Source: Nereocystis luetkeana
Taxonomy: Eukaryota > Sar > Phaeophyceae > Laminariales > Laminariaceae
NCBI GenBank assembly: GCA_031213475.1
Contig: JARUPZ010000001.1
Span: 20,366,933 to 20,430,932 of the forward strand
DNA length: 64,000 nt
Reading direction: 5' to 3'
This document shows positions 1 to 64,000 of this stretch, piece after piece; within the stretch, counting starts at the first letter, position 1; every line of letters begins with the position of its first letter. The notes under the pieces are model-generated. The model searched no databases. It was not told the origin of the DNA and saw only the letters and a list, made by a program, of their open reading frames with translations. Made by a program: the position numbers and the translations under genes.

Positions 1-374
1 ACGTGCTCTACTACCGGCAAGCCGGCGACGCGAAACGAGCAGTCCAGGTAACGGACTTCGAATTTATAGTTGGATAAACAATATTTGGTTAGTATGTGTC
101 CTTGGAATATTTTTCATTCGGTTTGAGAGACGGTCCAGCAAGCAGCTTGGAAACGGACTGTGATCAAGACCGAAGGCCGGTGTTTTCATTCAGCCCTTGT
201 TCGTTCGCGAAATAAATTCATCTGTATAAAAACACAAATCGGCATTATTTTTGAGTGGGATAGAGGTAACCCCGCATACTGCCACTTTTTTTGTCGATCC
301 CATAAGAAGACTGAAGTGCTAAGCGATTTTACAGGCACTTTAGCGGGTAGCCGGCACTACTACTCGAAGCGGCA
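1..374. other. non-coding, no gene seen
   Basis: No ORF with protein-like composition or convincing splice sites. The stretch around 255-370 (motifs TAACC, CTGCCAC and CCGGCAC) loosely resembles stretches near 605-665 and 1875-1945, which suggests an old dispersed repeat; only short blocks match. Confidence 0.4.
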
Positions 375-486
375 CTATTACGGGGGACCATAGTAAATAG
401 GACCAAATATTGTTAGTAAAAATAGGCAAATATACAGGTTTTTGTGTATACCTCAGGTCCTATTAACTATGGTCCTCCCGTATTAT
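375..486. mobile_element. MITE family A, copy 1
   Basis: About 112 bp with terminal inverted repeats of about 28 bp: the left end begins CTATTACGGGGGACCATAG and the right end is its near reverse complement. The AT-rich core carries the family motif TAGTAAAAAT and GTATACC. No coding capacity. The family has 12 recognisable copies in this window, and this one has slightly degraded right-end bases (GTCCTCCCGTATTA). Confidence 0.85.
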
Positions 487-1080
487 TACTGTATTCGACC
501 GTTCTTATCCCACTCAGAACCTACCTGCAACCGTTGATCTGGGGTACATACACCGCTTGGAGTTTGGTCTGGAAGAGCTTTTTCAGGCCACAAGCGGCGT
601 GCGCTGGCAACCGATACCTGCACTATAGCGGTAACCGGCACTATTCCTCACACTGCCACATTACCGAATCTCATCTGTGCCAAACCCTTCCACGGACACT
701 ATCGAGGAAACACTACATACAGTAGTAGTGCAAGGGTAAATACATTAGAGCAGGTCTGAAACCGGATTGTGGCCTCGATCGATATTTATTTACCACTCTG
801 TTGTTCATTAAGCCCCTCTGGTGGAACTATTTGACCCGTTTGACTCGTCAGCACTGTGAGCAGATTGCCATCCTCCCCCACGAAAATAGAATCCATTTCC
901 AATCGGTTGTAAAAACGGGTTGTGGCCATGGCGTTTGTTTTTGTTCTTGTTCCTGCGTGGGACCTGTGCTACACAGATCCTGGACGGCGTTTAGAAAATG
1001 CTAGGTTAGGATCTAGATGATCTACTCCAGCAGATCGTCATCACCTTGGCCGTGAATACAAGGACCACTTGATAGTCATA
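487..1080. other. intergenic, no gene seen
   Basis: Only short ORFs without recognisable protein features. Two related stretches (near 745-790 and 900-935, sharing a GGTTGTGGCC-like core) suggest decayed repeats. Confidence 0.35.
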
Positions 1081-1191
1081 TTATTACGGGGGGCCATAGT
1101 TAATAGCACCAAATATTGCTAGTAAAAATGGTTAAATATATAGGTTTTTATGTATACCATAGGTCCTGTTAACTATGGTCCACCGTAATAG
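1081..1191. mobile_element. MITE family A, copy 2
   Basis: Same TIR pair and core as the other family A copies. The left end reads TTATTACGGGGGGCCATAG and the right end ACTATGGTCCACCGTAATA. About 111 bp, non-coding. The base composition GGGGGGCC at the left end matches the copies at 24901, 41811 and 42415, so these may form a subfamily. Confidence 0.85.
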
Positions 1192-1209
1192 TATATAAAC
1201 AGTCGAGGC

Positions 1210-1452
1210 GTTCTACGATAAAGGTTCACCCTAGTTTTTCCGAGGCTCCTCACTTAAGGAGCTCCATACCTCACCCGAAAACTGATTTCAGCAAAAATCA
1301 AATTGCATCGCGGCGAATAATCCCATGGCCCAAGTCTACAAAACGTAGTTTTTTCGAAATCAAGATTGACACTCCGACGATTTGGGGGTAAAGGAACCCC
1401 GTCTTTCAGAAACAAAATAGCGGAAATAAATGTGCTACCCCTATCGTAGAAC
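1210..1452 (+). mobile_element. MITE family B, copy 1
   Basis: About 243 bp bounded by inverted ends GTTCTACGATA and TATCGTAGAAC. Internal landmarks are GGCTCCTCAC, CACCCGAAAACTG, GCATCGCGG and GGAACCCCGTCTTTC. It aligns almost end to end with 17074-17310 in the same orientation. No ORF of note. Probably a non-autonomous DNA transposon; the autonomous partner is not in the window. Confidence 0.8.
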
Positions 1453-2212
1453 GGGTCAGTGCTTATATCTCCGGCATGCGCGACGTGCGCAACATGGCGA
1501 CAACTGTACGGGAGGGAATGGCGAGGCCATGATGAGACCCGAGGCTACGCATTCAGAGCAGTGGTATCACGGTCAGAAGTTGCGCTTTTTAGTTTAGGCC
1601 GGACGGTTTCCGGCGACGGGTGCTCCTCAACTCTCAAACTACCCAATGCATCTCCATCCGACATGTATGTACGCGATGCACACCGGTTGTTTGCAAGCTC
1701 CGCCCAGCTGATTGAGTACCGGGCTCACTGTAGCTGAAACTATTGATTATATTCGTCGTCGATCTTCGAGTGAGGGCATTATCAAGCTTTTTTCTTCACA
1801 AGGTTCTCCAGCAGTTGTGATCCCTCTCTACTGCCGGTATGTGCTAGGCCAATAAACGCACCGGGTTTATATATTGCGGGCACCGACATTATTACGCACA
1901 CTGCCACACGGGTTGCATCCCAAACATGCCAAGCGATTTCACCCGGTACTTTGTTGGAGACTAGCCTATTGATAAGCCGCGAATATGGAGGGACCCCCTA
2001 CAGCGCCCGCCCCTCGAAGCCGAACACTAACCATATCGGGGATTTCCGAGGGAGAAAGCGAACCTTATTAGCCCTTACGGCAATTTTACCCATCTTTTAA
2101 GCCTACGTGTTTTAGCCTGCCATGGTACCGAGGGTTAGTGTTGGAACGGGGCGAACAATATCCACCCCCCTCGTCCCCCTCTCTTCGTCTCTCCCAATGT
2201 GGAAACCCGTCA
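1453..2212. other. upstream region of the low-complexity gene
   Basis: No convincing exon. The last 50 bases before 2213 form a pyrimidine-rich tract ending in CCCGTCAG, which looks like a 3' splice site for the following exon. The region may therefore be intron or 5' UTR of that gene. Confidence 0.35.
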
Positions 2213-2579
2213 GTTTCTGCTCGAGAACGATACGTCTCGGGCGGAGATGAGCAGGAGAGGACGCCGTCTCGTCTCGTTGAGGCACACCTACGCCGCCCGA
2301 GTGCCGTCCATCGTCTCCACCATGGAGAGTGTCCTTGCGTTGAGAAAGGGAGCAGCAGCGCTGGCCACCACGCCGACGATGGCGGTGGGGGCTGAAAGTG
2401 AAGCTGAAATCGACACTACTGCCCCGATCGACGGCAGCGCTGAGGACGTAGCGGCTTCAAACGAAACACACACACCTGAGCGTAGCTTGCGTTCGGTGGC
2501 GGCGGTGGCGGCAGCGGTGCCAGCGGTCTACTCGAGGAATGTCGAGCCTACTATTCCTACCGCGAAGGCGCATAGAAAC

Positions 2580-2634
<55 letters not shown>

Positions 2635-3972
2635 CAAAAGCCGTCGTTCCAGAGCTCTCGCAAAACGAGCACAACAGGTCTGCTAACTCGACGGCGGGCC
2701 ATACCACCGCGACAGCGGCCGTCTCAGAGCTCTCCCGAACCGTCGAATCCACTGCCTACTCCATGGTAGATCACACCACAGCAGCGGACGCGTCAAAGCG
2801 CTCCCGAACTGGCGAAGTTACTGCTGACAACCCAACGGTGTTTCGAAATACAACAGTAGTAGCAGCAGCATCAGCATCAGCATCAGTAGCAGCAGCAGCA
2901 GCTATCGCTTTCGAGGCACCCCGAGAAGGCACGCGTAGAAACGCAGACGCAGAAACCGTATTCAAACTCCCGCGTACCCGCGCGTGCGTTATTCGTACGG
3001 CTGGGGCGCATCGAAATACAGCAGAGGCAGCCGCCACGCCATCGAGCAATACCGGGGCGTCTACTGCCGCAGAGACGTATCGTGACACCACGTTGGCGGA
3101 GAGTGAGGACACATCAGGAACGGATGCCGCTGACTCTTGCCCCCTTTGCGAGCTCTCACGAAGTGACGGCTCTACTATTCCGACGGTGAATCGAACGACA
3201 GAAGAAACGGCTGTGTCCCACCTCTCGCGAAACGGGGAATGTACCATCTGGATGGGTAATCGAAGCACAGAAGCAGCGACTGTCCCCGAGCTCTCAATGA
3301 GTCGGGAGTCTGCTACGAACTCAATGACGACGGGCCCTAACACTGCGGCGGCCGTCGCTGAGCTCTCGCGAATAGGCGCGACGCTCACCGCAGCGGCGGA
3401 TCGGAAAACCGCTTCGGTCGGGGATGGAGACACCCTTGAAACCATGGAACCACACCCGACTGCCTCTCTGTGCGACACGGATGTACACACCGATTTTTTT
3501 CCCGATTTAGTGATACCACCAATGCCACTGATCGGAGCCCGGCCACCCCCAGAGGCAACTACAAATAGTGAAATTGATAGTGAACGGGGACACTCCCCAA
3601 CCAGCCCCGAGTCAGAAACGCTTTCAGCTGGGGGCACCTCTCGACCGTCCCCGGCCTACACTCCATCCTTTGCCCGGTCAAATGGTCATGAGCACCACCC
3701 GCAGCATCAGCAGACGGCACCAATAGCACTGAGACCGAACGCACCAATGGTCTTGGTCATTTATCGTTCGGACTCACCCCCTCCTGAGAGCCTGCGGTGG
3801 GACATCGAGTCCGCCGTGGATGTCGTCGCCGGGGGTGCTAGACTGGGTTTCCTAGGAGTGGATGAGGCGTTTCTCAATTATTCTGCTGCTACGGGAGACG
3901 GCGTCGAGCGGGCGAGATGGAGGGCCTTGGAGCAACATCTTTCGCTGCTGCTGCTGGCAAGCGTCAGTGCAG
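2213..3972 (+). CDS. low-complexity Ala/Ser/Thr-rich protein, large exon
   Basis: The reading frame is open from 2139 to 4043. I place the exon start at the pyrimidine tract plus CAG ending at 2212; the first in-frame ATG is at 2247. The 3' end is a good donor (GCAG|GTGAGA) at 3972/3973. The protein (about 587 residues in this exon) has a poly-alanine run from a CAG/GCA tract at 2581-2630. It then has degenerate repeats of about 25-35 residues built on cores such as VPELS, VSELSR and AELSRIG, each followed by a Thr/Ala stretch. After residue ~420 the composition changes to Pro-rich. The last ~75 residues look ordered (FLGVDEAFLNYS, hydrophobic LSLLLLASVS). No known domain is recognised. It could be a nuclear or extracellular disordered protein. 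Splicing to 4605 is supported by frame continuity. Confidence 0.5.
2581..2630 (+). repeat. CAG trinucleotide microsatellite in coding frame
   Basis: Nearly uninterrupted CAG units in the exon above, read in the GCA frame as poly-alanine. Other frames would give poly-Gln or poly-Ser. Length variation here would keep the frame. Confidence 0.9.
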
Positions 3973-4604
3973 GTGAGATACCATCGGGGGCTGCCGGTGC
4001 GAGTCATCCTGCCAGTCAACCTTATCTTCTTGAAATCTGGTGACGTGACTTTGGGTTCAGACGTTTGATCGTTCGTAGTCGACCCACTCAGTACACCTTG
4101 AACATCCGACATGTTGGTGCCTGGGGCCATCCTAAGCGATCCTCGGGGTCTGCTACAACAGGTTTTGCCGCGTCGGCCTGCATTGCGCTTTAAATAACGT
4201 AGCCGCAACCCATGCATAGACCTGAGAACGATGCAGCGAGTTCACGCGCCGTCGGTTTTGATGCACACACGACGATATTTTTCAATTTGTTTCAATTCAT
4301 CTAGCGTGCCACTGAGGGATCAGTTGTGCCTACCCGGCAGAGCGAACAGCGATCCTGGCGCCAGGCTCCAGCTGACCGCAGGGGGAAAAGCGGGGCAAAC
4401 TGATTATTGACGAGGTTCCACAAATATAGGTATATACATACCAGGCATATATCTGTAGACCCAGTGACCACGTAACTCACGCTCTTGGATACTTGTACCT
4501 GTCGTCAACTGTGTGCGGTGGTACAGAACCGGACCCGAACCTGTTGATATACCGCTGCGCTCATCCCCGGTGTACACATCCGAACCCGGCCCCCTCCTCT
4601 GCAG

Positions 4605-4726
4605 GACAGCGGCGACATTCCCCTGGGTTTTCGGAAGCGGTTGCCGTCGGTATGGATGCGGCCGTGGAGGCGTTGGGCTACATGGAGTGGTGCTGTTCTG
4701 TGGGCTTGGTGGCCGTCTATGCCGAG
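4605..4726 (+). CDS. second exon of the low-complexity gene
   Basis: The acceptor is a pyrimidine-rich tract ending CTCTGCAG|GACAGC at 4604/4605, and the donor is GCCGAG|GTAAAG at 4726/4727. The upstream exon ends in phase 1 (one base, G), and joining it to GA here gives Gly followed by an open frame of 40 codons including EAVAVGMDAAVEALGYMEW. The exon ends in phase 0. A downstream exon must exist. One candidate is the stretch after CTGCAG at 6101, which in one frame ends in an acidic Glu-rich tail and a stop near 6170, but its phase does not match directly, so it is not annotated. Confidence 0.45.
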
Positions 4727-5509
4727 GTAAAGCTGGCGGAGGCGTGTCAGCATAGGGGAAGGGGGCGGGTTATCTCTTTGGGCCACACGTGTTCTGATTC
4801 GAGGGAAACCCTATACCCGTGCTCCGATAGGGAAAGCAAGGACCTAGACATATACCTCACTACTTTATAAACGCATTTGGGCTGGTCGGTCGGTGTTACT
4901 AGCCCGATTACATGCCTGGTGGCTGCTTCTTTTTTTCTTTGTTTTATTCGGCTTCCAAGGGCCTTTTTATTTTGTTCTTTCTTGTCCGGTGGCGACGCAG
5001 GAGGGGCAGATGTGTACGAGGAGCGAACGCCTGCTGTGTTGCGTTCTCCCTTTGTAGCTTGCGACACCGCCGGGATTTCGAGTCAAACATAATTCCGAAG
5101 GGTAACTTGCATATAATACACATACCATACTCTTCTGAGGCTCCTTTCACTTAAGGGCCTCCAACAACCGGTTGCGACGAAAAACGCCTCAACAACCGGT
5201 TGCGACGAAAAACGCCTGTTTTGCTCGCGTAGCCCGCTACGCACACGAACAGTTTACAATGGGTTAGGTGTCTAACGATTATTCGCTGGTTGTGTGTGTA
5301 TATATTCATGTAGTTCCTCACTTGAGGAAATTCCGCGATCTGCGTGTACCAACTCGTTCAGGGTCCAGGTTTGGGGAGACCCGGCTGCCACGAAATATGT
5401 GTCGTTTGCCAGGACACGTGCTACGATATTCCGTGTAGGAGTAGGCATAGGTTTGGGCCAAAACACAGTTTGGACTGCGGGGGGGGGAACTTGAATATTT
5501 AGGCCTGGT
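4727..5509. other. intron or intergenic, with a short tandem duplication
   Basis: No coding exon recognised. It contains a 28-bp direct tandem duplication (listed separately) and a fragment near 5133-5160 resembling the GGCTCCTCAC part of MITE family B. Confidence 0.35.
5162..5217 (+). repeat. 28-bp tandem duplication (2 copies)
   Basis: Two identical adjacent units starting CAACAACCGGTTGCGACGAA at 5162 and 5190. Confidence 0.9.
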
Positions 5510-5590
5510 AGGGCTGCCGTCCCGTTGTGAGGACAAACCAGTCAAGTTCTGAATAAGTTTGTCCCTAAAACGGGACACCTGTCCAAACAG
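5510..5590. mobile_element. MITE family C, diverged copy
   Basis: A palindromic element. The left arm contains GCCGTCCCGTTGTGAGGACA and the right arm GTTTGTCCCTAAAACGGGAC, the same arms as in the copies at 11092, 19308 and 44375. Outer ends are diverged. Confidence 0.55.
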
Positions 5591-7551
5591 GGTGAACCAA
5601 TCAACTCTCTTGGGCCTGTTCCGATGGGAAAACTTGACGGTCGAAAGTGACGATTTGAGCAACCATTGTGGCTACTGCGCGATTGGGGGACGACAACAAA
5701 TTGACACCCGGGTTTCAATGGGAGGAAGCGTACGGTGCGGACGCAACTGGATAGTATACCTGTACGGCCGAGAGCTGCTCGCGTGCCCGTAGACGGCCGA
5801 TGAAACCATACGTGTGTCCCTATTTTCGTCGCTTTTTCGGAGTCCCTAAGCCCATCGGGTCGTACTTTCGTTCCTTGTCAAGGTCGGTGCCTCGGGGGTG
5901 AGGCAAGGACCACCTTAAGGTCAAGTCAGACGCCTCAGAAAAAAGCAGGGACGTACCTTTAGTTGACCCTGGGCTAATATGTCTCCCCCTTTACCGTGAT
6001 ATGTCGCGGCTCTCTATGCCACAGAGGCTGGCCATGCCCGACACCGGCGTTTCCTTTACCTCGACAGGCGCTAACTTCGTCCCGCTCGACGCGCTGCAGC
6101 TGTCGATAATTGGTTCATACCGTACGCCCCCGAGGAGGAGGAGGAGGAGGACGAGGCGGAAAACATTTAGAGTATTGAAAAGAACATGGATGATTTTTTT
6201 CACCAAAACCCAAAAAATACTTTTTTTTTGTTTACTTCATTGTATGGTCGATTTATATTGAACGTATTTGGGTGGCGCCTCCCCCTTATGTACCTAGTAC
6301 ATATGTTGGTTGCACGGTCGTGGTCCCTTTATAGTGCCGGTGGAGTAGTGCCCGCTGCCCGCTGCCCGCTATAGTGCATGTGCAATCACTTCGCAGATAT
6401 ATATCGGATTCCCTACTACTGTAGTGTGGTAGTGCGCGGAGTTGCGTCGGTTGCGGCTACAAGGCGGGTATTTCTGCCTGGCGCACACCGGCCCTATGCA
6501 GAGACCACTCTTTGATATATAGAGGCACGCTCAAGCCCGTATTGAGAAGCGTAGCTTACATACATCCTATGTACAATACTTCATCAAAAACAGGTAACTT
6601 TACTGCTTTTCGCGGAAAAACGCCTATAATAATGCAAAATGCGTCTTAAAAAAGCGTCTTATGTGTCGAGTGCTGTCGCGTACTGTACGCGACGACAGTA
6701 CGAACTTTGTCTGCTCAGGCTCGCAGCTTATTATGATTCCACGTCGAGCACAAGGTCTTGAGAATCTCATCCATAAGATCCGGGATGGCGTTCCTCGGTC
6801 ACATCACTGCTTTGCTCAAAACAGATAAAACTCGACATGGTCCCGATTTATTTTAACTCCCCAGACTCTTGACGCACGTCGCATACTGTACTGCACGAAC
6901 TCCTACATACACCAGGTCGGCGATGCCTTAGAACGGCACTTCCTTCATTACCTCACCGGCGTACTTCGTTCCCGGAAGCTGCGCACGGCGCTGCTCGTGC
7001 CTTGCTCCTCAAACGGAACTTCACGCCGCTTATCGCCGGACCAGACATCATCGACGTCCAGGTTTAGGACCGGGCGATACGACCTGGTACAAGTGTGCAC
7101 GGAGGTAAAGACCTGCAAACAGGTTTAGGTCGAAACCCCTGTCGCCTCTCCTGGTATGTTCATCGCGACACAGTAGTCAAACCTTCCTTGGGTTAAGCTG
7201 TCAGTCGGGAACACTTTGCGATCGATAACTAGTCGGTATGTAGTTTATGCCACTACTTATGTAACCCTCTTTCATCAGTAAGCCGCCCTTCGAAGCAAGC
7301 GGATGGCTTGCCTACTTGCCGACTTGAGCAAAGCCGTGAGAGCGAACTGAGCTTCAATCAGCGGCCCGTTTCCCCAAACAAATATGATAATACATACCGG
7401 TAGCATATCATTCATCGTGTATTCGACACTCTTTTCTTGTAAGCATGGAAACCCCGAAACAAGCCGGAGAGTCGGCCTCTCCGAGAAGCGACAACAACAA
7501 CGATTGGTCCGATGAATGACTTTGTTGGCGACAGACGGTCCGTTCATGTCG
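5591..7551. other. intergenic, no gene seen
   Basis: Short ORFs only. A purine-rich GAGGAG stretch near 6130-6150 is followed by a T-rich stretch. A 19-bp perfect palindrome with 9-bp arms lies at 6675-6693. Nothing else identified. Confidence 0.35.
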
Positions 7552-7732
7552 ACTCTCCGCGCAACGCTTTGGTATTTGAAGCATTTGTTTGATTAATGTT
7601 CTGGTCTACGCACTCTCCGCGGAACGCTTTGGTATTTGAAGCATTTGTTTGATTAATGTTCTGGTCTATGCACTCTCCGCGCAACGCTTTGGTATTTGAA
7701 GCATTTGTTTTGATTAATGTTCTGGTCTACGC
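7552..7732 (+). repeat. 60-bp tandem repeat, three units
   Basis: Three adjacent units beginning ACTCTCCGCG at 7552, 7612 and 7672, each with the core TTTGGTATTTGAAGCATTTG. Units differ by one or two substitutions and a one-base insertion in the third. Confidence 0.95.
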
Positions 7733-9572
7733 CGGCCGGAGCGAAGAAATCTTAGCGTGGGTTCATTCGGGGAATACATCACGCTATACTCGTATACGTA
7801 CGTGTGTTACTCGAAAGATTTGAGGGGTTTGAAAATTCCAGTCAGGCGTTTTTCCCATTCGATGTCCAAGAATTCGCTGGAATCAAGCTTATGTGCTGAG
7901 CGAGGAACAACCACTACAATAATAGTAGGAAATGGCCGACGATGCTCAACGTTTCCATCACAATAGGCCGCCAGTCTGAGCCGCAAATATGACCTGGTTA
8001 ACTACGAGGTATTGGTGATACACGCTGACCAGGGAGGTAACAGCCAGCGCTGCCTGTTGGCCGAGTGGTTAGGGTGTACCTCTATTAAAACACGATCCAC
8101 ATACCATTGGCGGCTAAGATGATACATCGCATTAGCTCGAGGGCTCCAATTCAACCCCTTTAGTCCGCAATAATTGCTGTCGTGCACTGTATGCCGTACC
8201 CCAAATAGTGTTTCGTGCGGGTTTCCAGCGGAGGGGGAGGCCCCACCCTCCGATAGACCGAGATATATATCTGCCCTCTATCTGTGTACTTGATGGACAA
8301 ATCGACACGCAGTATGTCGGCCGTCAGCTAGTGTCGACGCCTGCTGTGACAGGGGGGTATCAATCACATTGTTACCGAAACCATTTCGGCCTGACGGGGC
8401 TCATCAAACCAAGTTGTTGGAATATCAATAGTGTCGTTTTGAAAGAATGTCATTCGTGACGTAACAATAATATATTACTTATTATGGGATGGGTTGTTGG
8501 ATTGAACGTTTTGCTCCCCTACAAATATATTCCGAGGGTGGGGTATAAAGCTGCTCGAGAAAGAAGCCTCACTAAACCTGGTAGGGTGTACCCACTTGTC
8601 CACCTTAGCATGGGTCTATCCACCCTCTCCTAAGAAACCTTAAGTGTGATGTCAGGGAAACATTGTTTTTCGGCGCAGCAAGAAGGGGTAGACTTCTTAC
8701 AATTTCCTGTAGACGGTGAGCACCTGGGCTGCAAGCCTCCCTATGTTAAGTTGATGTTTTGGATTTGTCTGGGATAGAACTATGAAATGTCTGTTTTCAT
8801 GCGAGGGCGCCTGTACCACAGAAAAACAAACAACGAGCCATGAAGCGAGGGGGCCGTTCTCGATAAGGCATCTATGAGGGGAAAACACGTGAGCAAACGC
8901 TGGCGACGGGTTTTCTTCAGCGGCCCAATCGACGCAAAACAAGCGTGGACTTGTTCGAGGGAAACAGGCTGTTCGCGCCCGAGCTAAAATGCAACGAGAT
9001 TCTACAATACGATGTGTGCACCGCATGTGCACCCCAGGATACCATCCATCTATTCATCCGCGCTTGCATCAGAGAGTTAGTTGTGAGTACAGGAGGAAGT
9101 GGTTCCGTCAAAATTTAGTTATTTTAGAGTAACATTTAACCCCCTGTAGAACTGCAGTCCCATTGGCAATACTCCCTCAAACATGCTAGGTAGTTTGCGG
9201 ACTGCTGCTATAAAGTGGTCAAACTTTAGCGTACCACTCTTACACGTGTAATGTTCGAGCTGTGTGTCGACCGAACGTCATCCCGGGTGGAGGTATATAT
9301 ATAGTCATCCCGGACAGTCCTTGCTATTTTAGCCCCCTCCTTGTAATATACTTCCTCTATTGGGAAAATTCATTTCGTCAGACATGCTACCGTGAAGACG
9401 CGTGCCCGTCAAAACTGCTTTTATCTGACAGAGTCGTTCAACGGAGGACACCGGGCTACATAACCCAACCATTGCCTCGCTCGCTTACTTACGATAGTTT
9501 TCGTCACAGACCCACCTTAACCGTCGGTCGGCTGGTCATCGGGGTCGATTGAGCGTGCATTTAAATATTTTC
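7733..9572. other. intergenic with a tRNA-like stretch
   Basis: No convincing exon. A tRNA-like sequence near 8049-8165 is listed separately. The remaining ORFs are short and lack domain signatures. Confidence 0.35.
8049..8165 (+). ncRNA. tRNA-like (Leu/Ser type) sequence, probably pseudogene or SINE head
   Basis: Contains TTGGCCGAGTGGTTAGG, a good match to the D-arm/A-box of class II tRNAs (tRNA-Leu, tRNA-Ser). A weak B-box-like GGGCTCCAATTC lies about 80 bases downstream. That spacing and the lack of a clear acceptor stem argue against a functional tRNA. Confidence 0.3.
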
Positions 9573-9704
9573 GTCTATATCCGGTCTGTTATTTTGTACG
9601 ATACATAGAACCCCCTTAACCGTGAAGCCTCATAACTTGTCTAGATCCGGTCTGTTTTTGTTGTACGACATATAGAGCCCCCTTAAGCGTGAAGCCTCAG
9701 AACG
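9573..9704 (+). repeat. 66-bp tandem duplication
   Basis: Two adjacent diverged units, 9573-9638 and 9639-9704. Both contain ATCCGGTCTGTT, a CCCCCTTAA core and GTGAAGCCTCA. Confidence 0.85.
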
Positions 9705-10506
9705 TTTCACGTGCACCCCTACCTTAACAAAGAAAACCAAAAATGAGTCTGATTCCACGTGTTTAGTCTCGACAACGAGAGCGCAGTCCGAAACACCTCA
9801 AGGCAGCATCCCTCTGAAACCGTTACAAGATTGATCCCATACTTCCCGACAGGACTTACTTATTCACACGATTATTTCTCTTCATAGCTGAGGCCACTAA
9901 CCCATTGAGAGGGCGGCTGTGAATATTCGGGCCGTGTTCGATTTCTTATGTTCTGTTTCCTACCAAGCCCACAGCACATGAGATGCTGTTGGCTGTTTAG
10001 CAAAGCGGGCCAGATTCAGATGTGCCAGCCCCCCCAGGTTCACCTGTTCAACCAGCCCGCTCCTCACGTTTGTAGGTATTGTATATGTCTTCAACCCAAC
10101 CCAATGGGATTGCCACGAACATCCTATTCACACCAACTCATTAATTCACCTAACTTCATTTTTTTGATCGTGTGCCTCCGCATACCGTATCAACATAAAC
10201 TGAAATCGAAGTTGTTTCGCCCGCATACTCTCTTGAATTTTCGTCCGATTGCATGATGCAGAATCCTAAAAACAAACATCTCCCATGGCTGGGTCTACGG
10301 TTTCGGCTGTCACCTTCGATTCATGATCATGCCGTAGGTCACATCCATGAGTTTTGCTTCATCGATTATTTTTTTTGACTTGGGTGGATCATGGCTGCAC
10401 AACGCAGTCCTGCGTGAAAAAAACACCAACCAACAGCTTTCGATGGGTAGGTAACCGGAGGCGCCGCCTACCCCATCCTTGCCCGCACTTGCCCCTCCCT
10501 CCGCAG
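9705..10506. other. intergenic, no gene seen
   Basis: Pyrimidine-rich and T-rich stretches and short ORFs. The last 25 bases are a C/T-rich tract ending CCTCCGCAG that could serve as an acceptor for the candidate exon at 10507. Confidence 0.3.
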
Positions 10507-10905
10507 GGAGGGCCCACACGATATCCACCCGCACCGAGCGGAATGCCCACCAACTGGGCCGAGCGGCCTCTGCTGTACAAAGACAATTATATTACACATG
10601 CTCCTGCAACGAACGGGAAACCCACAAATGAGGGCGAGCGACCACAACGAGGCATCGTTCCAGGGAGTCCTGCGCCGATCGAGGGGTTCACTACCGGAAG
10701 CTGGGGCAAGCGCGTTGAGCTCGATGGAGTAGAAGTGGACACAGAGTGGACCGTGGAATCAACCGGGAGGTCCAAGCGAGTTGGGTCGGGGGGGGAAGGA
10801 GAAAAAGGGCACCCCTCTCTTGTATCAGGGCGAGATGCCACGACTCGGGACGCGGGTACTCGTCCTCGGACACTGCGGGACGACATAGAGCAAGCTCTAT
10901 TCGGG
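10507..10905 (+). CDS. candidate internal exon of an unknown gene
   Basis: A pyrimidine-rich acceptor (CTCCGCAG|GGAGGG) and a donor (TTCGGG|GTGAGC) bracket 399 nt that is open in one frame (133 codons, phase 0 to 0). The peptide is hydrophilic and rich in Gly, Arg, Thr and Pro, and ends LRDDIEQALFG. No domain recognised and no partner exon identified. The open frame extends beyond both ends, so this may be chance. Confidence 0.25.
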
Positions 10906-11091
10906 GTGAGCCCTTTTCTGTCGCGGGGTTTCCTAGCTGGCTCTGCATACCCGGCTAGGGCTTTGTGTGTTGGCGTTAACCATTTGTTCGATACCGGTTT
11001 CTCCGCGGTCAGAGATGAAAAAATATTTGTGTTGTTTTTTTCGAGTAATGCTTCCTCCGGCGGGTTGGTAGGAGTAAAACGTAACCCTTTA

Positions 11092-11180
11092 AATACCGCA
11101 GTCCCGTTTCGGGGACAAACTACCAAGACGCAGAATGGTTTGTCTCCAAAACGGGAATGGAGTCCTCGAACGAGGGGTTA
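11092..11180. mobile_element. MITE family C copy
   Basis: About 89 bp and almost a complete hairpin. It begins TAACCCTTTAAATACCGCAG and ends with GAACGAGGGGTTA; inner arms are CCCGTTTCGGGGACAAAC and GTTTGTCTCCAAAACGGGA. Non-coding. Confidence 0.75.
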
Positions 11181-12270
11181 AATGCACGAACAAATCTTTA
11201 GGCAAGCCGTCGGTGCACGATATACCAGTATTCACCGGGTGGTGAACGATAAACCACAGTGGGTATCTGGTCCGCGGGAGACATGGTAAAAATCACACCC
11301 CAACGACGAACCTCAAAAGTAAACTCTTCCCCTATGACTACATGAGCCATATTTAGCTCTGATCGCAAAGTTCCCCCAAACTAGAATGCATTCTACAGCT
11401 CTTAACGCTGCGATCTACGCGAGCGTAAAATAGTTACATCGCAGCAACCATATTTGGCTCCGATGGGCATGTTCCTTCGAGATAGTACCCCAGGTACGCT
11501 CCACAGCCCTCAACGCTACGATCTACGCCGACATGTATGACACATGCCACAGAGGGGGTGCATCTTGTTTGTTCTGAGGTCCCTCACCTTATTGTAAGTC
11601 ACCCGAGACCTGATTGAGTTGTATACGAATAAAATCGCACCCCGATGAACCATTCCATCATCCTATTGTAGGCACAACAAACCGCTCATGTTGCTGAGCA
11701 CTGATGGCATCCCGACACATTTTTGGTTTGAGAGGCTCCGACATTTAGACAACTACATTGGCTTGAACATGCTATATCGCTATGGTAGCAAGCGAAATAC
11801 AATTGTTATCAGCTGACGCGGGCTTCATTCGCCTCCTAAACCGTTATCAGCGACCAGGTAAGCCCGAAGCGACTCAAAAAGCTCTGGTTAGGACGAGATT
11901 GGGACGCGTGCTGTGGTAAGGGTGACATCTGTTTTTTTCCGAGGCTCCTCTCTCAAGGGGCTCTTTGATTTGCCTCACGTCAACCAACGACCTCGACGTG
12001 ATTTACACCGGGCAACCCGACCAAGTCGTTCCGCGGCTCAGGTATCGGACGAGCGCTATTGTTCGAACAAGACGATGCCGGCCCGTTCGCTGACCTCAGG
12101 AGCCCCGTCGGACGTCTATCGTACCACGTGTCTGGGGCCGGGACTATGGATCCCAAGGCTTCCCCGCCACGACTCTTCAATGTTGGTGAACGAAACTCTT
12201 ATCGACTCGAATCTTTCGAAAGTCAGCGTGTGATGGCACTCCCCGAGACTTCGAGAAGGGATGCTATCGC
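11181..12270. other. intergenic with a ~100-bp direct repeat
   Basis: Two adjacent diverged units of about 100 bp start with CCATATTT at 11348 and 11448 and end with CGATCTACGC-like sequence. A fragment near 11938-11975 resembles the GGCTCCTC section of MITE family B. No exon seen. Confidence 0.4.
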
Positions 12271-14400
12271 AAAACCTACTATAATTCGCGGAGACATAGC
12301 TCTACGTATTGTGTCAAGTATTTCAGCCTCGAACATATAATGTTCTTGCCATGTTCCTTGACCCGCGCAAAGAGGGCTTCCCTCCCCCCTCCCGGCACAA
12401 TGTGGCCGTCAGATACTTCTCGTGGACAAGTCGAGCAAAGTAGCAGAGAAAGCCTGCAAGGTGCCAACAACCTACCAAGTTTGTTGCGCCTACTGGTGTG
12501 TGCCACATGGTTCAATGTCTGCAAACGGATGTGTCCACACCCAGATTGTGCGGGGCGGGGGGTTCTGGCCACCTGTGTTACCATTTGACTGAAGCCCCAT
12601 GGTCGTCCCATCAGACACACTACCACGAGGACATCCACAAGTAGGTGAACATACGTGTGACTCGTGGGATCCACGTCAGACCGTTGGGCTACACATGTAT
12701 CGGCACTACGAACCCATGGAAACCTATGGATGGCCCATAGACCAGTACTAAAGTACATACCCACCGGTGACCCGTGGCTGTGCGCCGGGACCCCTCCCCC
12801 CCGGGCATAATGTGTCCGTGCAAACATCACTGTGGAGACCTTGAACAGCATAGTACACCTCGTGAGGTAACCAATTGAGGGGTGATCAAGGCCGGACAGT
12901 AATACGAGCAGGGGTATTCGCCCATAGGTAAGCACGGCAAGCTCATATGGGGCACCCACAGGTATGGTCCCACCCAAATCACGATCCCACGCGAGTCGGT
13001 GAGGGACAAAACGACTGAAGTCGTCTCGCGATTGAGCCTTCTACGTGACTCCGCATTCCGGTTATGAACAGGAAGAAGATACAAACATCGCGAATTTGGT
13101 ACATGGGATGCAATGCACATATCGTGAAGACGTCTCGCTGGAGTATATGTTCAGCTGACTCACGGATCACTCATTGGTCGTCGAATGGTGTCTCATGGAT
13201 CTCCCGTAAGCGGACGGTGCTGGCCCGTGGGTCACTTGTGAGTCTCACGTGGGTCTCCTGCTGGCATACTCCCTCTAAACCCAAAAGGGAACCACCTTGT
13301 GACGTGCGCGCATTTCGTATTAACCCAACAGTGGGGTTTATGATGATTTTGAGAGCGTCGTTTTCGTGATGAAAAAAAAGGCAAACTGGCACGAGGGGCG
13401 AAACAACTAAATATCTAGTTACGTTTCGCACACGTTTGGGTTAAACGTGACCAAGTTTGGGGACTTTCCAATGCGGTTTGAATCGAAATTGGGAAGCGCT
13501 GTATCGCGAACCCATGAGTCGCCAACTAGACACCCGTGGGTCACCCATAGGTCTCCCTTGGGCCTCTCTCTCTTGCACAGGTGGTCCGAACCCTTCCCCT
13601 GCCCTCGAGCACTACCTCCGCACAAGCGCAATCGGGGTATTGCGTAGTATGTACAAGGCAATGCACCTTCGAGGCAGTTCCATAGTATACCCATTGCTGT
13701 CTCTGCGAATGATCAAGCCCACGAACTAACCAACCCATGAAAACCCGCCGTCCATACGCAAGACCGCCCCCCAAGCGGGTCGTAGTCGGATGTGTCCACC
13801 TTCTCATGCGATTCGCGCAACCCCTCACGGTTCGCTTCGCCCTTGGTGTAAACCACGTCTGCCTGGTCAGTGTTACGCCCACGCGCTCCGTCTCGGCGTT
13901 GTAGGAGTGCTAGCGTCTATGTTCATACGACTACGGACGCGCAAAACCATGAGCACGCACCTCCATGCATATTGCGGGCGCCAGACAATGCTAGCGGAGA
14001 CATTCAACAATGTGGCACACCACTAGGCGTACCAAACTGGAGAGGTTGCCGGTACCTTGAGGGGTTTGCTACAGTGTCCGATGCCTCCACAAACTTTTTC
14101 CGTGTTCTACAAGAGAGGTGGGTGCCGGGTGCCGGTCACATGTGCAGGTTTAACGTTGTGACCCGAATGCCCCCCTTGGGGCTTCCCTGGATCACGAATG
14201 CCTCGCCCACATGGAAGTTCATTTTAATATCACAAACCCATAGTCTCCCATGAACGTCCTGGCTGAAACAGCTGACCCATGGATCGTCCAGAAGCCTGCC
14301 ACGTACTAATAGCGCTGGACCACCTACAAGCTGCGCATGAGCCACCCATGGTCACCCATGGGTCTGCCATCGACCTCCCGTAAGAAGCCTGTGGGACAAC
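12271..14400. other. degenerate CCCATGGGT-rich region, no gene
   Basis: Short motifs such as ACCCGTGGGTCAC, CACCCATAGGTCTCCC and CACCCATGGGTCTGCC recur irregularly on both strands (for example near 13220, 13530 and 14345). This looks like a decayed repeat array or a cluster of old insertions. Long open frames here (such as minus 12279-12977) have no protein-like features. Confidence 0.35.
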
Positions 14401-14924
14401 CATACGAATGCCCCATTAAAACGGGTTGCCCGAGTGCGGCCAACATAACAAAATCGAGCCATTGGTAAGTGCATGGATGGCCTTCCTGTTTCTAATGTTT
14501 TGACAGCATCTGTGTCGCTTGTCAGGTATGAATAGTTTCTTTTTTTGTTAAAAAAACCCGCCATGAACCGACATAATATCGCTCAGGGATCGTAGCCATC
14601 GACAGTTAGCGTTGATACTATCGGCGCGTGACCAATGGACCAGAATTCCGGAGGAAATCGTTTTTTGAATGAAGCCCCTGACTGTATATATATATATATA
14701 TATACTCTGCTCATCCCATTTATCATCCTCGCCCATCTTCTTCTCTCTCTCCTTCCAACTCGTAACTCAGATCCGGGGTCACATAGCAGGCTCTTCTACC
14801 CCAATCCCGCTACGGTACGTGTCTTCATTTTTATCGCGAGAAGATTTCAGCCTTTTCTTCCCTCGTCGACTCAAATCGAATTGTGCCTACCCACGCTGCA
14901 AGGCGCTCTCAACAATTGAATCCT
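14401..14924. other. intergenic, TA microsatellite and pyrimidine-rich DNA
   Basis: A TA dinucleotide run at 14685-14703, then C/T-rich DNA to about 14880. No exon identified. Confidence 0.4.
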
Positions 14925-15040
14925 TTTTATTTTTATTTTTGCAAATAAACTTCAAAGTCCGACCCACCTGGGGCTCGAACCCAGGACTCAAACACAAGTA
15001 GAATTCGAGGTGCACCACTTGAACCACCGGGGCGACCGGC
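14925..15040 (-). mobile_element. tRNA-derived SINE-like element
   Basis: On the minus strand the sequence from 15037 to 14963 has an A-box-like GGTGGTTCAAGTGGTGC and a T-arm CCTGGGTTCGAGCCCCAGG that forms a perfect stem. It is followed by A-rich sequence (GCAAAAATAAAAATAAAAAG). The acceptor stem pairs only partly and no proper anticodon arm is seen, so I read it as a tRNA-derived SINE head with an A-rich tail. A decayed tRNA gene is the alternative. Confidence 0.5.
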
Positions 15041-15990
15041 TATATGTGCCTGGGTAGTAGTTTACCGTCAGAGATAATCCACAATTGACAATGATTTGCA
15101 GATACTGGTACCAGTACGCCCATGGCTGTATACACCTGTCCATGTAAATGAATCGCTCCATATGACACAACGGGTACGACCTCCAGGCAAAAAAAATAGT
15201 TTGACTTACCTTTTTCAGCCAAACCACTTCTGACTGCAGAGTTTTCTTAGCCGTTCAAAATCGTCAAAGCACCACTTTTTTTTGCTTCGATGGCATTTTG
15301 TCGTATAGTGAAGGCTACCGGGTTGCGTTTTCGTTTTTTTTTCTCGGACCTTCATTATTAGAGAAGACTTATCTACACTTACAGCGGCCATTTTTGTATA
15401 TCTGCCTGTGGATCTATGCGTGGGGGGGGGGGGGTGTATACGAGCCCAGCCCTCCCCCTTTCCCGGTGCGATGTCCCCTTGAAAGAGCTTCAACGACACC
15501 TGGCCTCCCTACACGACCCCACAACGGCAACGGGGGAACGTTTGTGTTGGTGTCTGGGGTGCTGCGGGTATAGAGCCCTTCAAGCGAAGAGCCCCCGAAA
15601 ACAAACCTAGGTGCAGTGCCCCCTGTAATATCGGGTGCGTCTACCCTCACCCCTCCTTCATGCGACGAATGATACTGTAGGGAGAATTCGGGCGCTCCTC
15701 GCCGAAGGAGGTCCGTATCTCGTCCAAAGACGGAGTTTATGAAAAGCCTACCAGGTACGCTGAACTCCGATGAAGGATGGTATGGCATAGATAAGAAGAA
15801 GCGAAAATGACCGAAAGCAAACAGAGTATGTTTGAGCAATATCGGGCCGAGGAGCCCCGGCCGTCAGACACATGTTGATGAAAATGTTCTACGTATACCA
15901 CGGCACGAGTCGTGGTCCCTACGGTACGGATGGAAGTCTGCGTTTTCCGTGGCTCCTCGCGTGGAGGCTTGTGTACTTCTTGCTAAGTTA
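15041..15990. other. intergenic, no gene seen
   Basis: A poly-G tract at 15421-15434 and short low-quality ORFs. A GGCTCCTCGC motif near 15951 recalls MITE family B but no element borders are visible. Confidence 0.3.
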
Positions 15991-16082
15991 CATAAAAAAT
16001 TATTTACGAAAACAAAAATCCAGACTGAAGGCGATGACCAACAGTGGGTATTGTAACAGAAAACGATCGAGTTGCTCCCTAC

Positions 16083-16290
16083 ACAGCTCACCCAATAACT
16101 GCCTTTATTTACGGAAACATAAATGCAGACTTAACCCGACGAGCGTGTCAATAAGAACGATTTGAATGAAAACCGGGAGTAGCTCCGTATACAGCTCACC
16201 CAATAGCTGCCTATGTTTACGGACAGATAAATGCAGACTTAACCCGACGAGCGTGTCAACAATAACGATTCGAATGAAACCGAACAATGC
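16083..16290 (+). repeat. 108-bp tandem duplication
   Basis: Two adjacent units beginning ACAGCTCACCCAATA at 16083 and 16191, each containing AATGCAGACTTAACCCGACG and GAGCGTGTCAA. A third, more diverged partial unit precedes them from about 15990 (TTATTTACGAAAAC, CCAGACT). Confidence 0.9.
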
Positions 16291-17073
16291 CGGGTAGTTT
16301 TGTAGACGAGATACCCTCTCTATCAGACATGGAGGTTTTTACAAGAATGTGCTACGTCTATGGTAGAACGCCTCTATAAACCTATAACTCCACAAGGGCA
16401 CAGCTCACGATCCAACCCGCGTTTTGCGTTTCGGGGGGCTTGCAGATTTCTCGGCACGCGACCATTTCCGTGTCGGCACCTAGCGAGGGCGCTCTGCTGG
16501 CCGCGCGACTTGCAGATACGCGCAAGGAAGGAGACTGGGCGGAACTCTCCTTGTCCGTGAAGGTGAGAGCATATCCGAAGCGTTTCGGTTTTCCCTCCCC
16601 TTTTCGAACCATCACTGCTCTAAACCTCAAGAAGCTTCACATGAGTTCTATTACATTCCCTCCCCGCGAGAACAATGCAAGGCATGCCCCGTGATAACGG
16701 TGGTTCGGGGGTGGGTGGGGAGGGGGGGGGGGCGTACCCATTTGTTACTTGCCTTAGTCATTTGACCATTGACCACGCATCCCTTTCGAGACGGAGCAGG
16801 GGGGAGGTGGGGTGGGGTGGGGAGGGCACTGAGTTGTTGGTTGTGATAGTCATTCATGTGTGAACCTTGGTCAGCAGTGCCTGCTCTGTGCACTCGTATT
16901 TATGCTTCGGCGAGGAACAGCGCTGGTGAAAGACTGGCCAAGGCAAGTACATAGATAGGATGGAAATACAACAGGGATGCGCCAGGTTGCACGGCTTACG
17001 TGTGGGTAGCATATTCCTGGATTGACCAAGGATCTAGGAGACCACTCGTTCTTGCCACGTCAAGAGGAGGCGT
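16291..17073. other. intergenic, G-rich tracts
   Basis: No exon. G-rich runs at 16708-16732 and 16796-16826. Confidence 0.3.
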
Positions 17074-17310
17074 GTTCTACGATAGGGGTTCACCCTTAAT
17101 TGTCTGAGGCTCCTCACTTGAAGAGCTCCATACCTCACCCGAAAACTGACTTCAGCAGAAATCAAACCGCATCGCGGTGAATAATCCCAAGGCCCAAGTC
17201 TACCAAACGTTGATTTTCGAAATCAAGATTGGCTTTCCGACGATTCGGGGTCTAGGAACCCCGTCTTTCGGAAACAAAATAGCGGAAACGTGCCACTTCT
17301 ATCGTAGAAC
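17074..17310 (+). mobile_element. MITE family B, copy 2
   Basis: About 237 bp with ends GTTCTACGATAGGGG and CTATCGTAGAAC. Internally near-identical in order to 1210-1452 (CACCCGAAAACTGACTTCAG, GCATCGCGGTGAATAATCCC, GGAACCCCGTCTTTCGG). Better-preserved ends than copy 1. Confidence 0.85.
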
Positions 17311-18020
17311 GGGTCTTGAGTTTGACGTGCCCGTAAAATTTGTTTGTTTTTTGGTGTGGAAGGTATGTGTACTGTCATCATTCCACGCATGAACGGTAGG
17401 CGTCCAAACCATAGCAAAGCGCGCAGAGGGGTAGCTCTGCATGCGGGTTGCAGTGGCCCTTGTTGGGGTTTGGCTGACCCACTCCAACTCCTGACGATTC
17501 CATTCAAACAAAAGCCATTTTTGTCTCGCACACAGCGATTGTCTGATGGGTGTGCCTGGTAGGTGAGGCAGAGGTCAGGGCTCAACCTCAACGCTCTCCC
17601 CGCCTGTGGATGTTGGTGCTACAGTAGATTCTCGTAGCTCGTACGGTAGCGCATTTTATTGGCGATTTGAAAATCAAGGTCCACGTACTGCAGTAGCTGT
17701 GTGTAGCGTGTATTGTCGGTAGAAGCTGCTCTTTCATCCTGCTGTTATTGGTCCTTAATGCTGTACTCGAAAAACAAGAGAGCTTCATGCGGGCGACAGT
17801 AGAACTTCTGTAATGAAAAACGATACTAAAACATGATCGGACTATTCTGGATGATATATGCGCAGGTGATACACACCACGATCAGCCAGAAGCAGTTTTG
17901 ACCGACGGAAAGTTGCTATTTATACGACTCTCTCCTAACTATTTTACCCCAACTATTGTACCGACCGAAGACGAGCCCCGATTGGCTGGAAGTACCCCAA
18001 GTAGGCGTTTTTCGGACAGG
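17311..18020. other. intergenic, no gene seen
   Basis: Only short ORFs; no splice-bounded exon or repeat recognised. Confidence 0.3.
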
Positions 18021-18282
18021 CGCTACCTTAAAATAGAGGTGCACCAATGTGTTTCTAAGGTTCCTCGCTTGACCTTGTGAAGTTATATACTTTTGACCTC
18101 ACCCGAAAGGCCTGATTGCAGAGAAATTTGAACTTGCGGTCCGATGAACAACCTCGACGGCTACCATAGATATCCGGTAAAGTACGTTGGATAAATCAGA
18201 ACGGCGATCTTACAGTTTTGGGTCGAGAAGCCCCGTCATTTCAGAAATATATAGAGCAAAAAGGTGCCGCCCCTATCGCAGC
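18021..18282 (+). mobile_element. MITE family B, diverged copy
   Basis: The order of landmarks matches family B (GGTTCCTCGCTTG, CCTCACCCGAAAG, CTGATTGCAGAGAAAT, GAAGCCCCGTCATTTCAGAAA, GCCCCTATCG). The overall sequence is strongly diverged and the inverted ends are incomplete. Confidence 0.6.
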
Positions 18283-19307
18283 AGGGGTTCTCGACAGCAG
18301 GCGGCATTTTCAACGGGGGGGGCTTTAAACTGAGGAAATCTACTGAAGAACATTTTTAACGGTGAAGTACTATAAGCACCACTAGTATTTTAACCCTCTT
18401 TATGAAGTTTTTGTTGTATACAGGCCATCAGGTTGCAACCATTTTACTTTTTTGTTTGGAACCGATACTAGCTGTCGCGGAGAGCGCCTCAGGCCAGGAG
18501 CCCCGGAAACAAACTGTACGAGGTTTGCACCACTATGTAACGTTTAGCATGCGTCCAAGATCCTTGAAGAAATGGCGGTTTACCTAACTAGAGTTTCATT
18601 CTGAATGGATAATGACCTGCACATTGTCGGAAATCAAGTGAAACAAAAAAACAGCATATTTTCTTAATCACAATGTTATACACGTATCATAGGCCACGGG
18701 GCTATTGGTCCTGTTATCAGGGCTTCGTTGTTGTATAAACAAAATTTGTTGGCATACCGCAGGTATAAATAACGCCCCCCGCGCAAGGAGAACCCAGAGA
18801 TTCAGCACAGGCGCAGAACCCTCAACCGCAGCAGCAACTGGTAGCCCATTTATTCCAGACCCAACATGTATGACTCGTCGCGCGCCTAACCGTATCCGTT
18901 TGATATTCATATCAGGGTCTTAAAGGTGGGGTTCGCACAGGGCCGGCTTTTTCGATCATTTTTATTTTCTTTAGCATATTCCTGGACCTTAATATTGCCA
19001 AACTCGAACAAGGAGTTTTGGAAATGATTGATCTGGTCAAGAATGACACTTCCGGTCTATTCAATGGGCGACCTCAGCACCCTTATTCCCGATGCCGAGA
19101 AGGCGACCGATGATCGATGATCGCACCCAGGTGCGAAACTCGACGGGATATGCGGCTCATTCATAGCAGAGTCGAAAGGGGTTACGTATACCTGGTAGCC
19201 AATTCCCTCTATAACATACAGCCTACCGCAGTAATTGCTTCAGAAGAGCCCGTTTACTCCGTTCAGCGCAATGGAGCAACACACGTCATAGGGTCGATAC
19301 CTCGCCT
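18283..19307. other. intergenic, no gene seen
   Basis: No credible exon or repeat. Confidence 0.3.
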
Positions 19308-19403
19308 TAACCCCTTTAGAACCGCAGTCCCGTTATGGGGACAAACTACTTGAAATTTGAGAGGTTTGTCCCCAAAATGGGACTGCGGTTCTAAAAGGGT
19401 TAA
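19308..19403. mobile_element. MITE family C, best-preserved copy
   Basis: About 96 bp hairpin. The left arm TTAACCCCTTTAGAACCGCAG continues with CCCGTTATGGGGACAAAC; the right arm is its reverse complement, ending in TTCTAAAAGGGTTAA. The loop is about 18 bases. Immediately followed by a poly-C tract (19410-19428). Confidence 0.85.
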
Positions 19404-20330
19404 CCCCTACCCCCCCCCCCCCCCCCCCACCGAGATTCCATGTATTTTGCGCCTTCCCTCGCGATACAAACGCGTTCCCAACACTTACTCGTACTCAGTC
19501 CCTGCGGGTGTTCGGCCTTTCCGGGTGACTCCAAGAAGTAGCCTCCCCACAAGAGCACCTTGTAGGGCTTGGTCGCACCCCCCCAACAGCGGCATCGCTT
19601 CAGAGAGAAGGCTCAGACGATGCAAACAGAACGCGAGCTAAAACCCAAAACAAGACACAAACAGACTATTGAACGCACCTGGTATGGACCTTACCGTTGA
19701 CATTGACCCACCTTTTGTTACGTTTCGGTGGTTCGTTGAAGCCGTTTCGCTTCTCAAAGCACATTGTTGGAAGGCAAACAGCGGCGAAGAGGGTGGCACC
19801 GCACGAGAAGAGGCTTTCCAAGGAGGCCGCCCCTCCCTCCCCTGGGACCGGGTTCCTTTCGAGGAAGGGTGACATTGAAGACTTTTTATTGCTCGTTTGT
19901 TGCTTAGGAAGAGGGGGATAGGTACGACGTGTGTTGTATTGGCTGAATGTGTATTGCCGTCTGAAAGGCCTTTATCTCGGACAGCCGCACTTGGAACGCA
20001 CTTAGTTTATCGTCCAGCAGATTCCACCCAGAACCACGATGGATAGGTTAATGAAATGTGCGGGTAATATATTCCAGGTGCGAAGCGAAGACTCGGAAGC
20101 GGTCGAGGGCAAGGAGCCTGTATATGCATAGCGCCGAGTAGCTAAAAGCTGGAGGAAGCACGAAATAGGCATTCGGTTTTCGCATAGTATACATGGTTAT
20201 TCTGTCAACGTCCGCTTTCGCAGCGGTTTTTCCGCGAAGCCCGACCGGGGTATCGAGACCGGGGCAGATTTAGTGTGTACGGGGTGCTTCACGCTGCCAC
20301 GGCAGGAAGCGTACCGAATAGTCATAATTG
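19404..20330. other. intergenic with poly-C tract
   Basis: A C homopolymer of about 18 bases near 19411, interrupted only at its edges. The rest has no exon that I can support. Confidence 0.3.
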
Positions 20331-20492
20331 TTGTCCGCCTGTCTGTCTGTTTGTCTGTTCGTCTGTCTGTCCGCCTGTCTGTCTGTCTGTCTGTGTGTCT
20401 GTCTCTTTGTCTGTCTGTCGGTCTGTCTGTATGTCTGTCTGTCTGTCTGTCTGTCGGTCTGTCTGTATGTCTGTCTGTCTGTCTGTCTGTCG

Positions 20493-20535
<43 letters not shown>

Positions 20536-20590
20536 GGTCTGTCTGTCTGTCTGTCTGTCCGTCTGTTGTCTGTCTGTGTGTGTCTGTCGA
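20331..20590 (+). repeat. large (TGTC)n microsatellite
   Basis: About 260 bp of TGTC/CTGT tetranucleotides with scattered interruptions (GGTC, TATG, TTTG variants). It gives long but meaningless cysteine/leucine/serine-rich open frames on both strands. Confidence 0.97.
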
Positions 20591-22265
20591 TGTTTCTTCC
20601 TACCTGTCTACCTTTCGTCCTGAAAGGTTCACCACACATTTTTTCAAGCCCCCGATGATGGCCAGTGGTGTGTCATCCTTGACGGCGTTGAGGTGCGAGG
20701 CGTTTATATAGCACCCACGATTGATCACCTGTGGGTTGTTATTCCATTTGCCATCTGACAAGGTGCAGCGCTTATGCTGACCACACCATGGGGTTGTTTT
20801 GTGCCTCTGCACTACTAGCACTATAGTCCGGTGTTCAGGTTTGAGCCAGCTACAGCTACAGAGCTAGTTGGCTGAGGGGTGTTACACGCGGTACAAGTGA
20901 AAAGGGGAGTACCCTACTCACAGTCGCACCAGCCCTACGAAGACAACCCTTTTGGGATGGATGAATAGACCGACCGACCGACCAACCGAGAACCGAGAAC
21001 CGAGACCAACAAGTCGACTACAGTTTAAATTCGTCTGCTATGCCGGAGTTCGTGGCGACATACACTATCGCCAGTGATAGAAACGGTCCATCGCCAGATG
21101 TCTACACCACAAAATCGGGGTCCGCTCTGCTCTGGGCACCCTTGCGCTCACACCCCCCTGAGAAGCAGGTGGGTTGCCGAGGCTACAATATGGCAGAACT
21201 GGTACGGGTAACAATTTTTCCTGCCCAGGGGTATTCTCGTAATACGGAGAACGAATGCATCCCTTTTGTTGTTTTAGGGTTCAGACAGGCAAGGGGGGGG
21301 GGGTTATGCCCAAACCGAGTAAGCCTCATTCTACTGCCTACTAACGGGCCCAGCTCGGCAAAAACAGGAAATTTTTGCGGGTACATATGTCTGGCTCAGC
21401 TGGCCAACCCAGCGACTATAGCAGTGCCTCGGGTCTGCTCGCGCTCGTAGCAGGAACCTTGTGCTTGCTTGTGCCCGATGTGGGGGATGTTGTCCAGCAC
21501 GCGGCTGCTTTCTCCAACAGGCTGGCGGTAGACCCCTAACAGATCAAACTGCCGATACTCTATCCCATTCCCCGATACAGGCGTGCAGCATTGTCTCTAC
21601 ACCAATAAGGCCGGGTTTGTACGTAACTGTGAGTAGGCGAGAAGCGGTCACCTCGTCAACATCAAAAGCTTCCCTTGCGTGAAAATCGTGAGAAACGCCT
21701 GACGACTCTGTTCTCGTTTCCTATCTGCTGACCATGGGGAGAAGTGTATTACTGTAGTCAGTCGTTGCCACCTTTTGTTTTTACGTGTGCTCTTGCGGTC
21801 TGCCGTAGCATGTATAGACCCTGATGTAGGCATATCGTCTGTCCAGATAGACGCGTGCTGCGCTCATAGAGGTATATCGGGCTTGGCGAAATAAACGTTT
21901 GACGGCCGGGGCTCTTTGCGGACGTTGCAATAAGATTTCGACGTTTTTCATATTTGTGTATTAACTTCCAACTTGTGCATGTTGATTTCTTCTTGTCCTG
22001 CCCTCTCTTAAATTTCTCACCTTCATACATTTTTTAGAAATACGGAACAGAGCTGTCCGATAGCTCTTAGACTATAGAGCCCCCTAACCGGCGAACTCCA
22101 CCCAACATCGCTACAACACCATCCGGGTTTCACATGGCGTTCGCCGTATACTTGCCTAGGTATCCCGCCTGGGTTTACGGGTTTTTTTATCTAAGGTCAG
22201 GGTCTTGGGGTGAGGTACATATTTTTCAAGTAAGTGCGGAACACCAGAAACAAATACAGTAGTGC
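20591..22265. other. intergenic, no gene seen
   Basis: A short (CCGA)n stretch at 20969-21005. Remaining ORFs are short and not bounded by convincing splice sites. Confidence 0.3.
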
Positions 22266-22413
22266 AGGCGCGCCTATTTCGCAGCATGCCTCAACGAGCG
22301 ACACCCGGTGCATACATCTGCCATGAAGCAGGTAGGTGTAGGCGCGCCTATTTCGCAGCAAGCCTCAACGTGCGACACCCGGTACATATATCTGCCATGA
22401 AGCAGGTAGCTTG
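22266..22413 (+). repeat. 74-bp tandem duplication
   Basis: Units start AGGCGCGCCTATTTCGCAGC at 22266 and 22340. Both contain CGACACCCGGT and ATCTGCCATGAAGCAGGTAG. A handful of substitutions separate them. Confidence 0.9.
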
Positions 22414-22641
22414 CCGTGGTGACACCGACCCTGGAGGGGTGCGAGATCGGAGCCAGACCCTCGCCATGACGATTGAAGTGGACCCCCTAGCCCTGCCCAG
22501 GCGCGTGAACATCGAGGCCGCCTTGAAGGGAGGGTCGCTGGAGGCGCCACGGGTAGCGCGCAGAAGTACACCGATTTCGGTCAGTATATGGCCCGTCGTT
22601 ACTGGTGGTGGCGGCGATGTTGTCGGTAGTGGTAATGCGGC

Positions 22642-22677
<36 letters not shown>

Positions 22678-24465
22678 GGGTTAGAGCTTGTTGCTCCTTT
22701 TTGTTTTATATTCCAGTAAAAAGTATGTTGTTGGTGTTCGCGTGGGTTGTGATGTTGGTGATGGGCGGTGGTGTTTGGTGGTGGCGGCGGTGATTGTTGC
22801 GGTCTTGCTGGCTAGGGTGGTGTCGTTCCAGGTGTTGGCGGGTGATGCCGAGGAGAGCTTGCTCGTAATCAGGGCCACGGAGAACTGTGGGACCGGCTGA
22901 TGGTTGTGTTCGTGGTGGTGATGGTGATGGTGATGATGGTGTCGGTGGTGTTGATGTGGGTGGTAGTGGTGGCGGGGGTGGTAGTGGTAGAGCAAGTGGT
23001 GTAGGTTGGGTTTTTTTGTTAGGGGCTGTCATGGTAGTGGTGGTGGTGACGGAGGTGGCGCTGGCGGATATGCTGATGATGGTGGTAGTAATAGTGGTAC
23101 CGACTGCTGTAGCCCCTCGCTGCTCGCATTCCCAATTTCTGTAAATTTTTGTGTCAGTGCTGGCTATGGTATCGGTGGTCGTGATGGCTTTTTTTGGCCC
23201 GGGCCGTGCAAACCAAGGTCGGCATCGCTGAACCACCTCAAAGCCACCTTGATCCACACAAGTGTAAACTCGACCTGAACTTTGCAAAGGACATGGTTAG
23301 ACTCACGACAGGCCCGACTGCCGTGGCCCGTAGTCAAAACATCAAGCAGCGGCACCCGTTAGGCCCAAGGATCAACACCCTCCTACGAAAACGCGAGGAT
23401 GTACAGTACCCCGGGCGTCTCCTCACGACCACATGTAGTCTATTTTTGATGGTCATGGTTCCGTTGGTAGGGGTGGTGATATTGGCTTCTATATTTGTTT
23501 TTTTGTGCGTCCACGCATGGAGAACTGCGGGATCAACCGAAACAACGGCTGGGATGACCAGAGATCCTTGGTTAAGCTTAGCGGAGCGCACACCTATAAT
23601 ATCACGGACGACGACCGCGCGTAAGAGGCTAAGCAATGAATAACGGTCTCGTTGTGAGGTGTTTCGGTGTGGGAATCATGGGCCGTTTCGTGCGACCCCC
23701 TGCACTGTTGCTTGACCCTCCGCGGACTTCCGAGGAAGGCAAAATAACGATGCAGATTGGCGATTACAGCGGCGGTCACTGCGTGAACGTCAGGTTGACA
23801 CAAAGCGGCGCCCGAATTACACTGGTTGCGATGCAAGGCGTCGTACGGCACGGGCGCAACGTGATCTTACCCGTAATGTTATAAGAGGACAACTCGTGCG
23901 CCCGGTGGTGTGCCGCTCGCCCTTGCCAGGAGGAGCGGGAACGTGAGTAGAGAAAGTGCACGAAGTACCAATTAATTGTTGTTGTCGTCGTCTAAGAAGT
24001 AAATACATTGAGTGCGAGGTGTGGCGCATCGCATCGCTTTGCCTGACCCATCGAAGCCGATCTCAGAAAAAAACAATCCCCATCAAGAAGACACCACCAT
24101 TTCCGAGATACACCTAGATGAATCGCAGCTGCCTGAATCACACCAATCAGCCCATCGCAATGCGTCAGACATCTGCGTGGCTCCGAGCAACTGCTATGCC
24201 CCACAGCCTTCCCTTTGGCGGCACATCGCCATCACCATTGTGTCAACGCCGTACTACTCTGGGTACACAAGCACACAAAACACAAGTTCTCTTGTCGTGG
24301 CACTACAAGTAGTAGTGCTATCAATCCAAACATTTCTTCGTCCTCGATCAGAAACAAAACAAGACTCCTCAACAATCGAAGGCCTCAAAATAAACTCAAA
24401 TGAAGCGCGTAAAAAATACTGGGGTAAGCTTCAACAATGCCTCTCGCACTCAACGGCCGTAACTC
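22414..24465 (+). other. trinucleotide-rich region with possible short exons
   Basis: Includes a CTG/GCT run (22643-22678) and GGT/GTG-rich DNA to about 23120. Open plus-strand stretches exist: 23194-23643 includes a hydrophobic segment MVMVPLVGVVILASIFVF followed by basic residues, and 24012-24485 runs into a MITE. They lack recognisable domains and the splice partners are unclear, so I do not call a gene. The antisense His-rich frames are artefacts of the GGT repeats. Confidence 0.25.
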
Positions 24466-24573
24466 TGACGGGGGACCATAGTTAATAGGACCTGTGGTAT
24501 ACATAAAAAACTATATATTAACCCATTTCTACTATCAATATTTGGTCCTATTAACTATGGTCCCCCGTAGTAG
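24466..24573. mobile_element. MITE family A, copy 3
   Basis: About 108 bp in the orientation opposite to copies 1 and 2: the core reads GTATACATAAAAAACTATAT and TCAATATTTGGTCC. The TIRs are intact (GACGGGGGACCATAGTTAAT and ACTATGGTCCCCCGTAG). Confidence 0.85.
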
Positions 24574-24900
24574 GGACTTCTGTCCATGACAATCATACGG
24601 AAATCAGTTCGGTGAAATAGGTCGACACTAGCTTACCGCAACAGGTTCGGAACCTACTGTACACGCGAAAACTGCCTCTCGGGTGTGTGCGCATTGCCAT
24701 TCGAATTGGAAATGCCAAACTCCAAGATATCATACTCCTCCAACTCAGTATAATACCACCCCAATCTTCCGAGGTTTTATCAGTGGTCATGGCGGCTTAC
24801 CAACCATTGACAGTATTCATTGCGTACCACTTAAAATTGAAGCATTTATTCATAATGCGTGGGTACGCGCACGGACAGTACTACTACCATCGGTTGGCTA
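24574..24900. other. spacer between two MITE A copies
   Basis: No gene recognised in the 327 bp between two family A elements of opposite orientation. Confidence 0.4.
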
Positions 24901-25010
24901 CTATTACGGGGGGCCATAGTTAACAGGACCAATTTTTGTTAGTAAAAATGGTTAAACATATAGGTTTTTATGTCTACCATAGGTCCTGTTAACTATGGTC
25001 CCCCGTAATA
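24901..25010. mobile_element. MITE family A, copy 4
   Basis: 110 bp with near-perfect inverted ends CTATTACGGGGGGCCATAG and ACTATGGTCCCCCGTAATA. Core in the same orientation as copy 2. Confidence 0.9.
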
Positions 25011-26320
25011 CCTACGTACGCGACCGTACTTAAGGGCATTAAGCAAAAACTACATGGATCGGAGAGGGGGAGGGGGGGGGGGGGGGGGTGTACTCGATAG
25101 GAGAGATGTACTCGATCTCATGCATGGCCGTAGTCGTATGACCATAGACCCTCGCATCCCTACGATGCCGGGACGGAGCATGTCGGGTTTTCACCGACCA
25201 GGTAGACATTGCTTGCTTGCACCAAGCGCGAAGCGCCGTGAGGTGTCTGGCGAGTCGCATGAAGGGTGAGCTGCATCCTACTAAGAACCGCTTTTGAGGC
25301 GGACTTGCATGTGGACGACAGCTTCAATGAGTTGCTTTAATTTCCTGTGTAGGCATTTCCAGAGACAGCAATGGGAGTACAATGTAACTGCCTCTTGGGT
25401 GCCTTACCTTGAACACTACGTGATACGATCAATTCCCAATCGTGCGGAGTAAAGGTTCTTCACCTCGCACAAATGATCTAACTCGACAACCAGCTGTGGG
25501 CGACCGCCAAAAAACAAAAAACAAAAAAAAACGGTACCCTGGTTACTAGCTCACATAGTGAGCGGCATGGTTTACAGTGTCGTTGCCAACCGACGCCAAC
25601 CCAACCTATAAATAATAGGGTGAGGGGGGGGAAGAACAAATCCTTCAAAACAATCCGGTTACTTCCAACAAGACCGTCCAACTATATCAACCATCACCCA
25701 ACAGAACATACAATGCCCCAACAAGAAAAAAATAGTATCCATTGTTCAGAATGCATTTACGTCGCGGCGGAGGGGTATCCCAATATGTCCCATTGAACGC
25801 GACCAGGTGGTGTAAGTTCTTGTTTACCAGGTAGGATTCATATCCACCCCCAAAAGAAGTACGAAATATGATCAAGAACAGTATATCTACGAGTAGTCCA
25901 GAACTTGAACCAGCCACGCGCATGCCATTCAGAGTGTGCGCGTACGTATTACATACCAGGTGCGTTCGATTGGTGGGCACCAAGAAATACAAACCAAAGC
26001 AAAATCTGTCAAGATTACTGGAATTTCACAGGCGCGTGTGTGTGTAATTATTTAAGGTGCGTGCGTGCGAGGTGGACTCCAAGCAAAGCGTTTATCCAAC
26101 GCATCGTACCGAGGTCGGGACGCGAAACTGTAGATATATCAGGACCACCAGTCGGTGGGTTTCCTCCCCTGTCTCGTTGATGTGTGCGCAACATAATCTA
26201 GGTGTACCGAACGCCGGAGGCGAGACGGGTGGGCCGACCGCAGGCGAGGCTTCTCGCACACTCGAGCGGATCTCAGACGTGCGTTGCGTTGCCTGCAAAT
26301 ATAAAAATAACTCATAATGT
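25011..26320. other. intergenic, poly-G tract, no gene
   Basis: A G-rich run at 25064-25088. No supported exon before the recombinase remnant. Confidence 0.3.
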
Positions 26321-26329
26321 AGCGTTTGC

Positions 26330-27690
26330 TCCCACTAACAGCGATATCGAGGCCCGGCGGTCCAACGGCACCCTCAGGCGAACCCGTCGAGATTGATTTG
26401 ACAAAACTTACTGCCCGCCAGGTGTCGATCCTTGCTAGACTGGAGGGCCGGCAATAACAACGACACAAGAGAAATATAGCGGATGCATTTGGCACGTTCC
26501 TCGCGGCATACTCTGACGGACACCGTGAGTGGTAAACCGCGACGGGCGCTGACGTATTTTGACTACTGCTCCTACCTAGACGTGAAAGGGCGGGAGATGA
26601 CTTGGGCGTATGACGCGGCGTGCTTAGGAGGGGGATCCACGGGGGGGGGGAGGCGTGTTCTCCCCATGGTTGGCGTGAAAAACTGTGCCCCATGGTTGAC
26701 CATCGATGTATACTTCGTATCGAAGTTGCGGATAGCCATGAAGGAAATGTTGGGCGAGGGAGAGAAATGGAACCCCATAGAAAAGGGGGGAAAACACCAG
26801 CTCTAGTCCCTTGGGAGAGGCTTATCTCATATATATGTGTGAGCAACAAACAGAAACAGGTCGGAGTCCCGATAAAGCAAGCAACCCCACTACCGATACA
26901 CGACATCGCCCGATTGCCGCAAAACATGCGGCGACCAGCTCCGTCCGTGGAGCCGACGGTGACACGGATCGAGATCACCTGACGACATTGTACTGTTTTC
27001 CTTAGCGTTCGAGTCGACGAGGCGAGGGTGCGACTCCTCTTTTGTTATGGGACCCCAGCTACCAGCGTCGGCCGGGTTCATCTCTATCTTTCAGTTATGG
27101 AAAACGTTGCTGAGATCGGGCGAATCGGTAGCCAAATTGACTGACATGTCGTACCCACGGGTGTGCGCGGTTCGGGGGACTATCGAATATATTTCCGCCG
27201 TCCAGAGTGTTGAGTGGGTCTTACCGAAGGGCCACCTGTTCTCGGCAGTCTTCACCGACGCGGGCCGAGGGCCAGTGTCTATGATAGATACCACGTCGCA
27301 TGCCCGCGTCGATTTAGGGACCCCTGCGAGCGACGGAAACCTCCGACCACTTCACGATGCACCCCTTTCGCGTGGAAGACGTAATGAGCAAGTCAGTGGC
27401 GGGTACAGCGGCTGAAGCAATCGTGAACATGAGAAGCGGACGACAGAGAGAATGGGAAAGTACTACATCTGGTGGACGTCGAGTTCACGGATCCCAGACT
27501 CCAAGAGAAAACGGCACAGAGGCTATAAGGCCGCGGGTGAGCTATCACTATCACGGGCCTTCACAAGTCAGATATCTCCACGTGCGCGCCGAAGTACCCC
27601 TAAATCGTTACATAAATTTGGAGAGGTTTGGGTGAGACCACCCAGCATCCAGCAGGTGGCCGATGATGGCCTAAGGCATACATCGAAGTT
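26330..27690 (+). pseudogene. decayed tyrosine recombinase (YR transposon integrase)
   Basis: Across all three plus frames, successive pieces read as one protein in the right order. First comes an N-terminal helical region (LTARQVSILARLEGRQ, then NIADAFGTFLAAYSDG). Next is a segment with YLDVKGREMTWAYDAACLGG and MKEMLGEGEKWNPI. The catalytic part follows: an STRRG arginine near 27020, the HxxR motif as HPFR at 27360-27371, and a candidate tyrosine in GKYYI near 27461-27466. This matches the Arg...HxxR...Tyr layout of tyrosine recombinases (lambda integrase/XerD fold). The frame is broken by stops (for example TAA near 26457) and by shifts near 26550, 26800, 26985, 27350 and 27440, so no functional protein is possible. 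No reverse transcriptase was found nearby. A Crypton-type or DIRS/Ngaro-type origin is inference. Confidence 0.65.
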
Positions 27691-27699
27691 TTGATAGGG

Positions 27700-29316
27700 G
27701 TACCGACCGGGACAGGAGGCCTCGTCCAAACCAATACTTACATTGAATGATCGGCGGCGGCGTAACCGAATAAGCTTGTAGCAATTCCCACCAATCAACG
27801 GGAACTCAGGTTGGATACCAAACGGTGGCTCCAGAGTTTTGAGCGATTGTCTCGCTCTAGTTTAAGCCCCACGACTCATCCGGCCCAAACTAAATCTCGC
27901 AGCGAGGACGTTAACATACCTGCAGGTAAGTATACAGACATTCCTGCCCTCCCTACAAGCGTAATAGTTATTCTTGCACGGTCATGTCAACCTCGAGAAG
28001 ATGCACAACTGTAAAGGCGCAATAAGAGCGGAGTCCATCCCGGGCGAGGCCCCTGACCCGCGGCAAGAGGTCTCATCCAACCCAATACTTAACTTATATG
28101 ATCGGCGGCAGTGAAAACGAATGGTGTAGTATACATTTAGAAGCAACAACAACAACCAGAATTACTATGGTGTAGAGCGGGCACCGAGAGAGGCAGTTTT
28201 CAGAGTATCCACGTGTATCCGTCTATCCCCGTGTGCTGTCATATAACATCAGATTTGAAGAAGGTGCAGGCGTGTCTGTGGAACAGCCAACATACCCGCC
28301 AGTAGATTACCGTCGAAATACAGGGGCAGTCCTGCCGTGGCAGTACTTATGCGATCGTTGCGTGGTTAGAAATACACGCTGCTGAGCAGTATGCTATGGC
28401 CTAACAGTGTAGCTACCCGTGTCGTGCATTAGGGGAAAAAATCGAAACGGGGGCTGTTGGTCGCTGGGCTGATTGAGATACTTTACTCAACCCATTCTAA
28501 ACGACAGCATTATCGTTTTTCGTGTGCCAATGCTGTAGCAAACCCCAAATAGCCCGATCCACCAATTTCATCTACTTGCCGACAACCACCGCTACTTGAC
28601 CCAACCCAACCCCGCTTACCACAATCTTGCCCGACTCAAGAACCACCAGTTGCTACCCCACCTACCCATCCAATCCGCCCCGCCATACGTGACCGCAGGG
28701 CCGCACACAAGCTCAAACCTAACCGAACCCAACAACCAATATAATGCCAATGTAACGGCGTCTAGTTTCAGCATTGCTAGTGGGTCCCTCGATATTCACC
28801 CACCCTACCGAACACCAAAACACCGTCACTCACCCGGACCATGCAATCCCTTGATGTGTTGCCCACCGCAAAAAATAGGTTGATTTCGATCAAGCCTACG
28901 TCTAGGAAATATGTCAACCAAGGTGCTGCGGCCAAGCGCGTGAACAGCTTTAAGCAACAGGTCACGCGGTTCGTAAAATGTGACGGCATTCAATGCGACC
29001 GCCAGAGGTAATATGAGCATGTGATATATAAAATCAGACGTGCTAGGAACTCGCATAAGACACGCACAACGAAAGGAATGCCCGCTGAGATCAATTTCGT
29101 ATGTTGTCGAACCTTAACAGACCTGGCGTTCGCAGGGGTCATCAATACACTACTGCACTAATTCCCTACCTGATCCCATCCCTTGAACCTCGAAGCCCGA
29201 GTTCCTCCGAAACAACGGGCACAACACGCGTTATGATCTGCCAAGACTACCTACTTGTTACCAAATTACACTGTATTTTGCTTCAACAACTGCTACCGCC
29301 CACACCGAGTTCCACA
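27700..29316. other. intergenic, diverged direct repeat
   Basis: Two diverged stretches, about 27711-27770 and 28054-28123, share a GGCCTCGTCCAAACCAATAC-like core and GATCGGCGGC, about 345 bp apart. They may be subterminal repeats of the recombinase-bearing element. No exon seen before the ROCO terminal exon. Confidence 0.35.
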
Positions 29317-29881
29317 TCAAACTCCCGCCGTTCCACCCAAGAGAGGTGCCAGTTCAATTTCATTGTTATGCGGTGCTCGACGTGTTTGTGCACGGTAGGC
29401 GTAGCACAAAGCTACCACGCCCCCGACGAAGATTACCACGAGCAGTCCTAGGGAAACTTCCCAAACGACGTCGGGTGCGCCGTCCAAGGCCGAAGCTCCA
29501 ACGAACAGCGTCAGTGACGCTGCGAGAAGGGTCGCGCCTAACTTTCCGGCATCGTGCTGCAGTGCCTGGAGGCAGTCTAGGCCACCATACCACCGATTTC
29601 CTGCACTCCGGTCGGAATCGCGGTCATTCTGTAACCAATCGCCTGGACGCCCTTCGGAGTCGCGACAGTCCCGAAAAGGGTCACCTAAGACAATGCGGAA
29701 GCGAATAGAAATGGGTTGGTGTTTAAATTCTTGAGGGAGGCGCGTTGGGGCAAAATAACTGGGCATTTCCATCCGGCCGGTACCACCTATCAGTATCGGG
29801 CCAACAAACATGGTCGTATTTACAAAGCGGTGCAGTTGGTTTTGCCATGAACGGTTTAGGGCGTCTGCGTTCGAGAACGGC
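29317..29881 (-). CDS. ROCO gene: C-terminal exon with two hydrophobic segments
   Basis: Open minus frame ending at a stop at 29317. It starts with hydrophilic sequence (ALNRSWQNQLHRF, MEMPSYFAPTRLPQEF). Near the end it has two hydrophobic stretches, GATLLAASLTLFVGASAL and VVWEVSLGLLVVIFVGGVV, then a polar tail ending LLGGTAGV. The only acceptor that keeps phase with the GTAAGA donor of the COR exon is GGTGAG|G at 29881/29882, which has a poor pyrimidine tract, so the 5' border is uncertain. The hydrophobic pair suggests membrane association, which is unusual for a ROCO protein. An alternative is that this is a neighbouring gene. Confidence 0.5.
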
Positions 29882-32800
29882 CTCACCGCTCCTCGTGTCG
29901 ATCACGCTCCCGAGACGTGCCTCCGCCTGCGCCACCACCGTCCTTCGATCGTGTCGACAATCGCACCCTCCGCTTGCCCCCGCAATGAGTGGGCCGCCGA
30001 GTCTTACCTACCGCCGGCAATGTGAAAGGCAAGTGGGGGCAATACGTTTAGTCTGGGTATCAATGACCACGATGAGCGACGAAGCACAAAAATAGGTTCG
30101 ACGCGTACCTCTCTCGGTGTCGACAGGTACACCATGTTCCCGACGTGCTCCGCGCAGTGAATCGATCCTTGCCACAGCACGCCCGGCCAATCCCTCGAAA
30201 TGTTCACCATCAGCGACGCGACGAAGCGCAGCGCTGCCCACACCCTGTCGTTTTTTAGGGGTCCGACAACCTTCACGGAAAGGACCTCGTCGACGTATTC
30301 GATAACGACGATGTACAGTCGCGCCATCCCCGCCGCTACCGGGGAACTGCTGAACACTGCCCCAGTCTCCCAGCACAGGCTCCTCTCCGCCTCGCCGATC
30401 AAGTGACATGAGGCAATCACCCGCCCCACAAGGCCCCGGGGAGCTCCTGCCCGGTCAAATCGCCAGCTTAAAATCACTTCACCGGCATCTCCCTCCATAT
30501 GCCTCGAGACTAGAGTCATCAGTATTTCGTGTCCTCGCCGGCACAAATCTCGTGGCAACCACCTCGGCATCAACATATCGGGCAGAGTACCCTCGGGCAG
30601 GCCTTCTCGCCTGATAGGGATGGCCACGCCAAGCTTGACCAGCACCTCCGATAACGAATGTTCCAATTTGTCCACTTTGGAAGTCGGCCAGTCGATTAAA
30701 CTATCCCTCCATAGTTCCCGCGCAAACGGACCACAAAGCACCCCAGTGAGAACGAGCTGATCCCGCCAAAATGCGATGTCACTCCTTTGAAACATTTGGG
30801 CTTTGAGCCTGTGATCCAGAATGGGATTGAGCACTTTGGAGAGAAGATTCACGTCCATGAAAATCCCTAGGCCGCCATCAACGCGAACAATCTGCCCAGA
30901 GAACTCGCTGGATGGGAGATGAACAAAAGACATCGGCGTTTCGGACGACATGAGCAATATATGTCACAGTACAGGAACAAAAAAAAGGTGTTTTCTTGGT
31001 CATGGAACCGTTCCACGAGGAAAAAGCCACCACGAGTGACTACCGGCCCAACGGATTGAGAGTGCAATTCATCTGCTCGGCCCGGACACGCACGGGATGT
31101 GATGATCAGGAAGTAGTGGTATGATCTGATAACAACATCATCACGGCATCTGAGCGTTATGACTCTATAACGACACGTTGCTCATGGCGGCATAAAGGCT
31201 AGCCATCGTCTTCGTCTCGTCGCTACTACCCGCAAATCTGACTGCACGATTGCACCCAAGGCTCTTGTGTCTGACGGGCTTGTATGCGGGCAAATAGTTC
31301 CTTTTTTCCACCGCATCCCCTGCGTTGGGGCACTATATTTGTGTTTCTTCTGTTCTTTCTTTTTTTTATTGTTCGATTTTCTTCTTTGTTATTGGTTTTC
31401 GTTATTTTCTTTCGGTTCTCCACGTCTGATAACGTGTACGTCGTGTCTGTCGTATCCAGTATGATGACATGGCATTGCATTGTCCACTGTGCCTACCTCA
31501 TACGTGGCAGCGTAGTATCTCTGTGGTGTAGTTGCGTGCCCACATAAATAGTATATTTCTAGGATTGAAGAATCGGCACGGACAATGATCGCGCTGGATG
31601 TCGAAGGGGAGAAAGAACGGTTCAATGTGAGGAACACACACACTGGAACGCGCCAAAGAGAGAAACTCGTCGTAAACCATGGACCGCGTGTCTGACCTTA
31701 TCCACAGTGCCCCCTGCATTGCCCCCTCTGGATTCAACAATGAGCTATGTAATGTAGTTGACAGCAGCTCGCCACTCGTGTCGCGCAAGGAGCTGCAGAG
31801 GCGGCGCCACTTCTCAAGCATCGCCTCCTCGCTAATGAACAGACTCGTACAGCTATCGCCACAAAGACCATCTGTATGCGGTAGATCCAGCAGCTCTTGG
31901 GCCGCACGGAGAGGATCCTTTTCGTCTCGTAGGGCGTCGATAAACGCCAAGCCGAGGTTCCAGGACGGGGGTACAATGGACGAAGTGCTGTCCTGTGCAG
32001 TGACCCGCTTGATCAGCGCCTCCAGGCCGAACCCGTCTTGACAGCTAAGAGAGCTAATACCGGGTAGCAAATTCAGGGTCGGTAACCGGTTCTCTCGTAC
32101 TCCAGGAACTCCCCGGCTGTGTTGCCATTCTGACAAACGATCATTTACTCGCCCTTCTACTCTCTGCGCAGTTGACGAGAAGTCGCCAATCGCATGATCG
32201 CATTTGTTGGCGACTAGAATCACTGTAGAATCGGGTGCACGAAGGTGGAGGGCATACAGCCACTGCATCACGTCGCGGTGGATGACCTGCGCGCAAAAAC
32301 GTCCACATCAATACGTGAACAACTTTCGTCAACAAGCGTGAGCTTCAGCAACGATCGTAGTAGCACAGGGTTGCGTGATGGAACAATAAACCGTGACAAG
32401 GAACAGACATTGGGGCAATGCGTGATACCAGTGCAAACACACCAACATCTTTGAAATGCATGCTGGAGGCACCAGCAGTTCTTCCGCTTTGTATCGATCT
32501 AAGGCTTTTGTTGTCGTTCCCCCAACGTGAATCTATGCGCAAAAAACAAAAACAAAATGGAAATGTTTGGAACAGGCAGACAGGTAAAACAAAAAGGGAG
32601 ACGGAGATCGTGTACCTACACATCCCCTGGCACGAGGTCGGATGCATTGCGCTAGCGAACGAGCGCGGCAGAACACGTAACACGCAGTTCCGAACGTTGA
32701 AGCCTGCCGGCTCACCTCATCGAGTTCGCCGCCTGAATGGTCGTGGCATCTAGTCACGTCCCACACGAGGAGGTAGAGAGCTCGTCCACCTAGAAAAACC

Positions 32801-35800
32801 TGCTGCATCCCAGCGTAGTCAAGCTGACCGGCACAGTCGTAAAACTCCACCCTGGTGCCCTTGATTTGTTTGCGCTGTAGATCGACACCAACTGTGCTGA
32901 CGTCGTCTGCGCGCCCCTTCGTAGCGTTCGCCCGCCCGTCGACGATGCTGTTCATCACGCTGCAGGTGGTCAGGACGACCGCGAAAAGGCTACAGCAGTT
33001 TGACGTGAGGTGAATAATATTTTCTAGAAGAGGGCTTGCTACCACATGTGTTGATTTTTTCCAGCCGGTCATCAGCAATGGCGACAGCGAATCTGGATGG
33101 TATCATGGCTTCGCTACAACAACTAAATACCTACGAGGCACATCATTTTTTGGGTTTTCTTTTTCTTTTTAATCATCACTTTTTCTTTCCAGACTAATAA
33201 CTCGTGGGAGGTGTTACCCTCAACGAGCTTCTGGAAAAGCCGTGGTCACAGGTGTCTACCCTTCTTCCCCCTGGTACGTGCCTTTTTTGTTGTTTGTCGA
33301 GCATAGCGTTCAGCATTCCCACCGCTCGTCGGTTTTCATCGAATGTAGCTATATACAACTCACGCTCTCGCGCGTTCCGCTAATCAAATGTTTTACGCAA
33401 GAAAAAGCCCCTACGAGCATGCCCTCGGTGAGACTTGAACCCACGAAATCGGTTTTGATAGGCACGCGGATCACCTACCGAGCCACCGGGGACGCCGACT
33501 TTTATGAGGGGGTTAGGCCGTACGCGCTTCACGGTGCTTCCATAAAATGACCCCGAGGGCAATTTCGTCTGTTATCACACCATGGGATCACGGTTGCGCC
33601 TGGCTACGACGTCACTGATCGGTTGGCCTGATTTGCCGAAGCGACAAACGAAGTGATTCAACATTGATCCTTCACCAAACGATGTCGTCTATGCCACGTG
33701 CTCGCTGGTGTCTCTTGCCGTCAAGTTACCATTCGGTTGCACATCATGAGGACGTACTGTCGTATAACACTACTTATACACCCCACAGAGTCATCAGGCT
33801 ACCGTAGAGCGGAGACACTTAGTGTACCTTCGGCGCCAAGCATGAAGAGGACTGGTATACTCATATACCTCACTCCATAGTTGACGTTGGTATGTACTGT
33901 AGCTGTAGTTTCTTCCCACTGGGAGCAAGCAACCAACTAAGGTTAAAACGCATGTCTCACGAGTTTCTAAACGGCCGAATCCCATGAAACAACAAATAGC
34001 TGGGCGTACTCGGCGTACACATACCGCGTATCCGAAACATGTCTCTTATATTTAATAGGCCTGACCGACAGTCCTTATGAAAGTACAAATCACTACTATT
34101 ACGGAGGACCATAGTTAATACCTGGTAGGACCTATGGTATACATGAAAAACTACATATTTAACCAATTTTAATAACAATATTTGGTCCTATTGGCTGTAA
34201 TAGTGAACCAGTATCAGGAGGGCAAGTCTGGTTCTGCCTTGATTTGTTAGCGAACCGTGACCGTTTTTTACCTGAACGAGCAACGACAGAACATCTTACC
34301 TGGTCTTGCCAGCTTGCGAGGATCCAACCAGGACGACTTTAAGTAGCTTCTGGGAGCTTAATTCGGTATACCCAATCCCTGCATCCATCGCGGTGCGGAC
34401 GTCGACGAGGTAGGTGCGGATAGCCGAACGACCCTTCTTCAAGACAGCCTCGGGTGGCCTGACCCACGGGTTTCCGTCCAGCAGCAACAAATACTCGAAT
34501 GTGCTCGACTGCCTCTTGTCGAAGTGTTGCAGAAGCCTCAAAGCATCGTCAACGTCGCCAAGATCTGGACACATTTTTTATTTGCCGAAAACGTAAGCGC
34601 CATAATTTTCAAGGAAGTAAAGACTCGCCTATGGCGACAAAACAAAACGACAAGATGCGTTCTACGATCGAGGTGGCACATTTCCGCTAGAACGGTTTCT
34701 GAATGACGGGGCTCCTTATTAACCCGAAATCGTCGCATTGCCAACTTTGTTTAGAGAAAAACGGCGTTTTAGGTATGCATGGGCCATGGGATTGTTCATC
34801 GGGATGTATCTTGATGTTTGCAGAAGTCAGGTTTCGGGTGAGGTATGGAGCTCCTCATGTGAAGAGCCTCATAAAACGTAGGGCGAACTTCTATCGTAGA
34901 ACACCTAACGAGTAAGTCCGCATGAACTCTGTATTGATATGACCAGCGTGGTTCTGCTCTAGATCGGACACGTCCCCCACCGCACCACCCCGGGGTGAGC
35001 TTGTATAGCCGGTGTTCGAATCAATAGCTTCGTTAGCGACAGGCCCCAGACGATCGACGGGGTTAGGTGACCCCACATAGCTGAAACAAAAACCGATCTT
35101 GATGGTCGATTTGGATCTTTTCGAAACGCTCGTGACACCTCGCCATTACATGACGGGTATTGTTTTTTGCGTATGGTTTCGATTCAAATTCCAAGGGAGA
35201 AACACAGGCAGGTGATGTGCGCTTACAAACATGATGCCGTAGCAAATTGGGATTGGAAATCTTCCAATTCGAGTGCCGAATCTTGCTCGGCTATCGGTCG
35301 CGCCCGATGACTCATTCTGAGGTTTTCTCCTAGAGTAGCTTGACATCTCATCCCAAATGCCACTTCGAGAAACCCTGCATGTTGAATCAACTCGCCGTCA
35401 TGAGTACGGTAGAAGCGGCAATTTAGGCCCTCCATTGTTTCGGCGGCTGCGATCCTCTCGTTCGAGTGACGGTTCACCCTATCTTTTCTTGCGGTCTCGA
35501 GGACGCTTTGCTGTTGGACTGGGGCTCTGTTACGCCTTGAGTTAGTTTGCTGTGCTGCGCCAACAACGCTTGTTGTAACTCGCACTTGAATGGGCTACAG
35601 GTCTACTCGGTCGAGCTGAAATATCGTGGAAAATTTAGGTGGGTAGTCCCCTCAATCATAGGACCAAACCCCGTGGGATACTAGTGTATACGTCCAACAA
35701 AACGTATGAGGCACTCAAGCAGCTTTCAAGAGACTCTGGGTGGTTCGCTCGTTACGGAGCCCAGCCAGTAACTTATGTTTCGGCCTAAACTCCACGTGAC

Positions 35801-38800
35801 GTGGATACAGGAACGACAAACACGTTTTTTTTTTCGGCTTCTCTTCAGCCACAGCCAGCCGCCGAATTACCGACGTGGCTTGAAGCTGAACAAGGTCGAA
35901 CTTAAAAAACGGTCGTCGTCAGACGTCGGTCCCCGTCCTGCTAGTAGTCTGTCGAGACTGCCCGCATTGATCACGTGGTTTCCCACAGTCCCTCCGGCCA
36001 GACCCATTTATTTGTGAAGGTCTTAGTCCGTTGGGCTAAAGGTAAAAGGTTCACCAATCGCCTACCCAATCTAAGCCTCGAAACACTTTCCCCCCCTGGC
36101 ACGGACCGGATTTTAACGGATCGACGCGCCACCACACACGGTTACAATTTCTGGGGATCCAGAAGAATTGTTCAGGTTCTTGACATGAGGAAACTCACAT
36201 GGGCTTTGGAAAAGCGATTTCATGGTGGGCGTGAGATTAAAATTCACGACCAATGATCCATGTCCTGCCGACGACGCCACTTGTTAAGATCACGGAGAGC
36301 GGGACACTATTTATCCCTGGACAGGTCTGCTTATTAAACCGGCACTCGTTGGTGCTCACGTTGATGTTCTCTTAGAGAAAGAAGAGCCACTTTATTACTT
36401 TCGTTCACGACGGAGACTGAGACCACGCTCGTGCCTCTCTGGAAGACCCCTGGTTTTCCACCTAAGATACGCCTTCCAAGTACTACAAATACGATCCCAG
36501 TGCCAGAACCCAGGTAATTACCGGGCTTTCAACCTCATACAAAGCAGTATCATAACAACGTGGAGTGCTTACCACAGTTAAAGGCATGTGTGGCGTAGGG
36601 CTTTGAATGACAGGGAGAAAACCGTGATCGGCAGTAAACCTCTACCAGACTTACTAGTGAGCTTGTTGAAGCCAAGATCGACACGGGATAGATCCGGCAA
36701 GGTGCTTAGCTCGGCCGGAACTATACCTGGAGACGGCACAATAAAAAGGCAGAGGGAGACATCAATGCGTCTTTGAAGGAGCCACACTTCGGATATATAT
36801 TTTGATGATGTCGATCTAGAGTAAATGTGAGTGGAAAGAACAATATGGGCGTCGTTGAAAACCAAACTACTTTCACAAATACTCCGTTATTGGCTCGGCA
36901 GGACAGACTAGCGGTCAAAACTGAGGTGCACGCTAATTCCCGTACGTCCCGTACGATATGATGTCTTCCAAGCGTTCTCTGAGATACCAGTACGTGGATC
37001 AACCACAAGCACGTCGAGGCTGAGGAATGTCAACTGCTTAAGTTCAACATTTTACCGCAGCGTTGTTGGTCCTATCAGGAATGTCCCAAACAAACGTACA
37101 CGAGATCGGTTACTGGCAGCTGGCCTTAACCCGCAAATAGACAATACACCCAATCATTCGCGCGTGCGCTGCATTGACATGCTTGTATAGTTTTTTTTAA
37201 ATGTTTCCTAGCTTTGCTCGCCAGAAATCGACACTTTCACCAAATATCAACACGATTGACTATCAACTTCAACCTAGACCTAGTCTGGTGTTGTCACAGC
37301 GATGGGCCGAGCGAGTCCAAACGCAATCGGATATGCATGATCGATCAAAACCCATGTTGATGGCGAAACCAAATAGGTTTGCTGGGTGCATCGTAGTAAA
37401 ATATCTGCAGCAAACACTGCAATTAATTTGCGGTAGGAGTTTTGTCGTCTGAAGATCACCAAGGCCTAACCCTAACTCCCATCATACAGGCTGTAGGGCG
37501 GTGGCACGATCGGTTACACCCAGACACACGGCAGTTGCCTAGCATACGTAGCTGCCAACACACGCTTCAGTCAGTAAGGCGTACACTCTTTCGTTCAAAG
37601 TCGTAGACGACGGATGACATCAACGCGTGCACCCCCCCCCTCAAACAATGGGATTACGGGGGACCCTAGTAAAAAAGACCAAAATATTGTCGGTAAAAAT
37701 AGCGAAATATATAAGTTTTTGTATATGCCGTAGGTTAAATTTGTTATGATTCCCCGTAATAGTAGGAATCACGGACACATGTTGTGAGGACTACACCAAC
37801 ACTACGTCTACCTGTTTATATCAATCATCGTTGTCAGGTCGACCGTGATATGGCGAAACATGCGCAACGCCGTCTGTCGTGGCAGCGAGACGAAATCAAT
37901 GCACCAGGTTTACCGTAAGACGCACGCTTGGTCTGACTAGTGTGTACCGTGTATCTGATCTACCGTATTTCCTGAATAGCCAAACCAGTCGTTTTTTGCG
38001 GTGACCGAGTGCTGCGTTCCAGATTATAAATCAAGACCAGGTGGGCACTGGCACACAGGTGTACTGCGGTTCGAGCCAAATATGTATACCGAACAATTGC
38101 CCTCAATCAATTCCCAAGGTAACCAGCGAAACACGTGCTCTCGAACTGAAGCAGACTGAAATGTAAAGATCGTTCGCAGCTTACGAGGGATATGACACCC
38201 GTGGAAAACATACAACACTCGCAGCTACTGACGCGAGAAATTCACTTGCCAGTCAAACCGTTGTTCGCGAGGTGAAGGCTCTGTAGAGATGAGATCTTGC
38301 CAACTTCCGGGGGGATCCCTCCTGGAAGAACGACACGGAACAAAATACGACGATAAGAGTTGACGCTGTCACGGTTATTTGCGGATGTACCTAGACGGAA
38401 AACAGTGAATGTTTGCGACTGTAAACTAGAGTGGCTGAAACCTAACGTTCAAGGACAAGACGTCGAGGCAAATACAGAAAACTACTTGTGATCATGTTGC
38501 AAATACAGGGACGGTCGCCAACGTCAAGGCCTACGCGAGAAAACTACATCAAAATTACCAACATCTCAAACGTGAACGGTCTATGAAAATGTTTGTTTTT
38601 GTCCTATTTATTGTGGAGTCGAACGCGATGGGCGTTAATGCCATCTTCGATCATGATATGCTTATACGTGGGCTGTGGGCCGGGCGGAAAGACGGAGAGG
38701 TAAGGTGGCGAGATTAGGATAGTTACGTGTTGAGAATGTTGGTCAAGTGGATGTTCTACCTGCCGGCCATGGACTAACTGGGTTGTTGTAAACCAAACGA

Positions 38801-41800
38801 TGATGGCCCCAATGTCAGCGCTGCAGGCCAGAAATAACTACCCAGGTTAACGCGATTTCCAGTACACACCGCGGGCTTGTTCGCCGTATATAAGCTCCTT
38901 ATCTTGGACCCAGTGCGTGGATAGAGGACAATTTGTTCGGTGCTGAGTTTTGACAACCGCGTGGGGTTATGCCCGACGAATTAAACTGTAAAAATAGCGT
39001 CACTGTCGAGGGAGTTTGGAGTGTCGATGACATTGGTTCACAAAAGGGGACGAACATATGTAGTGAGCTGGTGGTGACCGTGCATCTATCTGCCAGACGT
39101 GAAATTATGAGTGTTAGTTGATGTTGGCCGAGGGAACAACAATTTAGCCGGTGTCCATGAAATTTCAATCATTTGCTGGTCTTTTCGATTTGTACCCGTC
39201 CCTTGCCAGCTCAAGGTCAACAGCACAAACCACCTGAACAGAGAATAAATATTTGCAGCATTTATCGAGCCAGGAAGTAGACCGGGTTGGAAGACAAAGG
39301 AGATCATAAGAGTCAGTATTTGTTCACAGAATACGGGGGCAAGTGCATGTTCTGACTAGCGGCCATGAACCGAGCTCAAACTCTTACATAATACTACTAT
39401 ACGGTACGATTCTCGACTACCGAGCTTACCGCGTTTTCGTGTACATCGCCCAAGGATGTAAATTATACAAATCGCACTCGATGTTGTACTAAGACGCGGA
39501 CATACGGCGAAATATTCGACGATAAGGTTTGAAAACCGGGTTTGGCTGAGCCGGGCAAATGAAGCTGTAGCAATGGCGCCATGGTCAGGGATGTTCGGAG
39601 CGCCGATGAGATTTCTTCGCAAGATGAGGGGGTAAAGTTGAAATGTTTCGTGACAAGCCTTCACCTGCATGGGGTGTGGAATCACGTATTTCTGTTGATA
39701 TTGCCCAGGGAACGATGTCAGCGCGGGTGTGTTTTCATTTTCAATTACTTCTTCGTGTGTTTTGTTTTGTGCTGGATGTGTTCAGTGTCAGCTAGATGTC
39801 AACGATACATTTAAACCGCGAGAACAAACTAAAATGAAAAACACCTTCGATCGAGTCATGTACTATCAACGTGGCGGGTGACGTACCTCATTTCTTCAGT
39901 GCGGTGAACGATTTCACGAGGGCCGGGCGCGCAAGTCCTGATCGAACCGGCTTTGCAAAAAAACGAGTATAATCAAAACAAAATGTGGACGGGTCCAACT
40001 CACTATCGAAACCACCACCGTATACGAGATTTGTTGATCGCGGTAGTTAACGTTTTTCCAATCTTGTCAAGCACAAGGTTGTGTCTTTATTGCGATGGCT
40101 TGAATGTATGCCGTTTCCTAAAAATTGTTGCTGTCAATGCTAGATGCAGATTGCGCGGCCAGACGCCTCTTCCAACACGTCGTAGCCCACAGATGACAAC
40201 CGGTCATGTCTTCGAAGGACGCACCCGTACAGAAGCGCGAAAAACGTAATCAAGAAACTGTATCTCTCTACAAAGAGCATCCCTTGTTTCCCGGTGGTGC
40301 GCTGTAGGGCACAAAAAGCGCAACGCTGGTGATGATAGGAATGCTCCCCCCCATCGGGTCAAGTAAACCGTAGGCGTCTCACGCTGGGTCTGCATACGCC
40401 GTACAAACGATAAGGTGTTTCAAACGACTGCAAACTTCGTTCCTAAGAGGTCTCGTGGGAGAATACATGTAGTGCCTAAAATATATGTCTACGACAACAT
40501 TCCAGGCGGAACAAAATGGATGTGTCAGTGTTGGGCATCTGCCACGCACCTGTTACCAAATCGAGCTCATTGCCACCAGCCCAACAGGTTACCGCCAACA
40601 AAAAACGTGGGTTTGCCCACCTGTGCGGTATTGGGGACATTGCGATACGTAAAACAAATTTCGAAGCATCCTACGCAGTCACTGGTGCGGGAACCACTTG
40701 CCCTTAAGACAGTTGTTGGAGAGGTCGAGGTGCTGTAGGGATGACATCTTGCCGATGTCCGATGGAATCACAGCTGCAAGAACGAAAGGGATACAAAGGT
40801 CGACTGAAGTCAGGGGGGCCAAGACTCAGATGTCGAGGTAACCAGACAGTAAAGTGCTGACCGTCTGCGACTACCCTAGGAGATCTTCTCGAACCTCACG
40901 CTAACGTCGAAGACGTCAACAACAAACATGTGATACAGTGAATACCATGAGGGAACCGGCGCGGTCGATTGAATATTTTACTGGTGGTAGATCCCGCGAG
41001 TTTTTCATCTCTGCCCTGATGACCTTGCCTCTACGGTGATGTACGAGCAGTTATCGAGGCAAACAGCCGTCACCCAGTGGACGTTTTCATCAAAGACATG
41101 TTCAGGTCATGCGGTAAAACACAACCCTCCTCAACGTAAAAGCCCACTGATGACATCCGCTCGTATTTTGGCGGTAATCACGGGTATTGTATAGGGGGAT
41201 GAAACATGCAAAACGAACATTTATTTCTGTACACACAACATCCCTTGATGTTCGGAGGCACGCTGGAAGGTACAACTAGAGCGACGTCAGTCCTGACTGC
41301 AGAGCGTCACTCGTTCGGTCCAGTAAACCGTAAGCGTTTCACGCAGGATCTGCGGGTACGCCGTAGGACATACCCGATGTTCAAAGCGGCGACTCAAGGG
41401 TAGTTTAGGACGTGCCGTCCGCGAATATCCGTAGGCTATCGAGCAATCTTTATGACAGCATACGCGGCAAAGCAATGTTCCAGGGTGGGGCATTTAGTAG
41501 GCACTGCAGTAGTTAGTTGTCAACTCGGTCTCTTTGCAATCTGCTAAGCATGTTATTTTTGAACTTGATGTAAGTTTGTCTACTCGTTTCCAGTTCACGA
41601 CATTGACACGTAAACAAGTTCGAAACATACCAGGGGTATGACGCAAAGGGGCAACGTACCAAGCAAACCGTCACTGACTTGAGAAACACCCTTACCAGTC
41701 AAGCCGTTACTGGAGAGGTCGAGGACGCGTATTGATGACATCTTGCCGATGCCCGAAGGGATCCCACCTGCAAGAACGGCACGGACAGAAAGGGCTAAGT

Positions 41801-44800
41801 GTGAATCCACCTATTACGGGGGGCCATAGTTAATAGGACCAAAAATGGTTGGTAAAAATGGTTAAATGTACAGGTTTTTATGTATACCATAGGGCCTGTT
41901 AACTATGGTCCCCAGTATTCGTGAGGAGCATCCTCACCATCTTGATTGAGTACCTACCAGTTTCCTAAGCCTCCATACAAATTCAAGAGGCCGTACCAAT
42001 GGTCAATCTACAACTCGGCAGAAGTGCGAAGCGATTATGTAATAAATCCGGTGCCTTTCTCCACTGCCAAAGACAACGAGACGAGATGGGTTCACACCGG
42101 TCCGGATTCCGTACTGGATGGGCGTGTGCAGACGAACCAGTCGGGATCTGAGTTTTTGTCAAATAAGACGTGGTAGCCATTTTTCCTGTCTATCGTCTCA
42201 ATCTTCACTACAGTTCAAGTTATTTACTCATAACCTTCGTCCACCCATAATCGCCGGATGTAACAATAACGATGCCGGTCGCCTTCAAGTTGAGCACCCT
42301 TCTGTTCGCTTGCAGAAACCAGGGCCTATATTTACGGGCATATGTGAGACCCCGGTATCGGTTTGTCTAAGCAGCGTCTGGAGTACAGGTGTTTGTGTAT
42401 AGTGCGCAGGCATTCTATTACGGGGGGCCATAGTTGATAGGGCCAAATAGGCTAGTAAAAATGGCTACATAAATAGTTTTTTTTGTATACCATAGGTCCT
42501 ATCAACTATGGTCCCCCGTAATAGAACATTCGTCAAAAGGAAGGAAGGAGAGATCAAACATGCCCCTCTTCGAGATTACCGTGCTGGAGCATGCTTCAAC
42601 TGGCTGCCGTGATATCAACTCATTTATATACACCAAAATATGATATCTTCACCAGTCCACGCCGTAAACAATGACGCTTTCGTCCCGATGCAAACGTAGG
42701 GACGAGCCTAAAGCCACCGAGACAAGGACGATTCGAATCTGATAACTTGTCGGACTCCGAACGGGAAGAACTTGCACGGACAGACCGAGGAAATCAACTT
42801 CTAGAGGGGACCCATTAATTTTGTGTCGGACAAAAGTGTTGTCGGCATTTATTTTACACATCCCGCAAACGAGAGGGCCATAGACTCCGCGTGGGGACGT
42901 GTGGTAGAGCGTGATACACAGTAAGCACATCGTGTGTCGCGTAAGTAACGAAGGCACGGAAACGTCCGTTGCGGTTAAGTCTTGGTAGCATTCGAAACAA
43001 CTCTATATGCCCTTTCTATCGGGGTCAACATCCGTTTGTTGGTGTATCATTCAGTGAGTATAAAACCGCAGAAAAAGCTGCAACGAAGCAACATGAACAC
43101 TCATCAAAAGGGACCAAAACCCAAAAGCAACTCAAGACCAAACATTGACGACCCGCGGAACGCCCGCTGGTCGACTTCGAGGACTGCAGCCAACAACATC
43201 CTGCCGAAGAAAGCCCATATCGTATACAGTGGTTGATTAGATCAACCCAGAAGACGTTATTTACTCGCTCCGACCGCCACACAACGCAATACCATGGTTG
43301 AGAATGGTTGAAGCCGGGGACAAACAGAAGCCGGGGAACCCCAGTGGTGACTGGAAGAAAGCCACGAAGCCTTGTCTGCGTGAGGATATGAATTTATTTT
43401 CGATCCTGTCGAATGGATCTTTTTTACCCCGTCCGTAGAATGGAGAGAATGCCAAGCCATTATGACGCAGCATCAGCATGTATGTGTTGTCTCTCAAATA
43501 AATGTCTAGGAATGAATGCCTATTCAAACTCATACCTGACAACACTCCTCCAGAACTAGCTCACCCTGGATCATCAGCTCTCAACAATTTAACGATCATC
43601 AATAGTACAGTGTTGGCCCGCCAACGACAAAGTGTCCGATAAGAACACAATGCTCACTTTTCGGAGAACGCTAAGAAAATGGGGTTACGAGACACGGCTT
43701 AGTGGTGCACGCTACACTAAATCCTACCACGTATCTAATAGCCGACGCTCATAGTTGTGTGAAGAGGGCGCCCTAATAAGTATCTCAGGATTGCGCAGAT
43801 CGGGGGCTTCTTGTTGGCGGGCCCATGCTGTACTTACGAAGCCCGAAACACGCTGCAGCAATAAGGTGGGGAGGTCAAGCCAGAAGCTACCCGTAGCAGT
43901 CGAGGCGATAGGCGTATTTTACATCACTTGCCGGTTAGCTCGTTACTCCGGAGATGCAGATGTTCCAATCTTGGCAGGGCGCAGAGCTCATCAGGAATCG
44001 ATCCTGCACGTATTACAGACCATCGCGAGGTGAACGTGGGCACGCGACATGCATTTAGCGGCACCGCGGGCAACTCCCACCAGATACCGCGACTTGATCA
44101 ATACGTTTGGGCGATGGCACGTACGGTGCCGGATTATCGACCGTTACAAAACAGTTCTGCCCAAATTGGCGGAGTGTTTTGTTTCAGGATCTGTACCAGT
44201 TATTGCTCAAACGACTTTCGACCTGATTCTAACAACAACGAGCAATTGTTTATGTTCCGGCCTTTCACCAGCACTTAGCATGCGGACACGACCCCGCCAA
44301 TGAGAGCAACACATCGGTGGGGCTTGGTTTCGCGTGAGACTGGTACGTCACGAACTATGCTCTGGTTTCTCGGGGCGGTTTAGGATTGCAATCCCGTTTT
44401 TGGAGACCAACTGCTCAAATTTTTAAATATTTCGTCCCCAGAACGGGGCTGGAGTCCTAAAACGGTTATACTTTCTCTTGTGTAATCTATAGGTATATAG
44501 AGTGTACTACCTTGCACGTGTGGGCATGGCCACCTCGTCAACTGAAAGACGTCCCCGGTACCTGATGTACTTCGCGAGCAATGGACATCAGGTATACCCC
44601 AACGCCTTCGATGTCCAAAACCGATGTATAGAAAAATGTTGTCAATGGCAGGGGAGACAATATTCGTTCGAGAGCAGTCCATTTTGAGACACTATTCTAG
44701 AGCGTTGGAAAACCAACATTTCGTGCCATTGGTTTCCGGAATATTAAAAACATCCTGCGGTCTGGGCTCAGCTTAACTCCACTCAGCCATAAGCGAGGTT

Positions 44801-47800
44801 CCCGTCAGTCCCACAAGAAATACACCGAGCCCAAAGAACGAAGAAACAGTGCAAAACACAGAAGCCCTCATGATATATATATATATATAACATCATGGAA
44901 ACAAAGCGTGGGACAAAACTGTTGCGTCCACGTGTCAGCTGAACCTCCGCAACGTTTCACGGTAGCCATGTGAAAAGGTCAAATCGACGTATGCTTTGGT
45001 CGGAATGGTGAACATCGGCCCCAAACGTTTCAAGGTTGACGGACTGCACGATTGAGGAACTATGAAATACTTTGTTGACTGAGTTTGTGTTCTCCGTTTT
45101 ACAGTTACTCCAGGCGATTGTCTATCGGGTGGAGCGCGATTGCATTGCTTTAGTTTCAACTGTCAAGCAAAGAATGCTTCAAGCCCCTCATGTACCAGAA
45201 GCAACACAAAACAATTCTCACACCTGAGTAAGCTGCAAATTTCTTTAGCTTCCCCCCCTTCGCTACCGATTAGCGGGGAGCGAACCGTGAAGCGATAGGG
45301 TTTGAAAAATAGAGCCCTTCCAAAATCGGATAGGATTACTTGATGTCTTGCCCAGGCGAGTTTGGAACGTAGTATGGATGAGAGCCCTAACCCATTTGAA
45401 TGGATGGATCACTCCTGAATGTATCGACTGGGAAGGTATCCTCCTCTGAATCCGCACTCACGAATGCTCCCCACAAGATTCCAAGTCCCGCGAAATGACG
45501 CCAATCGCAACCAACCGAACATCCGATTCAATACCGAGGACAATACACTCACCGGAAAATTGGTTGTGGTCAAGAGAGAGTGATGTCAAGCCGACCAGCT
45601 GGCCTAGCTTGTTGGGAATGAAACCTGGGGGCCAAACGTATATCCCAACAAGGCATGGCGAAATACGGCGCGATGTTGAATACTAAACATCAACGTGCTG
45701 TGTGCACTACACAGTCGTTCAAGTTCACTGATACCACCGCCATATACACGCAAGGTAGTGTCGGGTGATCACAACCCTGAGAAAACAACTAGATGGCTTG
45801 ATGGATAATCGTATGCGGGATAGGGGAGGCGATCGAGTCTTGCTGCCGAAAAACGAAGTGAGGATAGGATACCTGGAAGGCTCACGCTTTGTGTAGAAAA
45901 GGCATGTAAGCCATTGAGATATAGAGTAACACCTTCACTCTAATCGATTGTCGATACATGTTGAAGAAACTACTATTAATATGTAGCATTGCCGTTGGCT
46001 GCACAGACTTGCAAATACTTGCTTTATATACTCCAAAGAGCGGGATGCATCCATTGCACACCCCAGAAATTCGGGAGCGATGTGTACAAAGTAATACATC
46101 GTGTTTGGGTTGATATGTGTTTGTTCTTCACATTAAACCGTTCTTTCTACCCGTCGACATCCAGCACAACCAGTGTCCGTGCCGATTCTTCAATCCTAGA
46201 AGAGATACAAGCAAGTTCTGTGGTCACAAAGCTACGCCACAGAGATACTACGTTGCCACGTGTGCAGTATGCACTGTAGTGGGCAATGCAAAGCCATGTC
46301 ATCATACTAGATACGACAGACATGACATACGCAATCTATGAAATAGTGAAACGAAAAGAAACAATCAAAGAGAAAACAAAAAAAAGGTACGTAGACAAAT
46401 CGAAATTGAAAAAGAAGAAAAATGAAAGCAAAATCTACGAGAAACAATCTGTCGTGCCCCCCCCCCGCAGGCGAGGTGGCCAACACTTGAAAAAGAACGA
46501 GCTGGAGAAAAGAAAGAAACATAAAATAAAAAAAGAAAAAAACACCACTACTTCTTGTAAACAGAGTAAGACAAAGAACCAAGGAAAAAAGTAACAAGGA
46601 AAAATAACAAAGGGGAAATAACAGGCAGACCAAAGCCCAAAGCACCTTCCAGGTAGCGGCAGCAGTTTGTGGTACGAGTAGTATAGCCAGGTTCTCCCTG
46701 CTAATCCGCCTGGTACCTTGCTACCCAGACTGCCCTCTCCGCCCTGCGTTCGTCAACTATGCCCAACCCCTTGGCGTCAGACAATACGAAACGAGCAGAG
46801 CAGGTTCGTCATCCAACCACGCCACACGGCTCCTTCAGTACGGCTTATCAATCAGAAAAGAGAAAAAAATAAAATGAAAATCGCGGAGAATCAGCGCAAG
46901 AAAGAAAAAAAAACACAACAAAAAGAGATAAAATTAGTTTTGACAGAAGAAGCACTATTACTATAATAATGTTCTAACGCCGCCCGATGAGCCACAGGTC
47001 CAGCAAATGAATGACGATACATCCGCTACATCTGAGCGTCTAAGAAGGCTATGCGGATGCACGATCATCACCATACTACGCACCTGCGGCACGGTCCGTT
47101 TCTCTCTATATATCGGGATGCGTCGTGTACCCATTGAAGCCGAGGCCGACTCGCGTGGCCGACGCTTAAACCGATGTATATATCTTGTGACATATTTACC
47201 CTCTGGGGCCCAAAAAGGCGTCACATCTAGCTCGTACCGGACAAATATCGAAGAGTCGAACTCCGCGAGTTTCTGGTTTTGGCTGCTAATATTGCGATGT
47301 TGAAGATATATATCACTGCAACAGCGTCAGACACGGCTGTGGAATGTGTTAATTTTAATTCAACACATAAAGGTACTTCGCGACAGTATCGTAATTTTGC
47401 AAACCACACTACCGTGCTCATACTTGCCGGGTACCACATGTATGTGTCCTAGTCAAAGCCTGTCAAACGGAGGATTGACGCCGAATATGTAGAACGTATT
47501 CGATGCCTACGGCCTCTAGGAATATTGTTGACAGGACGCGACGGAAACGTGTAGATGAACGGGTCCCTCGCCTACGGCATCTAGAGCATGTTATTGGAGT
47601 CGGGCGGCATCTATCTTCCCCTGCAAAATATTCGGATGAGGTTGGCTCACAAGAATCAGCAGCTGTACATCGAAGGGATCTCACGTTGAAGGTCGTGTTG
47701 CGTTCTGCGGCTTCGTATGCTGAAAGTATGACCCCATGTTGGGACTCATCGCACCTCTCATTAACGGTACCCCCCCACCTCTAAAACACGATAGTGCTCG

Positions 47801-50800
47801 AGCGCAAGCCGTGCCACGGGTTCACGTTTGAAGGCTACCAAAAACCTCGGTTTGATGCCCTACGCCACATCGGGGGCTGAATTTTGAATTCACATTTGTA
47901 TTCGGTGTTTGTCTCTCAAAGTACGTGGGTACCTCGGGTGGGTGAAATATCCTGATGCCCGGCGCCAGACATGACCGAAGGCTGGACACTGTTATATACA
48001 GTATCGAGACGGCGTGGCACTCCAATATGTTAGCCCGCGAATCTACTGTACAACGCGTGGTACAACTGAGGTAGGGAGTTTTGGTCGATACATTTATGGT
48101 TGGAGCATCTATCTCTCAAAAATTTAGGAAAATAATACTCTATCATATACTGGCACAACTCCAAGTTTCTCATTTGTTGGCCTGGGTAGGCATGGAGCTC
48201 CTTGAGTGAAGGGCTCAAGCCAAACTAGGTGGCACCTCTATCATGGCACCAGTCGTAGAAGTAACACACCGATCTCAGGGAAGGGCAAACATAACAACGG
48301 GTCGGCGAGTACTGCAGTAGCCCAAGTTTTGGCTAGCCAGAGTCTATTGGCCTTTGTCATAGGTAATAATGTGATGTGATGTGGTTGGGTGTAGGTGGGG
48401 TTACTCGATTTAAGAGCCCCTCGTGCCGTACTCGTGCTCGAGCGCTCTCAGGCTTATTGGTATACTAAAAGGATTTCGGGCATTCTCTTATCGTGCTCTC
48501 CTAGGATTGACCCACCCGGTTGGATATCATTACCTTTTCTTGGGTGGGGTGTCCACAGACAAGAGCTTAACATACAGCGGTCGTGATATTCAATTAAACA
48601 GTAATTCGCCATGCTCTTCTGCGCGCGCATCCTGCTCCTTATGTCTGTAATTGTCGTGTCGGCACAGCAGTATGGTATCTGCTGTCGATCATGCTCAAAT
48701 GGTCTCTGCGAGCGGCATGGTTTGTGTTGTGTCCGCGTTTGGTTGAACCCCTCGGATAGTGTATGTACGGTGCGGGCATTGTATGGTTGGGTACGGTGTG
48801 GCATGTAGTATGGTGTGCATGGCATGCTCTATCGTATGAAGGTATACGGTTTGGTGGGTGAACGAAATTGAAAAACCACGGCATGTCATATGGTATGTTC
48901 GTGGTGCGGTGGGATGGTAGGATGTGGCGGATATTTCTTGTGGCCGAATATATCCTGGTGGTGTGGATTTGTTTGTGTCGTTAAGGTCCGAAATAGTCGC
49001 ATACAAAGTTCCGGAAGAGTCGCATACAAAGTATCGATCAATGGAGACGACTGACATAATAAGTTGGAAAATATCATGGACGCGGACAGACAGACAGAAA
49101 AATCTGCAAATATCAAAATCGACATCATAAATATTCATGCTTTGACCCCAAAACCGTCGCTTGCAAACTTTCGGGCAACCAAAGGCAACACATTTGTGAT
49201 ACTTCATAGGCCTTGACAAAGTAGGTGTACTCTATGAATATAAAATTGGCTGAAGGCAGCGAATTTTTGCGGTCTGTCGACCGCCACCATTTCCACCCTT
49301 TTTATCACATAGCAGAGAAAACGCGACAGGGTGTGCACCATGGTGCATCGAGGTTCCTATGCCCAACGGACAAGTATTCCAACGTGCTACTTGTAGCCTT
49401 CACCAACTCTACAGAAGCCCGACCTTGTAATGAGCCCCCACCCCGTCACTAGCCCGAAACCACCCACATACATATAAAAACGCGTGAATCGCTCATTGTT
49501 GAATTTGACCAGATTATTGATAGTTTTGAATACCAGAGCGCACCGCAATCGATAGCAACAGTTTTGAAAAGAAGTAGGTAAAACCTTCATCGAGGCTGGT
49601 GTTGTTGACGAACATCTCACCGATGAAACCATTGCAGCTAAGGTCAAGCATCGTGAGGGCCACCAAGTTGCTGAGCCAGTCCGGAATGGAACCTGCATGC
49701 GTGGCGAAGGTATGCTTGGATGAAACGAGGATCGGTCTGTTGATTCACAAGACACGGCCGTACAGAAACAATACGGAATATATCTACATGTTTTTTTAAA
49801 ATCATCGCGTTCACTTTCTACCCTACCTCGTCGGCTGTCCTACGTCTGGACAAGGCGTGGTCACAGGTGTGTCGTCTCTTCTCCTTTCCGGTATGTGCCT
49901 TCATTTTTACCGCGCATAAGATCCAGCACTCCCACTGTTCGTCGATTTTCCTCGAATGTTGTTAAGTCACTCTCTCGCAGCTTGCCGCTAACCTATTGTT
50001 ACGCAAGTCGCGTCGTTACGAGTATGCTGCACTCGGTGAAACTCGGACCCTCGAAAATGTTCCGGGCAGGCACGCGGACCACATACAAAGCCACCGAAGA
50101 CGATACAAAGGCCTGACTCGAGGTAAATCAAACCTAAACCGCGTCTCAGATGCACAACGATACTCGCTGACAAGCAAGACAACCGAGAAACTGAAATCTG
50201 GAGGAAATCCTGCTTCATATCATGGTGCAACAGTCGCGGGTAACAACTACCTGGCTTAAGTCCGTAAAATCGACGCAAACACTATACCGTGAGCCGGTTT
50301 AGTAGCAGTCGCCGTGAAAAAACACATAAAGCGCAGGGATGTTCTAGAATGCGTCATATTTGACTGAGTGATTGTCAGCGGCCAAGCACTTCACCCGTGT
50401 ACCGGATCGCTGAGTTAGTCTTCACTAGTTCCGCCGACGAATATCAGCTTCAAACCTCCACGGCCATGAAGTCATTCACAGTTATACATTCACTGCAGTA
50501 TGATATTTCGTTCAGATTCGCAGCCATATTCAATTTCCTTTTCATCACGTTCGCATAAGCTTTGGCATATCCCTTTCGGCACGTTTGCACAAGGGTCTGA
50601 CTCAAAAAACGTTGTAGGTTGGCCTTTCCCTTCTCAGAATGTGTCGGAGGTCTCTCCAATATCTATCTGGCGGCCTTTCCCGCTTCTTGTGGGGCCCAGT
50701 TGCAAGAAGTCACTGTCGGCGGTTTTTCGATCCCAAATGAGGTGAAGATGATTGCGATCGGGGATTGGATTGAAAAACACGTTCTGTTCGATGTGATCCA

Positions 50801-53800
50801 TCGGGGGATCTGACCGTGTTGACCAAGTTCAACTGACAAAGTGCGGACGGCAAGTTCCTGTATATAAATAGGTGCTTAGAGAGGCGGGCAACAACCCCAG
50901 TTAGATTTTGGAGACCCGACACATTCCGAGGCGAAAAAGAGCAAATTTTCAGGGTTTTTGCTGCGGAACATCATGCAGACGTCCTGAAACATTTTTTCAA
51001 CTAGCTGCAGACCCGACGGCATAATAAGAATTGTTCTCAGAACACCAACGAAATCTATCTGGAAATTGGCTGCGTTGCAAACCTTCCGGGCAGGTCGTTC
51101 TTCGCGTAGCCTTATACCCACCCAGCGGTACTGCCTCTGTCGCATTCTAACTCGTGAACTCCTGAATAGGGAGGGGTTAAAAAATACACCGCCCATTAAC
51201 ACCAGACCAGCAAAAAATATCAAGGTCGAGGATATTGCTTACGGAAAACCTTTGTGGACCGTGAATGAAAACCAATCCACGTGGCATTCACGTTGGGTAT
51301 AGGGAGGACCACTATATAACGAGCAGCGAAAAACAAGAACCAAATCACTTCACACACATATATATATATAGAGTGGCTAATCGTACTTACTGTGCTTTGG
51401 AGCCCGGGCGATCGACAACAGAGCTGCGCGCAAACACACTCTATACAAGCCGAACTTCCTTCGACGGTTCGACTAGCACTTCTTTCCAGACTAACCTGTC
51501 AGGTCGTTGTTCCTTATGTCGAGTTTTTCCAAGTTGACGAGTTTGCTCATGCCGGAGGGGATCGAACCTGCATGCGGGGTGAACATCGAATCAGCGAGTG
51601 CCAACGAACGGTGAAAACCTACCGGCAATACAGTTTGCACGGACGACTTATTCCGCCACAAGACTTGCTTAACTGAGCAGATGCACGAGTCCTACATCGG
51701 ACACATGATACACGGACAGTATGGGTGGCACATACGGGGTTCTTCTATTGAAGCGACACAGAATATTGTCAAATCCTATGGGTAGGTTTCAGTATTATTT
51801 CAAGCAAGATATCTAGCCTGTGGGATGTCGGGATTAACTTACGTCTTACTGAGAGTCTGGTGCCGGGAGAAAGGGGTATCGTCTCGGGAGAGGAGCTCCA
51901 TAATCGCTACCTATTAGGAGTAGGCCCCATCCCTATCGTAGCTAAGCGTCCGTTTAGCTAGAATGTGTTCGCGGCTTAAAATACAGCGTTTCTCACGGGA
52001 TGCCCACAAATCTGTGATTGCCTAAAAACATTTGGGTTTTCCGGTTACGCCAAACGTGTAAGTGGACAGAACCTTCAACCCGGCGATAGTTTGTTTTTTG
52101 CTCAACCTCGAAGGTACTTGCTATTATTGAAGACGGGGTAGTAACAAGAGAGACTTCGGGCCACCATGGTTTAGATATTATGCGTGCGTAGGAAACGGTG
52201 GGTACTCGACAGAGAAGATTGTGGTTGGTTCGCAAATAGACTGGTTGGTGACGAAGGAGAGGCTCAACGACCATGACACCCACCCAATGCAGCGGGAGGC
52301 GCCTCACTCCTAAAGATTGATCAAGACGTTTCGACTTGGAACGGATGTCGATGTCAATCGTCGCTCAAACTGCGTTGTGGCTAGCATCTCACTTATTAAT
52401 TAACCAGAAACCAACGGGCGGCCTTCGATTCAACATCAGACGATGGCTGTGGGTAGGAGGGTGGACCGTGAGCAATGGAGATATACTACCGTGCGCATGG
52501 GGGGCTGTAGCGGATGCGCCGATCTGAAAAAGATGATGGTGCAAATCGTTTGCCAGCTGGCTTCCGACAAAAAAACGCGAACCCTGAAGCAACATGAGGT
52601 TGCCAAAATATGTGCTGTTTTCCTTGTTAGGTTAAACACAGGGGCGGCTGTCATCAAAACCGTCCGTCCTCGTATGGAGGCATACGAGTCGGTATCCAAG
52701 CATATCTGCCCGAGACTTCGCGTACTTTAACCAAACCATGTTTTTGAACAAGTTACGCGTAGCGGAAGCTTTACGCGAAAGACCGGTAAATGAAAAATAT
52801 CCGGATACTGCTGCAAATGTACTAGCCCTACTGGCATGCCAGGCTAACTTCACTGGTCACACGAAATGAATTGGTTCACATGCTGCATAGTACGGAACTC
52901 AAACACGCCATGGTATATGGGAACAGTGGAATGAATCAGATAGGTAAATTTCAACGCCCACCCGGTACACCGCACTGTCGACAAAGAACTGGCTAGCCCG
53001 AATACCAGCCACTGCTGTACAATCTGTACCAACACGTATCGTGGCATCTTGCAACGTTTGACGTCAGGCAGAGTATACAAACGGGATTTCTTCAGGCCAC
53101 AAGGCCTGTGCATGCTTTGCACATATCAATATGTCAAGTGCATAATATCCGTAATTTAAATTTTGTGGAAAAACACTTCATTCATGCATGGATGGGCTGG
53201 ATACGTAAGCTACACGTGATCATCAACATTCATCGAAGAAACAGTCAGAACACGTTTAACATGAACCACCAAAGACAGGTTTCCACTATTAATAGCAAGC
53301 GGGATTGGGGGAAAACAACAGACTACTAGTTTCGTGCCGATTCAGTCGAGGTGACAATATACCTTGTTTGCTAATTAAAGGGATCGCGATAGGTGTGGGG
53401 AGCCCATGACGGGGTTTGACGTTCCCCCGGAATCCTTTCAGGATCGAGTTGTGACGATGTCAGCAAACTATTATTGCCGAACGTATAATTCTGCTGGCCC
53501 ATACTCGGAGTAAGTAGCCTGAATGGTACAACTGCGTGACTCGAGATTTGACAAACAAGTTGCATTTATGTTAGACGGGCGTATCAATGAGTTCTCGGCA
53601 GGGGGGGGGGGGGGGGCGGTTTGGTGGGTGTTGACTTCAAACCACGTGGTTGTTTGCATGCACGCTTAGCGCAAGGGGGTAAGGCCCTGGAGGACTATAA
53701 CAAATACACTGATGAATATTGGTGTATGGGTTTAGTAACTTCAGAGGTACAGCCCGGGCAGTGTGAACCTCGTGTAGACGATTCTAGACGAACCCGCTGT

Positions 53801-56800
53801 CAGCCCGGCATCTGTGCTCAGGGACGGTCGACCCATCAGGCGTTTGCAGGCCCTATGCCATCACAGACGAGAAGACGGGTATGTATGCACGTACAAGCAC
53901 GCCGCGAAATAGGTGCACACGTATTGGTTTTCGGGGCTCCTCTTTTGAACAGGTCTTACCTAGCCCACTAGTAACAAACACACGTGTGAAACTACAGTAC
54001 CAGGTACTTAGTAACACAATCAGGGATTCAGAGTTGGCTGACGAAAGCTGACAGAGCTCCTGTGACAAACCGCCTGCTCTTCGTTGAGAGTTGAGGGTTT
54101 CCTGCACGGGTGGGGATGCGTCATACATTCGTTTTTATACCACACCCAGGGCACAAATATAGCTGCGCCGGAAAACAGTCGCGTTCGTGCTGGATCGTGA
54201 CCAACGGGGAACCCTTTTTTTTTCTAATAATGTTCATTGATTGATCGATCGATCGCGCTACAAAAACTCTGACAACACTAACGCGCGAGACGATGATGTG
54301 GCCATCGCATGAAACACCAAAGCTTATACACACGTATGCCCCTCTCGACGTCAATCGGCGGAGAAAACCGTCACCTTTTGGCTAGGCTACGAAAACCGTG
54401 ACCGCAACCGTAACCCTAACCCTAACCCTAAATATGTTTATCACTCTTTTGGGCAACCAGAAGCAAGCAGGGCTACGAGCTGTGCCAGCCAAGGTGTTAA
54501 TAAAGGCGAGATGGGCCCTCGCCCCCCCTCAATAGATGACATTTAGATGCTATTGCTTTAGACGATGCTGATCGTGCACCAACCGACAAACAGAAAGAAA
54601 GACGTTTTCAATTTTGTGTTTTCGATATAGACTTCGGTATATACTTCACAAATACCGGGGCGAAGAACAGGAGCGACGGTACCTCGTTTGGAAACCAATA
54701 GGACACGAGAGCTCGTTTTCCGGCTATGTGCATATGCTGTGCAGACACGAAGTGTTATTTAAATCAATAATCCATTGTTACAAGTATCCGGAAGAAGATA
54801 AAACGGTGGTGCCTCGTCTGGAAACAGAAACGCTCGCTTTTCGGTTGTCTGCATACGCTGTTCAAATACGGCGAGAAAGCTAGATATCGTTTTTTCCCGA
54901 GAGAGATGATTCTCACTACTATCTATCCGAAAAAACGACTGAACCTCGTCTCGAACAAAAAAAGGGATCGCTTTTCCGTGTCTGCACATGCTTTGTAATC
55001 GGTTTTACGGGAGACCATAGATAATAGGACCTACTTGGTATTATGGTGGTAGATAAAAACCTACCAGGTACCAGGTATATATTTAACCATTTCAACTATA
55101 ATAACAACAATAGTCGGTTCTATTTATTAACTATGGCCCCCCGTAATAGATACTTTTACAAATAGAAACTCGAAACCTGAGCGGGGCATCGCACAAAGAA
55201 CAGTGTGAATATTGCGTTTGGGCGGTATTGCTTTGTTCGTCCCCTCTCCCTGTTGCGGCAGCATGGTTTGTAACCAGAGTTTTACACACTCAAAATATAT
55301 CCCTTGACGGGAGGGGGAATTGGGTAATACAACTTATACCAGTTTTCTCATGGGTGTTTTCAGCTACATTATGTCTTCACCGTTACTCGCCTTGATCCAG
55401 AACGACGATTTCCCCCCTGAAATTGGCGTCGAAAAGTACGTGTGTTTTTGCTTAGACGATATCTCGTCGAAACGGAGTCGAAAATTTTGAGCATATAATA
55501 CTTGTCACTGTCTTATAGTCTTGAGACATGCAGTGTTCTGCCAGCGATAGTACCCCTAAATTCCAAGCCCTAGTTCGCAGTGGATCACGAGACGACCTTC
55601 GTATGGTGAACTCATACATTTGCTTGACCGGGTACTAGCAATACGACACGGCACACAAAACGTCGCTTTATTGATTTGTGCTGAACCGTTGACACGGTGG
55701 AAAAAATGTGCTTCAACCTATAGGTCTTGATAATAAGGCGGCTACACTCTGTGAAGCTGTAATTGCTGTATGAATGCGGCTTTTATTGCGGCATGTGCGC
55801 TGCCATGACTACCATTTCTTCAATCAGAAAGCAAAGAAGAACGGGACATGGTGTGTTCAAAGGTGGATCGGGGCTCCTATATCGAGACATCAAGCATACC
55901 GACGTGCTGCGTGTAGCCTCCCTCAAGCCCACAGGGGCCCGACGTTGTATTGAAACCGTACCCTGTCACTAGTCCAAGATCAACCACATGCCCAAAAACG
56001 TGTGGATCGCTGATTACTACGTTCGACCAGGTACGTGGATCTTCAAATATTACAGCGGACACACGTCGAATACAGTTCAAACGTTCCACAAATTTGGAAC
56101 CTTGATCCCCACTAGTACATACGTATATCTCACCGAACAACCGATTGTCGGCAAGGTCAAGCCTTGTGAGGGCGACCAGCTTGCCGAGCCAGTGTGGGAT
56201 CAAACCTGGATACGTTGCGAGGGCGAGATCGACAAGATGGGTCGGTCTGTTGCTTCACTGCGGTCGACGTGGACTTGAACAAGACACGGTCGTACAGAGA
56301 CAAGACGGAATTAAGACCTGCTTCGAGTAAAAACAAAACTAAACCGCGTCTCAGGTTCAGCAATACCAAATTCCACCGATCAGCTCGGCCTTTTTTTTAG
56401 TACTTCGTCAAGTTGTGTGTAGTACCGAAGGTAGTCGGGTATATCCGCGCAGAAGTTCTGGGCATGTGTCCGAGCCTGACTTCGAGCACGTTAGGTACGC
56501 GACCGTCGATACATCAACAAATATAATGCTCACTGCTGCGATAGCATTATGTAAAAAAACAAGTTTAGGGTACTTTAGGTACCCCCCCCCCTGGAATTCA
56601 AAAGCCATCCAGTGGTTTATGCTCGTCGACGAAATTCCTGGACTGAGGGGGCATGAGGTTGAAATACCGTACTTGGGCCCGACCTGGGCAGCCGCGGGTT
56701 ATGTCAGATATAAACTCGAATTAATATTCAACTAAAGTTTGTATTTCTTATTGATGGCGTCTTCTCCAAAGTTTAACGCATTAGGTGAGCTGGGTTCCCG

Positions 56801-59800
56801 TCTTCGGTTTCAGACGGCCACGCATACACATCCACCCAACCAACGAGTACATGAAGGTCGCGGACAATGGGATAAACAAACCGGTGAAAGCCGAGGATTG
56901 AACCATTGTACACGGCACCAAACGATACCCCATCCTTCTATAGTAGGGATATCAACGACAACTGCACGTTTGACGCATCGCAAACATGATGGCCAGTTCG
57001 GTTTCCGTGTGGCCGTACACATGCTCACACAAGAATATCGACCTTACTGTCCATATCGCATTAATACTTAGCAACTACTGGTAGTATTTACAGAGTGATG
57101 TTAACCCCCCTCTTCAACTCAAGTCGGAAATAAAGAGGGTCGGCGGAATTGCCTTACAGTCAACGAAGAATAGTCCAAGTGAAAAGCAAATTGATGATAT
57201 GCAAGCCCACTGTCTTTATCGGCAGCGAAAGCGGCATCTAAATCGCCCTACACTAACAAGAGGTTAAAGGTAGGTACTCTACAGTCCGGGCGATCGTCGG
57301 CACAACTCTGTGCGCAAACACGCTTGAAGCAAACCAAACACCTCTCGGTGGATGAACAAGCGCTCAACAGACCAGAACGAAATTCGTTCGCAAGGTGTGA
57401 AGTAATCAATGACGCCACGAGTAAGAATCACATAGTTTGAAAAAAAACATACCGCCAGTTTTCAACTGTCTCGCAATCGCGTTCCTCGCGTATGTTGGAC
57501 GGAAAAAGCATGCCAGTGATAACTTAGTGGGTAGGTCTGTGGCTCCGGTCTGCATGATGTGATCATTGATGCTGATACTTGACATACTACGGCGGTGATG
57601 CCGCATGTAATACATATGATCGGGAACAACAAATCGTGACGAGAGAAACATAGTGATCGGCGTTCATCTGTGTTCGGCGGAAGTGCTAGAAAAAACTCCT
57701 TTTGCGCGATGCATGTTTTACATGTTTTATTGGATATCCGATTAGGTTGGGTACATCATCGACGCCGTCCTGAAGGATTAGGATATATCTCCGGCAAGAT
57801 ACTTGTTTGGTGGAGTGTTTGGCTACGACGAAGAGATGGCCGCGCAGTGGCCGGCTGGCCGAGTCTAGCCCAGGCATGTGAAGTTTCCCACCGGGATGGA
57901 GTATAACTCCCGAACAAACGCGGGATAGAGCGCATTGTCGAAAACATCACATACTACACACCGCAAGACCAGCAAAGGCCATGTAAATTGCAAGGACAAT
58001 ACGAACCGAATAGGGTTACAAGTGTAAAAATGGACAGCAGAGTCACCCCACGGTAGGGGTTGCACTTTTAGGGCCAGAAGGTTTCTGACTAATTGGGTTC
58101 TTTAGGTGAGGAACTACAAGTTAGGGTGAAACTTGTACGCGCATATTCGTTCCAGGACTAGCACATACAAGTGCTGGTCGGGTGGCACGAACGATTGTTT
58201 TCCAAGTATAGTATCGGGTGGAACTTTGAGCTCGTAACGTGCGGGGCTCAGGAACGTCTAGTTCACCCCTACTGTGGGATGGCTCAGCATCGGTATTTCT
58301 TGGGTGTGAACGGCCGCTATCACGGGGGACCATAGTTAATAGGACCAAATATTGGAATTAAAAATGCTGAAATATATAGTTTTTTATGTGTACCATGCGT
58401 CCTATTAACTATGATCCCCCGCAAAAGTCACAAATAAATACCTAGACCCTAACGAACCCCTTCTGCTCCTGTGGTGTTACCTTCGAAGGATGAGTCCCTA
58501 TTACGGGGGACCATAGTAAATAAGACAAAAACGTGTCTGTAAAAATTGTGATATGTATAGGTTTTCGTGTCTACCGTAGGTCCTATTTAGTATGCCTCCC
58601 CCCCGTAATAGTAGAGGTGGCCGAAACCTCCGGGACCATACAGCTAGGTTTCGGGTTCAGTTTCCTCCCCTCATGCGAGTTTTGCGCTTCACCTCCTATA
58701 CGCAGGGCAACCCCTGAATTAGTTCTGCCAGAAGGCTGAGATCTCTTTTTCAGTGAAATAAAGAACAGATCATCGTATTAATGGTAGCCTTTATTCTCGA
58801 CGAATACTGCGCAGGTTGACCGCACTTTGGTACCCCGAGGCCTCGACGCGCCAACGAACGAAGTACCGTCAGCCGTACTAACTCCGACAAAATCGACTGC
58901 AGCATGAAGTCCGCCGCAGTGCTGGAACCCCAAATTCGGTGAGTATTATAGTATCCGCCGTGCAGAATGTACTCGCAGTATGTCGTACTTGCGGTATGCT
59001 TCAATCTTCAAAGCCCGAATACTACCGAGTAAACGAAGTTGCTGACGAACTTTTTATTGGCCCAAACGCTTTGCTTCCCTCACAGGTACGGGGAGAATCT
59101 GTGAAATGTTGCCACCTTTATGGTACCTTGCGTACTATGTCGCGATCGGGCCGATATGCTTCGTGTGTAGCAGGAGTCATCAACACTGTGCGACACTACG
59201 GATCCCATCAGATAGTCAAAGTTGGCGAAGGAAGGCTCACAAAGCTCCTGTGCTGACCGGCTGCTCTTTGCCAAGAGAAAATTGTTAAAGTGTCGAGGCG
59301 TATTGGGATAGTTTGTCTTATCGCGGTCAGGGCACGAACCAGGCGCGGCGGAATGTATTCTAGCTTATCAGGTTTTGGTCATGATAAACAGTCTTCCCCG
59401 CTTCTGCCAATTTGTTGCTCGATTTATGAACGTCAACTTAACTCTCGCAATACCAATGTGCGTCGCACACATCAACCACCGCGTGAACGACTATGTAGTA
59501 ATCAAGTATGGGTCGGCCGAACAAGAGCTGTTTCCAGCGCTGAACGTGAAGTGGAGGAGAAAACGTGACTACTTTCGATCGCCATGATCAAGCTGTTACC
59601 ACGCAGCGGAAACTCTTGTCCATAGCTCTTCGTACCTTTACGCACTATCGTTGCATGCATCATCCAGCAGCAGCCAAATACGCAGAGGCTAGCCACGTGA
59701 CAGAGGACACAAAAGGCCCATTTAATGATCACTGCTGAATATTAAACGCCGTGCAGCATATGTGCTTTACGATATGAATCTGCGGTAAAGTGCGTACACT

Positions 59801-62800
59801 TCGTGGAGTAATACGTTATTCAGCATGTTGTCGACCGCTACTAACACCATGTTTTTAATCGCAGACTAGGGCATCACGCAACAAGGCATATACACAATAC
59901 AGCAAACATAGTCCCTTTCTCAAAGACACAAGTATTCCAACGTGCTAGACTTCCTCAAATCTACAAATGCCTGACCTTGTAACGAGACCTCACCTTGTCA
60001 TTCGCTCAGGACCTGCCCCACCCCGAAAAATGAGTGGATTGTTCCTGGTGTAGCTCGACGAGGTACATGTAGATTCGAATACGGAGGTGCACCCCAAATC
60101 GATAGCAACTAAACGCTTTGATACCCTGAGAACTTGACACTGGAGGATGTTATCGACGGCAACCTCACCGGTCAACTGATTGCTGCCCAGGACGAGCATC
60201 TTGAGGGAAACGACGTTGCTCAGCCAGTCCGGAATCGGACCTGATTACGTGACGAAAAGACGATTAACAAGACATAATCTGTGTGTTGCGTCACTGCGGA
60301 ACCCGTGGAATGCAAAAGCCGCTGCCGCGCAGGAACAAGACGGTAATTAGTAAGACCTTACTGGAGCAGAATAAAGTATGCACCGCGTTTTAGGTATATA
60401 TACCGGAAATTTGCTGCAGAGCATGCCAACCGAGGTACCGAATTCAACAGGGAATGATGCATAATATCACCTGGCAACAGTCGCAGTCACCTACCTGGCT
60501 AAGGTCCACAAGCGGCATAAGCACAACAACAGAAGATTGAGTGAATCGGTTCAGTCACAGTCCCCGTAACTATCCACGCAAAGCGCCGGAATTTCCAGAG
60601 GTAGGCCTATTCATAGTCTGACTGAGTGGTAGTGAGCGGGAAAGAGCTTCATCTATCTGTGTACTGTTTCTGAGTTACTACTGCCAAGAGTTTGGACTCG
60701 TTCCTTCTTGAACCCTTGCAGCAAATTCAGACATTCACCGTTCATACACCCACCATCGTTTTATACTCTCTTTCACCTACACACATTCCATATCGGCCTT
60801 TCCCAGGGGTTCAAGCTAGCGATTGATTTCCCTGCTGTTTTGTACCGGCCCAGGAACAACAGCGTACCTATGCCGGTGTGTCGTTACGGTGTTCAGCTGG
60901 CGGCGTTTCATGGGTGGCGATCATTTCTCGGGGGTACATGTGGCTAAGCAACAACGCACTTGCTACACGGAAAGCGCAGGAATCCAAAACTGCCCGAACT
61001 AGACCATATCAACGAATGTCATAGACCTCACAACGCCTGTTTCCCCAGTGAGCTTCGATAGATCAAGGTTAAGTCCAAAAGCGTCGAGAGCTTTCTGTCA
61101 ACAAAAGCAGCAATCAAACCTGCACGGCATCCATGCATTTTATTTCCCAACGGTTACGATACGCATTGGGGATACATGTCGGCCTGGACTACGGACCGTT
61201 CAGGCGCGGACGGTGTGAAACGTTCAATACGAGATCGAACGGCCCGCCACAGCCCACGTCAGTAGGCAGAATGAGTCCCAGTATTAGTCTTCTTTGGTCC
61301 ACACGCAACAACGTAGCGAGAGCGACTTGATATCCCGCAGTGGAGCTGTCAAACATTGCTTAACCCACAATACCCTAGCGAAGCCTCAGGAGAATATGTG
61401 TCTACTGATGAGGTCGACATGTAGTACTTCGAAAAAATGTGTCAAGAAACAAACGGTAGTTGGGTATATCCGCGAAAACCTCTGGGGTTTATGTCCGAGC
61501 CTGACCCTCGAGAACGCGAGGTACGACCGTCGATACCTTAGCCAATTCCGGAATTAATTACGAATTTGACAAATTTATGTACAATACCCAAGTAAGTCTA
61601 GAATACTCTACGTGCGCAGCCTAAAGCTCCCCTGGCATGCTGAATATGCTTGACAAAACCGCTGGTCTTAAGGTAGGAGCTGAAATACTGTACTTTTGCC
61701 CGAACTGAGCAGTCGAGAGCTATGCCCGGTACGGACTCAGCTGTTTAGTCAAACCTAGTTTGAACTTCTTGCCGATGACGTCATCTCCAGAGCACATGAG
61801 TAGCTGGGTTTACATCGTTCGTTTTACGCGTCCACACACAAACACATTGGGACGCGTTTCACGATAGAGGTAGCACATTTCCACTAAACAAGATTCTGAA
61901 TGACGGGGACCCTCAATCCAAAATCATCCGAATGTCAATCTTTGTCCGACAAATGACGTTTTTGTATACTTGGGCCATGCGATGTTTCATCGGGGAGCGA
62001 TTTGATCATTATTGCTGAAGTCAGTTTCCGGTGAGGTATGGAACTCCATTGGCGAGGAGACTCATAATATTTATTACGGGGGACCATAGTTAATAGGACC
62101 TATGGTATGTATAAAAAGCTATATATTTAACCATTTCTAGTAACACTTTTTGGTCCTATTAACTATGGTCCCCCGTAATAGTGTAAACCTCTATCGTAGA
62201 ACGCCTCTTGACTTAAAAAGAGTCCGGACATAGGGTGAAAGTACCGGTGAACGCCGACGGTTTGTCTCAGCCCATACGACACAGCAGAACACCGCTGGAA
62301 ATATCAACAACAAAGGCAACGTTTTGCTACGTTGCTGAAATGTTGGGCAGCTTGGAGTTCGCGTAGCGCCATACCTGGCACACATACACCGGATCACCTA
62401 ACGATGGTGTCTCTATTGCATTATGGCTCGGGTACTCATAAATAGAGAGTGGCCAAGCATCCGTTACCCGTTGACGTTGACGAGGGCGCTAGTCGACACG
62501 TGCGGCGAGGTAATGAGCGCTAGGTTGGGAGAGCGGTCCTAGTCCAACAATAATAGCAATTAAAAATACTACTTAGATGTGGGCATCAAAACTCAACTGT
62601 ATTCCCTCGTGGTCAGGTGGGCATCCAAACATGTTATGCCCGGTTTTTGCGTGATCAGCTAAGGCCCGAAAGTAACTTGAACCCATTGACGGAGGCAGTC
62701 GAACATACGCAAAATACGTTTCGGCCAATTAACAATAACCGCAAAGGGTATTTACTCGTCTGCGCTCCAAACGGGTGGCAAGAGCGCACGGTGAAACTCC

Positions 62801-63829
62801 TGAGAGATGTATAAACCCCGTAGGTATATAGGAATGCGAAATCAAAGCAGGAGCTACTTGATACAGTGCGGCAATGCTGGAAACCGTTCCATGTGCTTAG
62901 GTGACTAAAATTACAGACGAAAATAACGTGCGGGGAAGTTTCTTAAAACATGAGGTCGACATAAGCTACACTGAATGTCTGTTGAATAACTTACGTGATC
63001 GGGTTTACCTTCGTCATATATACCCGGAGTAACATGAGTACTGTCTCCAAACTTGTCTTAGGTTTAGGTATGACAGGTACTACGCCTTATCCATATCCGG
63101 GTATAGCGGCAAGATCCGCGGACCTGGATATTGACCAAGTACACTTTAAAAGCTTACTTTTGATAAGCCTTGGACGCAAAATTCCGTATATATACTCGGT
63201 AACTACACCCACCAAAGGGAAAAGTAGGCTTGTGAGCAGAGATCGAACTTCAGTCAACAATGACCACATAACCCGACGAACATAGTAGACGGCCACCCCG
63301 ATCGCAACGTCAAGTCTACCACATAAATGACATGTGCACGTAAATATGTTGGGCATATTTAAGAAATCGAGTGTATGCGAACAAAAGCTACACGTAGACC
63401 TTTGTCAATACTTGTAAAGTTCCGCCAATAAAAATTTCCGACTTAATTGCAGAGTAGACAGCTTCGCTGGAACATGGCGCCCCCGAAATAAAGATAAAAA
63501 AGCACTCCTCATGGCAAGCAGGATGCCACGTTTAATGATCGACCGTATATGTTTTGCCAACGGAACCCACCGTCTGTATGAGCTTATCAGAAGTGGGTAA
63601 TTGTTTGTCACGCTAGCGGGGGCCAACTACCGTACACCAAGAACGAGAATCGTGAATCCCTGGTACTCCAGGCGGTACACACAAACACGGTGCGTAAACA
63701 TGATGCAATCGGACAGAACATCGGGCGGGGGATCGAACAGGCATTGCCTCATTTTACCGTGTGATAGATGACCGTAGAAGTCGAGCGTTTCCAATGCCGC
63801 AAGCTTGCCGAGCCCTGAAGGAATCGAAC
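29317..63829 (-). CDS. LRR-ROCO GTPase gene (whole locus, 5' end outside window)
   Basis: One spliced gene on the minus strand, listed below exon by exon. Reading right to left it encodes at least eleven 24-residue LRRs, a Roc GTPase domain (GSSQAGKT P-loop, DCAGQ switch II, NKCD guanine-specificity motif), a COR domain and a C-terminal tail with two hydrophobic segments. ROCO proteins are dimeric Ras-like GTPases; LRR-bearing members act as signalling switches. Brown-algal members with one LRR per exon have been proposed as pathogen receptors. All LRR exons are 72 nt and phase 1/1. Introns run from about 0.1 to 4.6 kb and are full of transposons. No start codon or signal peptide is visible because the gene continues past the right edge. 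Confidence in the domain assignment is high; the exact terminal exon and the number of LRR exons used are less certain. Confidence 0.85.
30008..30907 (-). CDS. ROCO gene: COR domain exon
   Basis: 900 nt. The acceptor is CCCATCCAG|C at 30907/30908 (phase 2 in) and the donor is GGTAG|GTAAGAC at 30008/30007 (phase 2 out). The peptide starts EFSGQIVRVDGGLGIFMDV and continues LLSKVLNPILDHRLK, which matches the part of COR domains where a buried hydrophobic strand precedes a 'decision to replace' segment. Later it has SLSEVLVKLGVAIPIR, MLMPRWLP and RLYIVVIEYV, typical of the COR-B winged-helix part. COR is the dimerisation module next to Roc. A second donor (GAG|GTACGC at about 30107) is possible. 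Confidence 0.75.
31298..31655 (-). repeat. dispersed repeat D, copy 1
   Basis: About 360 bp. Read on the minus strand it matches 46108-46505 on the plus strand. Shared landmarks include TTCTTCAATCCTAGAA, CACAGAGATACTACG, GCCATGTCATCATACT and GATACGACAGACA. It begins in the intron just after the 31697 exon. Nature unknown; no TIRs seen. Confidence 0.75.
31697..32286 (-). CDS. ROCO gene: end of Roc and start of COR
   Basis: 590 nt. Acceptor GCGCGCAG|GTC at 32286/32287 (phase 0), donor GATAAG|GTCAGA at 31697/31696 (phase 2). The encoded piece begins VIHRDVMQWLYALHL and contains VILVANKCD, the G4 motif (NKxD) that reads guanine. It continues with ISSLSCQDGFGLEAL, which occupies the position of the G5 loop. 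COR starts around VPPSWNLGLAFIDALRD. Joining to the COR exon at 30907 keeps the frame (AG+C = Ser). The donor is a non-ideal GTCAGA; the open frame runs past it into repeat-derived sequence, which supports ending the exon here. Confidence 0.75.
32716..32959 (-). CDS. ROCO gene: Roc switch I/II exon
   Basis: 244 nt. Acceptor CACCTGCAG|CG at 32959/32960 (phase 2 in) and donor GATGAG|GTGAGC at 32716/32715 (phase 0 out). With the preceding exon it completes GKT-Ser and continues VMNSIVDGRANAT. Thr in DVSTVGVDL is the likely switch I/G2 threonine, and VEFYDCAGQLDYAGMQQ carries the G3 DxxGQ motif. The next stretch, FLGGRALYLLVWDVTR, is the conserved strand before G4. All G motifs needed for nucleotide binding are intact. 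Confidence 0.85.
33160..33497 (-). mobile_element. SINE-like element, copy 1
   Basis: A minus-strand element of about 340 bp. The head (33497 to 33421) is tRNA-like, with A-box TGGCTCGGTAGG, a T-arm GTGGGTTCAAGTCTCAC with perfect stem and B-box, and acceptor arms GTCCCCG and CGAGGGC pairing with one mismatch. The body runs to about 33190 and the far end is T-rich on the plus strand (A-rich tail). It lies in the Roc intron 32960-34299. Homologous to 49781-50109. Confidence 0.6.
34096..34203. mobile_element. MITE family A, copy 5 (right end eroded)
   Basis: The left TIR is intact (CTATTACGGAGGACCATAG). After TTTGGTCCTATTGG the right end has lost the ATGGTCCCCCG part and runs directly into CTGTAATAG. 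It also carries an extra ACCTGGT near 34121. Lies in the intron upstream of the P-loop exon's downstream neighbour. Confidence 0.75.
34300..34564 (-). CDS. ROCO gene: LRR-Roc linker and P-loop exon
   Basis: 265 nt. Acceptor TGTGTCCAG|AT at 34564/34565 (phase 1 in, the phase of all LRR exons) and donor GACCAG|GTAAGA at 34300/34299 (phase 2 out). It encodes LGDVDDALRLLQHFDKRQ, then FEYLLLLDGNPWVRPPEAVL, AIRTYLVDVRTAMDAG and the nucleotide-binding strand plus P-loop KVVLVGSSQAGKT. The match to the Walker A consensus GxxxxGK[ST] is exact. The phase-1 entry fits splicing directly from the last LRR exon at 36655. Confidence 0.85.
34565..36654 (-). other. ROCO intron (LRR to P-loop)
   Basis: 2.1 kb. 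Holds MITE B (34659). A minus-strand open stretch at 35223-35585 (contains RFYRTHDGELIQHAG) has no clear splice sites or domain and is not called. Confidence 0.5.
34659..34902 (-). mobile_element. MITE family B, copy in reverse
   Basis: About 244 bp bounded by GTTCTACGATCGAGG and TCTATCGTAGAAC. Internal order is reversed relative to 1210-1452 (AATGACGGGGCTCC first, GTGAGGTATGGAGCTCCTCA last). Lies 94 bp upstream of the P-loop exon. Confidence 0.8.
36655..36726 (-). CDS. ROCO gene: LRR exon (nearest to Roc)
   Basis: 72 nt. Acceptor CCAG|GTATAG at 36726/36727, donor CACTA|GTAAGT. Encodes IVPAELSTLPDLSRVDLGFN and KLT. This is the last intact LRR before the GTPase part. It differs in flavour from the central exons (Phe at the Asn-preceding position, Ser/Asn instead of Gly after KLT). 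Confidence 0.85.
36727..38249 (-). other. ROCO intron
   Basis: 1.5 kb; MITE A copy 6 at 37653 and a C tract at 37632-37640. Ends (in transcript order it starts) with a GC donor at 38249. No other gene seen. Confidence 0.6.
37653..37762. mobile_element. MITE family A, copy 6
   Basis: About 110 bp. Left end ATTACGGGGGACCCTAGTAA, right end ATTCCCCGTAATAG; several substitutions in both arms, so an older copy. Confidence 0.75.
38250..38321 (-). CDS. ROCO gene: LRR exon with GC donor
   Basis: 72 nt. Acceptor CTTCCAG|GAGGG, donor ACTG|GCAAGTG, a GC-AG intron. Encodes GIPPEVGKISSLQSLHLANN and GLTG, a full LRR. Close relative of the exons at 40702 and 41696. Confidence 0.85.
38322..40701 (-). other. 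ROCO intron, partly duplicated
   Basis: 2.4 kb, no extra exon found. The stretch 40240-40410 (ACATCCCTTG-like, CAAGTAAACCGTAGGCGTCTC) is homologous to 41215-41375. Confidence 0.55.
40702..40773 (-). CDS. ROCO gene: LRR exon with GC donor
   Basis: 72 nt. Acceptor TTCTTGCAG|CTGTG, donor AAGG|GCAAGTG. Encodes VIPSDIGKMSSLQHLDLSNN and CLKG. Sister of the exon at 41696, 994 bp away; the flanking introns are also homologous. Cys replaces the usual small or charged residue after NN. Confidence 0.85.
40774..41695 (-). other. ROCO intron, partly duplicated
   Basis: 0.9 kb; 41215-41375 matches 40240-40410, so the exon/intron pair was duplicated as a unit of about 1 kb. Confidence 0.6.
41696..41767 (-). 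CDS. ROCO gene: LRR exon
   Basis: 72 nt. Acceptor TTCTTGCAG|GTGGG, donor ACTG|GTAAGG. Encodes GIPSGIGKMSSIRVLDLSSN and GLTG, a textbook plant-type LRR core (LxxLDLSSNxLTG). A MITE A copy lies 44 bp away in the upstream intron. Confidence 0.9.
41811..41919. mobile_element. MITE family A, copy 7
   Basis: Begins CTATTACGGGGGGCCATAG and ends ACTATGGTCCCCAGTATTC. Core AAAAATGGTTGGTAAAAATG. In the intron immediately upstream of LRR exon 41696. Confidence 0.85.
42415..42524. mobile_element. MITE family A, copy 8
   Basis: 110 bp with inverted ends CTATTACGGGGGGCCATAG and ACTATGGTCCCCCGTAATAG. Flanked by TTCTA on the left and TAGAA on the right, so the repeat can be extended as a palindrome or read with a TA target duplication. 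Confidence 0.9.
43932..44003 (-). CDS. ROCO gene: LRR exon with GC donor
   Basis: 72 nt. Acceptor CGTGCAG|GATCG, donor ACCG|GCAAGTG (GC-AG intron). Encodes SIPDELCALPRLEHLHLRSN and ELTG. Confidence 0.85.
44004..45552 (-). other. ROCO intron
   Basis: 1.5 kb; MITE C at 44375 and a TA run at 44874-44888. Confidence 0.55.
44375..44468. mobile_element. MITE family C copy
   Basis: Left arm GGCGGTTTAGGATTGCAATC continuing CCCGTTTTTGGAGAC; right arm GTCCCCAGAACGGGGCTGGA then GTCCTAAAACGG. In the intron between LRR exons 43932 and 45553. Confidence 0.7.
45553..45624 (-). CDS. ROCO gene: LRR exon
   Basis: 72 nt. Acceptor CCCCCAG|GTTTC, donor TCCG|GTGAGTG. Encodes FIPNKLGQLVGLTSLSLDHN and QFSG. Confidence 0.85.
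45625..49620 (-). other. ROCO intron
   Basis: 4.0 kb; repeat D copy 2 (46108), A-rich DNA, and a probable remnant of MITE B near 48190-48240 (GCATGGAGCTCCTTGAG). No LRR exon seen. Confidence 0.5.
46108..46505 (+). repeat. dispersed repeat D, copy 2
   Basis: Inverted partner of the repeat at 31298-31655, within the intron between LRR exons 45553 and 49621. Followed by A-rich DNA to about 46615. Open frames inside (for example the Lys-rich frame 46286-46594) are not conserved as protein between the two copies. Confidence 0.75.
49621..49692 (-). CDS. ROCO gene: LRR exon
   Basis: 72 nt. Acceptor GCATGCAG|GTTCC, donor ATCG|GTGAGAT. Encodes SIPDWLSNLVALTMLDLSCN and GFIG. Belongs to the IPDWLSN group with the exons at 56134 and 60169; surrounding intron DNA is shared with those two. 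Confidence 0.85.
49693..51495 (+). other. ROCO intron with SINE
   Basis: 1.8 kb; SINE copy 2, then sequence homologous to 60340-60800 and, near 51060-51180, to 62330-62450. TA run at 51358-51371. Confidence 0.5.
49781..50109 (-). mobile_element. SINE-like element, copy 2
   Basis: Same order of landmarks as copy 1: GTGGTCACAGGTGT, CCCAC, TCGTCGATTTTC, then the tRNA-like head at 50029-50102 (CACTCGGTGAAACTCGGACC, GGCACGCGGACCAC). A T-run at 49791-49797 marks the tail. Related introns at 56310 and 60335 lack the insertion. Confidence 0.65.
51496..51567 (-). CDS. ROCO gene: LRR exon
   Basis: 72 nt. Acceptor GCATGCAG|GTTCG, donor ACAG|GTTAGT. Encodes SIPSGMSKLVNLEKLDIRNN and DLTG. Confidence 0.85.
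54411..54432 (+). repeat. short CCCTAA (telomere-type) repeat
   Basis: Three to four CCCTAA units in a row (TAACCCTAACCCTAACCCTAAA), preceded by looser variants CCGTGACCGCAACCG. Interstitial, within the ROCO intron 51568-56133. Confidence 0.8.
55003..55149. mobile_element. MITE family A, copy 9 (expanded)
   Basis: About 147 bp, longer than the usual 110. TIRs are present (TTTTACGGGAGACCATAG and ACTATGGCCCCCCGTAATAG). The extra length comes from repeated ACCAGGTA/TACCTGG-type sequence near 55033-55078. Confidence 0.75.
56134..56205 (-). CDS. ROCO gene: LRR exon
   Basis: 72 nt. Acceptor TATCCAG|GTTTG, donor TTCG|GTGAGAT. Encodes LIPHWLGKLVALTRLDLADN and RLFG. Same duplicated unit as 49621 and 60169. 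Confidence 0.85.
58317..58426. mobile_element. MITE family A, copy 10
   Basis: Left end CTATCACGGGGGACCATAG, right end ACTATGATCCCCCGCAAAAG. 71 bp before the next copy and in the same orientation. Confidence 0.85.
58498..58611. mobile_element. MITE family A, copy 11
   Basis: Left end CTATTACGGGGGACCATAG, right end TAGTATGCCTCCCCCCCGTAATAG in part; about 114 bp. Near-tandem with copy 10. Confidence 0.85.
58834..58896 (-). pseudogene. possible decayed LRR exon
   Basis: After CATGCTGCAG at 58897 the minus strand reads SILSELVRLTVLRSL, which matches the first half of an LRR exon (consensus SIPxxLxxLxxLxxL). The second half (ARRGLG) has lost the LxLxxN core, and the open stretch to a GGG|GTACC donor is 63 nt, 9 nt short of 72. 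It could be a degenerate LRR or chance. Confidence 0.3.
60169..60240 (-). CDS. ROCO gene: LRR exon
   Basis: 72 nt. Acceptor TAATCAG|GTCCG, donor ACCG|GTGAGGT. Encodes PIPDWLSNVVSLKMLVLGSN and QLTG. Third member of the IPDWLSN unit. Confidence 0.85.
61046..61119 (-). pseudogene. dead LRR exon of the ROCO gene
   Basis: The acceptor CGTGCAG|GTTTG is intact and the nucleotide sequence follows an LRR exon to its end (CTCACTG). The segment is 74 nt instead of 72, so the frame shifts inside it. The conserved IP is replaced (LIAAF), and the donor position reads G|GGGAAAC instead of G|GTxAGx. If spliced in, it would break the downstream frame. It is best read as an inactivated member of the exon array. 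Confidence 0.6.
61856..62202 (-). mobile_element. MITE family B, reverse copy, interrupted by MITE A
   Basis: Ends GTTTCACGATAGAGG and CTCTATCGTAGAAC. The internal order matches the reverse copy at 34659 (AATGACGGGGACCC, GGGCCATGCGATGTTTCATCGG, GTGAGGTATGGAACTCC). It is split by a complete family A element at 62071-62181; without that it is about 236 bp. Confidence 0.8.
62071..62181. mobile_element. MITE family A, copy 12 (nested in family B)
   Basis: 111 bp with excellent inverted ends TTATTACGGGGGACCATAG and ACTATGGTCCCCCGTAATA. Core orientation as in copy 3 (GTATGTATAAAAAGCTATAT). Inserted near one end of a family B element. Confidence 0.9.
63758..63829 (-). CDS. ROCO gene: LRR exon (most 5' in window)
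   Basis: 72 nt. Acceptor CTGCAGAAG|GTTCG (the competing CTGCAG three bases upstream would add one codon) and donor CACG|GTAAAA. Encodes SIPSGLGKLAALETLDFYGH and LSHG. The second half is off-consensus (YGHLSHG where xNxLxG is expected), so it may be a weak or decaying repeat although its frame is intact. Confidence 0.7.
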
Positions 63830-64000
63830 CTTCTGCAGCATCGGCCACGAGACAGCGAATGCTGGTGATTAGACAAGAAACCGAACACACACCGCCTCGT
63901 GCGGGCAGATGCGGGAAGACATGTAATGTAAAGATGCATGCGCCTGCGTGAAGTTTGAGCCGTGTTATACCATAAAAGTTATATTTTGAAGACCAACCAT

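Follow-up and report, generated by a model that had tools for sequence, protein, structure and literature searches.

A tandem array of one-repeat cassette exons in a probable LRR-ROCO gene of the kelp Nereocystis luetkeana

The 64,000-nucleotide stretch of DNA analysed here (the window; C1:20366933-20430932, on a 21.9-Mb contig of the 465-Mb genome) contains an array of LRR exons that forms the sensor part of one large, apparently intact receptor-like gene. Judging from the exons that join this array, the single gene very probably codes for a brown-algal type of LRR-ROC-COR (ROCO) protein. The gene extends past the window edge and measures about 49 kb, with 15 cassette exons spread over about 39 kb. 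These cassettes are continuous in frame with an N-cap exon upstream and with ROC GTPase and putative COR exons downstream. Together, the 21 modelled exons, including the 15 cassettes, provide 1,073 codons in frame with zero stops.

Brown-algal LRR-ROCO genes were reportedly first described by Zambounis et al. in 2012. Excerpts of a later study by Teng et al. 2024 (PMC11378527) draw on 111 ROCO genes of four brown-algal species, and describe 72-bp exons with one LRR each, together with exon shuffling, in the groups 1 and 2 of these genes. The window gene is like these groups in its symmetric 72-nt one-LRR exons (23 residues at nt 3-71, LxxLxxLxxLxLxxNxL), in the combination of an N-terminal LRR region, a ROC and a putative, weakly recognisable COR, and in the occurrence of several such genes per genome. 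It is unlike them in that it carries a different array, with 15 cassettes over about 39 kb and GC donors at three of the 15, and in that its neighbour contains a 69-nt cassette. The earlier note had proposed kinship with brown-algal LRR-ROCO genes, and this is borne out by ROC and putative COR exons that continue the reading frame of the cassettes. The idea that the array may be undescribed holds in part: we found no description of this particular array, but its organisation has been published for four brown algae, according to the excerpted text of PMC11378527. By its sequence, the window gene is a new example of a published brown-algal gene type, not a new phenomenon.

The cassette exons and the gene model

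Inspection of the window had previously led to the description of eleven exons between positions 36655 and 63829, each 72 nt long, each flanked by phase-1 introns and each coding for one LRR of 24 residues. All eleven are present on the minus strand. Every one of them has an AG directly before it, opens with the final two nucleotides of one codon and closes with the first nucleotide of another. Phase 1 is used here in its usual definition; the same phase is named 2 in PMC11378527. The codons split by the junctions had been characterized as Gly-type, which is correct for most junctions, but the codon before 40773 encodes Ala and the codon after 36726 encodes Asn. The array also turned out to be larger than described. 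Eleven cassettes do lie within the window, but 59.4 kb of added sequence contained four more upstream of it (66479, 74458, 75046 and 75736 in continued window coordinates, minus strand), for a total of 15. The length of 72 nt applies to all 15 cassettes of this gene, but in the neighbouring ROCO gene to only six of seven, the seventh being 69 nt long. The symmetry of the one-LRR cassettes was confirmed, as all 16 introns that border cassettes are in phase 1.

In the direction of transcription (all minus strand), the gene model starts with a candidate first exon (MSGTTVRG, 78864-78843) and the N-cap exon (78565-78347; both in continued window coordinates), followed by the four upstream cassettes. 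The first cassette inside the window (63758..63829; SIPSGLGKLAALETLDFYGHLSH) is a weaker, divergent one with FYGHLSH where LxxNxL is usual. It uses an AAG acceptor with a CAG 3 nt before. This most divergent cassette displays a NAGNAG acceptor (cagaag), at which one residue could be added by splicing. The next exons are 60169..60240 and 56134..56205, both of which belong to a subfamily that we call B, then 51496..51567 with the donor GTTAGT, 49621..49692, again from subfamily B, 45553..45624, and 43932..44003 with a GC donor. Three cassettes of a subfamily C follow, of which 41696..41767 has a GT donor and 40702..40773 and 38250..38321 have GC donors. The last LRR cassette is located at 36655..36726. 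The first 17 introns of the gene, through the intron after this last cassette, are in phase 1, and the remaining three are in phases 2, 0 and 2. Intron lengths range from 277 to 7,907 nt. The exon ends in this model rest on splice consensus, on frame continuity and on one paralogue.

The introns contain several repeats. Two copies with 75% identity at 33420-33494 and 50028-50102 on the minus strand look like tRNA-derived SINEs by eye; ARAGORN called no tRNA. Other intron repeats, among them 34126-34192, 41811-41913 and 62094-62160, appear MITE-like by eye, with TAGGACC...GGTCCTA in one pair, and include a six-copy family of 103 nt. Upstream of the gene, a stretch of 1,138 open codons on the minus strand (94270-90857, continued window coordinates) resembles, by eye, the polyprotein of a non-LTR retrotransposon with endonuclease and reverse transcriptase.

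The assignment of the cassettes as LRRs was examined with a nine-position LRR score, which was written after the exons had been seen. On the minus strand of the window, ten segments reached a score of 9 and one (63829) reached 8. No segment on the plus strand scored 8 or more, and neither did any segment on either strand of 60 order-2 Markov windows, for which the best score was 7, reached 29 times. A score of 8 alone is no proof, because three segments without any likeness to LRRs (one at 90458) also scored 8 in other real sequence that we scanned; a stretch of another LRR gene in this sequence scored 9. Independent of this score, the spliced protein matches the Pfam families LRR_1 (3.5e-49) and LRR_8 (5.3e-48), with LRR scores that exceed the Pfam cut-off. 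The idea that 72-nt cassettes represent the general LRR design of this genome is unsupported, as an LRR gene on contig C21 has longer multi-LRR exons, even though one of its stretches satisfies the 9-point scan. A cassette profile found no match in 90 kb around an LRR match on contig C16. Searches of the whole genome with the LRR families gave 1 and 10 matches, none of which correspond to the cassettes of the window, and are too insensitive for counting cassettes.

The ROC and COR exons and related genes

The cassettes are followed by an exon that codes for the LRR C-cap and the start of the ROC GTPase with the P-loop GSSQAGKT (34300..34564, minus strand, phase 1 to 2; 49% of 98 aligned positions are identical in the neighbouring gene). 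ROC exon 2 contains the DCAGQ switch region (32716..32959), and ROC exon 3 contains NKCD and continues into the COR region (31697..32286). The COR exon (30109..30907) completes the 21 modelled exons. Beyond it lies a further, conserved C-terminal exon (29787..30007), which shares 36% identity with the neighbouring gene over 76 aa (2.7e-8); its 3' boundary and the last exon or exons of the gene are uncertain. All of these exons are on the minus strand. The Pfam family Roc (PF08477) matches the spliced protein C-terminal to the LRRs and in frame with them (1.1e-15, 58.3 bits vs a cut-off of 27). The GTPase motifs GSSQAGKTS, DCAGQ and NKCD of the window gene recur in the paralogue as GSSxAGKTS, DCAGQ and NKCD.

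When the part of the protein after the LRRs was compared with the PDB, the top three among the best 60 of 144 distinct sequences were 4wnr (a leucine-rich-repeat protein, 7.4e-8) and two LRRK2 ROC entries. Rab GTPases followed close behind LRRK2. Since they score almost like LRRK2, the PDB matches alone do not single out Roco proteins. We take 4wnr to be an archaeal Roco and, together with 6hlu and 3dpu (both titled 'Rab family protein'), to represent the prokaryotic Rocos. Prokaryotic and animal Roco proteins (4wnr, 6hlu/3dpu, LRRK2) share with the window gene a ROC GTPase that follows the LRRs. To our knowledge, prokaryotic Roco genes do not contain cassette exons of this kind. LRRK2 carries a kinase, whereas we found none in the window gene.

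The COR domain is less easily recognized. The COR exon matches COR-B (PF25497) with 0.0026 and 18 bits, below the cut-off of 27; COR is absent from the Pfam matches of the whole spliced protein, and a COR profile gave zero matches in the PDB. An AlphaFold model of the region had a mean pLDDT of 38.9 and was too poor for structure searching. The position of this exon after ROC and its conservation in the paralogue would fit a COR domain. For comparison, a COR was detected in 18 of the 111 brown-algal ROCO genes, according to excerpts of PMC11378527. Viral contigs searched with the COR exon gave no match. Just past the COR region, the minus strand contains a hydrophobic frame (29317-29590) with two stretches that resemble membrane helices by eye. 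No convincing counterpart of this frame, whose end lies at 29317, turned up near the neighbouring gene, and a membrane-anchored ROCO protein is unproved.

Related exons occur elsewhere in the genome, and the following match counts are lower bounds. At least five matches to the COR exon were found. One is the window gene itself, three more are nearly full-length copies with 49-53% identity on C24, on C34 (interrupted by one stop) and at C1:20523768, and the fifth is a weak fragment. The ROC exons gave at least ten matches, eight of which lie in the same four ROCO genes and two weaker ones on C28 and C11; one of the ROC exon matches on C24 carries one stop. The N-cap also has at least ten matches, including those in the four ROCO genes. 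In all four genes, N-cap, ROC and COR occur in identical order, with N-cap-to-COR spans of about 49, 24, 37 and 25 kb. The nearest ROCO gene upstream of the window gene is its tandem neighbour on the same strand (C1:20523338-20547884, with the COR copy at C1:20523768), which has the seven cassettes mentioned above and 960 codons with no stop. Still further along the contig, an isolated N-cap fragment (C1:20663085-20663201, plus strand; 82% identical to the window gene over 39 aa) lies beside a weak COR fragment on the opposite strand (C1:20665540-20665680, minus strand; E 0.24). These two fragments are perhaps the remains of a partial duplicate.

Growth and age of the array

Ten of the 15 cassettes fall into three subfamilies: A (75736, 75046 and 74458), B (66479, 60240, 56205 and 49692) and C (41767, 40773 and 38321). 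Members of B and C and the pair 75736/75046 are alike in register into their flanking introns, over a maximum of 453 nt (49692 vs 56205). The likeness of 74458 to the other two members of A is limited to the exon. Since most subfamily cassettes resemble each other in exon and flanking intron alike, the array grew through the copying of DNA blocks whose breakpoints lay in the introns. The shared intron flanks thus support the proposal that cassettes multiplied at this locus as exon-plus-intron blocks. Consistent with this history, 19 of 21 cassettes from the window gene and its neighbour find their best match within their own gene (the 69-nt cassette was left out). The two exceptions, 44003 in the window gene and 48669 in the neighbour, are reciprocal best matches with 65% identity, a pair that perhaps predates the gene duplication.

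None of these duplications appears to be recent. The closest pair of cassettes is 85% identical, other pairs within families are 67-75% identical, and there is no near-identical pair. Within-family pS amounts to about 0.32 to 0.66. A nucleotide profile of the 15 cassettes recovered from 123 kb of sequence those 15 and one faint match (12.6 bits, E 0.0099), with all remaining hits at E >2. Old copies with a single faint possible relic do not indicate recent germline turnover, and frequent turnover would be expected to leave both relics and near-identical copies. The old and hardly decayed array argues for a slow germline birth of cassettes over rapid turnover. A single assembly would carry no trace of somatic change, on which the age of the cassettes says nothing either way.

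Excerpts of PMC11378527 report positive selection at sites 14, 16, 18 and 19 of the LRR, which lie on its concave face. In our array, the most variable repeat positions are 14, 21 and 19; positions 16 and 18 are not among the top three. For pairs within subfamilies, which cover 10 of the 15 cassettes, pN/pS is 0.75 at sites 14, 16, 18 and 19 vs 0.48 elsewhere, neither of which exceeds 1. The ratio stayed below 1 in every site class tested, with a maximum of 0.92.

Splice donors and possible roles of the cassettes

Three of the 15 cassettes in the window gene (43932-44003, 40702-40773 and 38250-38321) and three of the seven in the neighbouring ROCO gene are followed by GC instead of GT donors. 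In the two genes combined, 6 of 22 cassettes have a GC donor vs 0 of 11 other introns (one-sided Fisher p = 0.067), in a small sample that excludes two uncertain C-terminal donors and includes some cassettes related by descent. The other exon ends were chosen by eye among GT sites, and four of these are consistent in both genes. Excerpts of PMC7242645 state that, in human and mouse, GC-AG accounts for about 0.8% of protein-coding splice junctions, and that genes carrying such introns have a greater tendency towards alternative splicing in these two species. The terms GC-AG and splice site are absent from the excerpted main text of PMC11378527, and in the literature on brown algae or Ectocarpus and GC-AG we found no title bearing on such introns. 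As read from these two genes, GC donors at ROCO cassettes may be a new detail. One could speculate that they constitute a code that marks optional cassettes, with donor strength setting the inclusion of each repeat, such that a genomically fixed array would yield graded isoforms; we regard this as a long shot.

The LRR arc would bind a ligand or partner and relay this to the GTPase switch of ROC and to the COR domain. The protein would probably act inside the cell, as no signal peptide is apparent by eye from the candidate start exon (MSGTTVRG). Symmetric phase would allow cassettes to be gained, lost or skipped in frame, over evolutionary time and perhaps also in splicing: with phase 1 in all cassette-bordering introns, the skipping of any cassette preserves the frame.

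How much of this potential is in use can be weighed from the same data. About an even chance can be given to an ordinary fixed LRR gene, in which the layout of one exon per repeat is a relic of its origin and nothing is now variable. The cassettes are old and intact, and the pN/pS values below 1 point in the same direction. On the other hand, the two genes that were read contain 15 and 7 cassettes and the N-cap-to-COR spans of the four family members range from about 24 to about 49 kb; these differences indicate that arrays change over longer times. An active generator of diversity, in which alternative splicing mixes cassettes into many receptor isoforms per locus in the manner of arthropod Dscam, seems possible though doubtful. 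Such a role would exploit the 16 of 16 phase-1 introns and could draw on the GC donors, and variants with different LRR sets have been published for Ectocarpus ROCO genes, two of which serve as examples in the excerpts of PMC11378527. However, constitutive inclusion is the simplest reading of a full 15-cassette frame that is open, and the GC-donor contrast relies on other exon ends that were chosen by eye. Dscam, which is also cited in excerpts of PMC11378527, likewise has tandem homologous exons that can be selected in splicing, but its domains are unrelated, and the mutually exclusive clusters of Dscam would not need the single open frame in which the window gene joins its 15 cassettes.

Frequent shuffling of cassettes by germline or somatic recombination appears very unlikely. 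This adaptive-immunity idea, attributed to Zambounis 2012 in excerpts of PMC11378527, is compatible with the repeated duplication within the gene, with the 19 of 21 cassettes that match best in their own gene, and with the intron flanks shared by subfamilies. Against frequent germline events stand the moderate identities of even the closest pairs and the single faint relic; as to somatic events, the excerpts of PMC11378527 mention that there are no reports of ROCO loci recombined in somatic cells.

An immune role of ROCO genes is a hypothesis, and growth or stress signalling are other possible roles. It has this standing because the literature, as far as the excerpts go, connects variation in the growth of a kelp with ROCO genes (PMC12913910), names them for both defence and development (PMC4421812), or finds them outside all regions under selection in Undaria (PMC7929912). 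Excerpts of PMC11378527 list LRR-ROCO genes as candidate immune receptors in brown algae. For this family, the complete array, sorted into duplication families, offers a stable baseline for counting variation among isoforms and strains.
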